Shown: positions 1 through 64,000 of the stretch, piece by piece
Numbering within the stretch: position 1 is the first letter of the stretch
How the letters are laid out: each line of letters opens with the position of its first letter
Assembly: GCF_029227915.1 (NCBI RefSeq)
Contig: NC_079876.1
Location: forward strand, 29,609,828 to 29,673,827
Length of the DNA stretch: 64,000 nt
Direction of reading: 5' to 3'
Origin: Hydractinia symbiolongicarpus
Taxonomy: Eukaryota > Cnidaria > Hydrozoa > Anthoathecata > Hydractiniidae
Made by a program: the position numbers and the translations under genes
The notes under the pieces: model-generated
What the model was told of the DNA's origin: nothing
Seen by the model: the letters and a program-made list of their open reading frames with translations, nothing else
Databases searched by the model: none

Positions 1-285
1 CCATTTGACGACCTTCAGATTTTTCAATAATTTACCCTTTTGATAACGCAACAAAATGAATGAAACTGCAAAATGGGATGGTAATATTTGGGATTTTAAG
101 TTTGAAAGTGTCAGATATGGAAGGCATTATTGCGTATCGTGAAGTAAGGGCTGGTAGAATTATTGGGGCTATTCTATTTCGCCCTGTGGGATAATTCAAC
201 ACAACGTGTCATGTTAACATATTTCCACGGTTAAATCTCTCCAAGCATCCCTCAATCTTCTTATCACACAGGTTAGCCTAGCTAA

Positions 286-368
286 TACCAGAGGTGGGGT
301 TCGCACCCATGCGGACATAAGTCCATTGGAACTTAAGTCCAACGCCTTAACCACTCGACCACCCTGGT
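286..368 (-). pseudogene. tRNA-Leu(UAA)-like copy 1
   Basis: Class C T stem; T55 changed to G, which damages the B box; C11 to U. Likely inactive. Confidence 0.7.
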
Positions 369-739
369 TGAAATTTCAAGTTAATAAGGTTACTTGAACT
401 TGGAAAAAGTACTGGCAATGAATCTTATTATTTTAAATCGCGCAAGAGCATTACCATTTGACGACCTTCAGACTTTTCAATAATTTGCCGTTTTGATAAC
501 TCAACAGATTGACTAGAACGGCAAAAAATTATGGCAATATCTCTGATTTTGAGTTTGAAAGTTTGAGACATGGAAGGAATAATTGCGCATTGTGAATTAA
601 CGGCTGGTACAACTATTGCAGCTGTTCTACCTCTCCAAGTTCGATACTTCGCCACAACGTGTCATGGCAAACACATTTCCACGATTAAAACTCTACAAGC
701 ATCCCTCAATCTTCTTATCACACAGGTTAGCCTAGCTAA

Positions 740-822
740 TACCAGAGGTGGGGTTCGAACCCACGCGGACAATCGTCCATTGGAACTTAAGTCCAACGCC
801 TTAACCACTTGGCCACCCTGGT
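740..822 (-). tRNA. trnL-UAA: tRNA-Leu(UAA) copy 2, class A
   Basis: All stems pair; the only departure is G13 to A in the D arm. Confidence 0.8.
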
Positions 823-1184
823 TGAACATTCAGGTTAATAAGGTTACTTGAATTTGGAAAGGGTACGGGAAATGAACCTTGGTATTCTAAATCGCCCAAG
901 AGCATTACCATTTGACGAAATTCAGATTTTTTTATAATTTTCCATTTTGAAAGCTCAAAAAAATGAATGGAGCTGTAAAAAAGGATGGTAATATTTGGGA
1001 TTTGGAGTTTGAGATATGGAAGGCATTATTGCGCATCGTGAAGTAACGGCTGGTAGAACTATTGGGGCTATTCTTTTTCGCCCTGTGGGATAATTCAACA
1101 CAACGTATCATGTTAACACATTTCTACGGTTAAAACTCGCCAAGCATCCCTCAATCTTCTTATCACACAGGTTAGCCTAGCTAA

Positions 1185-1267
1185 TACCAGAGATGGGGTT
1201 CGAACCCATGCGGACAATAGTCCATTGGAACTTAAGTCCAACGCCTTAACCACTCGGCCACCCTGGT
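1185..1267 (-). tRNA. trnL-UAA: tRNA-Leu(UAA) copy 3, class B
   Basis: Complete class B cloverleaf with A49-U65 and both promoter boxes. Confidence 0.88.
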
Positions 1268-1638
1268 TGAAATTTCAAGTTAATAAGGTTACTTGAACTT
1301 GGAAAAAGTACTGGCAATGAATCTTATTATTTTAAATCGCGCAAGAGCATTACCATTTGACGACCTTCAGACTTTTCAATAATTTGCCGTTTTGATAACT
1401 CAACAGATTGACTAGAACGGCAAAAAATTATGGCAATATCTCTGATTTTGAGTTTGAAAGTTTGAGACATGGAAGGAATAATTGCGCATTGTGAATTAAC
1501 GGCTGGTACAACTATTGCAGCTGTTCTACCTCTCCAAGTTCGATACTTCGCCACAACGTGTCATGGCAAACACATTTCCACGATTAAAACTCTACAAGCA
1601 TCCCTCAATCTACTTATCACACAGGTTAGCCTAGCTAA

Positions 1639-1721
1639 TACCAGAGGTGGGGTTCGAACCCACGCGGACAATCGTCCATTGGAACTTAAGTCCAACGCCT
1701 TAACCACTTGGCCACCCTGGT
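1639..1721 (-). tRNA. trnL-UAA: tRNA-Leu(UAA) copy 4, class A
   Basis: Repeat of copy 2 at +899, also with A13. Confidence 0.8.
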
Positions 1722-2083
1722 TGAACATTCAGGTTAATAAGGTTACTTGAATTTGGAAAGGGTACGGGAAATGAACCTTGGTATTCTAAATCGCCCAAGA
1801 GCATTACCATTTGACGAAATTCAGATTTTTTTATAATTTTCCATTTTGAAAGCTCAAAAAAATGAATGGAGCTGTAAAAAAGGATGGTAATATTTGGGAT
1901 TTGGAGTTTGAGATATGGAAGGCATTATTGCGCATCGTGAAGTAACGGCTGGTAGAACTATTGGGGCTATTCTTTTTCGCCCTGTGGGATAATTCAACAC
2001 AACGTATCATGTTAACACATTTCTACGGTTAAAACTCGCCAAGCATCCCTCAATCTTCTTATCACACAGGTTAGCCTAGCTAA

Positions 2084-2166
2084 TACCAGAGATGGGGTTC
2101 GAACCCATGCGGACAATAGTCCATTGGAACTTAAGTCCAACGCCTTAACCACTCGGCCACCCTGGT
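2084..2166 (-). tRNA. trnL-UAA: tRNA-Leu(UAA) copy 5, class B
   Basis: Complete; repeat of copy 3 at +899. Confidence 0.88.
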
Positions 2167-2537
2167 TGAAATTTCAAGTTAATAAGGTTACTTGAACTTG
2201 GAAAAAGTACTGGCAATGAATCTTATTATTTTAAATCGCGCAAGAGCATTACCATTTGACGACCTTCAGATTTTTCAATAATTTGCCGTTTTGATAACTC
2301 AACAGATTGACTGGAACTGCAAAAAATTATGGCAATATCTGTGATTTTGAGTTTGAAAGTTTGAGACATGGAAGGAATAATTGCGCATTGTGAAATAACG
2401 GCTGGTACAACTATTGCAGCTGTTCTACCTCTCCAAGTTCGATACTTCGCCACAACGTGTCATGGCAAACACATTTCCACGATTAAAACTTTACAAGCAT
2501 CCCTCAATCTTCTTATCACACAGGTTAGCCTAGCTAA

Positions 2538-2620
2538 TACCAGAGGTGGGGTTCGAACACACGCGGACAATCGTCCATTGGAACTTAAGTCCGACGCCTT
2601 AACCACTCGACCACCCTGGT
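2538..2620 (-). pseudogene. tRNA-Leu(UAA)-like copy 6
   Basis: A-prime T stem (U52), a changed anticodon-stem base and C11 to U. Confidence 0.65.
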
Positions 2621-2990
2621 TGAACATTCAGGTTAATAAGGCTACTTGAATTTGGAAAGGGTACGGGAAATGAATCTTGGTATTCTAAATCGCCCAAGAG
2701 CATTACCATTTGACGACCTTCAGAGTTTTTAATAATTTGCCGTTTTGATAACTCAACAAAATGGATGAAACCGCAAGATGGGATGGTAATATCTGGGATT
2801 TTGAGTTGGAAAATTTGAGAAATGGAAGGACTAATTGCGCATTGTAAAATAACGGCTGGTACAACTATTGCAGTCGTTCTATTTCTCCAGGTTCGATACT
2901 TCGCCAGAACGTGTCATGGCAAACACATTTCCACGTTTATATTCTCCAAGCATCCTTCAATAATCTTATCACCGAGATAAACCTAGCTAA

Positions 2991-3073
2991 TACCATAGGT
3001 GGGGTTCGAACCCACGCGGACAATCGTCCATTGGAACATAAGTCCAACGTCTTAACCACTCGGCCACCCTGGT
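2991..3073 (-). pseudogene. tRNA-Leu-like copy 7, anticodon changed to UAU
   Basis: The anticodon loop reads CUUAUGU, so the anticodon is UAU (Ile AUA) on a Leu body. The acceptor 3' strand and G24 are also changed, so it is probably inactive. Confidence 0.7.
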
Positions 3074-3443
3074 TGAATTTTCAGGTTACCAAGGTTACTT
3101 GAACTTGGAAAACGTACTGGCAATGAACCTTAGTATTCAAAATCGCGCAAGAGCACTACCATTTGACGACCTTCAGATTTTTCAATAATTTACCCTTTTG
3201 ATAACGCAACAAAATGAATGGAACTGCAAAATGGGATGGTAATATTTGGGATTTTAAGTTTGAAAGTGTCAGATATGGAAGGCATTATTGCGTATCGTGA
3301 AGTAACGGCTGGTAGAATTATTGGGGCTATTCTATTTCGCCCTGTGGGATAATTCAACACAACGTGTCATGTTAACACATTTCCACGGTTAAATCTCTCC
3401 AAGCATCCCTCAATCTTCTTATCACACAGGTTAGCCTAGCTAA

Positions 3444-3526
3444 TACCAGAGGTGGGGTTCGAACCCATGCGGACAATAGTCCATTGGAACTTAAGTCCAA
3501 CGCCTTAACTACTCGGCCACCCTGGT
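3444..3526 (-). tRNA. tRNA-Leu(UAA)-like copy 8, class C
   Basis: A49/C65 mismatch; one D-loop change. Its trailer has only a T3 run. Confidence 0.6.
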
Positions 3527-3898
3527 TGAAATTTCAAGTTAATAAGGTTACTTGAACTTGAAAAAAGTACTGGCAATGAATCTTATTATTTTAAATCGCG
3601 CAAGAGCATTACCATTTGACGACCTTTAGACTTTTCAATAATTTGCCGTTTTGATAACTCATCAGATTGACTAGAACTGCAAAAAATTATGGCAGTATCT
3701 GTTATTTTGAGTTTGAAAGTTTGAGACATGGAAGGAATAATTGCGCATTGTGAATTAACGGCTGGTACAACTATTTGCAGCTGTTCTACCTCTCCAAGTT
3801 CGATACTTCGCCACAACGTGTCATGGCAAACACATTTCCACGATTAAAACTCTACAAGCATCCCTCAATCTTCTTATCACACAGGTTAGCCTAGCTAA

Positions 3899-3981
3899 TA
3901 CCAGAGGTGGGGTTCGAACCCACGCGAACAATGGTCCATTGGAACTTAAGTCCAACGCCTTAACCACTCGGGGACCCTGGT
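3899..3981 (-). pseudogene. tRNA-Leu(UAA)-like copy 9
   Basis: The 5' strand of the D stem and adjacent A box are altered; the variable stem is also changed. Confidence 0.65.
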
Positions 3982-4351
3982 TGAACATTCAGGTTAATAA
4001 GGTTACTTGAATTTGGAAAGGGTACGGGAAATGAACCTTGGTATTCTAAATCGCCCAAGAGCATTACCATTTGACGACCTTCAGAGTTTTCTATAATTTG
4101 CCGTTTTGATAAGTCAACAAAATGAATGGAACTGCAAGATGGGGTAGTAATATCTGGGATTTTGAGCTTGAAAGTTTGGGATATGGAAGGCATAATTGCG
4201 CATCGTGAAAAAACGGCTTGTAGAATTATTGGAGCTATTCCATTTCACCATGCGCGAAATTTCACCACAAGGTATCATGTTAAGGCATTTCCACGGTTAA
4301 AACTCTTCAAGCGTCCCTCAATCTTCTTATCACACAGGTTAGCCTAGCTAA

Positions 4352-4434
4352 TACCAGAGGTGATGTTCGAACCCACGCGGACAATCGTCCATTGGAACTT
4401 AAGTCCAACGCCTTAACCACTCGGCCACCCTGGT
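4352..4434 (-). pseudogene. tRNA-Leu(UAA)-like copy 10
   Basis: Two changes in the 3' strand of the T stem break pairing and alter the B box. Confidence 0.65.
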
Positions 4435-4804
4435 TGAAATTTCAAGTTAATAAGGTTAGTTGAACTTGGAAAAAGTACTGGCAATGAATCTTATTATTTT
4501 AAATCGCGCAAGAGTATTACCATTTGACGACCTTCAGAGTTTTCAATAATTTGCCGTTTTGATAACTCAACAAAATGAATGGAACTGCAAGATGGGATGG
4601 TAATATCTGGGATTTTGAGCTTGAAAGTTTGGGATATGGAAGGCATAATTGCACATCGTGAAAAAACGGCTTGTAGGATTATTGGTGCTATTCCATTTCG
4701 CCATGTGCGATATTTCACCACAAGGTATCATGTTAAGGCATTTCCACGGTTAAAACTTTCCAAGCGTCCCTCAATCTTCTTATCACACAGGTTAGCCTAG
4801 CTAA

Positions 4805-4887
4805 TACCAGAGGTGGGGTTCGAACCCACTCGGACAATCGTCCATTGGAACTTAAGTCCAACGCCTTAACCACTCGGCCACCCTGGT
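4805..4887 (-). tRNA. trnL-UAA: tRNA-Leu(UAA) copy 11, class A
   Basis: All stems pair; C48 to A between variable arm and T stem. It is followed by a 206-bp short monomer. Confidence 0.75.
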
Positions 4888-5010
4888 TGAAATTTCAGGT
4901 TAATAAGGTTACTTGATCTTGGAAAAAAAGGTATCATGTTAACACATTTCCACGGTTAAAACTCTCCAAGCATCCCTCAATCTTCTTATCACACAGGTTA
5001 GCCTAGCTAA

Positions 5011-5093
5011 TACCAGAGGTGGGGTTCGAACCCATGCGGACAATAGTCCATTGGAACTTAAGTCCAACGCCGTAACCACTCGGCCACCCTGGT
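5011..5093 (-). tRNA. tRNA-Leu(UAA)-like copy 12, class C
   Basis: A49/C65 mismatch and A22 to C. Confidence 0.55.
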
Positions 5094-5464
5094 TGAAATT
5101 TCAAGTTAATAAGGTTACTTGAACTTGGAAAAAGTACTGGCAATGAATCTTATTATTTTAAATCGCGCAAGAGCATTACCATTTGACGACCTTCAGACTT
5201 TTCAATAATTTGCCGTTTTGATAACTCAACAGATTGATTGGAACTGCAAAAAATTGTGGCAATATCTGTGATTTTGAGTTTGAAAGTTTGAGACATGGAA
5301 GGAATAATTGCGCATTGTGAAAAAACGGCTGGTACAACTATTGCAGCTGTTCTACCTCTCCAAGTTCGATACTTCGCCACAACGTGTCATGGCAAACACA
5401 TTTCCACGATTAAAACTCTACAAGCATCCCTCAATCTTCTTATCACACAGGTTAGCCTAGCTAA

Positions 5465-5547
5465 TACAGGAGGTGTGGTTCGAACCCACGCGGACAATCG
5501 TCCATTGGAACTTAAGTCCAACGCCTTAACCACTCGGCCACCCTGGT
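5465..5547 (-). pseudogene. tRNA-Leu(UAA)-like copy 13
   Basis: Rearranged acceptor 3' strand (CTCCTGT) and a broken T stem. Confidence 0.65.
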
Positions 5548-5917
5548 TGAAATTTCAAGTTAATAAGGTTACTTGAACTTGGAAAAAGTACTGGCAATGA
5601 ATCTTATTATTTTAAATCGCGCAAGAGCATTACCGTTTGACGACCTTCAGACTTTTCTATAACTTGCCGTTTTGATAACTCAACAAAATGAAAGGAACTG
5701 CAAAATGGGATTGTAATATTTAGGATTTTGAGTTTGAAAGTGTCAGATATGGAAGGCATTATTGCGTATCGTTAAGTAACGGCTGGTAGAATTATTGGGG
5801 CTATTCTATTTTACCCTGTGGGATAATTCAACACAACGTGTCATGTTAACACATCTCCACGGTTAAAACTCTCCAAGCATCCCTCAATCTTCTTATCACA
5901 CAGGTTAGCCTAGCTAA

Positions 5918-6000
5918 TACAGGAGGTGGGGTTCGAACCCATGCGGACAATAGTCCATTGGAACTTAAGTCCAACGCCGTAACCACTCGGCCACCCTGGT
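5918..6000 (-). pseudogene. tRNA-Leu(UAA)-like copy 14
   Basis: Same acceptor change as copy 13 on a class C body with C22. Confidence 0.65.
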
Positions 6001-6371
6001 TGAAATTTCAAGTTAATAAGGTTACTTGAACTTGGAAAAAGTACTGGCAATGAATCTTATTATTTTAAATCGCGCAAGAGCATTACCATTTGACGACCTT
6101 CAGACTTTTCAATAATTTGCCGTTTTGATAACTCAACAGATTGATTGGAACTGCAAAAAATTGTGGCAATATCTGTGATTTTGAGTTTGAAAGTTTGAGA
6201 CATGGAAGGAATAATTGCGCATTGTGAAAAAACGGCTGGTACAACTATTGCAGCTGTTCTACCTCTCCAAGTTCGATACTTCGCCACAACGTGTCATGGC
6301 AAACACATTTCCACGATTAAAACTCTACAAGCATCCCTCAATCTTCTTATCACACAGGTTAGCCTAGCTAA

Positions 6372-6454
6372 TACAGGAGGTGTGGTTCGAACCCACGCGG
6401 ACAATCGTCCATTGGAACTTAAGTCCAACGCCTTAACCACTCGGCCACCCTGGT
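6372..6454 (-). pseudogene. tRNA-Leu(UAA)-like copy 15
   Basis: Repeat of copy 13 at +907. Confidence 0.65.
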
Positions 6455-6824
6455 TGAAATTTCAAGTTAATAAGGTTACTTGAACTTGGAAAAAGTACTG
6501 GCAATGAATCTTATTATTTTAAATCGCGCAAGAGCATTACCGTTTGACGACCTTCAGACTTTTCTATAACTTGCTGTTTTGATAACTCAACAAAATGAAA
6601 GGAACTGCAAAATGGGATTGTAATATTTAGGATTTTGAGTTTGAAAGTGTCAGATATGGAAGGCATTATTGCGTATCGTTAAGTAACGGCTGGTAGAATT
6701 ATTGGGGCTATTCTATTTTACCCTGTGGGATAATTCAACACAACGTGTCATGTTAACACATCTCCACGGTTAAAACTCTCCAAGCATCCCTCAATCTTCT
6801 TATCACACAGGTTAGCCTAGCTAA

Positions 6825-6907
6825 TACCAGAGGTGGGGTTCGAACCCATGCGGACAATAGTCCATTGGAACTTAAGTCCAACGCCGTAACCACTCGGCCA
6901 CCCTGGT
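6825..6907 (-). tRNA. tRNA-Leu(UAA)-like copy 16, class C
   Basis: A49/C65 mismatch and A22 to C. Confidence 0.55.
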
Positions 6908-7278
6908 TGAAATTTCAAGTTAATAAGGTTACTTGAACTTGGAAAAAGTACTGGCAATGAATCTTATTATTTTAAATCGCGCAAGAGCATTACCATTTGA
7001 CGACCTTCAGACTTTTCTATAACTTGCCGTTTTGATAACTCAACAAAATGAAAGGAACTGCAAAATAGGATTGTAATATTTAGGATTTTGAGTTTGAAAG
7101 TTTGAGACATGGAAGGAATAATTGCGCATTGTGAAATAACGGCTGGTACAACTATTGCAGCTGTTCTACCTCTCCAAGTTCGATACTTCGCCACAACGTG
7201 TCATGGCAAACACATTTCCACGATTAAAACTCTACAAGCATCCCTCAATCTTCTTATCACACAGGTTAGCCTAGCTAG

Positions 7279-7361
7279 TACCAAAGGTGGGGTTCGAACC
7301 CACGCGGACAATAGTCCATTGGAACTTAAGTCCAACGCCTTAACAACTCGGCCACCCTTGT
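7279..7361 (-). pseudogene. tRNA-Leu(UAA)-like copy 17
   Basis: Acceptor changed on both strands without restoring pairing; G18/G19 region of the D loop altered. Confidence 0.6.
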
Positions 7362-7731
7362 TGAAATCTCAAGTTAATAAGGTTACTTGAACTTGGAAAA
7401 AGTACTGGCAATGAATCTTATTATTTTAAATCGCGCAAGAGCATTACCATTTGACGACCTTCAGATTTTTCAATAATTTGCCCTTTTGATAACTCAACAA
7501 AATGAATGGAATTGCAAAATGGGATGGTAATATTTGGGATTTTAAGTTTGAAAGTGTCAGATATGGAAGGCATTATTGCGTGTCGTGAAGTAACGGCTGG
7601 TAGAATTATTGGGGCTATTCTATTTTACCCTGTGGGATAATTCAACACAACGTGTCATGTTAACACATTTCCACGGTTAAAACTCTCCAAGCATCCCTCA
7701 ATCTTCTTATCACACAGGTTAGCCTAGCTAA

Positions 7732-7814
7732 TACCAGAGTTGGGGTTCGAACCCATGCGGACAATAGTCCATTGGAACTTAAGTCCAACGCCTTAACCAC
7801 TCGGCCACCCTGGT
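7732..7814 (-). tRNA. tRNA-Leu(UAA)-like copy 18
   Basis: Class B body but position 65 is A, so A49/A65 do not pair; otherwise intact. Confidence 0.6.
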
Positions 7815-8133
7815 TGAAATTTCAAGTTAATAAGGTTACTTGAACTTGGAAAAAGTACTGGCAATGAATCTTATTATTTTAAATCGCCCAAGAGCATTAC
7901 CATTTGACGACCTTCAGACTTTTCAAATAATTTGCCGTTTTGATAACTCAACAGATTGACTGGAACTGCAAAAAAATATGGTAATATCTCTGATTTTGAG
8001 TTTGAAAGTTTGAGACATGGAAGGAATAATTGCGCATTATGAAACAACGGCTGGTACAACTATTGCAGCTATTCTACCTCTGCAACTTCGATACTTCGCC
8101 ACAACGTGTCATGGCAAACACGTTTCCATGATT

Positions 8134-8137
8134 AAAA
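8134..8137 (-). terminator. Representative Pol III terminator (TTTT)
   Basis: The minus strand has TTTT about 50 nt beyond the tRNA 3' end. The same GAGTTTTAA context recurs after most copies. T4 is the minimal Pol III terminator in many animals; whether it acts efficiently here is inference. Confidence 0.45.
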
Positions 8138-8186
8138 CTCTACAAGCATCCCTCAATCTTCTTATCACACAGGTTAGCCTAGCTAA

Positions 8187-8269
8187 TACCAGAGGTGGGG
8201 TTCGAACCCACGCGGACAATCGTCCATTGGAACTTAAGTCCAACGCCTTAACCACTCGGCCACCCTGGT
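8187..8269 (-). tRNA. trnL-UAA: tRNA-Leu(UAA) copy 19, class A
   Basis: Complete class A cloverleaf; A box TGGCCGAGTGG and B box GGTTCGAACCC intact; T4 in the trailer at 8134-8137. Confidence 0.9.
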
Positions 8270-8392
8270 TGAAATTTCAGGTTAATAAGGTTACTTGATC
8301 TTTGAAAACAACGTATCATGTTAACACATTTCCACGGTTAAAACTCTCCAAGCATCCCTCAATCTTCTTATCACACAGGTTAGCCTAGCTAA

Positions 8393-8475
8393 TACCAGAG
8401 GTGGGGTTCGAATCCATGCGGACAATAGTCCATTGGAACTTAAGTCCAACGGCTTAACCACTCGGCCACCCTGGT
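8393..8475 (-). tRNA. tRNA-Leu(UAA)-like copy 20, class D
   Basis: A53/C61 and A49/C65 mismatches plus G24 to C; sits in a 206-bp short monomer. Confidence 0.5.
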
Positions 8476-8845
8476 TGAAATTTCAAGTTAATAAGGTTAC
8501 TTGAACTTGGAAAAAGTACTGGCAATGAATCTTATTATTTTAAATCGCGCAAGAGCATTACCATTTGACGACCTTCAGATTTTTGAATAATTTGCCCTTT
8601 TGATAACTCAACAAAATGAATGGAACTGCAAAATGGAATGGTAACATTTGGGATTTTGAGTTTAAAAGTTTCAGATATGGAAGGCATTATTACGTATCGT
8701 GAAGTAACGGCTGGTAGAATTATTGGGGCTATTCTTATTTGCCCTGTTGGATAATTCAACACAACGTATCATGTTAACACATTTCCACGGTTAAAACTCG
8801 CCAAGCATCCCTCAATCTTCTTATCACACAGGTTAGCCTAGCTAA

Positions 8846-8927
8846 TACCAGAGATGGGTTCGAACCCATGCGGACAATAGTCCATTGGAACTTAAGTCCA
8901 ACGCCTTAACCACTCGGCCACCCTGGT
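8846..8927 (-). tRNA. tRNA-Leu(UAA)-like copy 21
   Basis: Class B with one base lost from the 3' strand of the T stem. Confidence 0.55.
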
Positions 8928-9298
8928 TGAAATTTCAAGTTAATAAGGTTACTTGAACTTGGAAAAAGTACTGGCAATGAATCTTATTATTTTAAATCGC
9001 GCAAGAGCATTACCATTTGACGACCTTCAGACTTTTCAATAATTTGCCGTTTTGATAACTCAAAAGATTGACTGGAACTGCAAAAAATTGTGGCAGTATC
9101 TGTGATTTTGAATTTGAAAATTTGAGACATGGAAGGAATAATTGCGCATTGTGAAATAACGGCTGGTACAACTATTGCAGCTGTTCTACCTCTCCAAGTT
9201 CGATACTTCGCCACAACGTGTCATGGCAAACACATTTCCACGATTAGAACTGTACAAGCATCCCTCAATTTTCTTATCACACAGGTTAGCCTAGCTAA

Positions 9299-9366
9299 TA
9301 CCAGAGGTGCGGACAATCGTCCATTGGAACTTAAGTCCAACGCCTTAACCACTCGGCCACCCTGGT
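9299..9366 (-). pseudogene. tRNA-Leu(UAA) copy 22, T arm deleted
   Basis: A 15-bp deletion removes most of the T arm and the whole B box; the remainder is class A. Confidence 0.9.
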
Positions 9367-9736
9367 TGAACATTCAGGTTAATAAGGTTACTTGAATTTG
9401 GAAAGGGTACGGGAAATGAACCTTGGTATTCTAAATCGCCCAAGAGCATTACCATTTGACGACCTTCAGATTTTTCAATAATTTGCCCTTTTGATAACTC
9501 AACAAAATGAATGGAACTGCAAAATGGGATGGTAATATTTGGGACTTTAAGTTTGAAAGTGTCAGATATGGAAGGCATTATTACGTATCGTGAAGTAACG
9601 GCTGGTAGAATTATTGGGGCTATTCTATTTTACCCTGTGGGATAATTCAACACAACGTGTCATGTTAACACATTTCCACGGTTAAAACTCTCCAAGCATC
9701 CCTCAATCTTCTTATCACACAGGTTAGCCTAGCTAA

Positions 9737-9819
9737 TACCAGAGGTGGGGTTCGAACCCATGCGGACAATAGTCCATTGGAACTTAAGTCCAACGACTTA
9801 ACCACTCGGCCACCCTGGT
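9737..9819 (-). tRNA. tRNA-Leu(UAA)-like copy 23, class C
   Basis: A49/C65 mismatch and G24 to U. Confidence 0.55.
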
Positions 9820-10190
9820 TGAAATTTCAAGTTAATAAGGTTACTTGAACTTGGAAAAAGTACTGGCAATGAATCTTATTATTTTAAATCGCGCAAGAGC
9901 ATTACCATTTGACGACCTTCAGACTTTTCAATAATTTGCCGTTTTGATAACTCAACAGATTGACTGGAACTGCAAACAAGTATGGTAATATCTGTGATTT
10001 TGAGTTTCAAAGTTTGAGACATGGAAGGAATAATTGCGCATTATGAAATAACGGCTGGTACAACTATTGCAGCTATTCTACCTCTCCAAGTTCGATACTT
10101 CGCCACAACGTGTCATGGCAAACACGTTTCCACGATTAAAACTCTACAAGCATCCCTCAATCTCCTTATCACACAGGTTAGCCTAGCTAA

Positions 10191-10273
10191 TACCAGAGGT
10201 GGGGTTCGAACCCACGCGGACAATCGTCCATTGTAACTTAAGTCCAACGCCTTAACCACTCGACCACCCTGGT
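10191..10273 (-). tRNA. tRNA-Leu(UAA)-like copy 24, class A
   Basis: U11-G24 wobble and one anticodon-stem mismatch at position 40. Confidence 0.6.
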
Positions 10274-10396
10274 TGAAATTTCAGGTTAATAAGGTTACTT
10301 GATCTTGGAAAACAACGTATCATGTTAACACATTTCCACGGTTAAAACTCTCCAAGCATCCCTCAATCTTCTTATCACACAGGTTAGCCTAGCTAA

Positions 10397-10479
10397 TACC
10401 AGAGGTGGGGTTCGAATCCATGCGGACAATAGTCCATTGGAACTTAAGTCCAACGGCTTCACCACTCGGCCACCCTGGT
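10397..10479 (-). tRNA. tRNA-Leu(UAA)-like copy 25, class D
   Basis: Class D plus a D-loop change; 206-bp short monomer. Confidence 0.45.
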
Positions 10480-10849
10480 TGAAATTTCAAGTTAATAAGG
10501 TTACTTGAACTTGGAAAAAGTACTGGCAATGAATCTTATCATTTTAAATCGCGCAAGAGCACTACCATTTGACGACCTTCAGATTTTTCAATATTTTGCC
10601 CTTTTGATAACTCAACAAAATGAATGGAACTGCAAAATGGAGTGGTAATATTTGGGTTTTTGGGTTTGAAAGTTTCAGATATGGAAGGCATTATTGCGTA
10701 TCGTGAAGTAACGGCTGGTAGAATTATTGGGGCTATTCTATTTTGCCCTGTTGGATAATTCAACACAACGTATCATGTTAACACATTTCCACGGTTAAAA
10801 CTCGCCAAGCATCCCTCAATCTCCTTATCACACAGGTTAGCCTAGCTAA

Positions 10850-10932
10850 TACCAGAGATGGGGTTCGAACCCATGCGGACAATAGTCCATTGGAACTTAA
10901 GTCCAACGCCTTAACCACTCGGCCACCCTGGT
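10850..10932 (-). tRNA. trnL-UAA: tRNA-Leu(UAA) copy 26, class B
   Basis: Complete class B cloverleaf. Confidence 0.88.
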
Positions 10933-11303
10933 TGAAATTTCAAGTTAATAAGGTTACTTGAACTTGGAAAAAGTACTGGCAATGAATCTTATTATTTTAA
11001 ATCGCGCAAGAGCATTACCATTTGACGACCTTCAGACTTTTCTATAATTTGCCGTTTTGATAACTCAACAAAATGAAAGGAACTGCAAAATGGGATTGTA
11101 ATATTTAGGATTTTGAGTTTGAAAGTTTGAGACATGGAAGGAATAATTGCGCATTGTGAAATAACGGCTGGTACAACTATTGCAGCTGTTCTACCTCTCC
11201 AAGTTCGATACTTCGCCACAACGTGTCATGGCAAACACATTTCCACGATTAAAACTCTACAAGCATCCCTCAATCTTCTTATCACACAGGTTAGCCTAGC
11301 TAG

Positions 11304-11386
11304 TACCAGAGGTGGGGTTCGAACCCACGCGGACAATAGTCCATTGGAACTTAAGTCCAACGCCTTAACAACTCGGCCACCCTTGT
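11304..11386 (-). pseudogene. tRNA-Leu(UAA)-like copy 27
   Basis: Partner of copy 17 at +4025; D-loop change and acceptor C3 to A. Confidence 0.6.
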
Positions 11387-11756
11387 TGAAATCTCAAGTT
11401 AATAAGGTTACTTGAACTTGGAAAAAGTACTGGCAATGAATCTTATTATTTTAAATCGCGCAAGAGCATTACCATTTGACGACCTTCAGATTTTTCAATA
11501 ATTTGCCCTTTTGATAACTCAACAAAATGAATGGAATTGCAAAATGGGATGGTAATATTTGGGATTTTAAGTTTGAAAGTGTCAGATATGGAAGGCATTA
11601 TTGCGTATCGTGAAGTAACGGCTGGTAGAATTATTGGGGCTATTCTATTTTACCCTGTGGGATAATTCAACACAACGTGTCATGTTAACACATTTCCACG
11701 GTTAAAACTCTCCAAGCATCCCTCAATCTTCTTATCACACAGGTTAGCCTAGCTAA

Positions 11757-11839
11757 TACCAGAGTTGGGGTTCGAACCCATGCGGACAATAGTCCATTGG
11801 AACTTAAGTCCAACGCCTTAACCACTCGGCCACCCTGGT
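11757..11839 (-). tRNA. tRNA-Leu(UAA)-like copy 28
   Basis: Partner of copy 18; A49/A65 mismatch. Confidence 0.6.
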
Positions 11840-12211
11840 TGAAATTTCAAGTTAATAAGGTTACTTGAACTTGGAAAAAGTACTGGCAATGAATCTTATT
11901 ATTTTAAATCGCCCAAGAGCATTACCATTTGACGACCTTCAGACTTTTCAAATAATTTGCCGTTTTGATAACTCAACAGATTGACTGGAACTGCAAAAAA
12001 ATATGGTAATATCTCTGATTTTGAGTTTGAAAGTTTGAGACATGGAAGGAATAATTGCGCATTATGAAACAACGGCTGGTACAACTATTGCAGCTATTCT
12101 ACCTCTGCAACTTCGATACTTCGCCACAACGTGTCATGGCAAACACGTTTCCATGATTAAAACTCTACAAGCATCCCTCAATCTTCTTATCACACAGGTT
12201 AGCCTAGCTAA

Positions 12212-12294
12212 TACCAGAGGTGGGGTTCGAACCCACGCGGACAATCGTCCATTGGAACTTAAGTCCAACGCCTTAACCACTCGGCCACCCTGGT
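12212..12294 (-). tRNA. trnL-UAA: tRNA-Leu(UAA) copy 29, class A
   Basis: Complete; partner of copy 19. Confidence 0.9.
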
Positions 12295-12417
12295 TGAAAT
12301 TTCAGGTTAATAAGGTTACTTGATCTTGGAAAACAACGTATCATGTTAACACATTTCCACGGTTAAAACTCTCCAAGCATCCCTCAATCTTCTTATCACA
12401 CAGGTTAGCCTAGCTAA

Positions 12418-12500
12418 TACCAGAGGTGGGGTTCGAATCCATGCGGACAATAGTCCATTGGAACTTAAGTCCAACGGCTTAACCACTCGGCCACCCTGGT
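12418..12500 (-). tRNA. tRNA-Leu(UAA)-like copy 30, class D
   Basis: Partner of copy 20; C24 and two T-stem mismatches. Confidence 0.5.
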
Positions 12501-12870
12501 TGAAATTTCAAGTTAATAAGGTTACTTGAACTTGGAAAAAGTACTGGCAATGAATCTTATTATTTTAAATCGCGCAAGAGCATTACCATTTGACGACCTT
12601 CAGATTTTTGAATAATTTGCCCTTTTGATAACTCAACAAAATGAATGGAACTGCAAAATGGAATGGTAACATTTGGGATTTTGAGTTTAAAAGTTTCAGA
12701 TATGGAAGGCATTATTACGTATCGTGAAGTAACGGCTGGTAGAATTATTGGGGCTATTCTTATTTGCCCTGTTGGATAATTCAACACAACGTATCATGTT
12801 AACACATTTCCACGGTTAAAACTCGCCAAGCATCCCTCAATCTTCTTATCACACAGGTTAGCCTAGCTAA

Positions 12871-12952
12871 TACCAGAGATGGGTTCGAACCCATGCGGAC
12901 AATAGTCCATTGGAACTTAAGTCCAACGCCTTAACCACTCGGCCACCCTGGT
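12871..12952 (-). tRNA. tRNA-Leu(UAA)-like copy 31
   Basis: Partner of copy 21 with the same one-base T-stem loss. Confidence 0.55.
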
Positions 12953-13323
12953 TGAAATTTCAAGTTAATAAGGTTACTTGAACTTGGAAAAAGTACTGGC
13001 AATGAATCTTATTATTTTAAATCGCGCAAGAGCATTACCATTTGACGACCTTCAGACTTTTCAATAATTTGCCGTTTTGATAACTCAAAAGATTGACTGG
13101 AACTGCAAAAAATTGTGGCAGTATCTGTGATTTTGAATTTGAAAATTTGAGACATGGAAGGAATAATTGCGCATTGTGAAATAACGGCTGGTACAACTAT
13201 TGCAGCTGTTCTACCTCTCCAAGTTCGATACTTCGCCACAACGTGTCATGGCAAACACATTTCCACGATTAGAACTGTACAAGCATCCCTCAATTTTCTT
13301 ATCACACAGGTTAGCCTAGCTAA

Positions 13324-13391
13324 TACCAGAGGTGCGGACAATCGTCCATTGGAACTTAAGTCCAACGCCTTAACCACTCGGCCACCCTGGT
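13324..13391 (-). pseudogene. tRNA-Leu(UAA) copy 32, T arm deleted
   Basis: Partner of copy 22 with the identical 15-bp deletion. Confidence 0.9.
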
Positions 13392-13761
13392 TGAACATTC
13401 AGGTTAATAAGGTTACTTGAATTTGGAAAGGGTACGGGAAATGAACCTTGGTATTCTAAATCGCCCAAGAGCATTACCATTTGACGACCTTCAGATTTTT
13501 CAATAATTTGCCCTTTTGATAACTCAACAAAATGAATGGAACTGCAAAATGGGATGGTAATATTTGGGACTTTAAGTTTGAAAGTGTCAGATATGGAAGG
13601 CATTATTACGTATCGTGAAGTAACGGCTGGTAGAATTATTGGGGCTATTCTATTTTACCCTGTGGGATAATTCAACACAACGTGTCATGTTAACACATTT
13701 CCACGGTTAAAACTCTCCAAGCATCCCTCAATCTTCTTATCACACAGGTTAGCCTAGCTAA

Positions 13762-13844
13762 TACCAGAGGTGGGGTTCGAACCCATGCGGACAATAGTCC
13801 ATTGGAACTTAAGTCCAACGACTTAACCACTCGGCCACCCTGGT
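13762..13844 (-). tRNA. tRNA-Leu(UAA)-like copy 33, class C
   Basis: Partner of copy 23; A49/C65 and U24. Confidence 0.55.
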
Positions 13845-14215
13845 TGAAATTTCAAGTTAATAAGGTTACTTGAACTTGGAAAAAGTACTGGCAATGAATC
13901 TTATTATTTTAAATCGCGCAAGAGCATTACCATTTGACGACCTTCAGACTTTTCAATAATTTGCCGTTTTGATAACTCAACAGATTGACTGGAACTGCAA
14001 ACAAGTATGGTAATATCTGTGATTTTGAGTTTGAAAGTTTGAGACATGGAAGGAATAATTGCGCATTATGAAATAACGGCTGGTACAACTATTGCAGCTA
14101 TTCTACCTCTCCAAGTTCGATACTTCGCCACAACGTGTCATGGCAAACACGTTTCCACGATTAAAACTCTACAAGCATCCCTCAATCTCCTTATCACACA
14201 GGTTAGCCTAGCTAA

Positions 14216-14298
14216 TACCAGAGGTGGGGTTCGAACCCACGCGGACAATCGTCCATTGTAACTTAAGTCCAACGCCTTAACCACTCGACCACCCTGGT
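14216..14298 (-). tRNA. tRNA-Leu(UAA)-like copy 34, class A
   Basis: Partner of copy 24; one anticodon-stem mismatch. Confidence 0.6.
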
Positions 14299-14421
14299 TG
14301 AAATTTCAGGTTAATAAGGTTACTTGATCTTGGAAAACAACGTATCATGTTAACACATTTCCACGGTTAAAACTCTCCAAGCATCCCTCAATCTTCTTAT
14401 CACACAGGTTAGCCTAGCTAA

Positions 14422-14504
14422 TACCAGAGGTGGGGTTCGAATCCATGCGGACAATAGTCCATTGGAACTTAAGTCCAACGGCTTCACCACTCGGCCACCC
14501 TGGT
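14422..14504 (-). tRNA. tRNA-Leu(UAA)-like copy 35, class D
   Basis: Partner of copy 25. Confidence 0.45.
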
Positions 14505-14874
14505 TGAAATTTCAAGTTAATAAGGTTACTTGAACTTGGAAAAAGTACTGGCAATGAATCTTATCATTTTAAATCGCGCAAGAGCACTACCATTTGACGA
14601 CCTTCAGATTTTTCAATATTTTGCCCTTTTGATAACTCAACAAAATGAATGGAACTGCAAAATGGAGTGGTAATATTTGGGTTTTTGGGTTTGAAAGTTT
14701 CAGATATGGAAGGCATTATTGCGTATCGTGAAGTAACGGCTGGTAGAATTATTGGGGCTATTCTATTTTGCCCTGTTGGATAATTCAACACAACGTATCA
14801 TGTTAACACATTTCCACGGTTAAAACTCGCCAAGCATCCCTCAATCTCCTTATCACACAGGTTAGCCTAGCTAA

Positions 14875-14957
14875 TACCAGAGATGGGGTTCGAACCCATG
14901 CGGACAATAGTCCATTGGAACTTAAGTCCAACGCCTTAACCACTCGGCCACCCTGGT
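14875..14957 (-). tRNA. trnL-UAA: tRNA-Leu(UAA) copy 36, class B
   Basis: Complete; partner of copy 26. Confidence 0.88.
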
Positions 14958-15327
14958 TGAAATTTCAAGTTAATAAGGTTACTTGAACTTGGAAAAAGTA
15001 CTGGCAATGAATCTTATTATTTTAAATCGCGCAAGAGCATTACCATTTGACGACCTTCAGACTTTTCTATAATTTGCCGTTTTGATAACTCAACAAAATG
15101 AAAGGAACTGCAAAATGGGATTGTAATATTTAGGATTTTGAGTTTGAAAGTTTCAGATATGGAAGGCATTATGGCGTATCGTGAAGTAACGGCTGGTAGA
15201 ATTATTGGGGCTATTCAATTTTACCCTGAGGGATAATTCAACACAAGGTATCATGTTAACACATTTCCACGGATAAAACTCTCCAAGCATCCCTCAATCT
15301 TCTTATCACACAGGTTAGCCTAGCTAA

Positions 15328-15410
15328 TACCAGAGGTGGGGTTCGAACCCATGCGGACAATAGTCCCTTGAAACTTAAGTCCATCGCCTTAACCACTCGG
15401 CCACCCTGGT
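15328..15410 (-). tRNA. tRNA-Leu(UAA)-like copy 37, class C
   Basis: A49/C65 mismatch; anticodon stem loses pair 27-43 and gains a wobble. Confidence 0.5.
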
Positions 15411-15533
15411 TGAAATTTCAAGTTAATAAGGTTACTCGATCTTGGAAAACAACGTATCATGTTAACAAATTTACACGGTTAAAACTCTCCAAGCATCCTT
15501 CAATCTTCTCATCACACAGGTTAGCCTAGCTAA

Positions 15534-15616
15534 TACCAGAGGTGGGGTTCGAACCCATGCGGACAATAGTCCCTTGAAACTTAAGTCCAACGCCTTAACC
15601 ACTCGGCCACCCTGGT
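15534..15616 (-). tRNA. tRNA-Leu(UAA)-like copy 38, class C
   Basis: A49/C65 mismatch; one G-U wobble in the anticodon stem; 206-bp short monomer. Confidence 0.55.
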
Positions 15617-15986
15617 TGAAATTTCAAGTTAGTAAGGTTACTTGAACTTGGAAAAAGTACTGGCAATGAATCTTATTATTTTAAATCGCGCAAGACCATT
15701 ACCATTTGACGATCTTCAGATTTTTGAATAATATGCCCTTTTGATAACTCGACAAAATGAATGGAACTGCAAAATGGGATGGTAATATTTGGGATTTTTA
15801 GTTTGAAAGTTTCAGATATGGAAGGCATTATTGCGTATCGTGAAGTAACGGCTGGTAGAATTATTGGGGCTATTATATTATGCCCAGTGGGATAATTCAA
15901 CACAACGTATCATGTTAACACATTTCCACGGTTAAAACTCTCCAAGCAACCCTCAATCTTTTTATCGCACAGGTTAGCCTAGCTAA

Positions 15987-16069
15987 TACCAGAGGTGGGG
16001 TTCGAACCCATGCGGACAATAGTCCATTGGAACTTAAGTCCAACGACTTAACCACTCGGCCACCCTGGT
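15987..16069 (-). tRNA. tRNA-Leu(UAA)-like copy 39, class C
   Basis: A49/C65 mismatch and U24. Confidence 0.55.
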
Positions 16070-16440
16070 TGAAATTTCAAGTTAATAAGGTTACTTGAAC
16101 TTGGAAAAAGTACTGGCAATGAATCTTATTATTTTAAATCGCGCAAGAGCATTACCATTTGACGACCTTCAGACTTTTCAATAATTTGTCGTTTTGATAA
16201 CTCAACAGATTGACTGGAACTGCAAACAAGTATGGTAATATCTGTGATTTTGAGTTTGAAAATTTGAGACATGGAAGGAATAATTGCACATTATGAAATA
16301 ACGGCTGGTACATCTATTGCAGCTATTCTACCTCTCCAAGTTCGATACTTCGCCACAACGTGTCATGGCAAACACGTTTCCATGATTAAAACTCTACAAG
16401 CATCCCTCAATCTTCTTATCACACAGGTTAGCCTAGCTAA

Positions 16441-16523
16441 TACCAGAGGTGGGGTTCGAATCCATGCGGACAATAGTCCATTGGAACTTAAGTCCAACGG
16501 CTTAACCACTCGGCCACCCTGGT
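16441..16523 (-). tRNA. tRNA-Leu(UAA)-like copy 40, class D
   Basis: C24 and two T-stem mismatches, here in a full-length monomer. Confidence 0.5.
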
Positions 16524-16893
16524 TGAAATTTCAAGTTAATAAGGTTACTTGAACTTGGAAAAAGTACTGGCAATGAATCTTATCATTTTAAATCGCGCAA
16601 GAGCATTACCATTTGACGACCTTCAGATTTTTGAATAATTTGCCCTTTTGATAACTCAACAAAATGAATGGAACTGCAAAATGGAATGGTAATATTTGGG
16701 ATTTTGAGTTTAAAAGTTTCAGATATGGAAGGCATTATTGCGTATCGTGAAGTAACGGCTGGTAGAATTATTGGGGCTATTCTATTTTGCCCTGTTGGAT
16801 AATTCAACACAACGTATCATGTTAACACATCTCCACGGTTAAAATTCGCCAAGCATCCCTCAATCTTCTTATCACACAGGTTAGCCTAGCTAT

Positions 16894-16976
16894 TACCAGA
16901 GGTGGGGTTCGAATCCATGCGGACAATCGTCCATTGGAACTTAAGTCCAACGGCTTAACCACTCGGCCACCCTGGT
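16894..16976 (-). tRNA. tRNA-Leu(UAA)-like copy 41, class D
   Basis: Class D body but with the class A variable loop GAUU, so it looks chimeric. Confidence 0.5.
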
Positions 16977-17347
16977 TGAAATTTCAAGTTAATAAGGTTA
17001 CTTGAACTTGGAAAAAGTACTGGCAATGAATCTTATTATTTTAAATCGTGCAAGAGCATTACCATTTGACGACCTTCAGACTTTTCAATAATTTGCCGTT
17101 TTGATAACTCAACAGATTGACTGGAACTGCAAAAGATTGTGGCAATATCTGTGATTTTGAGTTTGAAAGTTTGAGACATGGAAGGAATAATTGCGCATTG
17201 TGAAATAACGGCTGTTACAACTATTGCAGCTGTTCTACCTCTCCAAGTTCGATACTTCGCCACAACGTGTCATGGCAAACACCTTTCCACGATTAAAACT
17301 CTACAGGCATCCCTCAATCTTCTTATCACACAGGTTAGCCTAGCTAA

Positions 17348-17430
17348 TACCAGAGGTGGGGTTCGAACCCACGCGGACAATCGTCCATTGGAACTTAAGT
17401 CCAACGCCTTAACCACTCGGCCACCCTGGT
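17348..17430 (-). tRNA. trnL-UAA: tRNA-Leu(UAA) copy 42, class A
   Basis: Complete class A cloverleaf. Confidence 0.9.
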
Positions 17431-17800
17431 TGAACATTCAGGTTAATAAGGTTACTTGAATTTGGAAAGGGTACGGGAAATGAACCTTGGTATTCCAAAT
17501 CGCCCAAGAGCATTACCATTTGACGACCTTCAGATTTTTCAATAATTTTCCCTTTTGATAACTCAACAAAATGAATGGAACTGCAAAATGGGATGGTAAT
17601 ATTTTGGATTTTAAGTTTGAAAGTGTCAGATATGGAAGGCATTTATGCGTATCGAGAAGTAACGGCTGGTAGAATTATTGGGGCTATTCTATTTTGCCCT
17701 GTTGGATAATTCAATACAACGTATCATGTTAACACATTTCCACGGTTAAAACTCGCCAAGCATCCCTCAATCTTCTTATCACACAGGTTAGCCTAGCTAA
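17431..17800. repeat. Representative inter-tRNA spacer
   Basis: This is a typical 370-bp spacer between two tRNA copies. The side next to the right-hand tRNA gives that tRNA's 3' trailer on the minus strand; the side next to the left-hand tRNA is the left-hand tRNA's 5' flank. Short frames of 75 to 106 codons recur in these spacers on both strands, but the minus-strand ones I checked begin with GTG and the plus-strand ones run through antisense tRNA, so I do not call genes. I recognise no other element in any spacer. Confidence 0.7.
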
Positions 17801-17883
17801 TACCAGAGATGGGGTTCGAACCCATGCGGACAATAGTCCATTGGAACTTAAGTACAACGCCTTAACCACTCGGCCACCCTGGT
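17801..17883 (-). tRNA. tRNA-Leu(UAA)-like copy 43, class B
   Basis: Class B with G30 to U, one mismatch in the anticodon stem. Confidence 0.65.
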
Positions 17884-18254
17884 TGAAATTTCAAGTTAAT
17901 AAGGTTACTTGAACTTGGAAAAAGTACTGGCAATGAATCTTATAATTTTAAATCGCGCAAGAGCATTACCATTTGACGACCTTCAGACTTTTCAATAATT
18001 TGCCGTTTTGATAACTCAACAGATTGACTGGAACTGCAAAAAATTGTGGCAATATCTGTGATTTTGAGTTTGAAAGTTTGAGACATGGAAGGAATAATTG
18101 CGCATTGTGAAATAACGGCTGGTACAACTATTGCAGCTGTTCTACCTCTCCAAGTTCGATACTTCGCCACAACGTGTCATGGCAAACACATTTCCACGAT
18201 TAAAACTCTACAAGCATCCCTCAATCTTCTTATCACACAGGTTAGCCTAGCTAA

Positions 18255-18337
18255 TACCAGAGGTGGGGTTCGAACCCACGCGGACAATCGTCCATTGGAA
18301 CTTAAGTCCAACGCCTTAACCACTCGGCCACCCTGGT
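18255..18337 (-). tRNA. trnL-UAA: tRNA-Leu(UAA) copy 44, class A
   Basis: Complete class A cloverleaf. Confidence 0.9.
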
Positions 18338-18707
18338 TGAACATTCAGGTTAATAAGGTTACTTGAATTTGGAAAGGGTACGGGAAATGAACCTTGGTAT
18401 TCTAAATCGCCCAAGAGCATTACCATTTGACGACCTTCAGATTTTTCAATAATTTGCCCTTTTGATCACTCAACAAAATGAATGGAACTGCAAAATGGGA
18501 TGGTAATATTTGGGATTTTAAGTTTGAAAGTGTCAGATATGGAAGGCATTATTGCGTATCGAGAAGTAACGGCTGGTAGAATTATTGGGGCTATTCTATT
18601 TTACCCTGTGGGATAATTCAACACAACGTGTCATGTTAACACATTTCCACGGTTAAAACTCTCCAAGCATCCCTCAATCTTCTTATCACACAGGTTAGCC
18701 TAGCTAA

Positions 18708-18790
18708 TACCAGAGGTGGGGTTCGAATCCATGGGGACAATAGTCCATTGGAACTTAAGTATAACGGCTTAACCACTCGGCCACCCTGGT
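18708..18790 (-). pseudogene. tRNA-Leu(UAA)-like copy 45, class D
   Basis: Class D with C24, a changed base beside the variable arm and two changes in the anticodon stem. Confidence 0.6.
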
Positions 18791-19160
18791 TGAAATTTCG
18801 AGTTAATGAGGTTACTAGAACTTGGAAAAAGTACTGGCAATGAATCTTATTATTTTAAATCGCGCAAGAGCACTACCATTTGACGACCTTCAGATTTTTC
18901 AATAATTTGCCCTTTTGATAACTCAACAAAATGAATGGAACTGCAAAATGGAGTGGTAATATTTGGATTTTTGAGTTTGAAAGTTTCAGATATGGAAGGC
19001 ATTATTGCGTATCGTGAAGTAACGGCTGGTAGAATTATTGGGGCTATTCTATTTTGCCCTGTTGGATAATTCAACACAACGTATCATGTTAACACATTTC
19101 CACGGTTAAAACACGCCAAGCATCCCTCAATCTCCTTATCACACAGGTTAGCCTAGCTAA

Positions 19161-19243
19161 TACCAGAGATGGGGTTCGAACCCATGCGGACAATAGTCCA
19201 TTGGAACTTAAGTCCAACGCCTTAACCACTCGGCCACCCTGGT
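19161..19243 (-). tRNA. trnL-UAA: tRNA-Leu(UAA) copy 46, class B
   Basis: Complete class B cloverleaf. Confidence 0.88.
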
Positions 19244-19614
19244 TGAAATTTCATGTTAATAAGGTTACTTGAACTTGGAAAAAGTACTGGCAATGAATCT
19301 TATTATTTTAAATCGCGCAAGAGCATTACCATTTGACGACCTTCAGACTTTTCAATAATTTGCCGTTTTGATAACTCAACAGATTGACTGGAACTGCAAA
19401 AAATTGTGGCAATATCTGTGATTTTGAGTTTGAAAGTTTGAGACATGGAAGGAATAATTGCGCATTGTGAAATAACGGCTGGTACAACTATTGCAGCTGT
19501 TCTACCTCTCCAAGTTCGATACTTCGCCACAATGTGTCATGGCAAACACCTTTCCACGATTAAAACTCTACAAGCATCCCTCAATCTTCTTATCACACAG
19601 GTTAGCCTAGCTAA

Positions 19615-19697
19615 TACCAGAGGTGGGGTTCGAACCCACGCGGACAATCGTCCATTGGAACTTAAGTCCAACGCCTTAACCACTCGGCCACCCTGGT
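19615..19697 (-). tRNA. trnL-UAA: tRNA-Leu(UAA) copy 47, class A
   Basis: Complete; last tRNA before the retrotransposon. Confidence 0.9.
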
Positions 19698-20030
19698 TGA
19701 ACATTCAGGTTAATAAGGTTACTTGAATTTGGAAAGGGTACGGGAAATGAACCTTGGTATTCTAAATCGCCCAAGAGCATTACCATTTGACGACCTTCAG
19801 ATTTTTCAATAGTTTGCCCTTTTGATAACTCAACAAAATGAATGGAACTGCAAAATGGGATGGTAATATTTGGGATTTTAAGTTTGAAAGTGTCAGATAT
19901 GGAAGGCATTATTGCGTATCGAGAAGTAACGGCTGGTAGAATTATTGGGGCTATTCTCTTTTACCCTGTGGGATAATTCAACACAACGTGTCATGTTAAC
20001 ACATTTCCACGGTTAAAACTCTCCGAGCAT

Positions 20031-20035
20031 CCCTC
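20031..20035. other. Target site duplication CCCTC, left
   Basis: CCCTC directly abuts the left LTR and matches the five bases after the right LTR. Uninterrupted monomers have a single CCCTC at this place. Confidence 0.95.
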
Positions 20036-20313
20036 TGTTGAAATGTAAACTTTATATATTTGCAGAGTTGCTCCGACTGCTCCAATAACTTTATGACTCT
20101 ATGACTCTAAAATTTACAAGACGTTCTCCTATTTATATATTAAAGATAAGATACTTTAGAATGTTCTAGTATATTCCAGATGTTCTATATTTACTATTAG
20201 TAGTTTCTAGTATAGTTATCTTATTTCTGGAATATTCTCCAATGTCCCTTATATTTCTAGATAGTACACAAGGTTCTAGAATGTTCTTGCGGCAAGAGTG
20301 CCTATTTTCAACA
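20036..20313 (-). repeat. 3' LTR of the copia element
   Basis: This is the downstream LTR in transcription sense, directly after the polypurine tract. It repeats the other LTR at an offset of 4328 bp with two substitutions and no indel. Confidence 0.97.
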
Positions 20314-20326
20314 CTCCTCCTCACTC
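20314..20326 (-). other. Polypurine tract
   Basis: The minus strand reads GAGTGAGGAGGAG directly before the 3' LTR, the expected place for plus-strand DNA priming. It overlaps the pol stop codon. Confidence 0.85.
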
Positions 20327-21736
20327 GTAGTCCGTAAGGTTCTTCAATCCGATCATCGTTCGCAACTTATCAAACTGTACTCGTCCGATTCCTTTCGTCA
20401 TTATATCTGCGATCATATCTCCACTTTGACAGTACTTCAATTGGATTTGGTTTGATTTAACTTGCTCTCTTACGTAATGATATTTCATATCGATGTGTTT
20501 GGCTCGTCCGTGAAATTGAGGATTCTTTGTCATTGCGATGGCTGATTGATTATCTTCATTGATGATTGTTGCTTTTGGCTGCTTTTCTCCCATGTCTGCT
20601 AAAAGTCGTCGTAGCCAAATCGATTCCTGTGAGGCATTTGATAATGCAATATATTCGGCTTCTGCAGTTGACAAAGCTACACATGTTTGTTTCTTGCTGT
20701 TCCAGCTGATTGCTGCTCCGCTCATCATGAATACGTATCCAGAAGTTGATTTACGATCATTCAAATCTCCAGCCCAATCTGCGTCAGAAAATCCTTCTAT
20801 TGTTGAATTCTTTTCGTACAAAAGACCATAATCAATTGTTCCATTGAGATACCTCATGATCCTCTTAACGGCAATCCAGTGTTGTTGTGACGGTTTTGAT
20901 GAAAATCTGGCAACATTGCTCACAGCATAAGCGATATCTGGTCGTGTTCTCGTAGAAAGGTAAAGTAACTGTCCAACTACTGATTGATACATCTCTGGAT
21001 CAACGAGTTTATCTGTTTCATTTGATTTGATGAGTTTGCTTCCAATCTCTACAGGTGTTGCCACAGGTTTGGAATTCTCCATTGAAAACTTCTTGAGTAG
21101 ATTTCTTGTGTAACTTGGTTGTCCAATCCAAATTCTTCCTGCACTAAAATATTCTATCTTGACTCCTAGAAAATGGTTCATCTTCCCCATGTCTCTGATG
21201 TCGAATCTATCTCCAATCATCTTGATAAATTCATCAATACGTTTTTGATTGTTTCCGGCCAGTATGATATCATCAACATATACAGCGATTATGAATGTTT
21301 CTTCATCTGTTTCAAGCGTGTATATACAAGGATCGTTGTTTGATTGTTTGAAGCCCATACTCTTTAGATGTTTGTCAAGTGCTTCGTTCCAACATCTAGA
21401 TGATTGCTTCAATCCATAGATACTTTTCTTGAGTTTACAAACCAAGTGTTCCTTTCCTAGAATTTCAAATCCCTCTGGTTGTTTCATATATATGGTTTCG
21501 TTAAGTTCACCGTTCAAAAATGCAGTTCCAACGTCGAGTTGATGTAGGAGAAGTTCTTTCTTGACTGCCAATCCAATCAACGTTCGTATTGATTCGAATC
21601 TAACTACCGGAGAAGTTGTTTCGTCATAATCTTCTCCATATCTTTGATTGTATCCTTGTGCAACCAATCTTGCTTTGTATCGTTCCACATTCCCATCAGT
21701 CTTGTTTCTTTTTGTATACCCATTTGCTGCCAACAA
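20321..21736 (-). CDS. Copia reverse transcriptase/RNase H, out of frame with gag
   Basis: This 471-residue open frame has no ATG at its beginning (it opens with TTG inside overlapping sequence), so it is the displaced C-terminal half of the polyprotein. Reverse transcriptase shows LDVGTAFLNG with catalytic D68, and YVDD at 153-156. RNase H of the copia type follows, with acidic residues around D318/D320, E359 and D395 and a conserved His near 414. All expected motifs are present and no internal stop occurs, so the frameshift at 21709-21713 is the only visible lesion. The frame ends a few bases before the 3' LTR, with the stop inside the polypurine tract. Confidence 0.92.
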   Translation of the reverse strand: MLAANGYTKRNKTDGNVERYKARLVAQGYNQRYGEDYDETTSPVVRFESIRTLIGLAVKKELLLHQLDVGTAFLNGELNETIYMKQPEGFEILGKEHLVCKLKKSIYGLKQSSRCWNEALDKHLKSMGFKQSNNDPCIYTLETDEETFIIAVYVDDIILAGNNQKRIDEFIKMIGDRFDIRDMGKMNHFLGVKIEYFSAGRIWIGQPSYTRNLLKKFSMENSKPVATPVEIGSKLIKSNETDKLVDPEMYQSVVGQLLYLSTRTRPDIAYAVSNVARFSSKPSQQHWIAVKRIMRYLNGTIDYGLLYEKNSTIEGFSDADWAGDLNDRKSTSGYVFMMSGAAISWNSKKQTCVALSTAEAEYIALSNASQESIWLRRLLADMGEKQPKATIINEDNQSAIAMTKNPQFHGRAKHIDMKYHYVREQVKSNQIQLKYCQSGDMIADIMTKGIGRVQFDKLRTMIGLKNLTDYE

Positions 21737-24176
21737 CTTTTCTGTTTGGAGGTAATTCAGTCAACTCCCATACTTCGTTTTTGTGTAGAGAATCCAATTC
21801 GGCTTCCATTGCTTGCATCCACTTGTCTGCATCATGTCCTTTGATTGCTTTAGAAAATGTATTTGGATCTTCTTCTTGAGTGATGTATACCCATTCTCCG
21901 TAACGATCAGGAGGCCGTCGTTCTCTTACTTGTCGCTCTTGCTCCACCTGTATTTGATTATCTGTGTTTTCTTCACGAGGTTGTAATTCCATCTCTACTT
22001 TTGGTTCGTCTATGTCACGGTCGTCTTTCAATTCACCACAGATTTCGTTGAATGTCACATTTCGGCTGTAAAAGACTCTCTTCTTGTCGTTGTCATATAG
22101 ACGATATCCCTTGATTCCATCACCGTATCCAAGAAATACACTCTTCTTGGTTTTTGAATCAAGTTTCTTTCTTTCATCTTTTGGTACGTGAGCATACGCA
22201 TCACATCCGAAAATTCGTAGATTTTCGACATTCGGTTTCTTTCCAGTTAATACTTCAAAGGGTGTCTTCCCTTTAACTGCTGTCGTTGGACATCGGTTAC
22301 GAAGGTACGTTGCTGTAGCCAAGGCTTCGGCCCAAAATCGTTTTGGTAACTTTGAATCTGCTAACATTGATCTTACAGATTCCATGAGTGTTCTGTTCAT
22401 CCTCTCTGCAACTCCATTTTGTTGCGGTGTTTTCGGAATTGTCAACTCATGATGAATACCTTCTTTCTTCAAATAGTCTTCGAACTCTTTGGATGTATAT
22501 TCTCCACCATTGTCAGTTCTAAACGTTTTTATCTGAATTCCAGTCGATTTTTCCACAGTTGCTTTCCATTCTTTAAAATTCTCAAACACTTCACTTTTGT
22601 GTTTCATGACATATACCCATACGTATCTTGATTTATCGTCAATGAATGTAACAAAATATTCTGCACCACTAAGTGATTTTGTTTCTATCTTTCCACAAAC
22701 GTCGCTATGGATTATACCAAGGAGATTTTTCGATCGATCTCCTCCTGTCTTCGGAAACGGTATTTTGCTTTGTTTCCCATCAATGCACGGTTCACAAAAT
22801 GTCGGTTTCTTTGTTGCATCATAATCAAACCCTTTAACAAGTTTGTCCCTTGCCAATCGTTTAAGATTCTGCACACCGAGATGACCGTATCTTCTATGCC
22901 AAATTTCTTCCTTTGTTGTAGCGTTATTATCACATTTCATAACTGTGTGATTCTTCTTATTTCTCAATCCATTACAGTTGAGATGGTAAAGGTTGCCATG
23001 CTTTGTTGCTGTACCAATGATTCCGTGTTTCGCATCCACGATGTCACATTTGAAATCTTCAAACTGAAACTTCTTTCCGTTTGTTGCAGCTTTTGATACA
23101 CTAAGTAAATTGTACGAAAGTTGTGGTACAAATAAGACATCAGATAACTTGCATACAACGTTTCTGTTTTCTGAAATGTTCATTTCCAAGGTTACTGTTC
23201 CTTTTCCAATTGCTTGTACTGAATATCCATCACCGACAGTGATATCTTGTGGTATTTCAAGTGACGAAATTTCTTCGAACAATTCCTCTTCGTTACACAT
23301 GTGACATGTTGCGCCTGAATCAACTATCCAGTTACTTTTTCCTTTGACTGCCAAAGTATTTTCAGCAACTAAACTGATGATTTCTTCGTCATCATCTTCT
23401 TCTTCTTCAGCCGTACACACATTTTGCGGCTTCATTCGATTTTTACCGTACGTCGAAGGAGTCTGTCTCTCGAACTTCTTCGTTAATTCTTTGCAATATC
23501 GTTTCACATGACCAATCTTTCCACAGTGATAACATCTGGGTCCCTTTCTTGGCTTTCCATGATTCGATGTCATTGCTTTGACATTCGTTTCCAAAGTGTC
23601 CTTATCTTTCCGCTTGCTTTCCTCGTGTAACAATCGTTCAGTTACGACTTCAAGCTTCGGTACTTCAGCACTAGCCTCCAGAGCTGTAACTAGCATATCA
23701 TACGAGTCTGGTAAGCTTGCTAACAAATGAACAACTTTACTTTCATCATCCAACGGGTCTCCAATAATTGCAAGTTCATCGAAAATTTCTGTCAAAGCTT
23801 TAACGTGCTTTTGAACAGATTGCTCATCTTTCAACTTCAAGTCATACAACTTCCTGCGTAGTGTCAATTTATTACTCCATGTCTTCTTTTGGAACTGGTC
23901 TGCCAACTTCTTCCAAACCTCAGTAGGATCTTCTGGATCTGGTCCAAGCAGGTATAACAGCGTTGGTTCCACCGACAAAACAATCGTTGCTAACGCACGA
24001 TCTCTACGCAAATTAAATTTCGGAATTTCTCTCTCTTCAGTTGGAGCATTTTCTCTTCCATCAACAATTCCCCAAAGTCCATCTTTGATTAACGCCATTC
24101 TACACTGTACCTTCCAGGTAGCATAGTTTGTTCCATTCAATGGTTTTATCAATACTTTGGTGCTTTCCATCGCCAT
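21696..24176 (-). CDS. Copia Gag-protease-integrase polyprotein, truncated in RT by frameshift
   Basis: I start at the ATG of 24176, which has A at -3 and G at +4; the open frame extends five codons upstream only through a TTG. The frame gives 826 residues. The N-terminal 190 or so residues are a copia-type Gag domain with the GTNYATWK signature. A CCHC zinc knuckle follows (C215, C218, H223, C228), which binds nucleic acid. Protease has DSGA at D286. Integrase has an HHCC zinc-binding region (H427, H432, C461, C464) and a DD35E catalytic triad (D492, D555, E591). The frame then enters the start of reverse transcriptase (GSKWVYK) and stops after five more codons. The stop comes from a shift at the A5 run at 21709-21713. 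A normal copia polyprotein is one frame of roughly 1300-1450 residues. Confidence 0.93.
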   Translation of the reverse strand: MAMESTKVLIKPLNGTNYATWKVQCRMALIKDGLWGIVDGRENAPTEEREIPKFNLRRDRALATIVLSVEPTLLYLLGPDPEDPTEVWKKLADQFQKKTWSNKLTLRRKLYDLKLKDEQSVQKHVKALTEIFDELAIIGDPLDDESKVVHLLASLPDSYDMLVTALEASAEVPKLEVVTERLLHEESKRKDKDTLETNVKAMTSNHGKPRKGPRCYHCGKIGHVKRYCKELTKKFERQTPSTYGKNRMKPQNVCTAEEEEDDDEEIISLVAENTLAVKGKSNWIVDSGATCHMCNEEELFEEISSLEIPQDITVGDGYSVQAIGKGTVTLEMNISENRNVVCKLSDVLFVPQLSYNLLSVSKAATNGKKFQFEDFKCDIVDAKHGIIGTATKHGNLYHLNCNGLRNKKNHTVMKCDNNATTKEEIWHRRYGHLGVQNLKRLARDKLVKGFDYDATKKPTFCEPCIDGKQSKIPFPKTGGDRSKNLLGIIHSDVCGKIETKSLSGAEYFVTFIDDKSRYVWVYVMKHKSEVFENFKEWKATVEKSTGIQIKTFRTDNGGEYTSKEFEDYLKKEGIHHELTIPKTPQQNGVAERMNRTLMESVRSMLADSKLPKRFWAEALATATYLRNRCPTTAVKGKTPFEVLTGKKPNVENLRIFGCDAYAHVPKDERKKLDSKTKKSVFLGYGDGIKGYRLYDNDKKRVFYSRNVTFNEICGELKDDRDIDEPKVEMELQPREENTDNQIQVEQERQVRERRPPDRYGEWVYITQEEDPNTFSKAIKGHDADKWMQAMEAELDSLHKNEVWELTELPPNRKVVGSKWVYKKKQD

Positions 24177-24349
24177 TTGTTCCGTATTCAACTAATCCGG
24201 ATAATCCGTTTCAGGTTTCCACAATACGATTTTTCGTGCGAACTTTACACCAATCCAAACCAAAATCAAAACAAACTCGTCGGACACACAAGATGGCTTC
24301 TTCTTCTTGAATATTATTTCTGTAAATATTCAATCTTCTTGGGCATAGA
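24177..24349 (-). other. Untranslated leader between primer site and gag
   Basis: A 173-bp leader lies between the primer site and the first good ATG. I see no further feature in it. Confidence 0.6.
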
Positions 24350-24363
24350 CTGGGCCCATAACC
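24350..24363 (-). other. Primer binding site, half-tRNA initiator Met type
   Basis: Directly beside the 5' LTR the minus strand reads GGTTATGGGCCCAG. This is complementary to the anticodon-arm segment CTGGGCCCATAACC of eukaryotic initiator tRNA-Met. Drosophila copia is known to prime from this internal half-tRNA rather than from the tRNA 3' end. Confidence 0.85.
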
Positions 24364-24457
24364 TGTTGAAATGTAAACTATATATATTTGCAGAGTTGCT
24401 TCGACTGCTCCAATAACTTTATGACTCTATGACTCTAAAATTTACAAGACGTTCTCC

Positions 24458-24467
24458 TATTTATATA
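24458..24467 (-). promoter_or_regulatory. TATA box in 5' LTR
   Basis: The minus strand reads TATATAAATA. It lies between the heat-shock-element clusters and the primer site, so transcription would start about 30 bp further on, near 24430. The same sequence is at 20130-20139 in the 3' LTR. Confidence 0.7.
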
Positions 24468-24485
24468 TTAAAGATAAGATACTTT

Positions 24486-24505
24486 AGAATGTTCTAGTAT
24501 ATTCC
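24486..24505. promoter_or_regulatory. Imperfect heat-shock element (proximal)
   Basis: Modules AGAAT, GTTCT and ATTCC keep the 5-bp phase, with one degenerate module (AGTAT) between the second and third. It lies about 20 bp upstream of the TATA box in transcription sense. Confidence 0.5.
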
Positions 24506-24551
24506 AGATGTTCTATATTTACTATTAGTAGTTTCTAGTATAGTTATCTTA

Positions 24552-24566
24552 TTTCTGGAATATTCT
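24552..24566. promoter_or_regulatory. Perfect three-module heat-shock element (middle)
   Basis: TTTCTGGAATATTCT is again three contiguous alternating modules. It repeats at 20224-20238 in the 3' LTR. Confidence 0.65.
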
Positions 24567-24600
24567 CCAATGTCCCTTATATTTCTAGATAGTACACAAG

Positions 24601-24615
24601 GTTCTAGAATGTTCT
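24601..24615. promoter_or_regulatory. Perfect three-module heat-shock element (distal)
   Basis: GTTCTAGAATGTTCT is three contiguous 5-bp modules nTTCn-nGAAn-nTTCn, the consensus for trimeric heat-shock factor. It repeats at 20273-20287 in the 3' LTR. That it is functional is inference. Confidence 0.65.
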
Positions 24616-24641
24616 TGCGGCAAGAGTGCCTATTTTCAACA

Positions 24642-24646
24642 CCCTC
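24642..24646. other. Target site duplication CCCTC, right
   Basis: This is the second copy of the 5-bp duplication. It lies 32 bp from the 3' end of tRNA copy 48, within that tRNA's 3' trailer. Confidence 0.95.
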
Positions 24647-24678
24647 AATCTTCTTATCACACAGGTTAGCCTAGCTAA

Positions 24679-24761
24679 TACCAGAGGTGGGGTTCGAATC
24701 CATGCGGACAATAGTCCATTGGAACTTAAGTCCAACGCCTTAACCACTCGGCCACCCTGGT
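24679..24761 (-). tRNA. tRNA-Leu(UAA)-like copy 48, class D
   Basis: A53/C61 and A49/C65 mismatches, D stem intact. The retrotransposon interrupts its 3' trailer before the usual T4. Confidence 0.55.
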
Positions 24762-25132
24762 TGAAATTTCAAGTTAATAAGGTTACTTGAACTTGGAAAA
24801 AGTACTGGCAATGAATCTTATTATTTTAAATCGCGCAAGAGCATTACCATTTGACGACCTTCAGATTTTTGAATAATTTGCCGTTTTGATAACTCAACAG
24901 ATTGACTGGAACTGCAAAAAATTGTGGCAATATCTGTGATTTTGAGTTTGAAAATTTGAGACATGGAAGGAATAATTGCGCATTGTGAAATAACGGCTGG
25001 TACAACTATTGCAGCTGTTCTACCTCTCCAAGTTCGATACTTCGCCACAACGTGTCATGGCAAACACATTTCCACGATTAAAACTCTACAAGCATCCCTC
25101 AATCTTCTTATCACACAGGTTAGCCTAGCTAA

Positions 25133-25215
25133 TACCAGAGGTGGGGTTCGAACCCACGCGGACAATCGTCCATTGGAACTTAAGTCCAACGCCTTAACCA
25201 CTCGGCCACCCTGGT
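25133..25215 (-). tRNA. trnL-UAA: tRNA-Leu(UAA) copy 49, class A
   Basis: Complete class A cloverleaf. Confidence 0.9.
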
Positions 25216-25585
25216 TGAACATTCAGGTTAATAAGGTTACTTGAATTTGGAAAGGGTACGGGAAATGAACCTTGGTATTCTAAATCGCCCAAGAGCATTA
25301 CCATTTGACGACCTTCAGATTTTTCAATAATTTGCCCTTTTGATAACTCAACAAAATGAATGGAACTGCAAAATGGGATGGTAATATTTGGGATTTTAAG
25401 TTTGAAAGTGTCAGATATGGAAGGCATTATTGCGTATCGAGAAGTAACGGCTGGTAGAATTATTGGGGCTATTCTATTTTACCCTGTGGGATAATTCAAC
25501 ACAACTTGTCATGTTAACACATTTCCACGGTTAAAACTCTCCAAGCATCCCTCAATCTTCTTATCACACAGGTTAGCCTAGCTAA

Positions 25586-25668
25586 TACCAGAGGTGGGGT
25601 TCGAATCCATGGGGACAATAGTCCATTGGAACTTAAGTCCAACGGCTTAACCACTCGGCCACCCTGGT
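25586..25668 (-). tRNA. tRNA-Leu(UAA)-like copy 50, class D
   Basis: Class D with C24 and an altered base beside the variable arm, as in copy 45. Confidence 0.45.
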
Positions 25669-26039
25669 TGAAATTTCAAGTTAATAAGGTTATTTGAACT
25701 TGGAAAAAGTACTGGCAATGAATCTTATTATTTTAAATCGCGCAAGAGCACTACCATTTGACGACCTTCAGATTTTTCAATAATTTGCCCTTTTGATAAC
25801 TCAACAAAATGAATGAAACTGCAAACAAGTATGGTAATATCTGTGATTTTGAGTTTGAAAGTTTGAGACATGGAAGGAATAATTGCGCATTATGAAATAA
25901 CGGCTGGTACAACTATTGCAGCTATTGTACCTCTCCAAGTTCGATACTTCGCCACAACGTGTCATGGCAAACACGTTTCCACGATTAAAACTCTACAAGC
26001 ATCCCTCAATCTTCTTATCACACAGGTTAGCCTAACTAA

Positions 26040-26122
26040 TACCAGAGGTGGGGTTCGAACCCACGCGGACAATCGTCCATTGGAACTTAAGTCCAACGCC
26101 TTAACCACTCGGCCACCCTGGT
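26040..26122 (-). tRNA. trnL-UAA: tRNA-Leu(UAA) copy 51, class A
   Basis: Complete class A cloverleaf. Confidence 0.9.
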
Positions 26123-26492
26123 TGAAATTTCAAGTTAATAAGGTTAGTTGAACTTGGAAAAAGTACTGGCAATGAATCTTATTATATTAAATCGCGCAAG
26201 AGCATTACCATTTGACGACCTTCAGATTTTTGAATAATTTGCCCTTTTGATAACGCAACAAAATGAATGGAACTGCAAAATGGAGTGGTAATATTTGGGA
26301 TTTTGAGTTTAAAAGTTTCAGATATGGAAGGCATTATTGCGTATCGTGAAGTAACGGCTGGTAGAATTATTGGGGCTATTCTATTTTGCCCTGTTGGATA
26401 ATTCAACACAACGTATCATGTTAACACATTTCCACGGTTAAAACTCGCCAAGCATCCCTCAATCTTCTTATCACACAGGTTAGCCTAGCTAA

Positions 26493-26574
26493 TACCAGAG
26501 ATGGGTTAGAACCCATGCGGACAATAGTCCATTGGAACTTAAGTCCAACGCCTTAACCACTCGGCCACCCTGGT
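26493..26574 (-). pseudogene. tRNA-Leu(UAA)-like copy 52
   Basis: Class B with one base lost in the T stem and a T-loop change that breaks the B box. Confidence 0.6.
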
Positions 26575-26945
26575 TGAAATTTCAAGTTAATAAGGTTACT
26601 TGAACTTGGAAAAAGTACTGGCAATGAATCTTATTATTTTAAATCGCGCAAGAGCATTACCATTTGACGACCTTCAGACTTTTCAATAATTTGCCGTTTT
26701 GATAACTCAACAGATTGACTGGAACTGCAAAAAATTGTGGCAATATCTGTGATTTTGAGTTTGAAAAATTGAGACATGGAAGGAATAATTGCGCATTGTG
26801 AAATAACGGCTGGTACAACTATTGCAGCTGTTCTACCTCTCCAAGTTCGATACTTCGCCACAACGTGTCATGGCAAACACATTTCCACGATTAAAACTCT
26901 ACAAGCATCCCTCAATCTTCTTATCACACAGGTTAGCCTAGCTAA

Positions 26946-27028
26946 TAACAGAGGTGGGGTTCGAACCCACGCGGACAATCGTCCATTGGAACTTAAGTTC
27001 AACGCCTTAACCACTCGGCCACCCTGGT
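26946..27028 (-). tRNA. tRNA-Leu(UAA)-like copy 53, class A
   Basis: Acceptor mismatch at position 71 and A30/C40 in the anticodon stem. Confidence 0.55.
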
Positions 27029-27398
27029 TGAACATTCAGGTTAATAAGGTTACTTGAATTTGGAAAGGGTACGGGAAATGAACCTTGGTATTCTAAATCG
27101 CCCAAGAGCATTACCATTTGACGACCTTCAGATTTTTCAATAATTTGCCCTTTTGATAACTCAACAAAATGAATGGAACTGCAAAATGGGATGGTAATAT
27201 TTAGGATTTTGAGTTTAAAAGTTTCAGATATGGAAGGCATTATTGCGTATCGTGAAGTAACGGCTGGTAGAATTATTGGGGCTATTCTATTTTGCCCTGT
27301 TGGATAATTCAACACAACGTATCATGTTAACACATTTCCACGGTTAAAACTCTCCAAGCATCCCTCAATCTTCTTATCACACAGGTTAGCCTAGCTAA

Positions 27399-27481
27399 TA
27401 CCAGAGGTGGGGTTCGAACCCATGCGGACAATAGTCCATTGGAACTTAAGTCCAACGACTTAACCACTCGGCCACCCTGGT
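27399..27481 (-). tRNA. tRNA-Leu(UAA)-like copy 54, class C
   Basis: A49/C65 mismatch and U24. Confidence 0.55.
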
Positions 27482-27852
27482 TAAAAATTCAAGTTAATAA
27501 GGTTACTTGAACTTGGAAAAAGTACTGGCAATGAATCTTATTATTTTAAATCGCGCAAGAGCATTACCATTTGACGACCTTCAGACTTTTCAATAATTTG
27601 CCGTTTTGATAACTCAACAGATTGACTGGAACTGCAAACAAGTATGGTAATATCTGTGATTTTGAGTTTGAAAGTTTGAGACATGGAAGGAATAATTGCG
27701 CATTATGAAATAACGGCTGGTACAACTATTGCAGCTATTCTACCTCTCCAAGTTCGATACTTCGCCACAACGTGTCATGGCAAACACGTTTCCACGATTA
27801 AAACTCTACAAGCATCCCTCAATCTTCTTATCACACAGGTTAGCCTAACTAA

Positions 27853-27935
27853 TACCAGAGGTGGGGTTCGAACCCACGCGGACAATCGTCCATTGGAACT
27901 TAAGTCCAACGCCTTAACCACTCGGCCACCCTGGT
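27853..27935 (-). tRNA. trnL-UAA: tRNA-Leu(UAA) copy 55, class A
   Basis: Complete class A cloverleaf. Confidence 0.9.
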
Positions 27936-28058
27936 TGAAAATTCAGGTTAATAAGGTTACTTGATCTTGGAAAACAACGTATCATGTTAACACATTTCCA
28001 CGGTTAAAACTCTCCAAGCATCCCTCAATCTTCTTATCACACAGGTTAGCCTAGCTAA

Positions 28059-28141
28059 TACCAGAGGTGGGGTTCGAATCCATGCGGACAATAGTCCATT
28101 GGAACTTAAGTCCAACGGCTTAACCACTCGGCCACCCTGGT
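28059..28141 (-). tRNA. tRNA-Leu(UAA)-like copy 56, class D
   Basis: C24 and two T-stem mismatches; 206-bp short monomer. Confidence 0.5.
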
Positions 28142-28511
28142 TGAAATTTCAAGTTAATAAGGTTACTTGAACTTGGAAAAAGTACTGGCAATGAATCTTA
28201 TTATTTTAAATCGCGCAAGAGCACTACCATTTGACGACCTTCAGATTTTTCAATAATTTGCCCTTTTGATAACTCAACAAAATGAATGGAACTGCAAAAT
28301 GGAGTGGTAATATTTGGGTTTTTGAGTTTGAAAGTTTCAGATATGGAAGGCATTATTGCGTATCGTGAGGTAACGGCTGGTAGAATTATTGGGGCTATTC
28401 TATTTTGCCCTGTTGGATAATTCAACACAACGTATCATGTTAACACATTTCCACGGTTAAAACTCGCCAAGCATCCCTCAATCTCCTTATCACACAGGTT
28501 AGCCTAGCTAA

Positions 28512-28594
28512 TACCAGAGATGGGGTTCGAACCCATGCGGACAATAGTCCATTGGAACTTAAGTCCAACGCCTTAACCACTCGGCCACCCTGGT
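28512..28594 (-). tRNA. trnL-UAA: tRNA-Leu(UAA) copy 57, class B
   Basis: Complete class B cloverleaf. Confidence 0.88.
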
Positions 28595-28965
28595 TGAAAT
28601 TTCAAGTTAATAAGGTTACTTGAACTTGGAAAAAGTACTGGCAATGAATCTTATTATTTTAAATCGCGCAAGAGCATTACCATTTGACGACCTTCAGACT
28701 TTTCAATAATTTGCCGTTTTGATAACTCAACAGATTGACTGGAACTGCAAAAAATTGTGGCAATATCTGTGATTTTGAGTTTGAAAGTTTGAGACATGGA
28801 AGGAATAATTGCGCATTGTGAAATAACGGCTGGTGCAACTATTGCAGCTGTTCTACCTCTCCAAGTTCGATACTTCGCCACAACGTGTCATGGCAAACAC
28901 CTTTCCACGATTAAAACTCTACAAGCATCCCTCAATCTTCTTATCACACAGGTTAGCCTAGCTAA

Positions 28966-29048
28966 TACCAGAGGTGGGGTTCGAACCCACGCGGACAATC
29001 GTCCATTGGAACTTAAGTCCAACGCCTTAACCACTCGGCCACCCTGGT
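28966..29048 (-). tRNA. trnL-UAA: tRNA-Leu(UAA) copy 58, class A
   Basis: Complete class A cloverleaf. Confidence 0.9.
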
Positions 29049-29418
29049 TGAACATTCAGGTTAATAAGGTTACTTGAATTTGGAAAGGGTACGGGAAATG
29101 AACCTTGGTATTCTAAATCGCCCAAGAGCATTACCATTTGACGACCTTCAGATTTTTCAATGGTTTGCCCTTTTGATAACTCAACAAAATGAATGGAACT
29201 GCAAAATGGGATGGTAATATTTGGGATTTTAAGTTTGAAAGTGTCAGATATGGAAGGCATTATTGCGTATCGAGAAGTAACGGCTGGTAGAATTATTGGG
29301 GCTATTCTCTTTTACCCTGTGGGATAATTCAACACAAGGTGTCATGTTAACGCATTTCCACGGTTAAAACTCTCCAAGCATCCCTCAATCTTCTTATCAC
29401 ACAGGTTAGCCTAGCTAA

Positions 29419-29501
29419 TACCAGAGGTGGGGTTCGAACCCATGCGGACAATAGTCCATTGGAACTTAAGTCCAACGCCGTAACCACTCGGCCACCCTGG
29501 T
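29419..29501 (-). tRNA. tRNA-Leu(UAA)-like copy 59, class C
   Basis: A49/C65 mismatch and C22. Confidence 0.55.
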
Positions 29502-29872
29502 TGAAATTTCAAGTTAATAAGGTTACTTGAACTTGGAAAAAGTGCTGGCAATGAATCTTATTATTTTAAATCGCGCAAGAGCATTACCATTTGACGACCT
29601 TCAGACTTTTCAATAATTTGCCGTTTTGATAACTCAACAGATTGACTGGAACTGCAAACAAGTATGGTAATATCTGTGATTTTGAGTTTGAAAGTTTGAG
29701 ACATGGAAGGAATAATTGCGCATTATGAAATAACGGCTGGTACAACTAGTGCAGCTATTCTACCTCTCCAAGTTCGATACTTCGCCACAACGTGTCATGG
29801 CAAACACCTTTCCACGATTAAAACTCTACAAGCATCCCTCAATCTTCTTATCACACAGGTTAGCCTAGCTAA

Positions 29873-29955
29873 TACCAGAGGTAGGGTTCGAACCCACGCG
29901 GACAATCGTCCATTGGAACTTAAGTCCAACGCCTTAACCACTCGGCCACCCTGGC
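29873..29955 (-). tRNA. trnL-UAA: tRNA-Leu(UAA) copy 60, class A variant
   Basis: All stems pair if G1-U72 and G51-U63 wobbles are allowed. Confidence 0.7.
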
Positions 29956-30325
29956 TGAACATTCAGGTTAATAAGGTTACTTGAATTTGGAAAGGGTACG
30001 GGAAATGAACCTTGGTATTCTAAATCGCCCAAGAGCATTACCATTTGACGACCTTCAGATTTTTCAATAATTTGCCCTTTTGATAACTCAACAAAATGAA
30101 TGGAACTGCAAAATGAGATGGTAATATTTGGGATTTTTAGTTTGAAAGTGTCAGATATGGAAGGCATTATTGCGTATCGTGAAGTAACGGCTGGTAGAAT
30201 TATTGGGGCTATTCTATTTTACCCTGTGGGATAATTCAACACAACGTGTCATGTTAACACATTTCCACGGTTAAAACTCTCCAAGCATCCCTCAATCTTC
30301 TTATCACACAGGTTAGCCTAGCTAA

Positions 30326-30408
30326 TACCAGAGGTGGGGTTCGAACCCATGCGGGCAATAGTCCATTGGAACTTAAGTCCAACGACTTAACCACTCGGCC
30401 ACCCTGGT
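30326..30408 (-). tRNA. tRNA-Leu(UAA)-like copy 61, class C
   Basis: A49/C65 mismatch, U24 and one variable-stem change. Confidence 0.5.
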
Positions 30409-30779
30409 TGAAATTTCAAGTTAATAAGGTTACTTGAACTTGGAAAAAGTACTGGCAATGAATCTTATTATTTTAAATCGCGCAAGAGCATTACCATTTG
30501 ACGACCTTCAGACTTTTCAATAATTTGCCGTTTTGATAACTCAACAGATTGACTGGAACTGCAAACAAGTATGGTAATATCTGTGATTTTGAGTTTGAAA
30601 GTTTGAGACATGGAAGGAATAATTGCGCATTATGAAATAACGGCTGGTACAACTATTGCAGCTATTCTACCTCTCCAAGTTCGATACTTCGCCACAACGT
30701 GTCATGGCAAACACCTTTCCACGATTAAAACTCTACAAGCATCCCTCAATCTTCTTATCACACAGGTTAGCCTAGCTAA

Positions 30780-30862
30780 TACCAGAGGTAGGGTTCGAAC
30801 CCACGCGGACAATCGTCCATTGGAACTTAAGTCCAACGCCTTAACCACTCGGCCACCCTGGC
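30780..30862 (-). tRNA. trnL-UAA: tRNA-Leu(UAA) copy 62, class A variant
   Basis: Repeat of copy 60 at +907. Confidence 0.7.
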
Positions 30863-31232
30863 TGAACATTCAGGTTAATAAGGTTACTTGAATTTGGAAA
30901 GGGTACGGGAAATGAACCTTGGTATTCTAAATCGCCCAAGAGCATTACCATTTGACGACCTTCAGATTTTTCAATAATTTGCCCTTTTGATAACTCAACA
31001 AAATGAATGGAACTGCAAAATGAGATGGTAATATTTGGGATTTTAAGTTTGAAAGTGTCAGATATGGAAGGCATTATTGCGTATCGTGAAGTAACGGCTG
31101 GTAGAATTATTGGGGCTATTCTATTTTGCCCTGTTGGATAATTCAACACAACGTATCATGTTAACACATTTCCACGGTTAAAACTCGCCAAGCATCCCTC
31201 AATCTTCTTATCACACAGGTTAGCCTAGCTAA

Positions 31233-31314
31233 TACCAGAGATGGGTTAGAACCCATGCGGACAATAGTCCATTGGAACTTAAGTCCAACGCCTTAACCAC
31301 TCGGCCACCCTGGT
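31233..31314 (-). pseudogene. tRNA-Leu(UAA)-like copy 63
   Basis: Partner of copy 52 at +4740 with the same T-arm damage. Confidence 0.6.
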
Positions 31315-31685
31315 TGAAATTTCAAGTTAATAAGGTTACTTGAACTTGGAAAAAGTACTGGCAATGAATCTTATTATTTTAAATCGCGCAAGAGCATTAC
31401 CATTTGACGACCTTCAGACTTTTCAATAATTTGCCGTTTTGATAACTCAACAGATTGACTGGAACTGCAAAAAATTGTGGCAATATCTGTGATTTTGAGT
31501 TTGAAAATTTGAGACATGGAAGGAATAATTGCGCATTGTGAAATAACGGCTGGTACAACTATTGCAGCTGTTCTACCTCTCCATGTTCGATACTTCGCCA
31601 CAACGTGTCATGGCAAACACATTTCCACGATTAAAACTCTACAAGCATCCCTCAATCTTCTTATCACACAGGTTAGCCTAGCTAA

Positions 31686-31768
31686 TAACAGAGGTGGGGT
31701 TCGAACCCACGCGGACAATCGTCCATTGGAACTTAAGTTCAACGCCTTAACCACTCGGCCACCCTGGT
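31686..31768 (-). tRNA. tRNA-Leu(UAA)-like copy 64, class A
   Basis: Partner of copy 53; acceptor and anticodon-stem mismatches. Confidence 0.55.
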
Positions 31769-32138
31769 TGAACATTCAGGTTAATAAGGTTACTTGAATT
31801 TGGAAAGGGTACGGGAAATGAACCTTGGTATTCTAAATCGCCCAAGAGCATTACCATTTGACGACCTTCAGATTTTTCAATAATTTGCCCTTTTGATAAC
31901 TCAACAAAATGAATGGAACTGCAAAATGGGATGGTAATATTTGGGATTTTAAGTTTGAAAGTGTCAGATATGGAAGGCATTATTGCGTATCGTGAAGTAA
32001 CGGCTGGTAGAATTATTGCGGCTATTCTATTTTACCCTGTGGGATAATTCAACACAACGTGTCATGTTAACACATTTCCACGGTTAAAACTCTCCAAGCA
32101 TCCCTCAATCTTCTTATCACACAGGTTAGCCTAGCTAA

Positions 32139-32221
32139 TACCAGAGGTGGGGTTCGAACCCATGCGGACAATAGTCCATTGGAACTTAAGTCCAACGACT
32201 TAACCACTCGGCCACCCTGGT
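32139..32221 (-). tRNA. tRNA-Leu(UAA)-like copy 65, class C
   Basis: Partner of copy 54; A49/C65 and U24. Confidence 0.55.
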
Positions 32222-32592
32222 TAAAAATTCAAGTTAATAAGGTTACTTGAACTTGGAAAAAGTACTGGCAATGAATCTTATTATTTTAAATCGCGCAAGA
32301 GCATTACCATTTGACGACCTTCAGACTTTTCAATAATTTGCCGTTTTGATAACTCAACAGATTGACTGGAACTGCAAACAAGTATGGTAATATCTGTGAT
32401 TTTGAGTTTGAAAGTTTGAGACATGGAAGGAATAATTGCGCATTATGAAATAACGGCTGGTACAACTATTGCAGCTATTCTACCTCTCCAAGTTCCATAC
32501 TTCGCCACAACGTGTCATGGCAAACACGTTTCCACGATTAAAACTCTACAAGCATCCCTCAATCTTCTTATCACACAGGTTAGCCTAACTAA

Positions 32593-32675
32593 TACCAGAG
32601 GTGGGGTTCGAACCCACGCGGACAATCGTCCATTGGAACTTAAGTCCAACGCCTTAACCACTCGGCCACCCTGGT
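32593..32675 (-). tRNA. trnL-UAA: tRNA-Leu(UAA) copy 66, class A
   Basis: Complete; partner of copy 55. Confidence 0.9.
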
Positions 32676-32798
32676 TGAAAATTCAGGTTAATAAGGTTAC
32701 TTGATCTTGGAAAACAACGTATCATGTTAACACATTTCCACGGTTAAAACTCTCCAAGCATCCCTCAATCTTCTTATCACACAGGTTAGCCTAGCTAA

Positions 32799-32881
32799 TA
32801 CCAGAGGTGGGGTTCGAATCCATGCGGACAATAGTCCATTGGAACTTAAGTCCAACGGCTTAACCACTCGGCCACCCTGGT
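32799..32881 (-). tRNA. tRNA-Leu(UAA)-like copy 67, class D
   Basis: Partner of copy 56; short monomer. Confidence 0.5.
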
Positions 32882-33251
32882 TGAAATTTCAAGTTAATAA
32901 GGTTACTTGAACTTGGAAAAAGTACTGGCAATGAATCTTATTATTTTAAATCGCGCAAGAGCACTACCATTTGACGACCTTCAGATTTTTCAATAATTTG
33001 CCCTTTTGATAACTCAACAAAATGAATGGAACTGCAAAATGGAGTGGTAATATTTGGGTTTTTGAGTTTGAAAGTTTCAGATATGGAAGGCATTATTGCG
33101 TATCGTGAGGTAACGGCTGGTAGAATTATTGGGGCTATTCTATTTTGCCCTGTTGGATAATTCAACACAACGTATCATGTTAACACATTTCCACGGTTAA
33201 AACTCGCCAAGCATCCCTCAATCTCCTTATCACACAGGTTAGCCTAGCTAA

Positions 33252-33334
33252 TACCAGAGGTGGGGTTCGAACCCACGCGGACAATCGTCCATTGGAACTT
33301 AAGTCCAACGCCTTAACCACTCGGCCACCCTGGT
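33252..33334 (-). tRNA. trnL-UAA: tRNA-Leu(UAA) copy 68, class A, at a crossover junction
   Basis: Complete class A tRNA, but its 3' trailer is of the class B lineage, as expected if unequal exchange took place in or beside the tRNA. Confidence 0.88.
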
Positions 33335-33704
33335 TGAACATTCAGGTTAATAAGGTTACTTGAATTTGGAAAGGGCACGGGAAATGAACCTTGGTATTCT
33401 AAATCGCCCAAGAGCATTACCATTTGACGACCTTCAGATTTTTCAATAGTTTGCCCTTTTGATAACTCAACAAAATGAATGGAACTGCAAAATGGGATGG
33501 TAATATTTGGGATTTTAAGTTTGAAAGTGTCAGATATGGAAGGCATTATTGCGTATCGAGAAGTAACGGCTGGTAGAATAATTGGGGCTATTCTCTTTTA
33601 CCCTGTGGGATAATTCAACACAAGGTGTCATGTTAACGCATTTCCACGGTTAAAACTCTCCAAGCATCCCTCAATCTTCTTATCACACAGGTTAGCCTAG
33701 CTAA

Positions 33705-33787
33705 TACCAGAGGTGGGGTTCGAACCCATGCGGACAATAGTCCATTGGAACTTAAGTCCAACGCCGTAACCACTCGGCCACCCTGGT
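33705..33787 (-). tRNA. tRNA-Leu(UAA)-like copy 69, class C
   Basis: A49/C65 mismatch and C22; partner of copy 59. Confidence 0.55.
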
Positions 33788-34158
33788 TGAAATTTCAAGT
33801 TAATAAGGTTACTTGAACTTGGAAAAAGTGCTGGCAATGAATCTTATTATTTTAAATCGCGCAAGAGCATTACCATTTGACGACCTTCAGACTTTTCAAT
33901 AATTTGCCGTTTTGATAACTCAACAGATTGACTGGAACTGCAAAAAATTGTGGCAATATCTGTGATTTTGAGTTTGAAAGTTTGAGACATGGAAGGAATA
34001 ATTGCGCATTGTGAAATAACGGCTGGTACAACTATTGCAGCTGTTCTACCTCTCCAAGTTCGATACTTCGCCACAACGTGTCATGGCAAACACCTTTCCA
34101 CGATTAAAACTCTACAAGCATCCCTCAATCTTCTTATCACACAGGTTAGCCTAGCTAA

Positions 34159-34241
34159 TAACAGAGGTGGGGTTCGAACCCACGCGGACAATCGTCCATT
34201 GGAACTTAAGTTCAACGCCTTAACCACTCGGCCACCCTGGT
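34159..34241 (-). tRNA. tRNA-Leu(UAA)-like copy 70, class A
   Basis: Same acceptor and anticodon-stem mismatches as copy 53. Confidence 0.55.
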
Positions 34242-34611
34242 TGAACATTCAGGTTAATAAGGTTACTTGAATTTGGAAAGGGTACGGGAAATGAACCTTG
34301 GTATTCTAAATCGCCCAAGAGCATTACCATTTAACGACCTTCAGATTTTTCAATAATTTGCCCTTTTGATAACTCAACAAAATGAATGGAACTGCAAAAT
34401 GGGATGGTAATATTTGGGATTTTAAGTTTGAAAGTGTCAGATATGGAAGGCATTATTGCGTATCGTGAAGTAACGGCTGGTAGAATTATTGGGGCTATTC
34501 TATTTTACCCTGTGGGATAATTCAACACAACGTGTCATGTTAACACATTTCCACGGTTAAAACTCTCTAAGCATCCCTCAATCTTCTTATCACACAGGTT
34601 AGCCTAGCTAA

Positions 34612-34694
34612 TACCAGAGGTGGGGTTCGAACCCATGCGGGCAATAGTCCATTGGAACTTAAGTCCAACGACTTAACCACTCGGCCACCCTGGT
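34612..34694 (-). tRNA. tRNA-Leu(UAA)-like copy 71, class C
   Basis: A49/C65, U24 and a variable-stem change, as copy 61. Confidence 0.5.
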
Positions 34695-35065
34695 TGAAAT
34701 TTCAAGTTAATAAGGTTACTTGAACTTGGAAAAAGTACTGGCAATGAATCTTATTATTTTAAATCGCGCAAGAGCACTACCATTTGACGACCTTCAGATT
34801 TTTCAATAATTTGCCCTTTTGATAACTCAACAAAATGAATGGAACTGCAAAATGGAGTGGTAATATTTGGGTTTTTGAGTTTGAAAATTTCAGATATGGA
34901 AGGCATTATTGCGTATCGTGAAGTAACGGCTGGTGGAATTATTGGGGCTATTCTATTTTGCCCTGTTGGATAATTCAACACAACGTATCATGTGTAACAC
35001 ATTTCCACGGTTAAAACTCGCCAAGCATCCCTCAATCTCCTTATCACACAGGTTAGCCTAGCTAA

Positions 35066-35148
35066 TACCAGAGATGGGGTTCGAACCCATGCGGACAATA
35101 GTCCATTGGAACTTAAGTCCAACGCCTTAACCACTCGGCCACCCTGGT
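35066..35148 (-). tRNA. trnL-UAA: tRNA-Leu(UAA) copy 72, class B
   Basis: Complete class B cloverleaf. Confidence 0.88.
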
Positions 35149-35518
35149 TGAAATTTCAAGTTAATAAGGTTACTTGAACTTGGAAAAAGTACTGGCAATG
35201 AATCTTATTATTTTAAATCGCGCAAGAGCATTACCATTTGACGACCTTCAGACTTTTCAATAATTTGCCGTTTTGATAACTCAACAAAATGAATGGAACT
35301 GCAAATTGGAGTGGTAATATTTGGATTTTTGAGTTTGAAAGTTTCAGATATGGAAGGCATTATTGCGTATCGTGAAGTAACGGCTGGTAGAATTATTGGG
35401 GCTATTCTATTTTGCCCTGTTGGATAATTCAACACAACGTATCATGTTAACACATTTCCACGGTTAAAACTCGCCAAGCATCCCTCAATCTCCTTATCAC
35501 ACAGGTTAGCCTAGCTAA

Positions 35519-35601
35519 TACCAGAGATGGGGTTCGAACCCATGCGGACAATAGTCCATTGGAACTTAAGTCCAACGCCTTAACCACTCGGCCACCCTGG
35601 T
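35519..35601 (-). tRNA. trnL-UAA: tRNA-Leu(UAA) copy 73, class B
   Basis: Complete; directly follows another complete class B copy, which breaks the usual alternation. Confidence 0.88.
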
Positions 35602-35972
35602 TGAAATTTCAAGTTAATAAGGTTACTTGAACTTGGAAAAAGTACTGGCAATGAATCTTATTATTTTAAATCGCGCAAGAGCATTACCATTTGACGACCT
35701 TCAGACTTTTCAATAATTTGCCCTTTTGATAACTCAACAGATTGACTGGAACTGCAAAAAATTGTGGCAATATCTGTGATTTTGAGTTTGAAAGTTTGAG
35801 ACATGCAAGGAATAATTGCGCATTGTGAAATAACGGCTGGTACAACTATTGCAGCTGTTCTACCTCTCCAAGTTCGATACTTCGCCACAACGTGTCATGG
35901 CAAACACGTTTCCACGATTAAAACTCTCCAAGCATCCCTCAATCTTCTTATCACACAGGTTAGAATAGCTAA

Positions 35973-36055
35973 TACCAGAGGTGGGGTTCGAACCCATGCG
36001 GATAATAGTCCATTGGAACTTAAGTCCAACGACTTAACCACTCGGCCACCCTGGT
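35973..36055 (-). tRNA. tRNA-Leu(UAA)-like copy 74, class C
   Basis: A49/C65, U24 and a variable-stem change; spacer is otherwise of the class A lineage. Confidence 0.5.
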
Positions 36056-36178
36056 TGAAATTTCAGGTTAATAAGGTTACTTGATCTTGGAAAACAACGT
36101 ATCATGTTAACACATTTCCACGGTTAAAACTCTCCAAGCATCCCTCAGTCTTCTTATCACACAGGTTAGCCTAGCTAA

Positions 36179-36261
36179 TACCAGAGGTGGGGTTCGAATC
36201 CATGCGTACAATAGTCCATTGGAACTTAAGTCCAACGGCTTAACCACTCGGCCACCCTGGT
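36179..36261 (-). tRNA. tRNA-Leu(UAA)-like copy 75, class D
   Basis: C24, two T-stem mismatches and a variable-stem change; short monomer. Confidence 0.45.
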
Positions 36262-36631
36262 TGAAATTTCAAGTTAATAAGGTTACTTGAACTTGGAAAA
36301 AGTACTGGCAATGAATCTTATTATTTTAAATCGCGCAAGAGCACTACCATTTGACGACCTTCAGATTTTTCAATAATTTTTCCTTTTGATAACTCAACAA
36401 AATGAATGGAACTGCAAAATGGAGTGGTAATATTTGGGTTTTTGAGTTTGAAAGTTTCAGATATGGAAGGCATTATTGCGTATCGTGAAGTAACGGCTGG
36501 TAGAATTATTGGGGCTATTCTATTTTGCCCTGTTGGAGAATTCAACACAATGTATCATGTTAACACATTTCCACGGTTAAAACTCGCCAAGCATCCCTCA
36601 ATCTTCTTATCACACAGGTTAGCCTAGCTAA

Positions 36632-36714
36632 TACCAGAGATGGGGTTCGAACCCATGCGGACAATAGTCCATTGGAACTTAAGTCCAACGCCTTAACCAC
36701 TCGGCCACCCTGGT
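36632..36714 (-). tRNA. trnL-UAA: tRNA-Leu(UAA) copy 76, class B
   Basis: Complete class B cloverleaf. Confidence 0.88.
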
Positions 36715-37085
36715 TGAAATTTCAAGTTAATAAGAATACTTGAACTTGGAAAAAGTACTGGCAATGAATCTTATAATTTTAAATCGCGCAAGAGCATTAC
36801 CATTTGACGACCTTCAGACTTTTCAATAATTTGCCGTTTTGATAACTCAACAGATTGACTGGAACTGCAAAAAATTGTGGCAATATCTGTGATTTTGAGT
36901 TTGAAAGTTTGAGACATTGAAGGAATAATTGCGCATTGTGAAATAACGGCTGGTACAACTATTGCAGCTGTTCTACCTCTCCAAGTTCGATACTTCGCCA
37001 CAACGTGTCATGGCAAACACATTTCCACGATTAAAACTCTACAAGCATCCCTCAATCTTCTTATCACACAGGTTTGCCTAGCTAA

Positions 37086-37168
37086 TACCAGAGGTGGGGT
37101 TCGAACCCACGCGGACAATCGTCCATTGGAACTTAAGTCCAACGCCTTAACCACTCGGCCACCCTGGT
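37086..37168 (-). tRNA. trnL-UAA: tRNA-Leu(UAA) copy 77, class A
   Basis: Complete; first tRNA of the 2266-bp unit. Confidence 0.9.
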
Positions 37169-37538
37169 TGAACATTCAGGTTAATAAGGTTACTTGAATT
37201 TGGAAAGGGTACGGGAAATGAACCTCGGTATTCTAAATCGCCCAAGAGCATTACCATTTGACGACCTTCAGATTTTTCAATAATTTGCCCTTTTGATAAC
37301 TCAACAAAATGAATGGAACTGCAAAATGGGATGGTAATATTTGGGATTTTAAGTTTGAAAGTGTCAGATATGGAAGGCGTTATTGCGTATCGAGAAGTAA
37401 CGGCTGGTAGAATTATTGGGGCTATTCTATTTTACCCTGTAGGATAATTCAACACAACGTGTCATGTTAACACATTTCCACGGTTAAAACTCTCCAAGCA
37501 TCCCTCAATCTTCTTATCACACAGGTTAGCCTAGCTAA

Positions 37539-37621
37539 TACCAGAGGTGGGGTTCGAACCCATGCGGACAATAGTCCATTGGAACTTAAGTCCAACGCCG
37601 TAACCACTCGGCCACCCTGGT
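37539..37621 (-). tRNA. tRNA-Leu(UAA)-like copy 78, class C
   Basis: A49/C65 mismatch and C22. Confidence 0.55.
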
Positions 37622-37991
37622 TGAAATTTCAAGTTAATAAGGATACTTGAACTTGGAAAAGTACTGGCAATGAATCTTATTATTTTAAATCGCGCAAGAG
37701 CATTACTGTTTGACGACCTTCAGACTTTTCAATAATTTGCCGTTTTGATAACTCAACAGATTGACTGGAACTGCAAAAAATTGTGGCAATATCTGTGATT
37801 TTGAGTTGGAAAGTTTGAGACATGGAAGGAATAATTGCGCATTGTGAAATAACGGCTGGTACAACTATTGCAGCTGTTCTACCTCTCCAAGTTCGATACT
37901 TCGCCGCAACGTGTCATGGCAAACACATTTCCACGATTAAAACTCTACAAGCATCCCTCAATCTTCTTATCACACAGGTTAGCCTAGCTAA

Positions 37992-38074
37992 TACCAGAGG
38001 TGGGGTTCGAACCCACGCGGACAATCGTCCATTGGAACTTAAGTCCAACGCCTTAACCACTCGGCCACCCTGGT
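37992..38074 (-). tRNA. trnL-UAA: tRNA-Leu(UAA) copy 79, class A
   Basis: Complete class A cloverleaf. Confidence 0.9.
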
Positions 38075-38444
38075 TGAAAATTCAGGTTAATAAGGTTACT
38101 TGAATTTGGAAAGGGTACGGGAAATGAACCTTGGTATTCTAAATCGCCCAAGAGCATTACCATTTGACGACCTTCAGATTTTTCAATAATTTGCCCTTTT
38201 AATAACTCAACAAAATGAATGGAACTGCAAAATGGGATGGTAATATTTGGGATTTTAAGTTTGAAAGTGTCAGATATGGAAGGCATTATTGCGTATCGAG
38301 AAGTAACGTCTGGTAGAATTATTGGGGCTATTCTATTTTACCCTGTGGGATAATTCAACACAACGTGTCATGTTAACACATTTCCACGGTTAAAACTCTC
38401 CAAGCATCCCTCAATCTTCTTATCACACAGGTTAGCCTAACTAA

Positions 38445-38527
38445 TACCAGAGGTGGGGTTCGAACCCATGCGAAAAATAGTCCATTGGAACTTAAGTCCA
38501 ACGCCGTAACCACTCGGCCACCCTGGT
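38445..38527 (-). tRNA. tRNA-Leu(UAA)-like copy 80, class C
   Basis: A49/C65, C22 and a disrupted variable stem. Confidence 0.5.
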
Positions 38528-38897
38528 TGAAATTTCAAGTTAAATAAGGTTACTTGAACTTGGAAAAGTACTGGCAATGAATCTTATTATTTTAAATCGC
38601 GCATGAGCATTACCATTTGACGACCTTCAGATTTTTGAATAATTTGCCCTTTTGATAACTCAACAAAATGAATGGAACTGCAAAATGGAATGGTAATATT
38701 TGGGATTTCGAGTTTGAAAGTTTCAGATATGGAAGGCATTATTGCGTATCGTGAAGTAACGGCTGGTAGAATTATTGGGGCTATTGTATTTTGCCCTGTT
38801 GGATAATTCAACACAACGTATCATGTTAACACATTTCCACGGTTAAAACTCTCCAAGCAACCCTCAATCTTCTTATCAAACAGGTTAGCCTAGCTAA

Positions 38898-38980
38898 TAC
38901 CAGAGGTGGGGTTCGAACCCATGCGGACAATAGTCCATTGGAACTTAAGTCCAACGACTTAACCACTCGGCCACCCTGGT
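38898..38980 (-). tRNA. tRNA-Leu(UAA)-like copy 81, class C
   Basis: A49/C65 mismatch and U24. Confidence 0.55.
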
Positions 38981-39351
38981 TGAAATTTCAAGTTAATAAG
39001 GTTACTTGAACTTGGAAAAAGTACTGGCAATGAATCTTATTATTTCAAATCGCGCAAGAGCATTACCATTTGACGACCTTCAGACTTTTCAATAATTTGC
39101 CGTTTTGATAACTCAACAGATTGACTGGAACTGCAAAAAATTGTGGCAATATCTGTGATTTTGAGTTTGAAAGTTTGAGACATTGAAGGAATAATTGCGC
39201 ATTGTGAAATAACGGCTGGTACAACTATTGCAGCTGTTCTACCTCTCCAAGTTCGATACTTCGCCACAACGTGTCATGGCAAACACATTTCCACGATTAA
39301 AACTCTACAAGCATCCCTCAATCTTCTTATCACACAGGTTAGCCTAGCTAA

Positions 39352-39434
39352 TACCAGAGGTGGGGTTCGAACCCACGCGGACAATCGTCCATTGGAACTT
39401 AAGTCCAACGCCTTAACCACTCGGCCACCCTGGT
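39352..39434 (-). tRNA. trnL-UAA: tRNA-Leu(UAA) copy 82, class A
   Basis: Complete; copy 77 at +2266. Confidence 0.9.
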
Positions 39435-39804
39435 TGAACATTCAGGTTAATAAGGTTACTTGAATTTGGAAAGGGTACGGGAAATGAACCTCGGTATTCT
39501 AAATCGCCCAAGAGCATTACCATTTGACGACCTTCAGATTTTTCAATAATTTGCCCTTTTGATAACTCAACAAAATGAATGGAACTGCAAAATGGGATGG
39601 TAATATTTGGGATTTTAAGTTTGAAAGTGTCAGATATGGAAGGCGTTATTGCGTATCGAGAAGTAACGGCTGGTAGAATTATTGGGGCTATTCTATTTTA
39701 CCCTGTAGGATAATTCAACACAACGTGTCATGTTAACACATTTCCACGGTTAAAACTCTCCAAGCATCCCTCAATCTTCTTATCACACAGGTTAGCCTAG
39801 CTAA

Positions 39805-39887
39805 TACCAGAGGTGGGGTTCGAACCCATGCGGACAATAGTCCATTGGAACTTAAGTCCAACGCCGTAACCACTCGGCCACCCTGGT
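39805..39887 (-). tRNA. tRNA-Leu(UAA)-like copy 83, class C
   Basis: Copy 78 at +2266. Confidence 0.55.
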
Positions 39888-40257
39888 TGAAATTTCAAGT
39901 TAATAAGGATACTTGAACTTGGAAAAGTACTGGCAATGAATCTTATTATTTTAAATCGCGCAAGAGCATTACTGTTTGACGACCTTCAGACTTTTCAATA
40001 ATTTGCCGTTTTGATAACTCAACAGATTGACTGGAACTGCAAAAAATTGTGGCAATATCTGTGATTTTGAGTTGGAAAGTTTGAGACATGGAAGGAATAA
40101 TTGCGCATTGTGAAATAACGGCTGGTACAACTATTGCAGCTGTTCTACCTCTCCAAGTTCGATACTTCGCCGCAACGTGTCATGGCAAACACATTTCCAC
40201 GATTAAAACTCTACAAGCATCCCTCAATCTTCTTATCACACAGGTTAGCCTAGCTAA

Positions 40258-40340
40258 TACCAGAGGTGGGGTTCGAACCCACGCGGACAATCGTCCATTG
40301 GAACTTAAGTCCAACGCCTTAACCACTCGGCCACCCTGGT
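40258..40340 (-). tRNA. trnL-UAA: tRNA-Leu(UAA) copy 84, class A
   Basis: Complete; copy 79 at +2266. Confidence 0.9.
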
Positions 40341-40710
40341 TGAAAATTCAGGTTAATAAGGTTACTTGAATTTGGAAAGGGTACGGGAAATGAACCTTGG
40401 TATTCTAAATCGCCCAAGAGCATTACCATTTGACGACCTTCAGATTTTTCAATAATTTGCCCTTTTTATAACTCAACAAAATGAATGGAACTGCAAAATG
40501 GGATGGTAATATTTGGGATTTTAAGTTTGAAAGTGTCAGATATGGAAGGCATTATTGCGTATCGAGAAGTAACGTCTGGTAGAATTATTGGGGCTATTCT
40601 ATTTTACCCTGTGGGATAATTCAACACAACGTGTCATGTTAACACATTTCCACGGTTAAAACTCTCCAAGCATCCCTCAATCTTCTTATCACACAGGTTA
40701 GCCTAACTAA

Positions 40711-40793
40711 TACCAGAGGTGGGGTTCGAACCCATGCGGAAAATAGTCCATTGGAACTTAAGTCCAACGCCGTAACCACTCGGCCACCCTGGT
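40711..40793 (-). tRNA. tRNA-Leu(UAA)-like copy 85, class C
   Basis: Copy 80 at +2266, with one fewer variable-stem change. Confidence 0.5.
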
Positions 40794-41163
40794 TGAAATT
40801 TCAAGTTAAATAAGGTTACTTGAACTTGGAAAAGTACTGGCAATGAATCTTATTATTTTAAATCGCGCATGAGCATTACCATTTGACGACCTTCAGATTT
40901 TTGAATAATTTGCCCTTTTGATAACTCAACAAAATGAATGGAACTGCAAAATGGAATGGTAATATTTGGGATTTCGAGTTTGAAAGTTTCAGATATGGAA
41001 GGCATTATTGCGTATCGTGAAGTAACGGCTGGTAGAATTATTGGGGCTATTGTATTTTGCCCTGTTGGATAATTCAACACAACGTATCATGTTAACACAT
41101 TTCCACGGTTAAAACTCTCCAAGCAACCCTCAATCTTCTTATCAAACAGGTTAGCCTAGCTAA

Positions 41164-41246
41164 TACCAGAGGTGGGGTTCGAACCCATGCGGACAATAGT
41201 ACATTGGAACTTAAGTCCAACGACTTAACCACTCGGCCACCCTGGT
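41164..41246 (-). tRNA. tRNA-Leu(UAA)-like copy 86, class C
   Basis: Copy 81 at +2266, with an extra variable-stem change. Confidence 0.5.
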
Positions 41247-41617
41247 TGAAATTTCAAGTTAATAAGGTTACTTGAACTTGGAAAAAGTACTGGCAATGAA
41301 TCTTATTATTTCAAATCGCGCAAGAGCATTACCATTTGACGACCTTCAGACTTTTCAATAATTTGCCGTTTTGATAACTCAACAGATTGACTGGAACTGC
41401 AAAAAATTGTGGCAATATCTGTGATTTTGAGTTTGAAAGTTTGAGACATTGAAGGAATAATTGCGCATTGTGAAATAACGGCTGGTACAACTATTGCAGC
41501 TGTTCTACCTCTCCAAGTTCGATACTTCGCCACAACGTGTCATGGCAAACACATTTCCACGATTAAAACTCTACAAGCATCCCTCAATCTTCTTATCACA
41601 CAGGTTAGCCTAGCTAA

Positions 41618-41700
41618 TACCAGAGGTGGGGTTCGAACCCACGCGGACAATCGTCCATTGGAACTTAAGTCCAACGCCTTAACCACTCGGCCACCCTGGT
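41618..41700 (-). tRNA. trnL-UAA: tRNA-Leu(UAA) copy 87, class A
   Basis: Complete; third unit of the 2266-bp repeat. Confidence 0.9.
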
Positions 41701-42070
41701 TGAACATTCAGGTTAATAAGGTTACTTGAATTTGGAAAGGGTACGGGAAATGAACCTCGGTATTCTAAATCGCCCAAGAGCATTACCATTTGACGACCTT
41801 CAGATTTTTCAATAATTTGCCCTTTTGATAACTCAACAAAATGAATGGAACTGCAAAATGGGATGGTAATATTTGGGATTTTAAGTTTGAAAGTGTCAGA
41901 TATGGAAGGCGTTATTGCGTATCGAGAAGTAACGGCTGGTAGAATTATTGGGGCTATTCTATTTTACCCTGTAGGATAATTCAACACAACGTGTCATGTT
42001 AACACATTTCCACGGTTAAAACTCTCCAAGCATCCCTCAATCTTCTTATCACACAGGTTAGCCTAGCTAA

Positions 42071-42153
42071 TACCAGAGGTGGGGTTCGAACCCATGCGGA
42101 CAATAGTCCATTGGAACTTAAGTCCAACGCCGTAACCACTCGGCCACCCTGGT
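42071..42153 (-). tRNA. tRNA-Leu(UAA)-like copy 88, class C
   Basis: A49/C65 mismatch and C22. Confidence 0.55.
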
Positions 42154-42523
42154 TGAAATTTCAAGTTAATAAGGATACTTGAACTTGGAAAAGTACTGGC
42201 AATGAATCTTATTATTTTAAATCGCGCAAGAGCATTACTGTTTGACGACCTTCAGACTTTTCAATAATTTGCCGTTTTGATAACTCAACAGATTGACTGG
42301 AACTGCAAAAAATTGTGGCAATATCTGTGATTTTGAGTTGGAAAGTTTGAGACATGGAAGGAATAATTGCGCATTGTGAAATAACGGCTGGTACAACTAT
42401 TGCAGCTGTTCTACCTCTCCAAGTTCGATACTTCGCCGCAACGTGTCATGGCAAACACATTTCCACGATTAAAACTCTACAAGCATCCCTCAATCTTCTT
42501 ATCACACAGGTTAGCCTAGCTAA

Positions 42524-42606
42524 TACCAGAGGTGGGGTTCGAACCCACGCGGACAATCGTCCATTGGAACTTAAGTCCAACGCCTTAACCACTCGGCCAC
42601 CCTGGT
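42524..42606 (-). tRNA. trnL-UAA: tRNA-Leu(UAA) copy 89, class A
   Basis: Complete class A cloverleaf. Confidence 0.9.
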
Positions 42607-42976
42607 TGAAAATTCAGGTTAATAAGGTTACTTGAATTTGGAAAGGGTACGGGAAATGAACCTTGGTATTCTAAATCGCCCAAGAGCATTACCATTTGAC
42701 GACCTTCAGATTTTTCAATAATTTGCCCTTTTAATAACTCAACAAAATGAATGGAACTGCAAAATGGGATGGTAATATTTGGGATTTTAAGTTTGAAAGT
42801 GTCAGATATGGAAGGCATTATTGCGTATCGAGAAGTAACGTCTGGTAGAATTATTGGGGCTATTCTATTTTACCCTGTGGGATAATTCAACACAACGTGT
42901 CATGTTAACACATTTCCACGGTTAAAACTCTCCAAGCATCCCTCAATCTTCTTATCACACAGGTTAGCCTAACTAA

Positions 42977-43059
42977 TACCAGAGGTGGGGTTCGAACCCA
43001 TGCGGAAAATAGTCCATTGGAACTTAAGTCCAACGCCGTAACCACTCGGCCACCCTGGT
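42977..43059 (-). tRNA. tRNA-Leu(UAA)-like copy 90, class C
   Basis: A49/C65, C22 and one variable-stem mismatch. Confidence 0.5.
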
Positions 43060-43421
43060 TGAAATTTCAAGTTAAATAAGGTTACTTGAACTTGGAAAAG
43101 TACTGGCAATGAATCTTATTATTTTAAATCGCGCATGAGCATTACCGTTTGACGACCTTCAGATTTTTTTATAATTTTCCATTTTGAAAGCTCAACAAAA
43201 TGAATGGAGCTGTAAAAAAGGATGGTAATATTTGGGATTTGGAGTTTGAGATATGGAAGGCATTATTGCGCATCGTGAAGTAACGGCTGGTAGAACTATT
43301 GGGGCTATTCTTTTTCGCCCTGTGGGATAATTCAACACAACCTATCATGTTAACACATTTCTACGGTTAAAACTCGCCAAGCATCCCTCAATCTTCTTAT
43401 CACACAGGTTAGCCTAGCTAA

Positions 43422-43504
43422 TACCAGAGATGGGGTTCGAACCCATGCGGACAATAGTCCATTGGAACTTAAGTCCAACGCCTTAACCACTCGGCCACCC
43501 TGGT
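43422..43504 (-). tRNA. trnL-UAA: tRNA-Leu(UAA) copy 91, class B
   Basis: Complete; spacer resembles those at 1000-1180. Confidence 0.88.
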
Positions 43505-43875
43505 TGAAATTTTAAGTTAATAAGGTTACTTGAACTTGGAAAAAGTACTGGCAATGAATCTTATTATTTTAAATCGCGCAAGAGCATTACCATTTGACGA
43601 CCTTCAGATTTTTCAATAATTTGCCGTTTTGATAACTCAACAGATTGACTGGAACTGCAAAAAATTATGGCAATATCTGTGATTTTGAGTTTGAAAGTTT
43701 GAGACATGGAAGGAATAATTGCGCATTGTGAAATAACGGCTGGTACAACTATTGCAGCTGTTCTACCTCTCCAAGTTCGATACTTCGCCGCAACGTGTCA
43801 TGGCAAACACATTTCCACGATTAAAACTGTACAAGCATCCTTCAATCTTCTTATCACACAGGTTAACCTAGCTAA

Positions 43876-43958
43876 TACCAGAGGTGGGGTTCGAACACAC
43901 GCGGACAATCGTCCATTGGAACTTAAGTCCAACGCCTTAACCACTCGGCCACCCTGGT
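43876..43958 (-). tRNA. tRNA-Leu(UAA)-like copy 92, A-prime
   Basis: U52/C62 mismatch in the T stem; all else intact. Confidence 0.65.
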
Positions 43959-44328
43959 TGAACATTCAGGTTAATAAGGTTACTTGAATTTGGAAAGGGT
44001 ACGGGAAATGAACCTTGGTATTCTAAATCGCCCAAGAGCATTACCATTTGACAACCTTCAGAGTTTGCAATAATTTGCCGCTTTGATAACTCAACAAAAT
44101 GAATGGAACCGCAAGATGGGATGGTAATATCTGGGATTTTGAGCTTGAAAGTTTGAGATATGGAAGGCATAATTGCGCATCGTGAAATAACGGCTTGTAG
44201 AATTATTGGTGCTATTCCATTTCGCCATGTCCGATATTTCACCACAAGGTATCATGTTAACGCATTTCCACGGTTAAAGCTCTCAAAGCGTCCCTCAATC
44301 TTCTTATCACACAGGTTAGCCTAGCTAA

Positions 44329-44411
44329 TACCAGAGGTGGGGTTCGAACCCACGCGGACAATCGTCCATTGGAACTTAAGTCCAACGCCTTAACCACTCG
44401 GCCACCCTGGT
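44329..44411 (-). tRNA. trnL-UAA: tRNA-Leu(UAA) copy 93, class A
   Basis: Complete class A cloverleaf. Confidence 0.9.
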
Positions 44412-44782
44412 TGAAATTTCAGGTTAATAAGGTTACTTGATCTTGAAAAAAGTACTGGGAATGAACCTTAGTATTTTAAATCGCGCAAGAGCATTAACAT
44501 CTGTCGATCTTCTTATTTCTTTAATAATTTGCCGTTTTGATAATTCAACAAATTGACTGGAACTGCTAAAAGGGATGGCAATATTTGGGATTTTGAGTTT
44601 GAAAATTTGAGAAATGGAAGGAATAATTGCGCATTGTGAAATAACGGCTGGTACAACTATTGCAGTTGTTCTATTTCTCCAGGTTCGATACTTCGCCAGA
44701 ACGTGTCATGGCAAACACATTTCCACGTTTAAATTCTCCAAGCATCCTTCAATAATCTTATCACCAGGATAAACCTAGCTAA

Positions 44783-44865
44783 TACCAGAGGTGGGGTTCG
44801 AACCCACGCGGACAATCGTCCATTGGAACTTAAGTCCAACGCCTTAACCACTCGGCCACGCTGGT
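44783..44865 (-). tRNA. tRNA-Leu(UAA)-like copy 94, class A
   Basis: Acceptor mismatch C6/U67; diverged trailer without T4. Confidence 0.6.
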
Positions 44866-45005
44866 TGAATTTTCAGGTTACCAAGGTTACTTGAACTTGG
44901 AAAACGTGGGATAATTCAACACAACGTGTCATGTTAACACATTTCCACGGTTAAAACTCTCCAAGCATCCCTCAATCTTCTTATCACTCAGGTTAGCCTA
45001 GCTAA

Positions 45006-45088
45006 TACCAGAGGTGGGGTTCGAACCCATGCGGAAAATAGTCCATTGGAACTTAAGTCCAACGCCGTAACCACTCGGCCACCCTGGT
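45006..45088 (-). tRNA. tRNA-Leu(UAA)-like copy 95, class C
   Basis: A49/C65, C22, variable-stem mismatch; short monomer of 223 bp with a different junction. Confidence 0.5.
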
Positions 45089-45449
45089 TGAAATTTCAAG
45101 TTAATAAGGTTACTTGAACTTGGAAAAGTACTGGCAATGAATCTTATTATTTTAAATCGCGCAAGAGCATTACCGTTTGACGACCTTCAGATTTTTTTAT
45201 AATTTTCCATTTTGAAAGCTCAACAAAATGAATGGAGCTGTAAAAAAGGATGGTAATATTTGGGATTTGGAGTTTGAGATATGGAAGGCATTATTGCGCA
45301 TCGTGAAGTAACGGCTGGTAGAACTATTGGGGCTATTCTTTTTCGCCCTGTGGGATAATTCAACACAACCTATCATGTTAACACATTTCTACGGTTAAAA
45401 CTCGCCAAGCATCCCTCAATCTTCTTATCACACAGGTTAGCCTAGCTAA

Positions 45450-45532
45450 TACCAGAGATGGGGTTCGAACCCATGCGGACAATAGTCCATTGGAACTTAA
45501 GTCCAACGCCTTAACCACTCGGCCACCCTGGT
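45450..45532 (-). tRNA. trnL-UAA: tRNA-Leu(UAA) copy 96, class B
   Basis: Complete class B cloverleaf. Confidence 0.88.
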
Positions 45533-45903
45533 TGAAATTTCAAGTTAATAAGGTTACTTGAACTTGGAAAAAGAACTGGCAATGAATCTTATTATTTTAA
45601 ATCGCGCAAGAGCATTACCATTTGACGACCTTCAGATTTTTCAATAATTTGCCGTTTTGATAACTCAACAGATTGACTGGAACTGCAAAAAATTATGGCA
45701 ATATCTGTGATTTTGAGTTTGAAAGTTTGAGACATGGAAGGAATAATTGCGCATTGCGAAATAACGGCTGGTACAACTATTGCAGCTGTTCTACCTCTCC
45801 AAGTTCGATACTTCGCCACAACGTGTCATGGCAAACACATTTCCACGATTAAAACTCTACAAGCATCCTTCAATCTTCTTATCACACAGGTTAGCCTAGC
45901 TAA

Positions 45904-45986
45904 TACCAGAGGTGGGGTTCGAACACACGCGGACAATCGTCCATTGGAACTTAAGTCCAACGCCTTAACCACTCGGCCACCCTGGT
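45904..45986 (-). tRNA. tRNA-Leu(UAA)-like copy 97, A-prime
   Basis: U52/C62 mismatch only. Confidence 0.65.
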
Positions 45987-46356
45987 TGAACATTCAGGTT
46001 AATAAGGTTACTTGAATTTGGAAAGGGTACGGGAAATGAACCTTGGTATTCAAAATCGTCCAAGAGCATTACCATTTGACAACCTTCAGAGTTTGCAATA
46101 ATTTGCCGCTTTGATAACTCAACAAAATGAATGGAACCGCAAGATGGGATGGTAATATCTGGGATTTTGAGCTTGAAAGTTTGAGATATGGAAGGCATAA
46201 TTGCGCATCGTGAAATAACGGCTTGTAGAATTATTGGTGCTATTCCATTTCGCCATGTGCGATATTTCACCACAAGGTATCATGTTAACGCATTTCCACG
46301 GTTAAAGCTCTCAAAGCGTCCCTCAATCTTCTTATCACACAGGTTAGCCTAGCTAA

Positions 46357-46439
46357 TACCAGAGATGGGGTTCGAACCCATGCGGACAATAGTCCATTGG
46401 AACTTAAGTCCAACGCCTTAACCACTCGGCCACCCTGGT
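46357..46439 (-). tRNA. trnL-UAA: tRNA-Leu(UAA) copy 98, class B
   Basis: Complete, although its trailer is of the lineage usually joined to class A, so it looks recombinant. Confidence 0.88.
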
Positions 46440-46810
46440 TGAAATTTCAAGTTAATAAGGTTACTTGAACTTGGAAAAAGAACTGGCAATGAATCTTATT
46501 ATTTTAAATCGCGCAAGAGCATTACCATTTGACGACCTTCAGATTTTTCAATAATTTGCCGTTTTGATAACTCAACAGATTGACTGGAACTGCAAAAAAT
46601 TATGGCAATATCTGTGATTTTGAGTTTGAAAGTTTGAGACATGGAAGGAATAATTGCGCATTGCGAAATAACGGCTGGTACAACTATTGCAGCTGTTCTA
46701 CCTCTCCAAGTTCGATACTTCGCCACAACGTGTCATGGCAAACACATTTCCACGATTAAAACTCTACAAGCATCCTTCAATCTTCTTATCACACAGGTTA
46801 GCCTAGCTAA

Positions 46811-46893
46811 TACCAGAGGTGGGGTTCGAACACACGCGGACAATCGTCCATTGGAACTTAAGTCCAACGCCTTAACCACTCGGCCACCCTGGT
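46811..46893 (-). tRNA. tRNA-Leu(UAA)-like copy 99, A-prime
   Basis: Copy 97 at +907. Confidence 0.65.
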
Positions 46894-47263
46894 TGAACAT
46901 TCAGGTTAATAAGGTTACTTGAATTTGGAAAGGGTACGGGAAATGAACCTTGGTATTCAAAATCGCCCAAGAGCATTACCATTTGACAACCTTCAGAGTT
47001 TGCAATAATTTGCCGCTTTGATAACTCAACAAAATGAATGGAACCGCAAGATGGGATGGTAATATCTGGGATTTTGAGCTTGAAAGTTTGAGATATGGAA
47101 GGCATAATTGCGCATCGTGAAATAACGGCTTGTAGAATTATTGGTGCTATTCCATTTCGCCATGTGCGATATTTCACCACAAGGTATCATGTTAACGCAT
47201 TTCCACGGTTAAAGCTCTCAAAGCGTCCCTCAATCTTCTTATCACACAGGTTAGCCTAGCTAA

Positions 47264-47346
47264 TACCAGAGGTGGGGTTCGAACCCACGCGGACAATCGT
47301 CCATTGGAACTTAAGTTCAACGCCTTAACCACTTGGCCACCCTGGT
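47264..47346 (-). tRNA. tRNA-Leu(UAA)-like copy 100, class A
   Basis: A13 and an A30/C40 mismatch in the anticodon stem. Confidence 0.6.
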
Positions 47347-47717
47347 TGAAATTTCAGGTTAATAAGGTTACTTGAACTTGAAAAAAGTACTGGGAATGAA
47401 CCTTAGTATTTTAAATCGCGCAAGAGCATTAACATCTGTCGATCTTCTTATTTCTTTAATAATTTGCCGTTTTGATAATTCAACAAATTGACTGGAACTG
47501 CAAAAAGGGATGGTAATATTTGGGATTTTGAGTTTGAAAATTTGAGAAATGGAAGGAATAATTGCGCATTGTGAAATAACGGCTGGTACAACCATTGCAG
47601 TTGTTCTATTTCTCCAGGTTCGATACTTCGCCAGAACGTGTCATGGCAAACACATTTCCACGTTTAAATTCTCCAAGCATCCTTCAATAAACTTATCACC
47701 GAGATAAACCTAGCTAA

Positions 47718-47800
47718 TACCAGAGGTGGGGTTCGAACCCACGCGGACAATCATCCATTGGAACTTAAGTCCAACGCCTTAACCACTCGGCCACGCTGGT
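47718..47800 (-). tRNA. tRNA-Leu(UAA)-like copy 101, class A
   Basis: C6/U67 acceptor mismatch and a wobble in the variable stem. Confidence 0.6.
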
Positions 47801-48170
47801 TGAATTTTCAGGTTACCAAGGTTACTTGAACTTGGAAAACGTACTGGCAATGAACCTTAGTATTCAAAATCGCGCAAGAGCACTACCGTTTGACGACCTT
47901 CAGATTTTTCAATAATTTACACTTTTGATAACGCAACAAAATGAATGGAACTGCAAAATGGGATGGTAATATTTGGGATTTTAGGTTTGAAAGTGTCAGA
48001 TATGGAAGGCTTTATTGCGTATCGTGAAGTAACGGCTGGTAGAATTATTGGGGCTATTCTATTTCGCCCTGTGGGATAATTCAACACAACGTGTCATGTT
48101 AACACATTTCCACGGTTAAATCTCTCCAAGCATCCCTCAATATTGTTATCACACAGGTTAGCCTAGCTAA

Positions 48171-48252
48171 TACCAGAGGTGGGGTTCGAACCATGCGGAC
48201 AATAGTCCATTGGAACTTAAGTCCAACGCCTTAACCACTCGGCCACCCTGGT
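48171..48252 (-). pseudogene. tRNA-Leu(UAA)-like copy 102
   Basis: One base lost from the 5' strand of the T stem; trailer has only T3. Confidence 0.6.
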
Positions 48253-48623
48253 TGAAATGTAAAGTTAATAAGGTTACTTGAACTTGGAAAAAGTACTGGC
48301 AATGAATCTTATTATTTTAAATCGCGCAAGAGCATTACCATTTGACGACCTTCAGAGTTTTCAATAATTTGTCGCTTTGATAACCCAACAGATTGACTGG
48401 AACTGCAAAAAAGTATGGTAATATCTGTGATTTTGAGTTTGAAAGTTTGCGACATAGAAGGAATAATTGCGCATTGTGAAATAACGGCTGGTACAACTAT
48501 TGCAGTTGTTCTACCTCTCCAAGTTCGATACTTCGCCACAACGTGTCATAACAAACACATTTCCACAATTAAAACTCTACAAGCATCCCTCAATCTTCCT
48601 ATCACATAGGTTAGCATAGCTAA

Positions 48624-48706
48624 TACCAGAGGTGGGGTTCGAACACACGCGGACAATCGTCCATTAAAACTTAAGTCCAACGCCTTAACCACTCGGCCAC
48701 CCTGGT
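48624..48706 (-). pseudogene. tRNA-Leu(UAA)-like copy 103, A-prime
   Basis: U52 and two changes that open the anticodon stem. Confidence 0.6.
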
Positions 48707-49076
48707 TGAACATTCAGGTTAATAAGTTTACTTGAATTTGGAAAGGGTACGGGAAATGAACCTTGGTATTCTAAATTGCCCAAGAGCATTACCATTTGAC
48801 GACCTTCAGAGTTTTCAATAATTTGCCGTTTTGATAACTCAACAAAATGAATGGAACTGCAAGATGGGATGGTAATATCTGGAATTTTGAGCTTGACAGT
48901 TTGGGATATGGAAGGCATAATTGCGCATCGTGAAAAAACGGCTTGTAGAATTATTGGTGCTATTCCATTTCGCCATGTGCGATATTTCACCACAAGGTAT
49001 CATGTTAAGGCATTTCCACGGTTAAAACTCTCCAAGCGTCCCTCAATCTTCTTATCACACAGGTTAGCCTAGCTAA

Positions 49077-49159
49077 TACCAGAGGTGGGGTTCGAACCCA
49101 CGCAGACAATCGTCCACTGGAACTTAAGTCCAACGCCTTAACCACTCGGCCACCCTGGT
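49077..49159 (-). tRNA. trnL-UAA: tRNA-Leu(UAA) copy 104, class A variant
   Basis: All stems pair with U27-G43 and a variable-stem G-U wobble. Confidence 0.75.
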
Positions 49160-49282
49160 TGAAATTTCAGGTTAATAAGGTTACTTGATCTTGGAAAACA
49201 AGGTATCATGTTAACACATTTCCACGGTTAAAACTCTCAAAGCGTCCCTCAATCTTCTTATCACACAGGTTAGCCTAGCTAA

Positions 49283-49365
49283 TACCAGAGGTGGGGTTCG
49301 AACCCACGCGGACAATCTTCCATTGGAACTTAAGTCCAACGCCTTAACCACTCGGCCACCCTGGT
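49283..49365 (-). tRNA. trnL-UAA: tRNA-Leu(UAA) copy 105, class A
   Basis: One mismatch at the tip of the variable stem; short monomer. Confidence 0.75.
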
Positions 49366-49737
49366 TGAAATTTCAGGTTAATAAGGTTACTTGATCTTGA
49401 CAAAAGTACTGGGAATGAACCTTAGTATTTTAAATCGCGCAAAGAGCATTAACATCTGTCGATCTTCTTATTTCTTTAATAATTTGCCGTTTTGATAATT
49501 CAACAAATTGACTGGAACTGCAAAAAGGGATGGTAATATTTGGGATTTTGAGTTTGAAAATTTGAGAAATGGAAGGAATAATTGCGCATTGTGAAATAAC
49601 GGCTGGTACAACTATTGCAGTTGTTCTATTTCTCCAGGTTCGATACTTCGCCAGAACGTGTCATGGCAAACACATTTCCACGTTTAAATTCTCCAAGCAT
49701 CCTTCAATAATCTTATCACCGAGATAAACCTAGCTAA

Positions 49738-49820
49738 TACCAGAGGTGGGGTTCGAACCCACGCGGACAATCATCCATTGGAACTTAAGTCCAACGCCTT
49801 AACCACTCGGCCACGTTGGT
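49738..49820 (-). tRNA. tRNA-Leu(UAA)-like copy 106, class A
   Basis: Two adjacent acceptor mismatches (positions 5 and 6). Confidence 0.5.
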
Positions 49821-50190
49821 TGAATTTTCAGGTTACCAAGGTTACTTGAACTTGGAAAACGTACTGGCAATGAACCTTAGTATTCAAAATCGCGCAAGAG
49901 CACTACCGTTTGACGACCTTCAGATTTTTCAATAATTTACACTTTTGATAACGCAACAAAATGAATGGAACTGCAAAATGGGATGGTAATATTTGGGATT
50001 TTAGGTTTGAAAGTGTCAGATATGGAAGGCTTTATTGCGTATCGTGAAGTAACGGCTGGTAGAATTATTGGGGCTATTCTATTTCGCCCTGTGGGATAAT
50101 TCAACACAACGTGTCATGTTAACACATTTCCACGGTTAAATCTCTCCAAGCATCCCTCAATATTGTTATCACACAGGTTAGCCTAGCTAA

Positions 50191-50272
50191 TACCAGAGGT
50201 GGGGTTCGAACCATGCGGACAATAGTCCATTGGAACTTAAGTCCAACGCCTTAACCACTCGGCCACCCTGGT
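50191..50272 (-). pseudogene. tRNA-Leu(UAA)-like copy 107
   Basis: Copy 102 at +2020; one-base T-stem deletion. Confidence 0.6.
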
Positions 50273-50643
50273 TGAAATTTAAAGTTAATAAGGTTACTTG
50301 AACTTGGAAAAAGTACTGGCAATGAATCTTATTATTTTAAATCGCGCAAGAGCATTACCATTTGACGACCTTCAGAGTTTTCAATAATTTGTCGCTTTGA
50401 TAACCCAACAGATTGACTGGAACTGCAAAAAAGTATGGTAATATCTGTGATTTTGAGTTTGAAAGTTTGCGACATAGAAGGAATAATTGCGTATTGTGAA
50501 ATAACGGCTGGTACAACTATTGCAGTTGTTCTACCTCTCCAAGTTCGATACTTCGCCACAACGTGTCATAACAAACACATTTCCACGATTAAAACTCTAC
50601 AAGCATCCCTCAATCTTCTCATCACACAGGTAAGCCTAGCTAA

Positions 50644-50726
50644 TACCAGAGGTGGGGTTCGAACACACGCGTACAATCGTCCATTAAAACTTAAGTCCAA
50701 CGCCTTAACCACTCGGCCACCCTGGT
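50644..50726 (-). pseudogene. tRNA-Leu(UAA)-like copy 108, A-prime
   Basis: Copy 103 at +2020, plus a variable-stem change. Confidence 0.6.
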
Positions 50727-51096
50727 TGAACATTCAGGTTAATAAGTTTACTTGAATTTGGAAAGGGTACGGGAAATGAACCTTGGTATTCTAAATTGCC
50801 CAAGAGCATTACCATTTGACGACCTTCAGAGTTTTCAATAATTTGCCGTTTTGATAACTCAACAAAATGAATGGAACTGCAAGATGGGATGGTAATATCT
50901 GGAATTTTGAGCTTGACAGTTTGGGATATGGAAGGCATAATTGCGCATCGTGAAAAAACGGCTTGTAGAATTATTGGTGCTATTCCATTTCGCCATGTGC
51001 GATATTTCACCACAAGGTATCATGTTAAGGCATTTCCACGGTTAAAACTCTCCAAGCGTCCCTCAATCTTCTTATCACACAGGTTAGCCTAGCTAA

Positions 51097-51179
51097 TACC
51101 AGAGGTGGGGTTCGAACCCACGCAGACAATCGTCCACTGGAACTTAAGTCCAACGCCTTAACCACTCGGCCACCCTGGT
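51097..51179 (-). tRNA. trnL-UAA: tRNA-Leu(UAA) copy 109, class A variant
   Basis: Copy 104 at +2020; all stems pair with wobbles. Confidence 0.75.
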
Positions 51180-51302
51180 TGAAATTTCAGGTTAATAAGG
51201 TTACTTGATCTTGGAAAACAAGGTATCATGTTAACACATTTCCACGGTTAAAACTCTCCAAGCATCCCTCAATCTTCTTATCACACAGGTTAGCCTAGCT
51301 AA

Positions 51303-51385
51303 TACCAGAAGTGGGGTTCGAATCCATGCGGACAATAGTCCATTGGAACTTAAGTCCAACGCCTTAACCACTCGGCCACCCTGGT
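51303..51385 (-). tRNA. tRNA-Leu(UAA)-like copy 110, class D
   Basis: Two T-stem mismatches and two adjacent acceptor wobbles; D stem intact; short monomer. Confidence 0.5.
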
Positions 51386-51755
51386 TGAACATTCAGGTTA
51401 ATATGGTTACTTGAATTTGGAAAGGGTACGGGAAATGAACCTTTGTATTCTAAATCGCCCAAGAGCATTACCATTTGACGACCTTCAGACTTTTCTATAA
51501 TTTGCCGTTTTGTTAACTCAACAAAATGAAAGGAACTGCAAAATGGGATGGTAATATTTAGGATTTTGAGTTTGAAAGTTTCAGATATGGAAGGCATTAT
51601 TGCGTATCGTGAAGTAACGGCTGGTAGAATTATTGGGGCTATTCTATTTTGCCCTGAGGGATAATTCAACACAACGTATCATGTTAACACCTTTCCACGG
51701 ATAAAACTCTCCAAGCATCCCTCAATCTTCTTATCACACAGCTTAGCCTAGCTAA

Positions 51756-51838
51756 TACCAGAGGTGGAGTTCGAACCCATGCGGACAATAGTCCATTGGA
51801 ACTTAAGTCCAACGCCTTAACCACTCGGCCACCCTGGT
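51756..51838 (-). tRNA. tRNA-Leu(UAA)-like copy 111, class C
   Basis: A49/C65 mismatch with a G53-U61 wobble. Confidence 0.5.
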
Positions 51839-52207
51839 TGAAATTTCAAGTTAATAAGGTTACTTAAACTTGGAAAAAGTACTGGCAATGAATCTTATTA
51901 TTCTAATCGCGCAAGAGCATTACCATTTGACGAACTTCAGATTTTTTTATAATTTTCCATTTTGAAAGCTCAACAAAATGAATGGAACTGCAAAATGGGA
52001 TGGTAATATTTGGAATTTTAAGTTTGAAAGTGTCAGATATGGAAGGCATTATTGCGTATCGTGAAGTAACGGCTGATAGAATTATTGGGGCTATTCTATT
52101 TTACCCTGTGGGATAATTCAACGCAACGTGTCATGTTAACACATTTCCACGGTTAAAACTCTACAAGCATCCTTCAATCTTCTTATCACACAGGTTAGCC
52201 TAGCTAA

Positions 52208-52290
52208 TACCAGAGGTGGGGTTCGAACCCACGCGGACAATCGTCCATTGGAACTTAAGTCCAACGCCTTAACCACTCGGCCACCCTGGT
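52208..52290 (-). tRNA. trnL-UAA: tRNA-Leu(UAA) copy 112, class A
   Basis: Complete; its 5' flank is of the class B lineage. Confidence 0.9.
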
Positions 52291-52660
52291 TGAAATTTCA
52301 AGTTAATAAGGTTACTTGAACTTGGAAAAAGTACGGGAAATGAACCTTGGTATTCTAAATCACCCAAGAGCATTACCATTTGACGACCTTCAGATTTTTC
52401 AATAATTTGCCCTTTTGATAACTCAACAAAATGAATGGAACTGCAAAATGGGATGGTAATATTTGGGATTTTAAGTTTGAAAGTGTCAGATATGGAAGGC
52501 ATTATTGCGTATCGAGAAGTAACGGCTGGTAGAATTATTGGGGCTATTCTATTTTACCCTGTGGAATAATTCAACACAACGTGTCATGTTAACACATTTC
52601 CACGGTTAAAACTCTCCAAGCATCCCTCAATCTTCTTATCACACAGGTTAGCCTAGCTAC

Positions 52661-52743
52661 TACCAGAGATGGGGTTCGAACCCATGCGGACAATAGTCCA
52701 TTGGAACTTAAGTCCATCGCCTTAACCACTCGGCCACCCTGGT
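52661..52743 (-). tRNA. trnL-UAA: tRNA-Leu(UAA) copy 113, class B
   Basis: Only pair 27-43 at the end of the anticodon stem is lost. Confidence 0.7.
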
Positions 52744-53113
52744 TGAAATTTCAAGTTAATAAGGTTACTTGAACTTGGAAAAAGTACTGGCAATGAATCT
52801 TATTATTTTAAATCGCGCAAGAGCATTACCATTTGACGACCTTCAGATTTTTCAATAATTTGCCGTTTTGATAACTCAAGAAAATGAATGAAACCGCAAG
52901 ATGGGATGGTAATATCTGGGATTTTGAGCTTGAAAGTTTGAGATATGGAAGGCATTATTGCGTATCGTGAAGTAACGGCTGGTATAATTATTGGGGCTAT
53001 TCTATTTTGCCCTGTTGGATAATTCAACACAACGTATCATGTTAACACATTTCCACGGTTAAAACTCGCCAAGCGTCCCTCAATCTTCTTATCACACAGG
53101 TTAGCCTAGCTAA

Positions 53114-53196
53114 TACCAGAGGTGGGGTTCGAACCCACGCAGACAATCGTCCACTGGAACTTAAGTCCAACGCCTTAACCACTCGGCCACCCTGGT
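53114..53196 (-). tRNA. trnL-UAA: tRNA-Leu(UAA) copy 114, class A variant
   Basis: Same tRNA as copy 104, but with a class B-lineage trailer. Confidence 0.75.
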
Positions 53197-53319
53197 TGAA
53201 ATTTCAGGTTAATAAGGTTACTTGATCTTGGAAAACAAGGTATCATGTTAACACATTTCCACGGTTAAAACTCTCAAAGCGTCCCTCAATCTTCTTATCA
53301 CACAGGTTAGCCTAGCTAA

Positions 53320-53402
53320 TACCAGAGGTGGGGTTCGAACCCACGCGGACAATCGTCCATTGGAACTTAAGTCCAACGCCTTAACCACTCGGCCACCCTG
53401 GT
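53320..53402 (-). tRNA. trnL-UAA: tRNA-Leu(UAA) copy 115, class A
   Basis: Complete, in a short monomer; counterpart of copy 105 without its variable-stem mismatch. Confidence 0.88.
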
Positions 53403-53773
53403 TGAAATTTCAGGTTAATAAGGTTACTTGATCTTGACAAAAGTACTGGGAATGAACCTTAGTATTTTAAATCGCGCAAGAGCATTAACATCTGTCGATC
53501 TTCTTATTTCTTTAATAATTTGCCGTTTTGATAATTCAACAAATTGACTGGAACTGCAAAAAGGGATGGTAATATTTGGGATTTTGAGTTTGAAAATTTG
53601 AGAAATGGAAGGAATAATTGCGCATTGTGAAATAACGGCTGGTACAACTATTGCAGTTGTTCTATTTCTCCAGGTTCGATACTTCGCCAGAACGTGTCAT
53701 GGCAAACACATTTCCACGTTTAAATTCTCCAAGCATCCTTCAATAATCTTATCACCGAGATAAACCTAGCTAA

Positions 53774-53856
53774 TACCAGAGGTGGGGTTCGAACCCACGC
53801 GAACAATCATCCATTGGAACTTAAGTCCAACGCCTTAACCACTCGGCCACGTTGGT
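53774..53856 (-). tRNA. tRNA-Leu(UAA)-like copy 116, class A
   Basis: Copy 106 at +4036; two acceptor mismatches and variable-stem changes. Confidence 0.45.
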
Positions 53857-54226
53857 TGAATTTTCAGGTTACCAAGGTTACTTGAACTTGGAAAACGTAC
53901 TGGCAATGAACCTTAGTATTCAAAATCGCGCAAGAGCACTACCGTTTGACGACCTTCAGATTTTTCAATAATTTACACTTTTGATAACGCAACAAAATGA
54001 ATGGAACTGCAAAATGGGATGGTAATATTTGGGATTTTAGGTTTGAAAGTGTCAGATATGGAAGGCTTTATTGCGTATCGTGAAGTAACGGCTGGTAGAA
54101 TTATTGGGGCTATTCTATTTCGCCCTGTGGGATAATTCAACACAACGTGTCATGTTAACACATTTCCACGGTTAAATCTCTCCAAGCATCCCTCAATATT
54201 GTTATCACACAGGTTAGCCTAGCTAA

Positions 54227-54308
54227 TACCAGAGGTGGGGTTCGAACCATGCGGACAATAGTCCATTGGAACTTAAGTCCAACGCCTTAACCACTCGGCC
54301 ACCCTGGT
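54227..54308 (-). pseudogene. tRNA-Leu(UAA)-like copy 117
   Basis: Copy 107 at +4036; one-base T-stem deletion. Confidence 0.6.
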
Positions 54309-54679
54309 TGAAATTTAAAGTTAATAAGGTTACTTGAACTTGGAAAAAGTACTGGCAATGAATCTTATTATTTTAAATCGCGCAAGAGCATTACCATTTG
54401 ACGACCTTCAGAGTTTTCAATAATTTGTCGCTTTGATAACCCAACAGATTGACTGGAACTGCAAAAAAGTATGGTAATATCTGTGATTTTGAGTTTGAAA
54501 GTTTGCGACATAGAAGGAATAATTGCGTATTGTGAAATAACGGCTGGTACAACTATTGCAGTTGTTCTACCTCTCCAAGTTCGATACTTCGCCACAACGT
54601 GTCATAACAAACACATTTCCACGATTAAAACTCTACAAGCATCCCTCAATCTTCTCATCACACAGGTAAGCCTAGCTAA

Positions 54680-54762
54680 TACCAGAGGTGGGGTTCGAAC
54701 ACACGCGTACAATCGTCCATTAAAACTTAAGTCCAACGCCTTAACCACTCGGCCACCCTGGT
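54680..54762 (-). pseudogene. tRNA-Leu(UAA)-like copy 118, A-prime
   Basis: Copy 108 at +4036; opened anticodon stem. Confidence 0.6.
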
Positions 54763-55132
54763 TGAACATTCAGGTTAATAAGTTTACTTGAATTTGGAAA
54801 GGGTACGGGAAATGAACCTTGGTATTCTAAATTGCCCAAGAGCATTACCATTTGACGACCTTCAGAGTTTTCAATAATTTGCCGTTTTGATAACTCAACA
54901 AAATGAATGGAACTGCAAGATGGGATGGTAATATCTGGAATTTTGAGCTTGACAGTTTGGGATATGGAAGGCATAATTGCGCATCGTGAAAAAACGGCTT
55001 GTAGAATTATTGGTGCTATTCCATTTCGCCATGTGCGATATTTCACCACAAGGTATCATGTTAAGGCATTTCCACGGTTAAAACTCTCCAAGCGTCCCTC
55101 AATCTTCTTATCACACAGGTTAGCCTAGCTAA

Positions 55133-55215
55133 TACCAGAGGTGGGGTTCGAACCCACGCAGACAATCGTCCACTGGAACTTAAGCCCAACGCCTTAACCA
55201 CTCGGCCACCCTGGT
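55133..55215 (-). tRNA. trnL-UAA: tRNA-Leu(UAA) copy 119, class A variant
   Basis: Copy 109 at +4036 with an added G31-U39 wobble. Confidence 0.7.
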
Positions 55216-55338
55216 TGAAATTTCAGGTTAATAAGGTTACTTGATCTTGGAAAACAAGGTATCATGTTAACACATTTCCACGGTTAAAACTCTCCAAGCA
55301 TCCCTCAATCTTCTTATCACACAGGTTAGCCTAGCTAA

Positions 55339-55421
55339 TACCAGAAGTGGGGTTCGAATCCATGCGGACAATAGTCCATTGGAACTTAAGTCCAACGCCT
55401 TAACCACTCGGCCACCCTGGT
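55339..55421 (-). tRNA. tRNA-Leu(UAA)-like copy 120, class D
   Basis: Copy 110 at +4036. Confidence 0.5.
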
Positions 55422-55791
55422 TGAACATTCAGGTTAATATGGTTACTTGAATTTGGAAAGGGTACGGGAAATGAACCTTTGTATTCTAAATCGCCCAAGA
55501 GCATTACCATTTGACGACCTTCAGACTTTTCTATAATTTGCCGTTTTGTTAACTCAACAAAATGAAAGGAACTGCAAAATGGGATGGTAATATTTAGGAT
55601 TTTGAGTTTGAAAGTTTCAGATATGGAAAGCATTATTGCGTATCGTGAAGTAACGGCTGGTAGAATTATTGGGGCTATTCTATTTTGCCCTGAGGGATAA
55701 TTCAACACAACGTATCATGTTAACACCTTTCCACGGATAAAACTCTCCAAGCATCCCTCAATCTTCTTATCACACAGGTTAGCCTAGCTAA

Positions 55792-55874
55792 TACCAGAGG
55801 TGGAGTTCGAACCCATGCGGACAATAGTCCATTGGAACTTAAGTCCAACGCCTTAACCACTCGGCCACCCTGGT
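55792..55874 (-). tRNA. tRNA-Leu(UAA)-like copy 121, class C
   Basis: Copy 111 at +4036. Confidence 0.5.
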
Positions 55875-56243
55875 TGAAATTTCAAGTTAATAAGGTTACT
55901 TAAACTTGGAAAAAGTACTGGCAATGAATCTTATTATTCTAATCGCGCAAGAGCATTACCATTTGACGAACTTCAGATTTTTTTATAATTTTCCATTTTG
56001 AAAGCTCAACAAAATGAATGGAACTGCAAAATGGGATGGTAATATTTGGAATTTTAAGTTTGAAAGTGTCAGATATGGAAGGCATTATTGCGTATCGTGA
56101 AGTAACGGCTGATAGAATTATTGGGGCTATTCTATTTTACCCTGTGGGATAATTCAACGCAACGTGTCATGTTAACACATTTCCACGGTTAAAACTCTCC
56201 AAGCATCCCTCAATCTTCTTATCACGCAGGTCAGCCTAGCTAA

Positions 56244-56326
56244 TACCAGAGGTGGGGTTCGAACCCATGCGGACAATAGTCCATTGGAACTTAAGTCCAA
56301 CGCCTTAACCACTCGGCCACCCTGGT
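56244..56326 (-). tRNA. tRNA-Leu(UAA)-like copy 122, class C
   Basis: A49/C65 is the only mismatch; the cleanest class C copy. Confidence 0.65.
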
Positions 56327-56696
56327 TGAAATTTCAAGTTAATAAGGTTACTTGAACTTGGAAAAAGTACTGGCAATGAATCTTATTATTTTAAATCGCG
56401 CAAGAGCATTACCATTTGACGACCTTCAGACTTTTCTATAATTTGCCGTTTTGATAACTCAACAAAATGAATGGAACTGCAAAATGGGATTGTAATATTT
56501 GGGATTTTAAGTTTGAAAGAGTCAGATATGGAAGGCATTATTGCGTATCGAGAAGTAACGGCTGGTAGAATTATTGGGGCTATTCTATTTTACCCTGGGG
56601 GATAATTCAACACAACGTGTCATGTTAACACATTTCCACGGTTAAAACTCTACAAGCATCCCTCAATCTTCTTATCACACAGGTTAGCCTAGCTAA

Positions 56697-56779
56697 TACC
56701 AGAGGTGGGGTTCGAACCCACGCGGACAATCGTCCATTGGAACTTAAGTCCAACGCCTTAACCACGCGGCCACCCTGGT
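56697..56779 (-). tRNA. tRNA-Leu(UAA)-like copy 123, class A
   Basis: The invariant A14 is C, which alters the A box; stems otherwise pair. Confidence 0.6.
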
Positions 56780-57150
56780 TGAAATTTCAAGTTAATAAGG
56801 TTACTTGAACTTGGAAAAAGTACTGGCAATGAATCTTATTATTTTAAATCGCGCAAGAGCATTACCATTTGACGACCTTCAGACTTTTCAATAATTTGCC
56901 GTTTTGATAACTCAACAGATTGACTGGAACTGCAAAAAATTGTGGCAATATCTGTGATTTTGAGTTTGAAAGTTTGAGACATGGAAGGAATAATTGCGCA
57001 TTGTGAAATAACGGCTGGTACAACTATTGCAGCTGTTCTACCTCTCCAAGTTCGATACTTCGCCACAACGTGTCATGGCAAACACATTTCCACGATTAAA
57101 ACTCTACAAGCATCCCTCAATCTTCTTATCACACAGGTTAGCCTAGCTAA

Positions 57151-57233
57151 TACCAGAGGTGGGGTTCGAACCAACGCGGACAATCGTCCATTGGAACTTA
57201 AGTCCAACGTCTTAACCACGCGGCCACCCTGGT
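57151..57233 (-). pseudogene. tRNA-Leu(UAA)-like copy 124
   Basis: A14 to C, G24 to A and a T-stem mismatch. Confidence 0.6.
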
Positions 57234-57603
57234 TGAACATTCAGGTTAATAAGGTTACTTGAATTTGGAAAGGGTACGGGAAATGAACCTTGGTATTCTA
57301 AATCATCCAAGAGCATTACCATTTGACGACCTTCAGATTTTTCAATAATTTGCCCTTTTGATAACTCAACAAAATGAATGGAACTGCAAAATGGGATGGT
57401 AATATTTGGGATTTTAAGTTTGAAAGTGTCAGATATGGAAGGCATTATTGCGTATCGAGAAGTAACGGCTGGTAGAATTATTGGGGCTATTCTATTTTAC
57501 CCTGTGGAATAATTCAACACAACGTGTCATGTTAACACATTTCCACGGTTAAAACTCTCCAAGCATCCCTCAATCTTCTTATCACACAGGTTAGCCTAGC
57601 TAA

Positions 57604-57686
57604 TACCAGAGGTGGGGTTCGAACCCATGCGGACAATAGTCCATTGGAACTTAAGTCCAACGCCGTAACCACTCGGCCACCCTGGT
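57604..57686 (-). tRNA. tRNA-Leu(UAA)-like copy 125, class C
   Basis: A49/C65 mismatch and C22. Confidence 0.55.
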
Positions 57687-58055
57687 TGAAATTTCAAGTT
57701 AATAAGGATACTTGAACTTGGAAAAGTACTGGCAATGAATCTTATTATTTTAAATCGCGCAAGAGCATTACTGTTTGACGACCTTCAGACTTTTCTATAA
57801 TTTGCCGTTTTGATAACTCAACAGAATGAAAGGAACTGCAAAATGGGATTGTAATATTTAGGATTTTGAGTTTGAAAGTTTCAGATATGGAAGGCATTAT
57901 TGCGTATCGTGAAGTAACGGCTGGTATAATTATTGGGGCTATTCTATTTTGCCCTGTTGGATAATTCAACACAACGTATCATGTTAACACATTTCCACGG
58001 TTAAAACTCGCCAAGCATCCCTCAATCTTCTTATCACACAGGTTAGCGTAGCTAA

Positions 58056-58138
58056 TACCAGAGGTGGGGTTCGAACCCACGCGGACAATCGTCCATTGGA
58101 ACTTAAGTCCAACGCCTTAACCACTCGGCCACCCTGGT
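58056..58138 (-). tRNA. trnL-UAA: tRNA-Leu(UAA) copy 126, class A
   Basis: Complete, with a class B-lineage trailer. Confidence 0.9.
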
Positions 58139-58509
58139 TGAAATTTCAAGTTAATAAGGTTACTTGAACTTGGAAAAAGTACTGGCAATGAATCTTATAA
58201 TTTTAAATCGCGCAAGAGCAATACCATTTGACGACCTTCAGACTTTTCAATAATTTGCCGTTTTGATAACTCAACAGATTGACTGGAACTGCAAAAAATT
58301 GTGGCAATATCTGTGATTTTGAGTTTGAAAGTTTGAGACATGGAAGGAATAATTGCGCATTGTGAATTAACGGCTGGTACAACTATTGCAGCTGTTCTAC
58401 CTCTCCAACTTCGATACTTCGCCACAACGTGTCATGGCAAACACATTTCCACGATTAAAACTCTACAAGCATCCCTCAATCTTCTTATCACACAGGTTAG
58501 CCTAGCTAA

Positions 58510-58592
58510 TACCAGAGGTGGGGTTCGAACCTTCGCGGACAATCGTCCATTGGAACTTAAGTCCAACGCCTTAACCACTCGGCCACCCTGGT
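58510..58592 (-). pseudogene. tRNA-Leu(UAA)-like copy 127
   Basis: Two adjacent changes in the T stem break pairing. Confidence 0.6.
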
Positions 58593-58962
58593 TGAACATT
58601 CAGGTTAATAAGGTTACTTGAATTTGGAAAGGGTACGGGAAATGAACCTTGGTATTCCAAATCGCCCAAGAGCATTACCATTTGACGACCTTCAGATTTT
58701 TCAATAATTTGCCCTTTTGATAACTCAACAAAATGAATGGAACTGCAAAATGGGATGGTAATATTTGGGATTTTAAGTTTGAAAGTGTCAGATATGGAAG
58801 GCATTATTGCGTATCGAGAAGTAACGGCTGGTAGAATTATTGGGGCTATTCTATTTTACCCTGTGGGATACTTCAACACAACGTGTCATGTTAACACATT
58901 TCCACGGTTAAAACTCTCCAAGCATCCCTCAATCTTCTTATCACACAGGTTAGCCTAGCTAA

Positions 58963-59045
58963 TACCAGAGGTGGGGTTCGAACCCATGCGGAAAATAGTC
59001 CATTGGAAGTTAAGTCCAACGCCGTAACCACTCGGCCACCCTGGT
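58963..59045 (-). tRNA. tRNA-Leu(UAA)-like copy 128, class C
   Basis: A49/C65, C22, variable-stem mismatch and G37 to C next to the anticodon. Confidence 0.45.
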
Positions 59046-59406
59046 TGAAATTTCAAGTTAATAAGGTTACTTGAACTTGGAAAAGTACTGGCAATGAATC
59101 TTATTATTTTAAATCGCGCAAGAGCATTACCGTTTGACGACCTTCAGATTTTTTTATAATTTTCCATTTTGAAAGCTCAACAAAATGAATGGAGCTGTAA
59201 AAAAGGATGGTAATATTTGGGATTTGGAGTTTGAGATATGGAAGGCATTATTGCGCATCGTGAAGTAACGGCTGGTAGAACTATTGGGGCTATTCTTTTT
59301 CGCCCTGTGGGATAATTCAACACAACCTATCATGTTAACACATTTCTACGGTTAAAACTCGCCAAGCATCCCTCAATCTTCTTATCACACAGGTTAGCCT
59401 AGCTAA

Positions 59407-59489
59407 TACCAGAGATGGGGTTTGAACCCATGCGGACAATAGTCCATTGGAACTTAAGTCCAACGCCTTAACCACTCGGCCACCCTGGT
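59407..59489 (-). tRNA. trnL-UAA: tRNA-Leu(UAA) copy 129, class B
   Basis: All stems pair; G57 to A keeps a purine and still fits the B box. Confidence 0.82.
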
Positions 59490-59860
59490 TGAAATTTCAA
59501 GTTAATAAGGTTACTTGAACTTGGAAAAAGTACTGGCAATGAATCTTGATATTTTAAATCGCGCAAGAGCATTACCATTTGACGACCTTCAGATTTTTCA
59601 ATAATTTGCCGTTTTGATAACTCAACAGATTGACTGGAACTGCAAAAAATTATGGCAATATCTGTGATTTTGAGTTTGAAAGTTTGAGACATGGAAGGAA
59701 TAATTGCGCATTGTGTAATAACGGCTGGTACAACTATTGCAGCTGTTCTACCTCTCCAAGTTCGATATTTCGCCACAACGTGTCATGGCAAACACATTTC
59801 CACGATTAAAACTCTACAAGCATCCCTCAATCTTCTTATCACACAGGTTAGCCTAGCTAA

Positions 59861-59943
59861 TACCAGAGGTGGGGTTCGAACACACGCGGACAATCGTCCA
59901 TTGGAACTTAAGTCCAACGCCTTAACCACTCGGCCACCCTGGT
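59861..59943 (-). tRNA. tRNA-Leu(UAA)-like copy 130, A-prime
   Basis: U52/C62 mismatch only. Confidence 0.65.
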
Positions 59944-60313
59944 TGAACATTCAGGTTAATAAGGTTACTTGAATTTGGAAAGGGTACGGGAAATGAACCT
60001 TGGTATTCTAAATCGCCCAAGAGCATTACCATTTGACAACCTTCAGAGTTTGCAATAATTTGCCGCTTTGATAACTCAACAAAATGAATGGAACCGCAAG
60101 ATGGGGTGGTAATATCTGGGATTTTGAGCTTGAAAGTTTGAGATATGGAAGGCATAATTGCGCATCGTGAAATAACGGCTTGTAGAATTATTGGTGCTAT
60201 TCCATTTCGCCATGTGCGATATTTCACCACAAGGTATCATGTTAACGCATTTCCACGGTTAAAACTCTCAAAGCGTCCCTCAATCTTCTTATCACACAGG
60301 TTAGCCTAGCTAA

Positions 60314-60396
60314 TACCAGAGGTGGGGTTCGAACCCACGCGGACAATCGTCCATTGGAACTTAAGTCCAACGCCTTAACCACTCGGCCACCCTGGT
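60314..60396 (-). tRNA. trnL-UAA: tRNA-Leu(UAA) copy 131, class A
   Basis: Complete class A cloverleaf. Confidence 0.9.
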
Positions 60397-60767
60397 TGAA
60401 ATTTCAGGTTAATAAGGTTACTTGATCTTGAAAAAAGTACTGGGAATGAACCTTAGTATTTTAAATCGCGCAAGAGCATTAACATCTGTCGATCTTCTTA
60501 TTTCTTTAATAATTTGCCGTTTTGATAATTCAACAAATTGACTGGAACTGCAAAAAGGGATGGTAATATTTGGGATTTTGAGTTTGAAAATTTGAGAAAT
60601 GGAAGGAATAATTGCGCATTGTGAAATAACGGCTGGTACAACTATTGCAGTTGTTCTATTTCTCCAGGTTCGATACTTCGCCAGAACGTGTCATGGCAAA
60701 CACATTTCCACGTTTAAATTCTCCAAGCATCCTTCAATAATCTTATCACCGAGATAAACCTAGCTAA

Positions 60768-60850
60768 TACCAGAGGTGGGGTTCGAACCCACGCGGACAA
60801 TCGACCATTGGAACTTAAGTCCAACGCCTTAACCACTCGGCCACGCTGGT
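60768..60850 (-). tRNA. tRNA-Leu(UAA)-like copy 132, class A
   Basis: C6/U67 acceptor mismatch and one variable-stem mismatch. Confidence 0.55.
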
Positions 60851-61220
60851 TGAATTTTCAGGTTACCAAGGTTACTTGAACTTGGAAAACGTACTGGCAA
60901 TAAACCTTAGTATTCGAAATCGCGCAAGAGCACTACCGTTTGACGACCTTCAGATTTTTCAATAATTTACCCATTTGATAACGCAACAAAATGAATGGAA
61001 CTGCAAAATGGGATGGTAATATTTGGGATTATAGGTTTGAAAGTGTCAGATATGGAAGGCTTTATTGCGTATCGTGAAGTAATGGCTGGTAGAATTATTG
61101 GGGCTATTCTATTTCGCCCTGTGGGATAATTCAACACAACGTGTCATGTTAACACATTTCCACGGTTAAATCTCTCCAAGCATCCCTCAATATTCTTATC
61201 ACACAGGTTAGCCTAGCTAA

Positions 61221-61302
61221 TACCAGAGATGGGGTTCGAACCATGCGGACAATAGTCCATTGAAACTTAAGTCCAACGCCTTAACCACTCGGCCACCCTG
61301 GT
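61221..61302 (-). pseudogene. tRNA-Leu(UAA)-like copy 133
   Basis: One base lost in the T stem, as copy 102, but position 65 is U as in class B. Confidence 0.6.
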
Positions 61303-61673
61303 TGAAATTTAAAGTTAATAAGGTTACTTGATCTTGGAAAAAGTACTGGCAATGAATCTTATTATTTTAAATCGCGCAAGAGCATTAACATCTGTCGATC
61401 TTCAGAGTTTTCAATAATTTGCCGCTTTGATAACCCAACAGATTGACTGGAACTGCAAAAAAGTATGGTAATATCTGTGATTTTGAGTTTGAAAGTTTGC
61501 GACATAGAAGGAATAATTGCGCATTGTGAAATAACGGCTGGTACAACAATTGCAGTTGTTCTACCTCTCCAAGTTCGATACTTCGCCACAACGTGTCATA
61601 ACAAACACATTTCCACGATTAAAACTCTACAAGCATCCCTCAATCTTCCTATCACACAGGTTAGCATAGCTAA

Positions 61674-61756
61674 TACCAGAGGTGGGGTTCGAACACACGC
61701 GGACAATCGTCCATTGGAACTTAAGTCCAACGCCTTAACCACTCGGCCACCCTGGT
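61674..61756 (-). tRNA. tRNA-Leu(UAA)-like copy 134, A-prime
   Basis: U52/C62 mismatch only; anticodon stem intact, unlike its relatives 103, 108 and 118. Confidence 0.65.
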
Positions 61757-62126
61757 TGAACATTCAGGTTAATAAGGTTACTTGAATTTGGAAAGGGTAC
61801 GGGAAATGAACCTTGGTATTCTAAATCGCCCAAGAGCATTACCATTTGACGACCGTCAGAGTTTTCAATAATTTGCCGTTTTGATAACTCAACAAAATGA
61901 ATGGAACTGCAAGATGGGATGGTAATATCTGGAATTTTGAGCTTGACAGTTTGGGATATGGAAGGCATAATTGCGCATCGTGAAAAAACGGCTTGTAGAA
62001 TTATTGGTGCTATTCCATTTCGCCATGTGCGATATTTCACCACAAGGTATCATGTTAAGGCATTTCCACGGTTAAAACTCTCCAAGCGTCCCTCAATCTT
62101 CTTATCACACAGGTTAGCCTAGCTAA

Positions 62127-62209
62127 TACCAGAGGTGGGGTTCGAACCCACGCAGACAATCGTCCACTGGAACTTAAGTCCAACGCCTTAACCACTCGGC
62201 CAACCTGGT
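62127..62209 (-). tRNA. tRNA-Leu(UAA)-like copy 135, class A variant
   Basis: As copy 104 plus an acceptor-stem change (G7 to U). Confidence 0.6.
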
Positions 62210-62332
62210 TAAAATTTCAGGTTAATAAGGTTACTTGATCTTGGAAAACAAGGTATCATGTTAACACATTTCCACGGTTAAAACTCTCCAAGCATCCCTC
62301 AATCTCCTTATCACACAGGTTAGCCTAGCTAA

Positions 62333-62415
62333 TACCAGAAGTGGGGTTCGAATCCATGCGGACAATAGTCCATTGGAACTTAAGTCCAACGGCTTAACCA
62401 CTCGGCCACCCTGGT
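62333..62415 (-). tRNA. tRNA-Leu(UAA)-like copy 136, class D
   Basis: C24, two T-stem mismatches and acceptor wobbles; short monomer. Confidence 0.45.
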
Positions 62416-62785
62416 TGAAATTTTAAGTTAATAAAGTTACTTGAACTTGGAAAAAGTACTGGCAATGAATCTTATTATTTTAAATCGCGCAAGAGCATTA
62501 CCATTTGACGACCTTCAGATTTTTGAATAATTTGCCCTTTTGATAACTCAACAAAATGAAAGGAACTGCAAAATGGAATGGTAATATGTGGGATTTTCAG
62601 TTTGAAAGTTTCAGATATGGAAGGCATTATTGCGTATGGTGAAGTAACGGCTGGTAGAATTATTGGGGCTATTGTATTTTGCCCTGTTGGATAATTCAAC
62701 ACAACGTATCATGTTAACACATTTCCACGGTTAAAACTCGCCAAGCATCCCTCAATCTTCTTATCACACAGGTTAGCCTAGCTAA

Positions 62786-62868
62786 TACCAGAGATGGGGT
62801 TCGAACCCATGCTGACAATAGTCCTTTGGAACTTAAGTCCAACGCCTTAACCACTCGGCCACTCTGGT
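62786..62868 (-). tRNA. trnL-UAA: tRNA-Leu(UAA) copy 137, class B, acceptor fully Watson-Crick
   Basis: G6 to A turns the usual G6-U67 wobble into A-U; the outer variable-stem pair is lost. Confidence 0.75.
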
Positions 62869-63213
62869 TGAAAGTTCAAGTTAATAAGGTTACTTGAACT
62901 TGGAAAAAGTACTGGCAATGAATCTTATTATTTTAAATCGCGGAAGAGCGTAACCATTTGACGACCTTCAGATTTTTTAATAATTTTCCATTTTGAAAGC
63001 TGAACAAAATGAATGGAGCTGTAAAAAGGATGGTAATATTTGGGATTTGGAGTTTGAATGTTTGAGATATGGAAGGCATTAATGCACATCGTGAAGTAAC
63101 AGCTGGTAGAACTATTGGGGCTATTCTATTTCGCCCTGTGGGATAATTCAACACAACGTTAAAACTCTCCAAGCATCCCTCAATCTTCTTATCACACAGG
63201 TTAGCCTAGCTAA

Positions 63214-63296
63214 TACCAGAAGTGGGGTTCGAATCCATGCGGACAATAGTCCATTGGAACTTAAGTCCAACGGCTTAACCACTCGGCCACCCTGGT
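63214..63296 (-). tRNA. tRNA-Leu(UAA)-like copy 138, class D
   Basis: Copy 136 at +881; trailer shortened by a 25-bp deletion. Confidence 0.45.
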
Positions 63297-63666
63297 TGAA
63301 ATTTTAAGTTAATAAAGTTACTTGAACTTGGAAAAAGTACTGGCAATGAATCTTATTATTTTAAATCGCGCAAGAGCATTACCATTTGACGACCTTCAGA
63401 TTTTTGAATAATTTGCCCTTTTGATAACTCAACAAAATGAAAGGAACTGCAAAATGGAATGGTAATATGTGGGATTTTCAGTTTGAAAGTTTCAGATATG
63501 GAAGGCATTATTGCGTATGGTGAAGTAACGGCTGGTAGAATTATTGGGGCTATTGTATTTTGCCCTGTTGGATAATTCAACACAACGTATCATGTTAACA
63601 CATTTCCACGGTTAAAACTCGCCAAGCATCCCTCAATCTTCTTATCACACAGGTTAGCCTAGCTAA

Positions 63667-63749
63667 TACCAGAGATGGGGTTCGAACCCATGCTGACAAT
63701 AGTCCTTTGGAACTTAAGTCCAACGTCTTAACCACTCGGCCACTCTGGT
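63667..63749 (-). tRNA. tRNA-Leu(UAA)-like copy 139, class B
   Basis: Copy 137 at +881 with G24 to A, a D-stem mismatch. Confidence 0.6.
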
Positions 63750-64000
63750 TGAAAGTTCAAGTTAATAAGGTTACTTGAACTTGGAAAAAGTACTGGCAAT
63801 GAATCTTATTATTTTAAATCGCGGAAGAGCGTAACCATTTGACGACCTTCAGATTTTTTAATAATTTTCCATTTTGAAAGCTGAACAAAATGAATGGAGC
63901 TGTAAAAAGGATGGTAATATTTGGGATTTGGAGTTTGAATGTTTGAGATATGGAAGGCATTAATGCACATCGTGAAGTAACGGCTGGTAGAACTATTGGG

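Follow-up and report, generated by a model that had tools for sequence, protein, structure and literature searches.

Organization of the array

The window, that is the whole stretch of 64,000 nt that was analysed, is occupied by tandem tRNA-Leu(UAA) units and a retrotransposon inserted between them (Table 1). Using a single copy as query, blastn retrieved 139 matches on the minus strand of the window and none on the plus strand. ARAGORN called 136 tRNA genes, 135 of them Leu(taa) and one read as Ile(tat), and the Rfam tRNA profile gave 138 matches above its gathering score. As tandem-array scores from TRF reach 13,200 in the window, the array is not a product of chance; it is real. Among the 138 copy spacings determined by blastn, 107 measure 453 or 454 bp and 14 measure 206 bp, and one extends to 5,064 bp because the retrotransposon interrupts the array. 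An earlier note on this DNA had described 139 copies in a single orientation at steps of about 453 bp, which agrees with these counts. It had also stated that no other gene is present, and this is wrong because a Ty1/copia element lies within the array.

The array reaches far past the window on both sides. Its main block spans C2:29,285,693-29,723,217 in a genome of 480.9 Mb (480,894,487 bases, 76 contigs). Position C2:29,723,217 was rejected as the right end of the array, with 10 more core matches at 29,782,501-29,836,938, and represents the end of the main block only. A contiguous 293.8 kb of the array holds 604 tRNA-Leu(UAA) copies, none of them on the plus strand, and by extrapolation the whole array may comprise roughly 900 copies. 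Each unit carries one tRNA.

The two LTRs of the Ty1/copia element show 2 differences between them. For its reverse transcriptase ORF, Paramuricea clavata was the sole organism-named match among 120 listed of 7,422 matches. A 3.4-kb LINE-like insertion marks a unit that occurs five times in the 293.8 kb, with the occurrences being 99.1-99.8% identical and spread over 181 kb. Transposon-like ORFs flank the array on both sides.

Table 1 Features of the 64,000-nt window (all on the minus strand).
Feature	Position	Strand	Evidence and remarks
Tandem tRNA-Leu(UAA) units, about 453 bp each	1..20035	-	ARAGORN, Rfam, blastn; array extends past left window edge
Short unit of 206 bp, example	4805..5010	-	14 in window, common deletion breakpoint
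Ty1/copia LTR retrotransposon inside array	20036..24641	-	33-37 bp 3' of tRNA at 24679-24761; target duplication CCCTC
LTR, 278 bp	20036..20313	-	One of a pair with 2 differences
ORF of 471 aa, reverse transcriptase RVT_2	20321..21736	-	Pfam match; overlaps 831-aa ORF
ORF of 831 aa, copia Gag and integrase domains	21696..24191	-	Pfam matches
LTR, 278 bp	24364..24641	-	Other of the pair
Tandem tRNA-Leu(UAA) units	24642..64000	-	ARAGORN, Rfam, blastn; array extends past right window edge
Top-scoring tRNA-Leu(UAA) copy, taken as query	62786..62868	-	Rfam 64.1 bits

Unit variants and homogenisation

Several types of unit variants are found at more than one place. The 206-bp deletion unit occupies its 14 places in the window with one shared deletion breakpoint, and there are 12 double units in which a tRNA is mostly missing, as seen in the 10 of them that were displayed. 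The nearest relative of a unit is a median of 9 units away, compared with 162 for random pairs. Two types of unit can be distinguished in the window, with 70 switches between them among 122 units versus a shuffle mean of 57.3 (70 switches are reached in 80 of 10,000 shuffles). A dimeric order by alternation of the two types is thus present in the window, but it is loose.

Duplication relations along the array and local homogenisation are those of satellites and of concerted evolution, and the array behaves like a satellite, with marks of unequal exchange, the loose dimeric order and stretches of decayed copies. Unequal exchange together with segmental duplication is the probable cause, judging from the shared insertions and deletions that are spread along the array.

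Constraint on the tRNA

Diversity is lower in the tRNA than in the spacer, both among 122 window units (0.047 versus 0.124) and among 545 units (0.075 versus 0.145). In the latter set, private mutations (singletons) occur at the same rate per site in the tRNA (0.410) and in the spacer (0.408). Widespread variants, defined as those present in at least 30 of the 545 units, number 0.120 per site in the tRNA versus 0.357 in the spacer (Fisher p=0.004; this and the other p-values are optimistic as the units share ancestry). In the window alone, the contrast between tRNA and spacer for singletons versus variants in at least 4 units has p=6.6e-5. Scanning the circular unit in windows of 83 nt places the tRNA interval among the lowest for widespread variants.

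Variability amounts to 0.020 in the anticodon arm and 0.021 in the A box versus 0.100 in the spacer (arm versus spacer, p=0.002). All non-box tRNA positions pooled do not differ significantly from the spacer (0.048 versus 0.100, p=0.15), and neither do box and non-box positions of the tRNA from each other (p=0.17). These patterns suggest that the tRNA part, unlike the spacer, is kept in working shape. This constraint exceeds that of the spacer in both the A box and the anticodon arm and therefore points to the tRNA product.

A constraint on the trailer, the 53 nt from the tRNA to T4, was considered from the window units (p=0.0067, variants in 1-3 versus at least 10 units) and was dropped with the 545 units, where widespread variants number 0.321 per site in the trailer versus 0.357 in the spacer (p=1.0). 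A small hairpin at the start of the trailer shows no compensatory change. CpG decay, which would indicate silencing, was considered and dropped: the window units show no excess of CpG transitions, although this is weak evidence.

Intact copies and Pol III signals

Copies that preserve each of the 24 stem pairs and each of the 14 invariant nucleotides are here called fully intact. The cloverleaf expected of a functional tRNA-Leu(UAA) gene, with its stems, invariants and the anticodon UAA, is found in 43 of the 139 window copies and in 125 of the 604 copies in the 293.8 kb, and not in the remainder. All stem pairs and both promoter boxes are kept by 44 of the 139 window copies, so the figure of 34 intact copies given previously was close. 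Some 20-kb stretches are nearly devoid of intact copies (1/33, 4/33 and 0/44 on the left, 3/36 and 1/38 further right).

The anticodon TAA is retained in 533 of the 545 units, the A box pattern in 506 and a strict B box in 358. An A-C mismatch in the T stem, at 59:75, is found in 147 of these units, and of the 13 tRNA variants that are common in the window, 8 disrupt a pair. Most of the 603 copies examined lack a nearby Pol III terminator: only 32 have a T4 within 25 nt of the tRNA 3' end, the first T4 is at +49 in 374 copies, and in 171 there is no T4 within 100 nt.

Other small-RNA loci in the genome

Several arrays of small-RNA genes exist in this cnidarian genome, which most likely belongs to the colonial hydroid Hydractinia, and the Leu(UAA) array is one of them. 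A second tRNA array, of which one copy was read and codes for tRNA-Lys(UUU), is located on C3, and U2 snRNA arrays with steps of mostly about 5.85 kb are located on C9. Outside the arrays, tRNA-Leu(UAA) is also encoded by at least two stand-alone genes, each soon followed by a T run, and thus the array is not the sole possible source of this tRNA. One of these genes, on C11, has a T5 at +9. The array consensus differs from this gene at three sites, two of which represent a pair-preserving change at 7:76, with G7:C76 being typical for the array.

Exact-match scans of prokaryotic genomes and viral contigs with tRNA-plus-trailer patterns gave no match. When an ORF spanning spacer and antisense tRNA was used as protein query, 36 matches were obtained; in the 17 of these that were read, the clear common part is the antisense tRNA-Leu. 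One match, P0124, aligned to this ORF over 84% of the query with 45% identity.

Comparison with known tRNA arrays

As far as the accessible parts of the cited papers go, tRNA arrays of this kind are already known in Hydractinia, where evenly spaced arrays for all 20 amino acids and U2 arrays have been described (PMC11067881). The Leu(UAA) array, the second tRNA array and the U2 arrays resemble them. The single-isoacceptor makeup had been considered unusual, and this view is weakened because the same genome has a second tRNA array and because arrays for all 20 amino acids are published. The biological significance of these ncRNA arrays was called unclear (PMC11067881). In the literature searched, including the accessible part of that paper, we found no analysis of constraint or mutation spectrum for Hydractinia arrays; what is new here is the contrast in mutation pattern between tRNA and spacer.

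Nematostella and teleosts have tDNA clusters of fifty and more, and across the genomes surveyed most neighbouring tDNAs share one orientation, as they do here; in Nematostella and zebrafish, however, adjacent pairs mostly mix amino acids (PMC2888827), whereas our array has a single isoacceptor. The maize satellite tRNASAT_ZM is likewise tandem, forming a 92-kb array on one chromosome arm, but in a plant (PMC10335936). The SYY, Pro and Cys tRNA clusters of Arabidopsis are similar in being tandem, in having variants with mispaired stems and in copy-number variation, and one of them has a unit of about 420 bp; they differ in having far fewer units (27 for SYY, 4-6 for Cys) and are described as largely silenced and methylated (PMC12308677, PMC10701932). 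The human tRNA VNTR at 1q23.3 is also a tandem repeat of variable number, but with 7.3-kb units in 9-43 copies that are bound by CTCF (PMC4041453). In Entamoeba, tRNA genes also form tandem arrays, but nearly all of them are arrayed, and a unit comprises up to 5 tRNA genes separated by short tandem repeats (PMC2652664), while the units described here have one tRNA each.

Interpretation

We consider it rather likely that the locus is a concertedly evolving array of small-RNA genes under weak purifying selection on the pool, with an intact minority in use. Head-to-tail amplification of a tRNA-Leu(UAA) gene together with some 370 bp of flank has produced several hundred copies. New mutations fall about evenly on the unit, but variants of the tRNA seldom become widespread, as the contrast in frequency spectra shows. 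Because of this rare spreading, the array may evolve like rDNA or 5S DNA. The intact one fifth or so would be transcribed by Pol III, supplementing tRNA-Leu(UAA) beside the stand-alone genes, and the remaining copies would mostly be decayed passengers. The low proportion of intact copies, the distant or missing terminators and the amplified damage (the 59:75 mismatch and the double units) were counted against this explanation. A more specific version, which we put forward tentatively, is an rDNA-like pool of several hundred copies under selection, in which any one copy is free to mutate but harmful variants of the tRNA do not become widespread; this pool would supply a distinct G7:C76 isodecoder, often via the unusually distant terminator at +49.

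The same array might be a satellite which captured a tRNA gene that is now a passenger, so that amplification is purely recombinational and the copies are unused. With 479 of the 604 copies not fully intact, amplified double units lacking a tRNA, 20-kb stretches almost without intact copies, poor terminators and transposon-like ORFs on both flanks, this alternative has some appeal, but we regard it as unlikely: at equal private mutation, widespread variants are threefold scarcer in the tRNA, including the anticodon arm, which speaks for a gene family in concerted evolution under weak selection rather than a passenger satellite. The earlier note had proposed a dosage locus, a Pol III-dense chromatin domain or a satellite with a captured tRNA gene. 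The satellite-like behaviour is borne out, while the constraint on the tRNA points to its product. Its argument that the persistence of intact copies implies selection or homogenisation is supported in both parts, selection from the rarity of widespread tRNA variants and homogenisation from units with shared insertions and close relatives nearby.

It is improbable that the array acts as a chromatin or boundary element, for which arrayed TFIIIC sites would matter and not the tRNA product. The A box pattern is widely kept, and a boundary role has been implicated for the human 1q23.3 repeat (PMC4041453), but the strict B box is kept far less often and the anticodon arm, which belongs to neither box, is conserved to the same degree as the A box. 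This latter argument is not decisive, given the lack of a significant difference between box and non-box positions. An expansion of a few true copies during assembly is very improbable. Tandem repeats are error-prone to assemble, the exact copy number is uncertain and 16 of the 122 full window units exactly duplicate another one. However, 472 of the 545 units are distinct, which argues against a simple assembly expansion; the 8 self-matches of at least 1.3 kb in the window are only 97.2-98.7% identical, none being identical, and tRNA arrays are also present in the independently made H. echinata assembly (PMC11067881).

Since the consensus of the array and the stand-alone gene carry different bases at readable sites, tRNA sequencing could directly show any use of the array. 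With its hundreds of diverged copies, a tRNA array of this kind allows us to ask from sequence alone whether selection acts at the level of the pool, and here it seems to do so.

Extent of the array

The tandem array of tRNA-Leu(UAA) genes is real and very large. It fills nearly the entire window, which lies at C2:29,609,828-29,673,827. The earlier note's 139 copies on a single strand were recovered exactly when the window was searched by blastn with one copy (139 minus-strand matches, 0 on the plus strand). Rfam matched tRNAs 138 times, and ARAGORN predicted 136 tRNA genes, all on the minus strand, of which 135 are Leu(taa). The 138 copy spacings in the window include 71 of 453 bp, 36 of 454 bp, 14 of 206 bp and one of 5,064 bp.

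A contiguous stretch of 293,827 bases containing the window (C2:29,380,001-29,673,827) holds 604 copies, exclusively on the minus strand, a count that leaves out C2:29,299,232-29,380,000 and C2:29,673,828-29,715,280. Here ARAGORN predicted 584 genes, 570 of them Leu(taa). In the whole genome (480,894,487 bases, 76 contigs), a 29-base tRNA core has 474 matches on one strand and 2 on the opposite strand; stand-alone tRNA-Leu(UAA) genes on contigs C11 and C12 take one match of each strand. The main block spans C2:29,285,693 to 29,723,217, and 10 additional core matches lie past it (C2:29,782,501-29,836,938). Scaling from 320 core matches per 604 copies in the larger stretch to 474 matches gives a rough figure of about 895 copies.

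Coordinates of elements, genes and arrays
Feature	Location	Strand	Remarks
Ty1/copia element	window 20036-24641		within the 5,064-bp step; LTRs, target duplication, domains
3.4-kb LINE-like insertion	L012, about 606-4044		four relatives in L012-L013, L013, L024, L030
Stand-alone tRNA-Leu(UAA) gene	C11, L041:127-209	minus	
Stand-alone tRNA-Leu(UAA) gene	C12, L043:26-110	plus	
C3 tRNA array	C3:8380323-8446286, plus other C3 clusters		step about 1.3 kb

Mode of growth

Two unit types tend to alternate: mean unit divergence in the window is 0.124 at lag 1 versus 0.080 at lag 2, and the alternation is weaker in the larger stretch (0.126 versus 0.108). The 206-bp deletion unit occurs at 14 places in the window with a single common breakpoint, while a fifteenth short unit (223 bp) has a breakpoint of its own. 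A unit carrying a 3.4-kb insertion occurs five times across 181 kb with 99.1-99.8% identity, and the closest relative of a unit is at a median distance of 9 units, compared to 162 for random pairs. Alternation, recurrent deletion and insertion units and nearby relatives are marks of array growth by unequal exchange and segmental duplication. Of the 122 full units in the window, 16 are exact duplicates of another unit. The eight long self-matches of the window are only 97.2-98.7% identical and 472 of 545 full units are distinct, which speaks against an assembly artefact.

Insertions and flanks

The Ty1/copia element has Gag, integrase and reverse-transcriptase domains, two LTRs of 278 bp with 2 differences between them, and a CCCTC target duplication. 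Among the 120 matches listed of 7,422 for its polymerase, the only organism-named one is from the octocoral Paramuricea clavata. Judging from its ORFs, we read the 3.4-kb insertion as LINE-like. Two of the three large insertions in the 293.8-kb stretch fall in the 53-nt trailer that follows the tRNA; counted from the 3′ end of the tRNA, the copia element sits at +33 to +37 and the LINE-like insertion at about +24. With three insertions in all, this perhaps reflects tRNA-directed integration.

To the right of the main block, beyond C2:29,723,217, ORFs with GDSL and endonuclease domains are LINE-like by our reading, and the ORF listing indicates a long TTA/AAT-type trinucleotide repeat close to the block's right end (L037:1503-2024). 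The left flank (L036:1-9000) carries transposon-like ORFs; four were compared with Pfam, which matched a hAT dimerisation domain in one and nothing in the other three.

Decay and constraint of the tRNA copies

An intact subset exists as the earlier note held: the note counted 34 copies, and 43 of the 139 in the window retain all 24 stem pairs and 14 invariant nucleotides. The larger stretch has 125 fully intact copies among its 604, ranging from 0/44 to 18/44 per 20 kb; they are scarce at the left (1/33, 4/33, 0/44) and also further right (3/36, 1/38). Of 603 copies, 32 carry a run of four T within 25 nt of the tRNA end; 374 copies have their first such run at +49, and 171 lack one over the first 100 nt. 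Behind the C11 gene, T5 follows at +9 and T7 at +15, and the C12 gene, whose outer acceptor stem differs, also has T runs close to its 3′ end. The scarcity of intact copies and the distant or missing terminators count against function. So does the fact that damaged tRNA variants were amplified along with the array: 8 of 13 common tRNA variants of the window break pairs, an A-C pair at 59:75 is carried by 147 of 545 units, and in 12 double units (10 of the 12 shown) most of a tRNA is missing. Compared with the C11 gene, the array consensus has three changed positions, and two of these changes together preserve pair 7:76 (A-T to G-C).

Variation was compared in the 545 full units, of 400-520 bp, among the 604 copies. 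The tRNA has a nucleotide diversity of 0.075, the spacer one of 0.145. Once-seen variants are equally frequent per site (0.410 and 0.408), but variants in at least 30 units are rarer in the tRNA (0.120 versus 0.357; Fisher p=0.004, this and the following p-values overstating the independence of units because these share ancestry). The contrast persists when variants in more than 5 units count as widespread (p=0.016) and, for variants seen once versus in at least 4 units, among the 122 full units of the window (p=6.6e-5). The tRNA interval has 10 widespread variants; the median of all circular 83-nt windows is 27, and the minimum of 9 belongs to windows starting 3-4 nt before it. The anticodon arm varies as little as the A box (0.020 and 0.021), against 0.100 in the spacer (p=0.002 for the arm); pooled non-box tRNA positions are lower than spacer without significance (0.048, p=0.15), the variable arm and outer T-stem being their most variable positions.

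Relation to published arrays

The published work on the Hydractinia genome (PMC11067881) describes arrays in which tens to hundreds of copies stand at even intervals, separated by spacers of this sort, for rRNAs, U1, U2, U5, U6, U3 and tRNAs for all 20 amino acids; among the other cnidarians compared, it found RNA arrays only in Nematostella (5S, tRNA, U5). The genome studied here resembles this description in its Leu(UAA) array, one or more further tRNA arrays, including that on C3 (one copy read as tRNA-Lys(UUU)), and U2 snRNA tandem arrays on C9 (C9:7108744-7293531, where most steps are near 5.85 kb and the strand changes in places). Further tRNA arrays are likely, since the candidates scored, 63 out of 49,105 loose ones, all came from C3. 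Arrays of the same kind as the Leu(UAA) array are already published, probably for the same species. What is new here is that its tRNA part, as judged from unit variation, appears to resist the spread of variants. Because of this resistance, we lean towards the array being used as a source of tRNA, which we regard as its candidate function.
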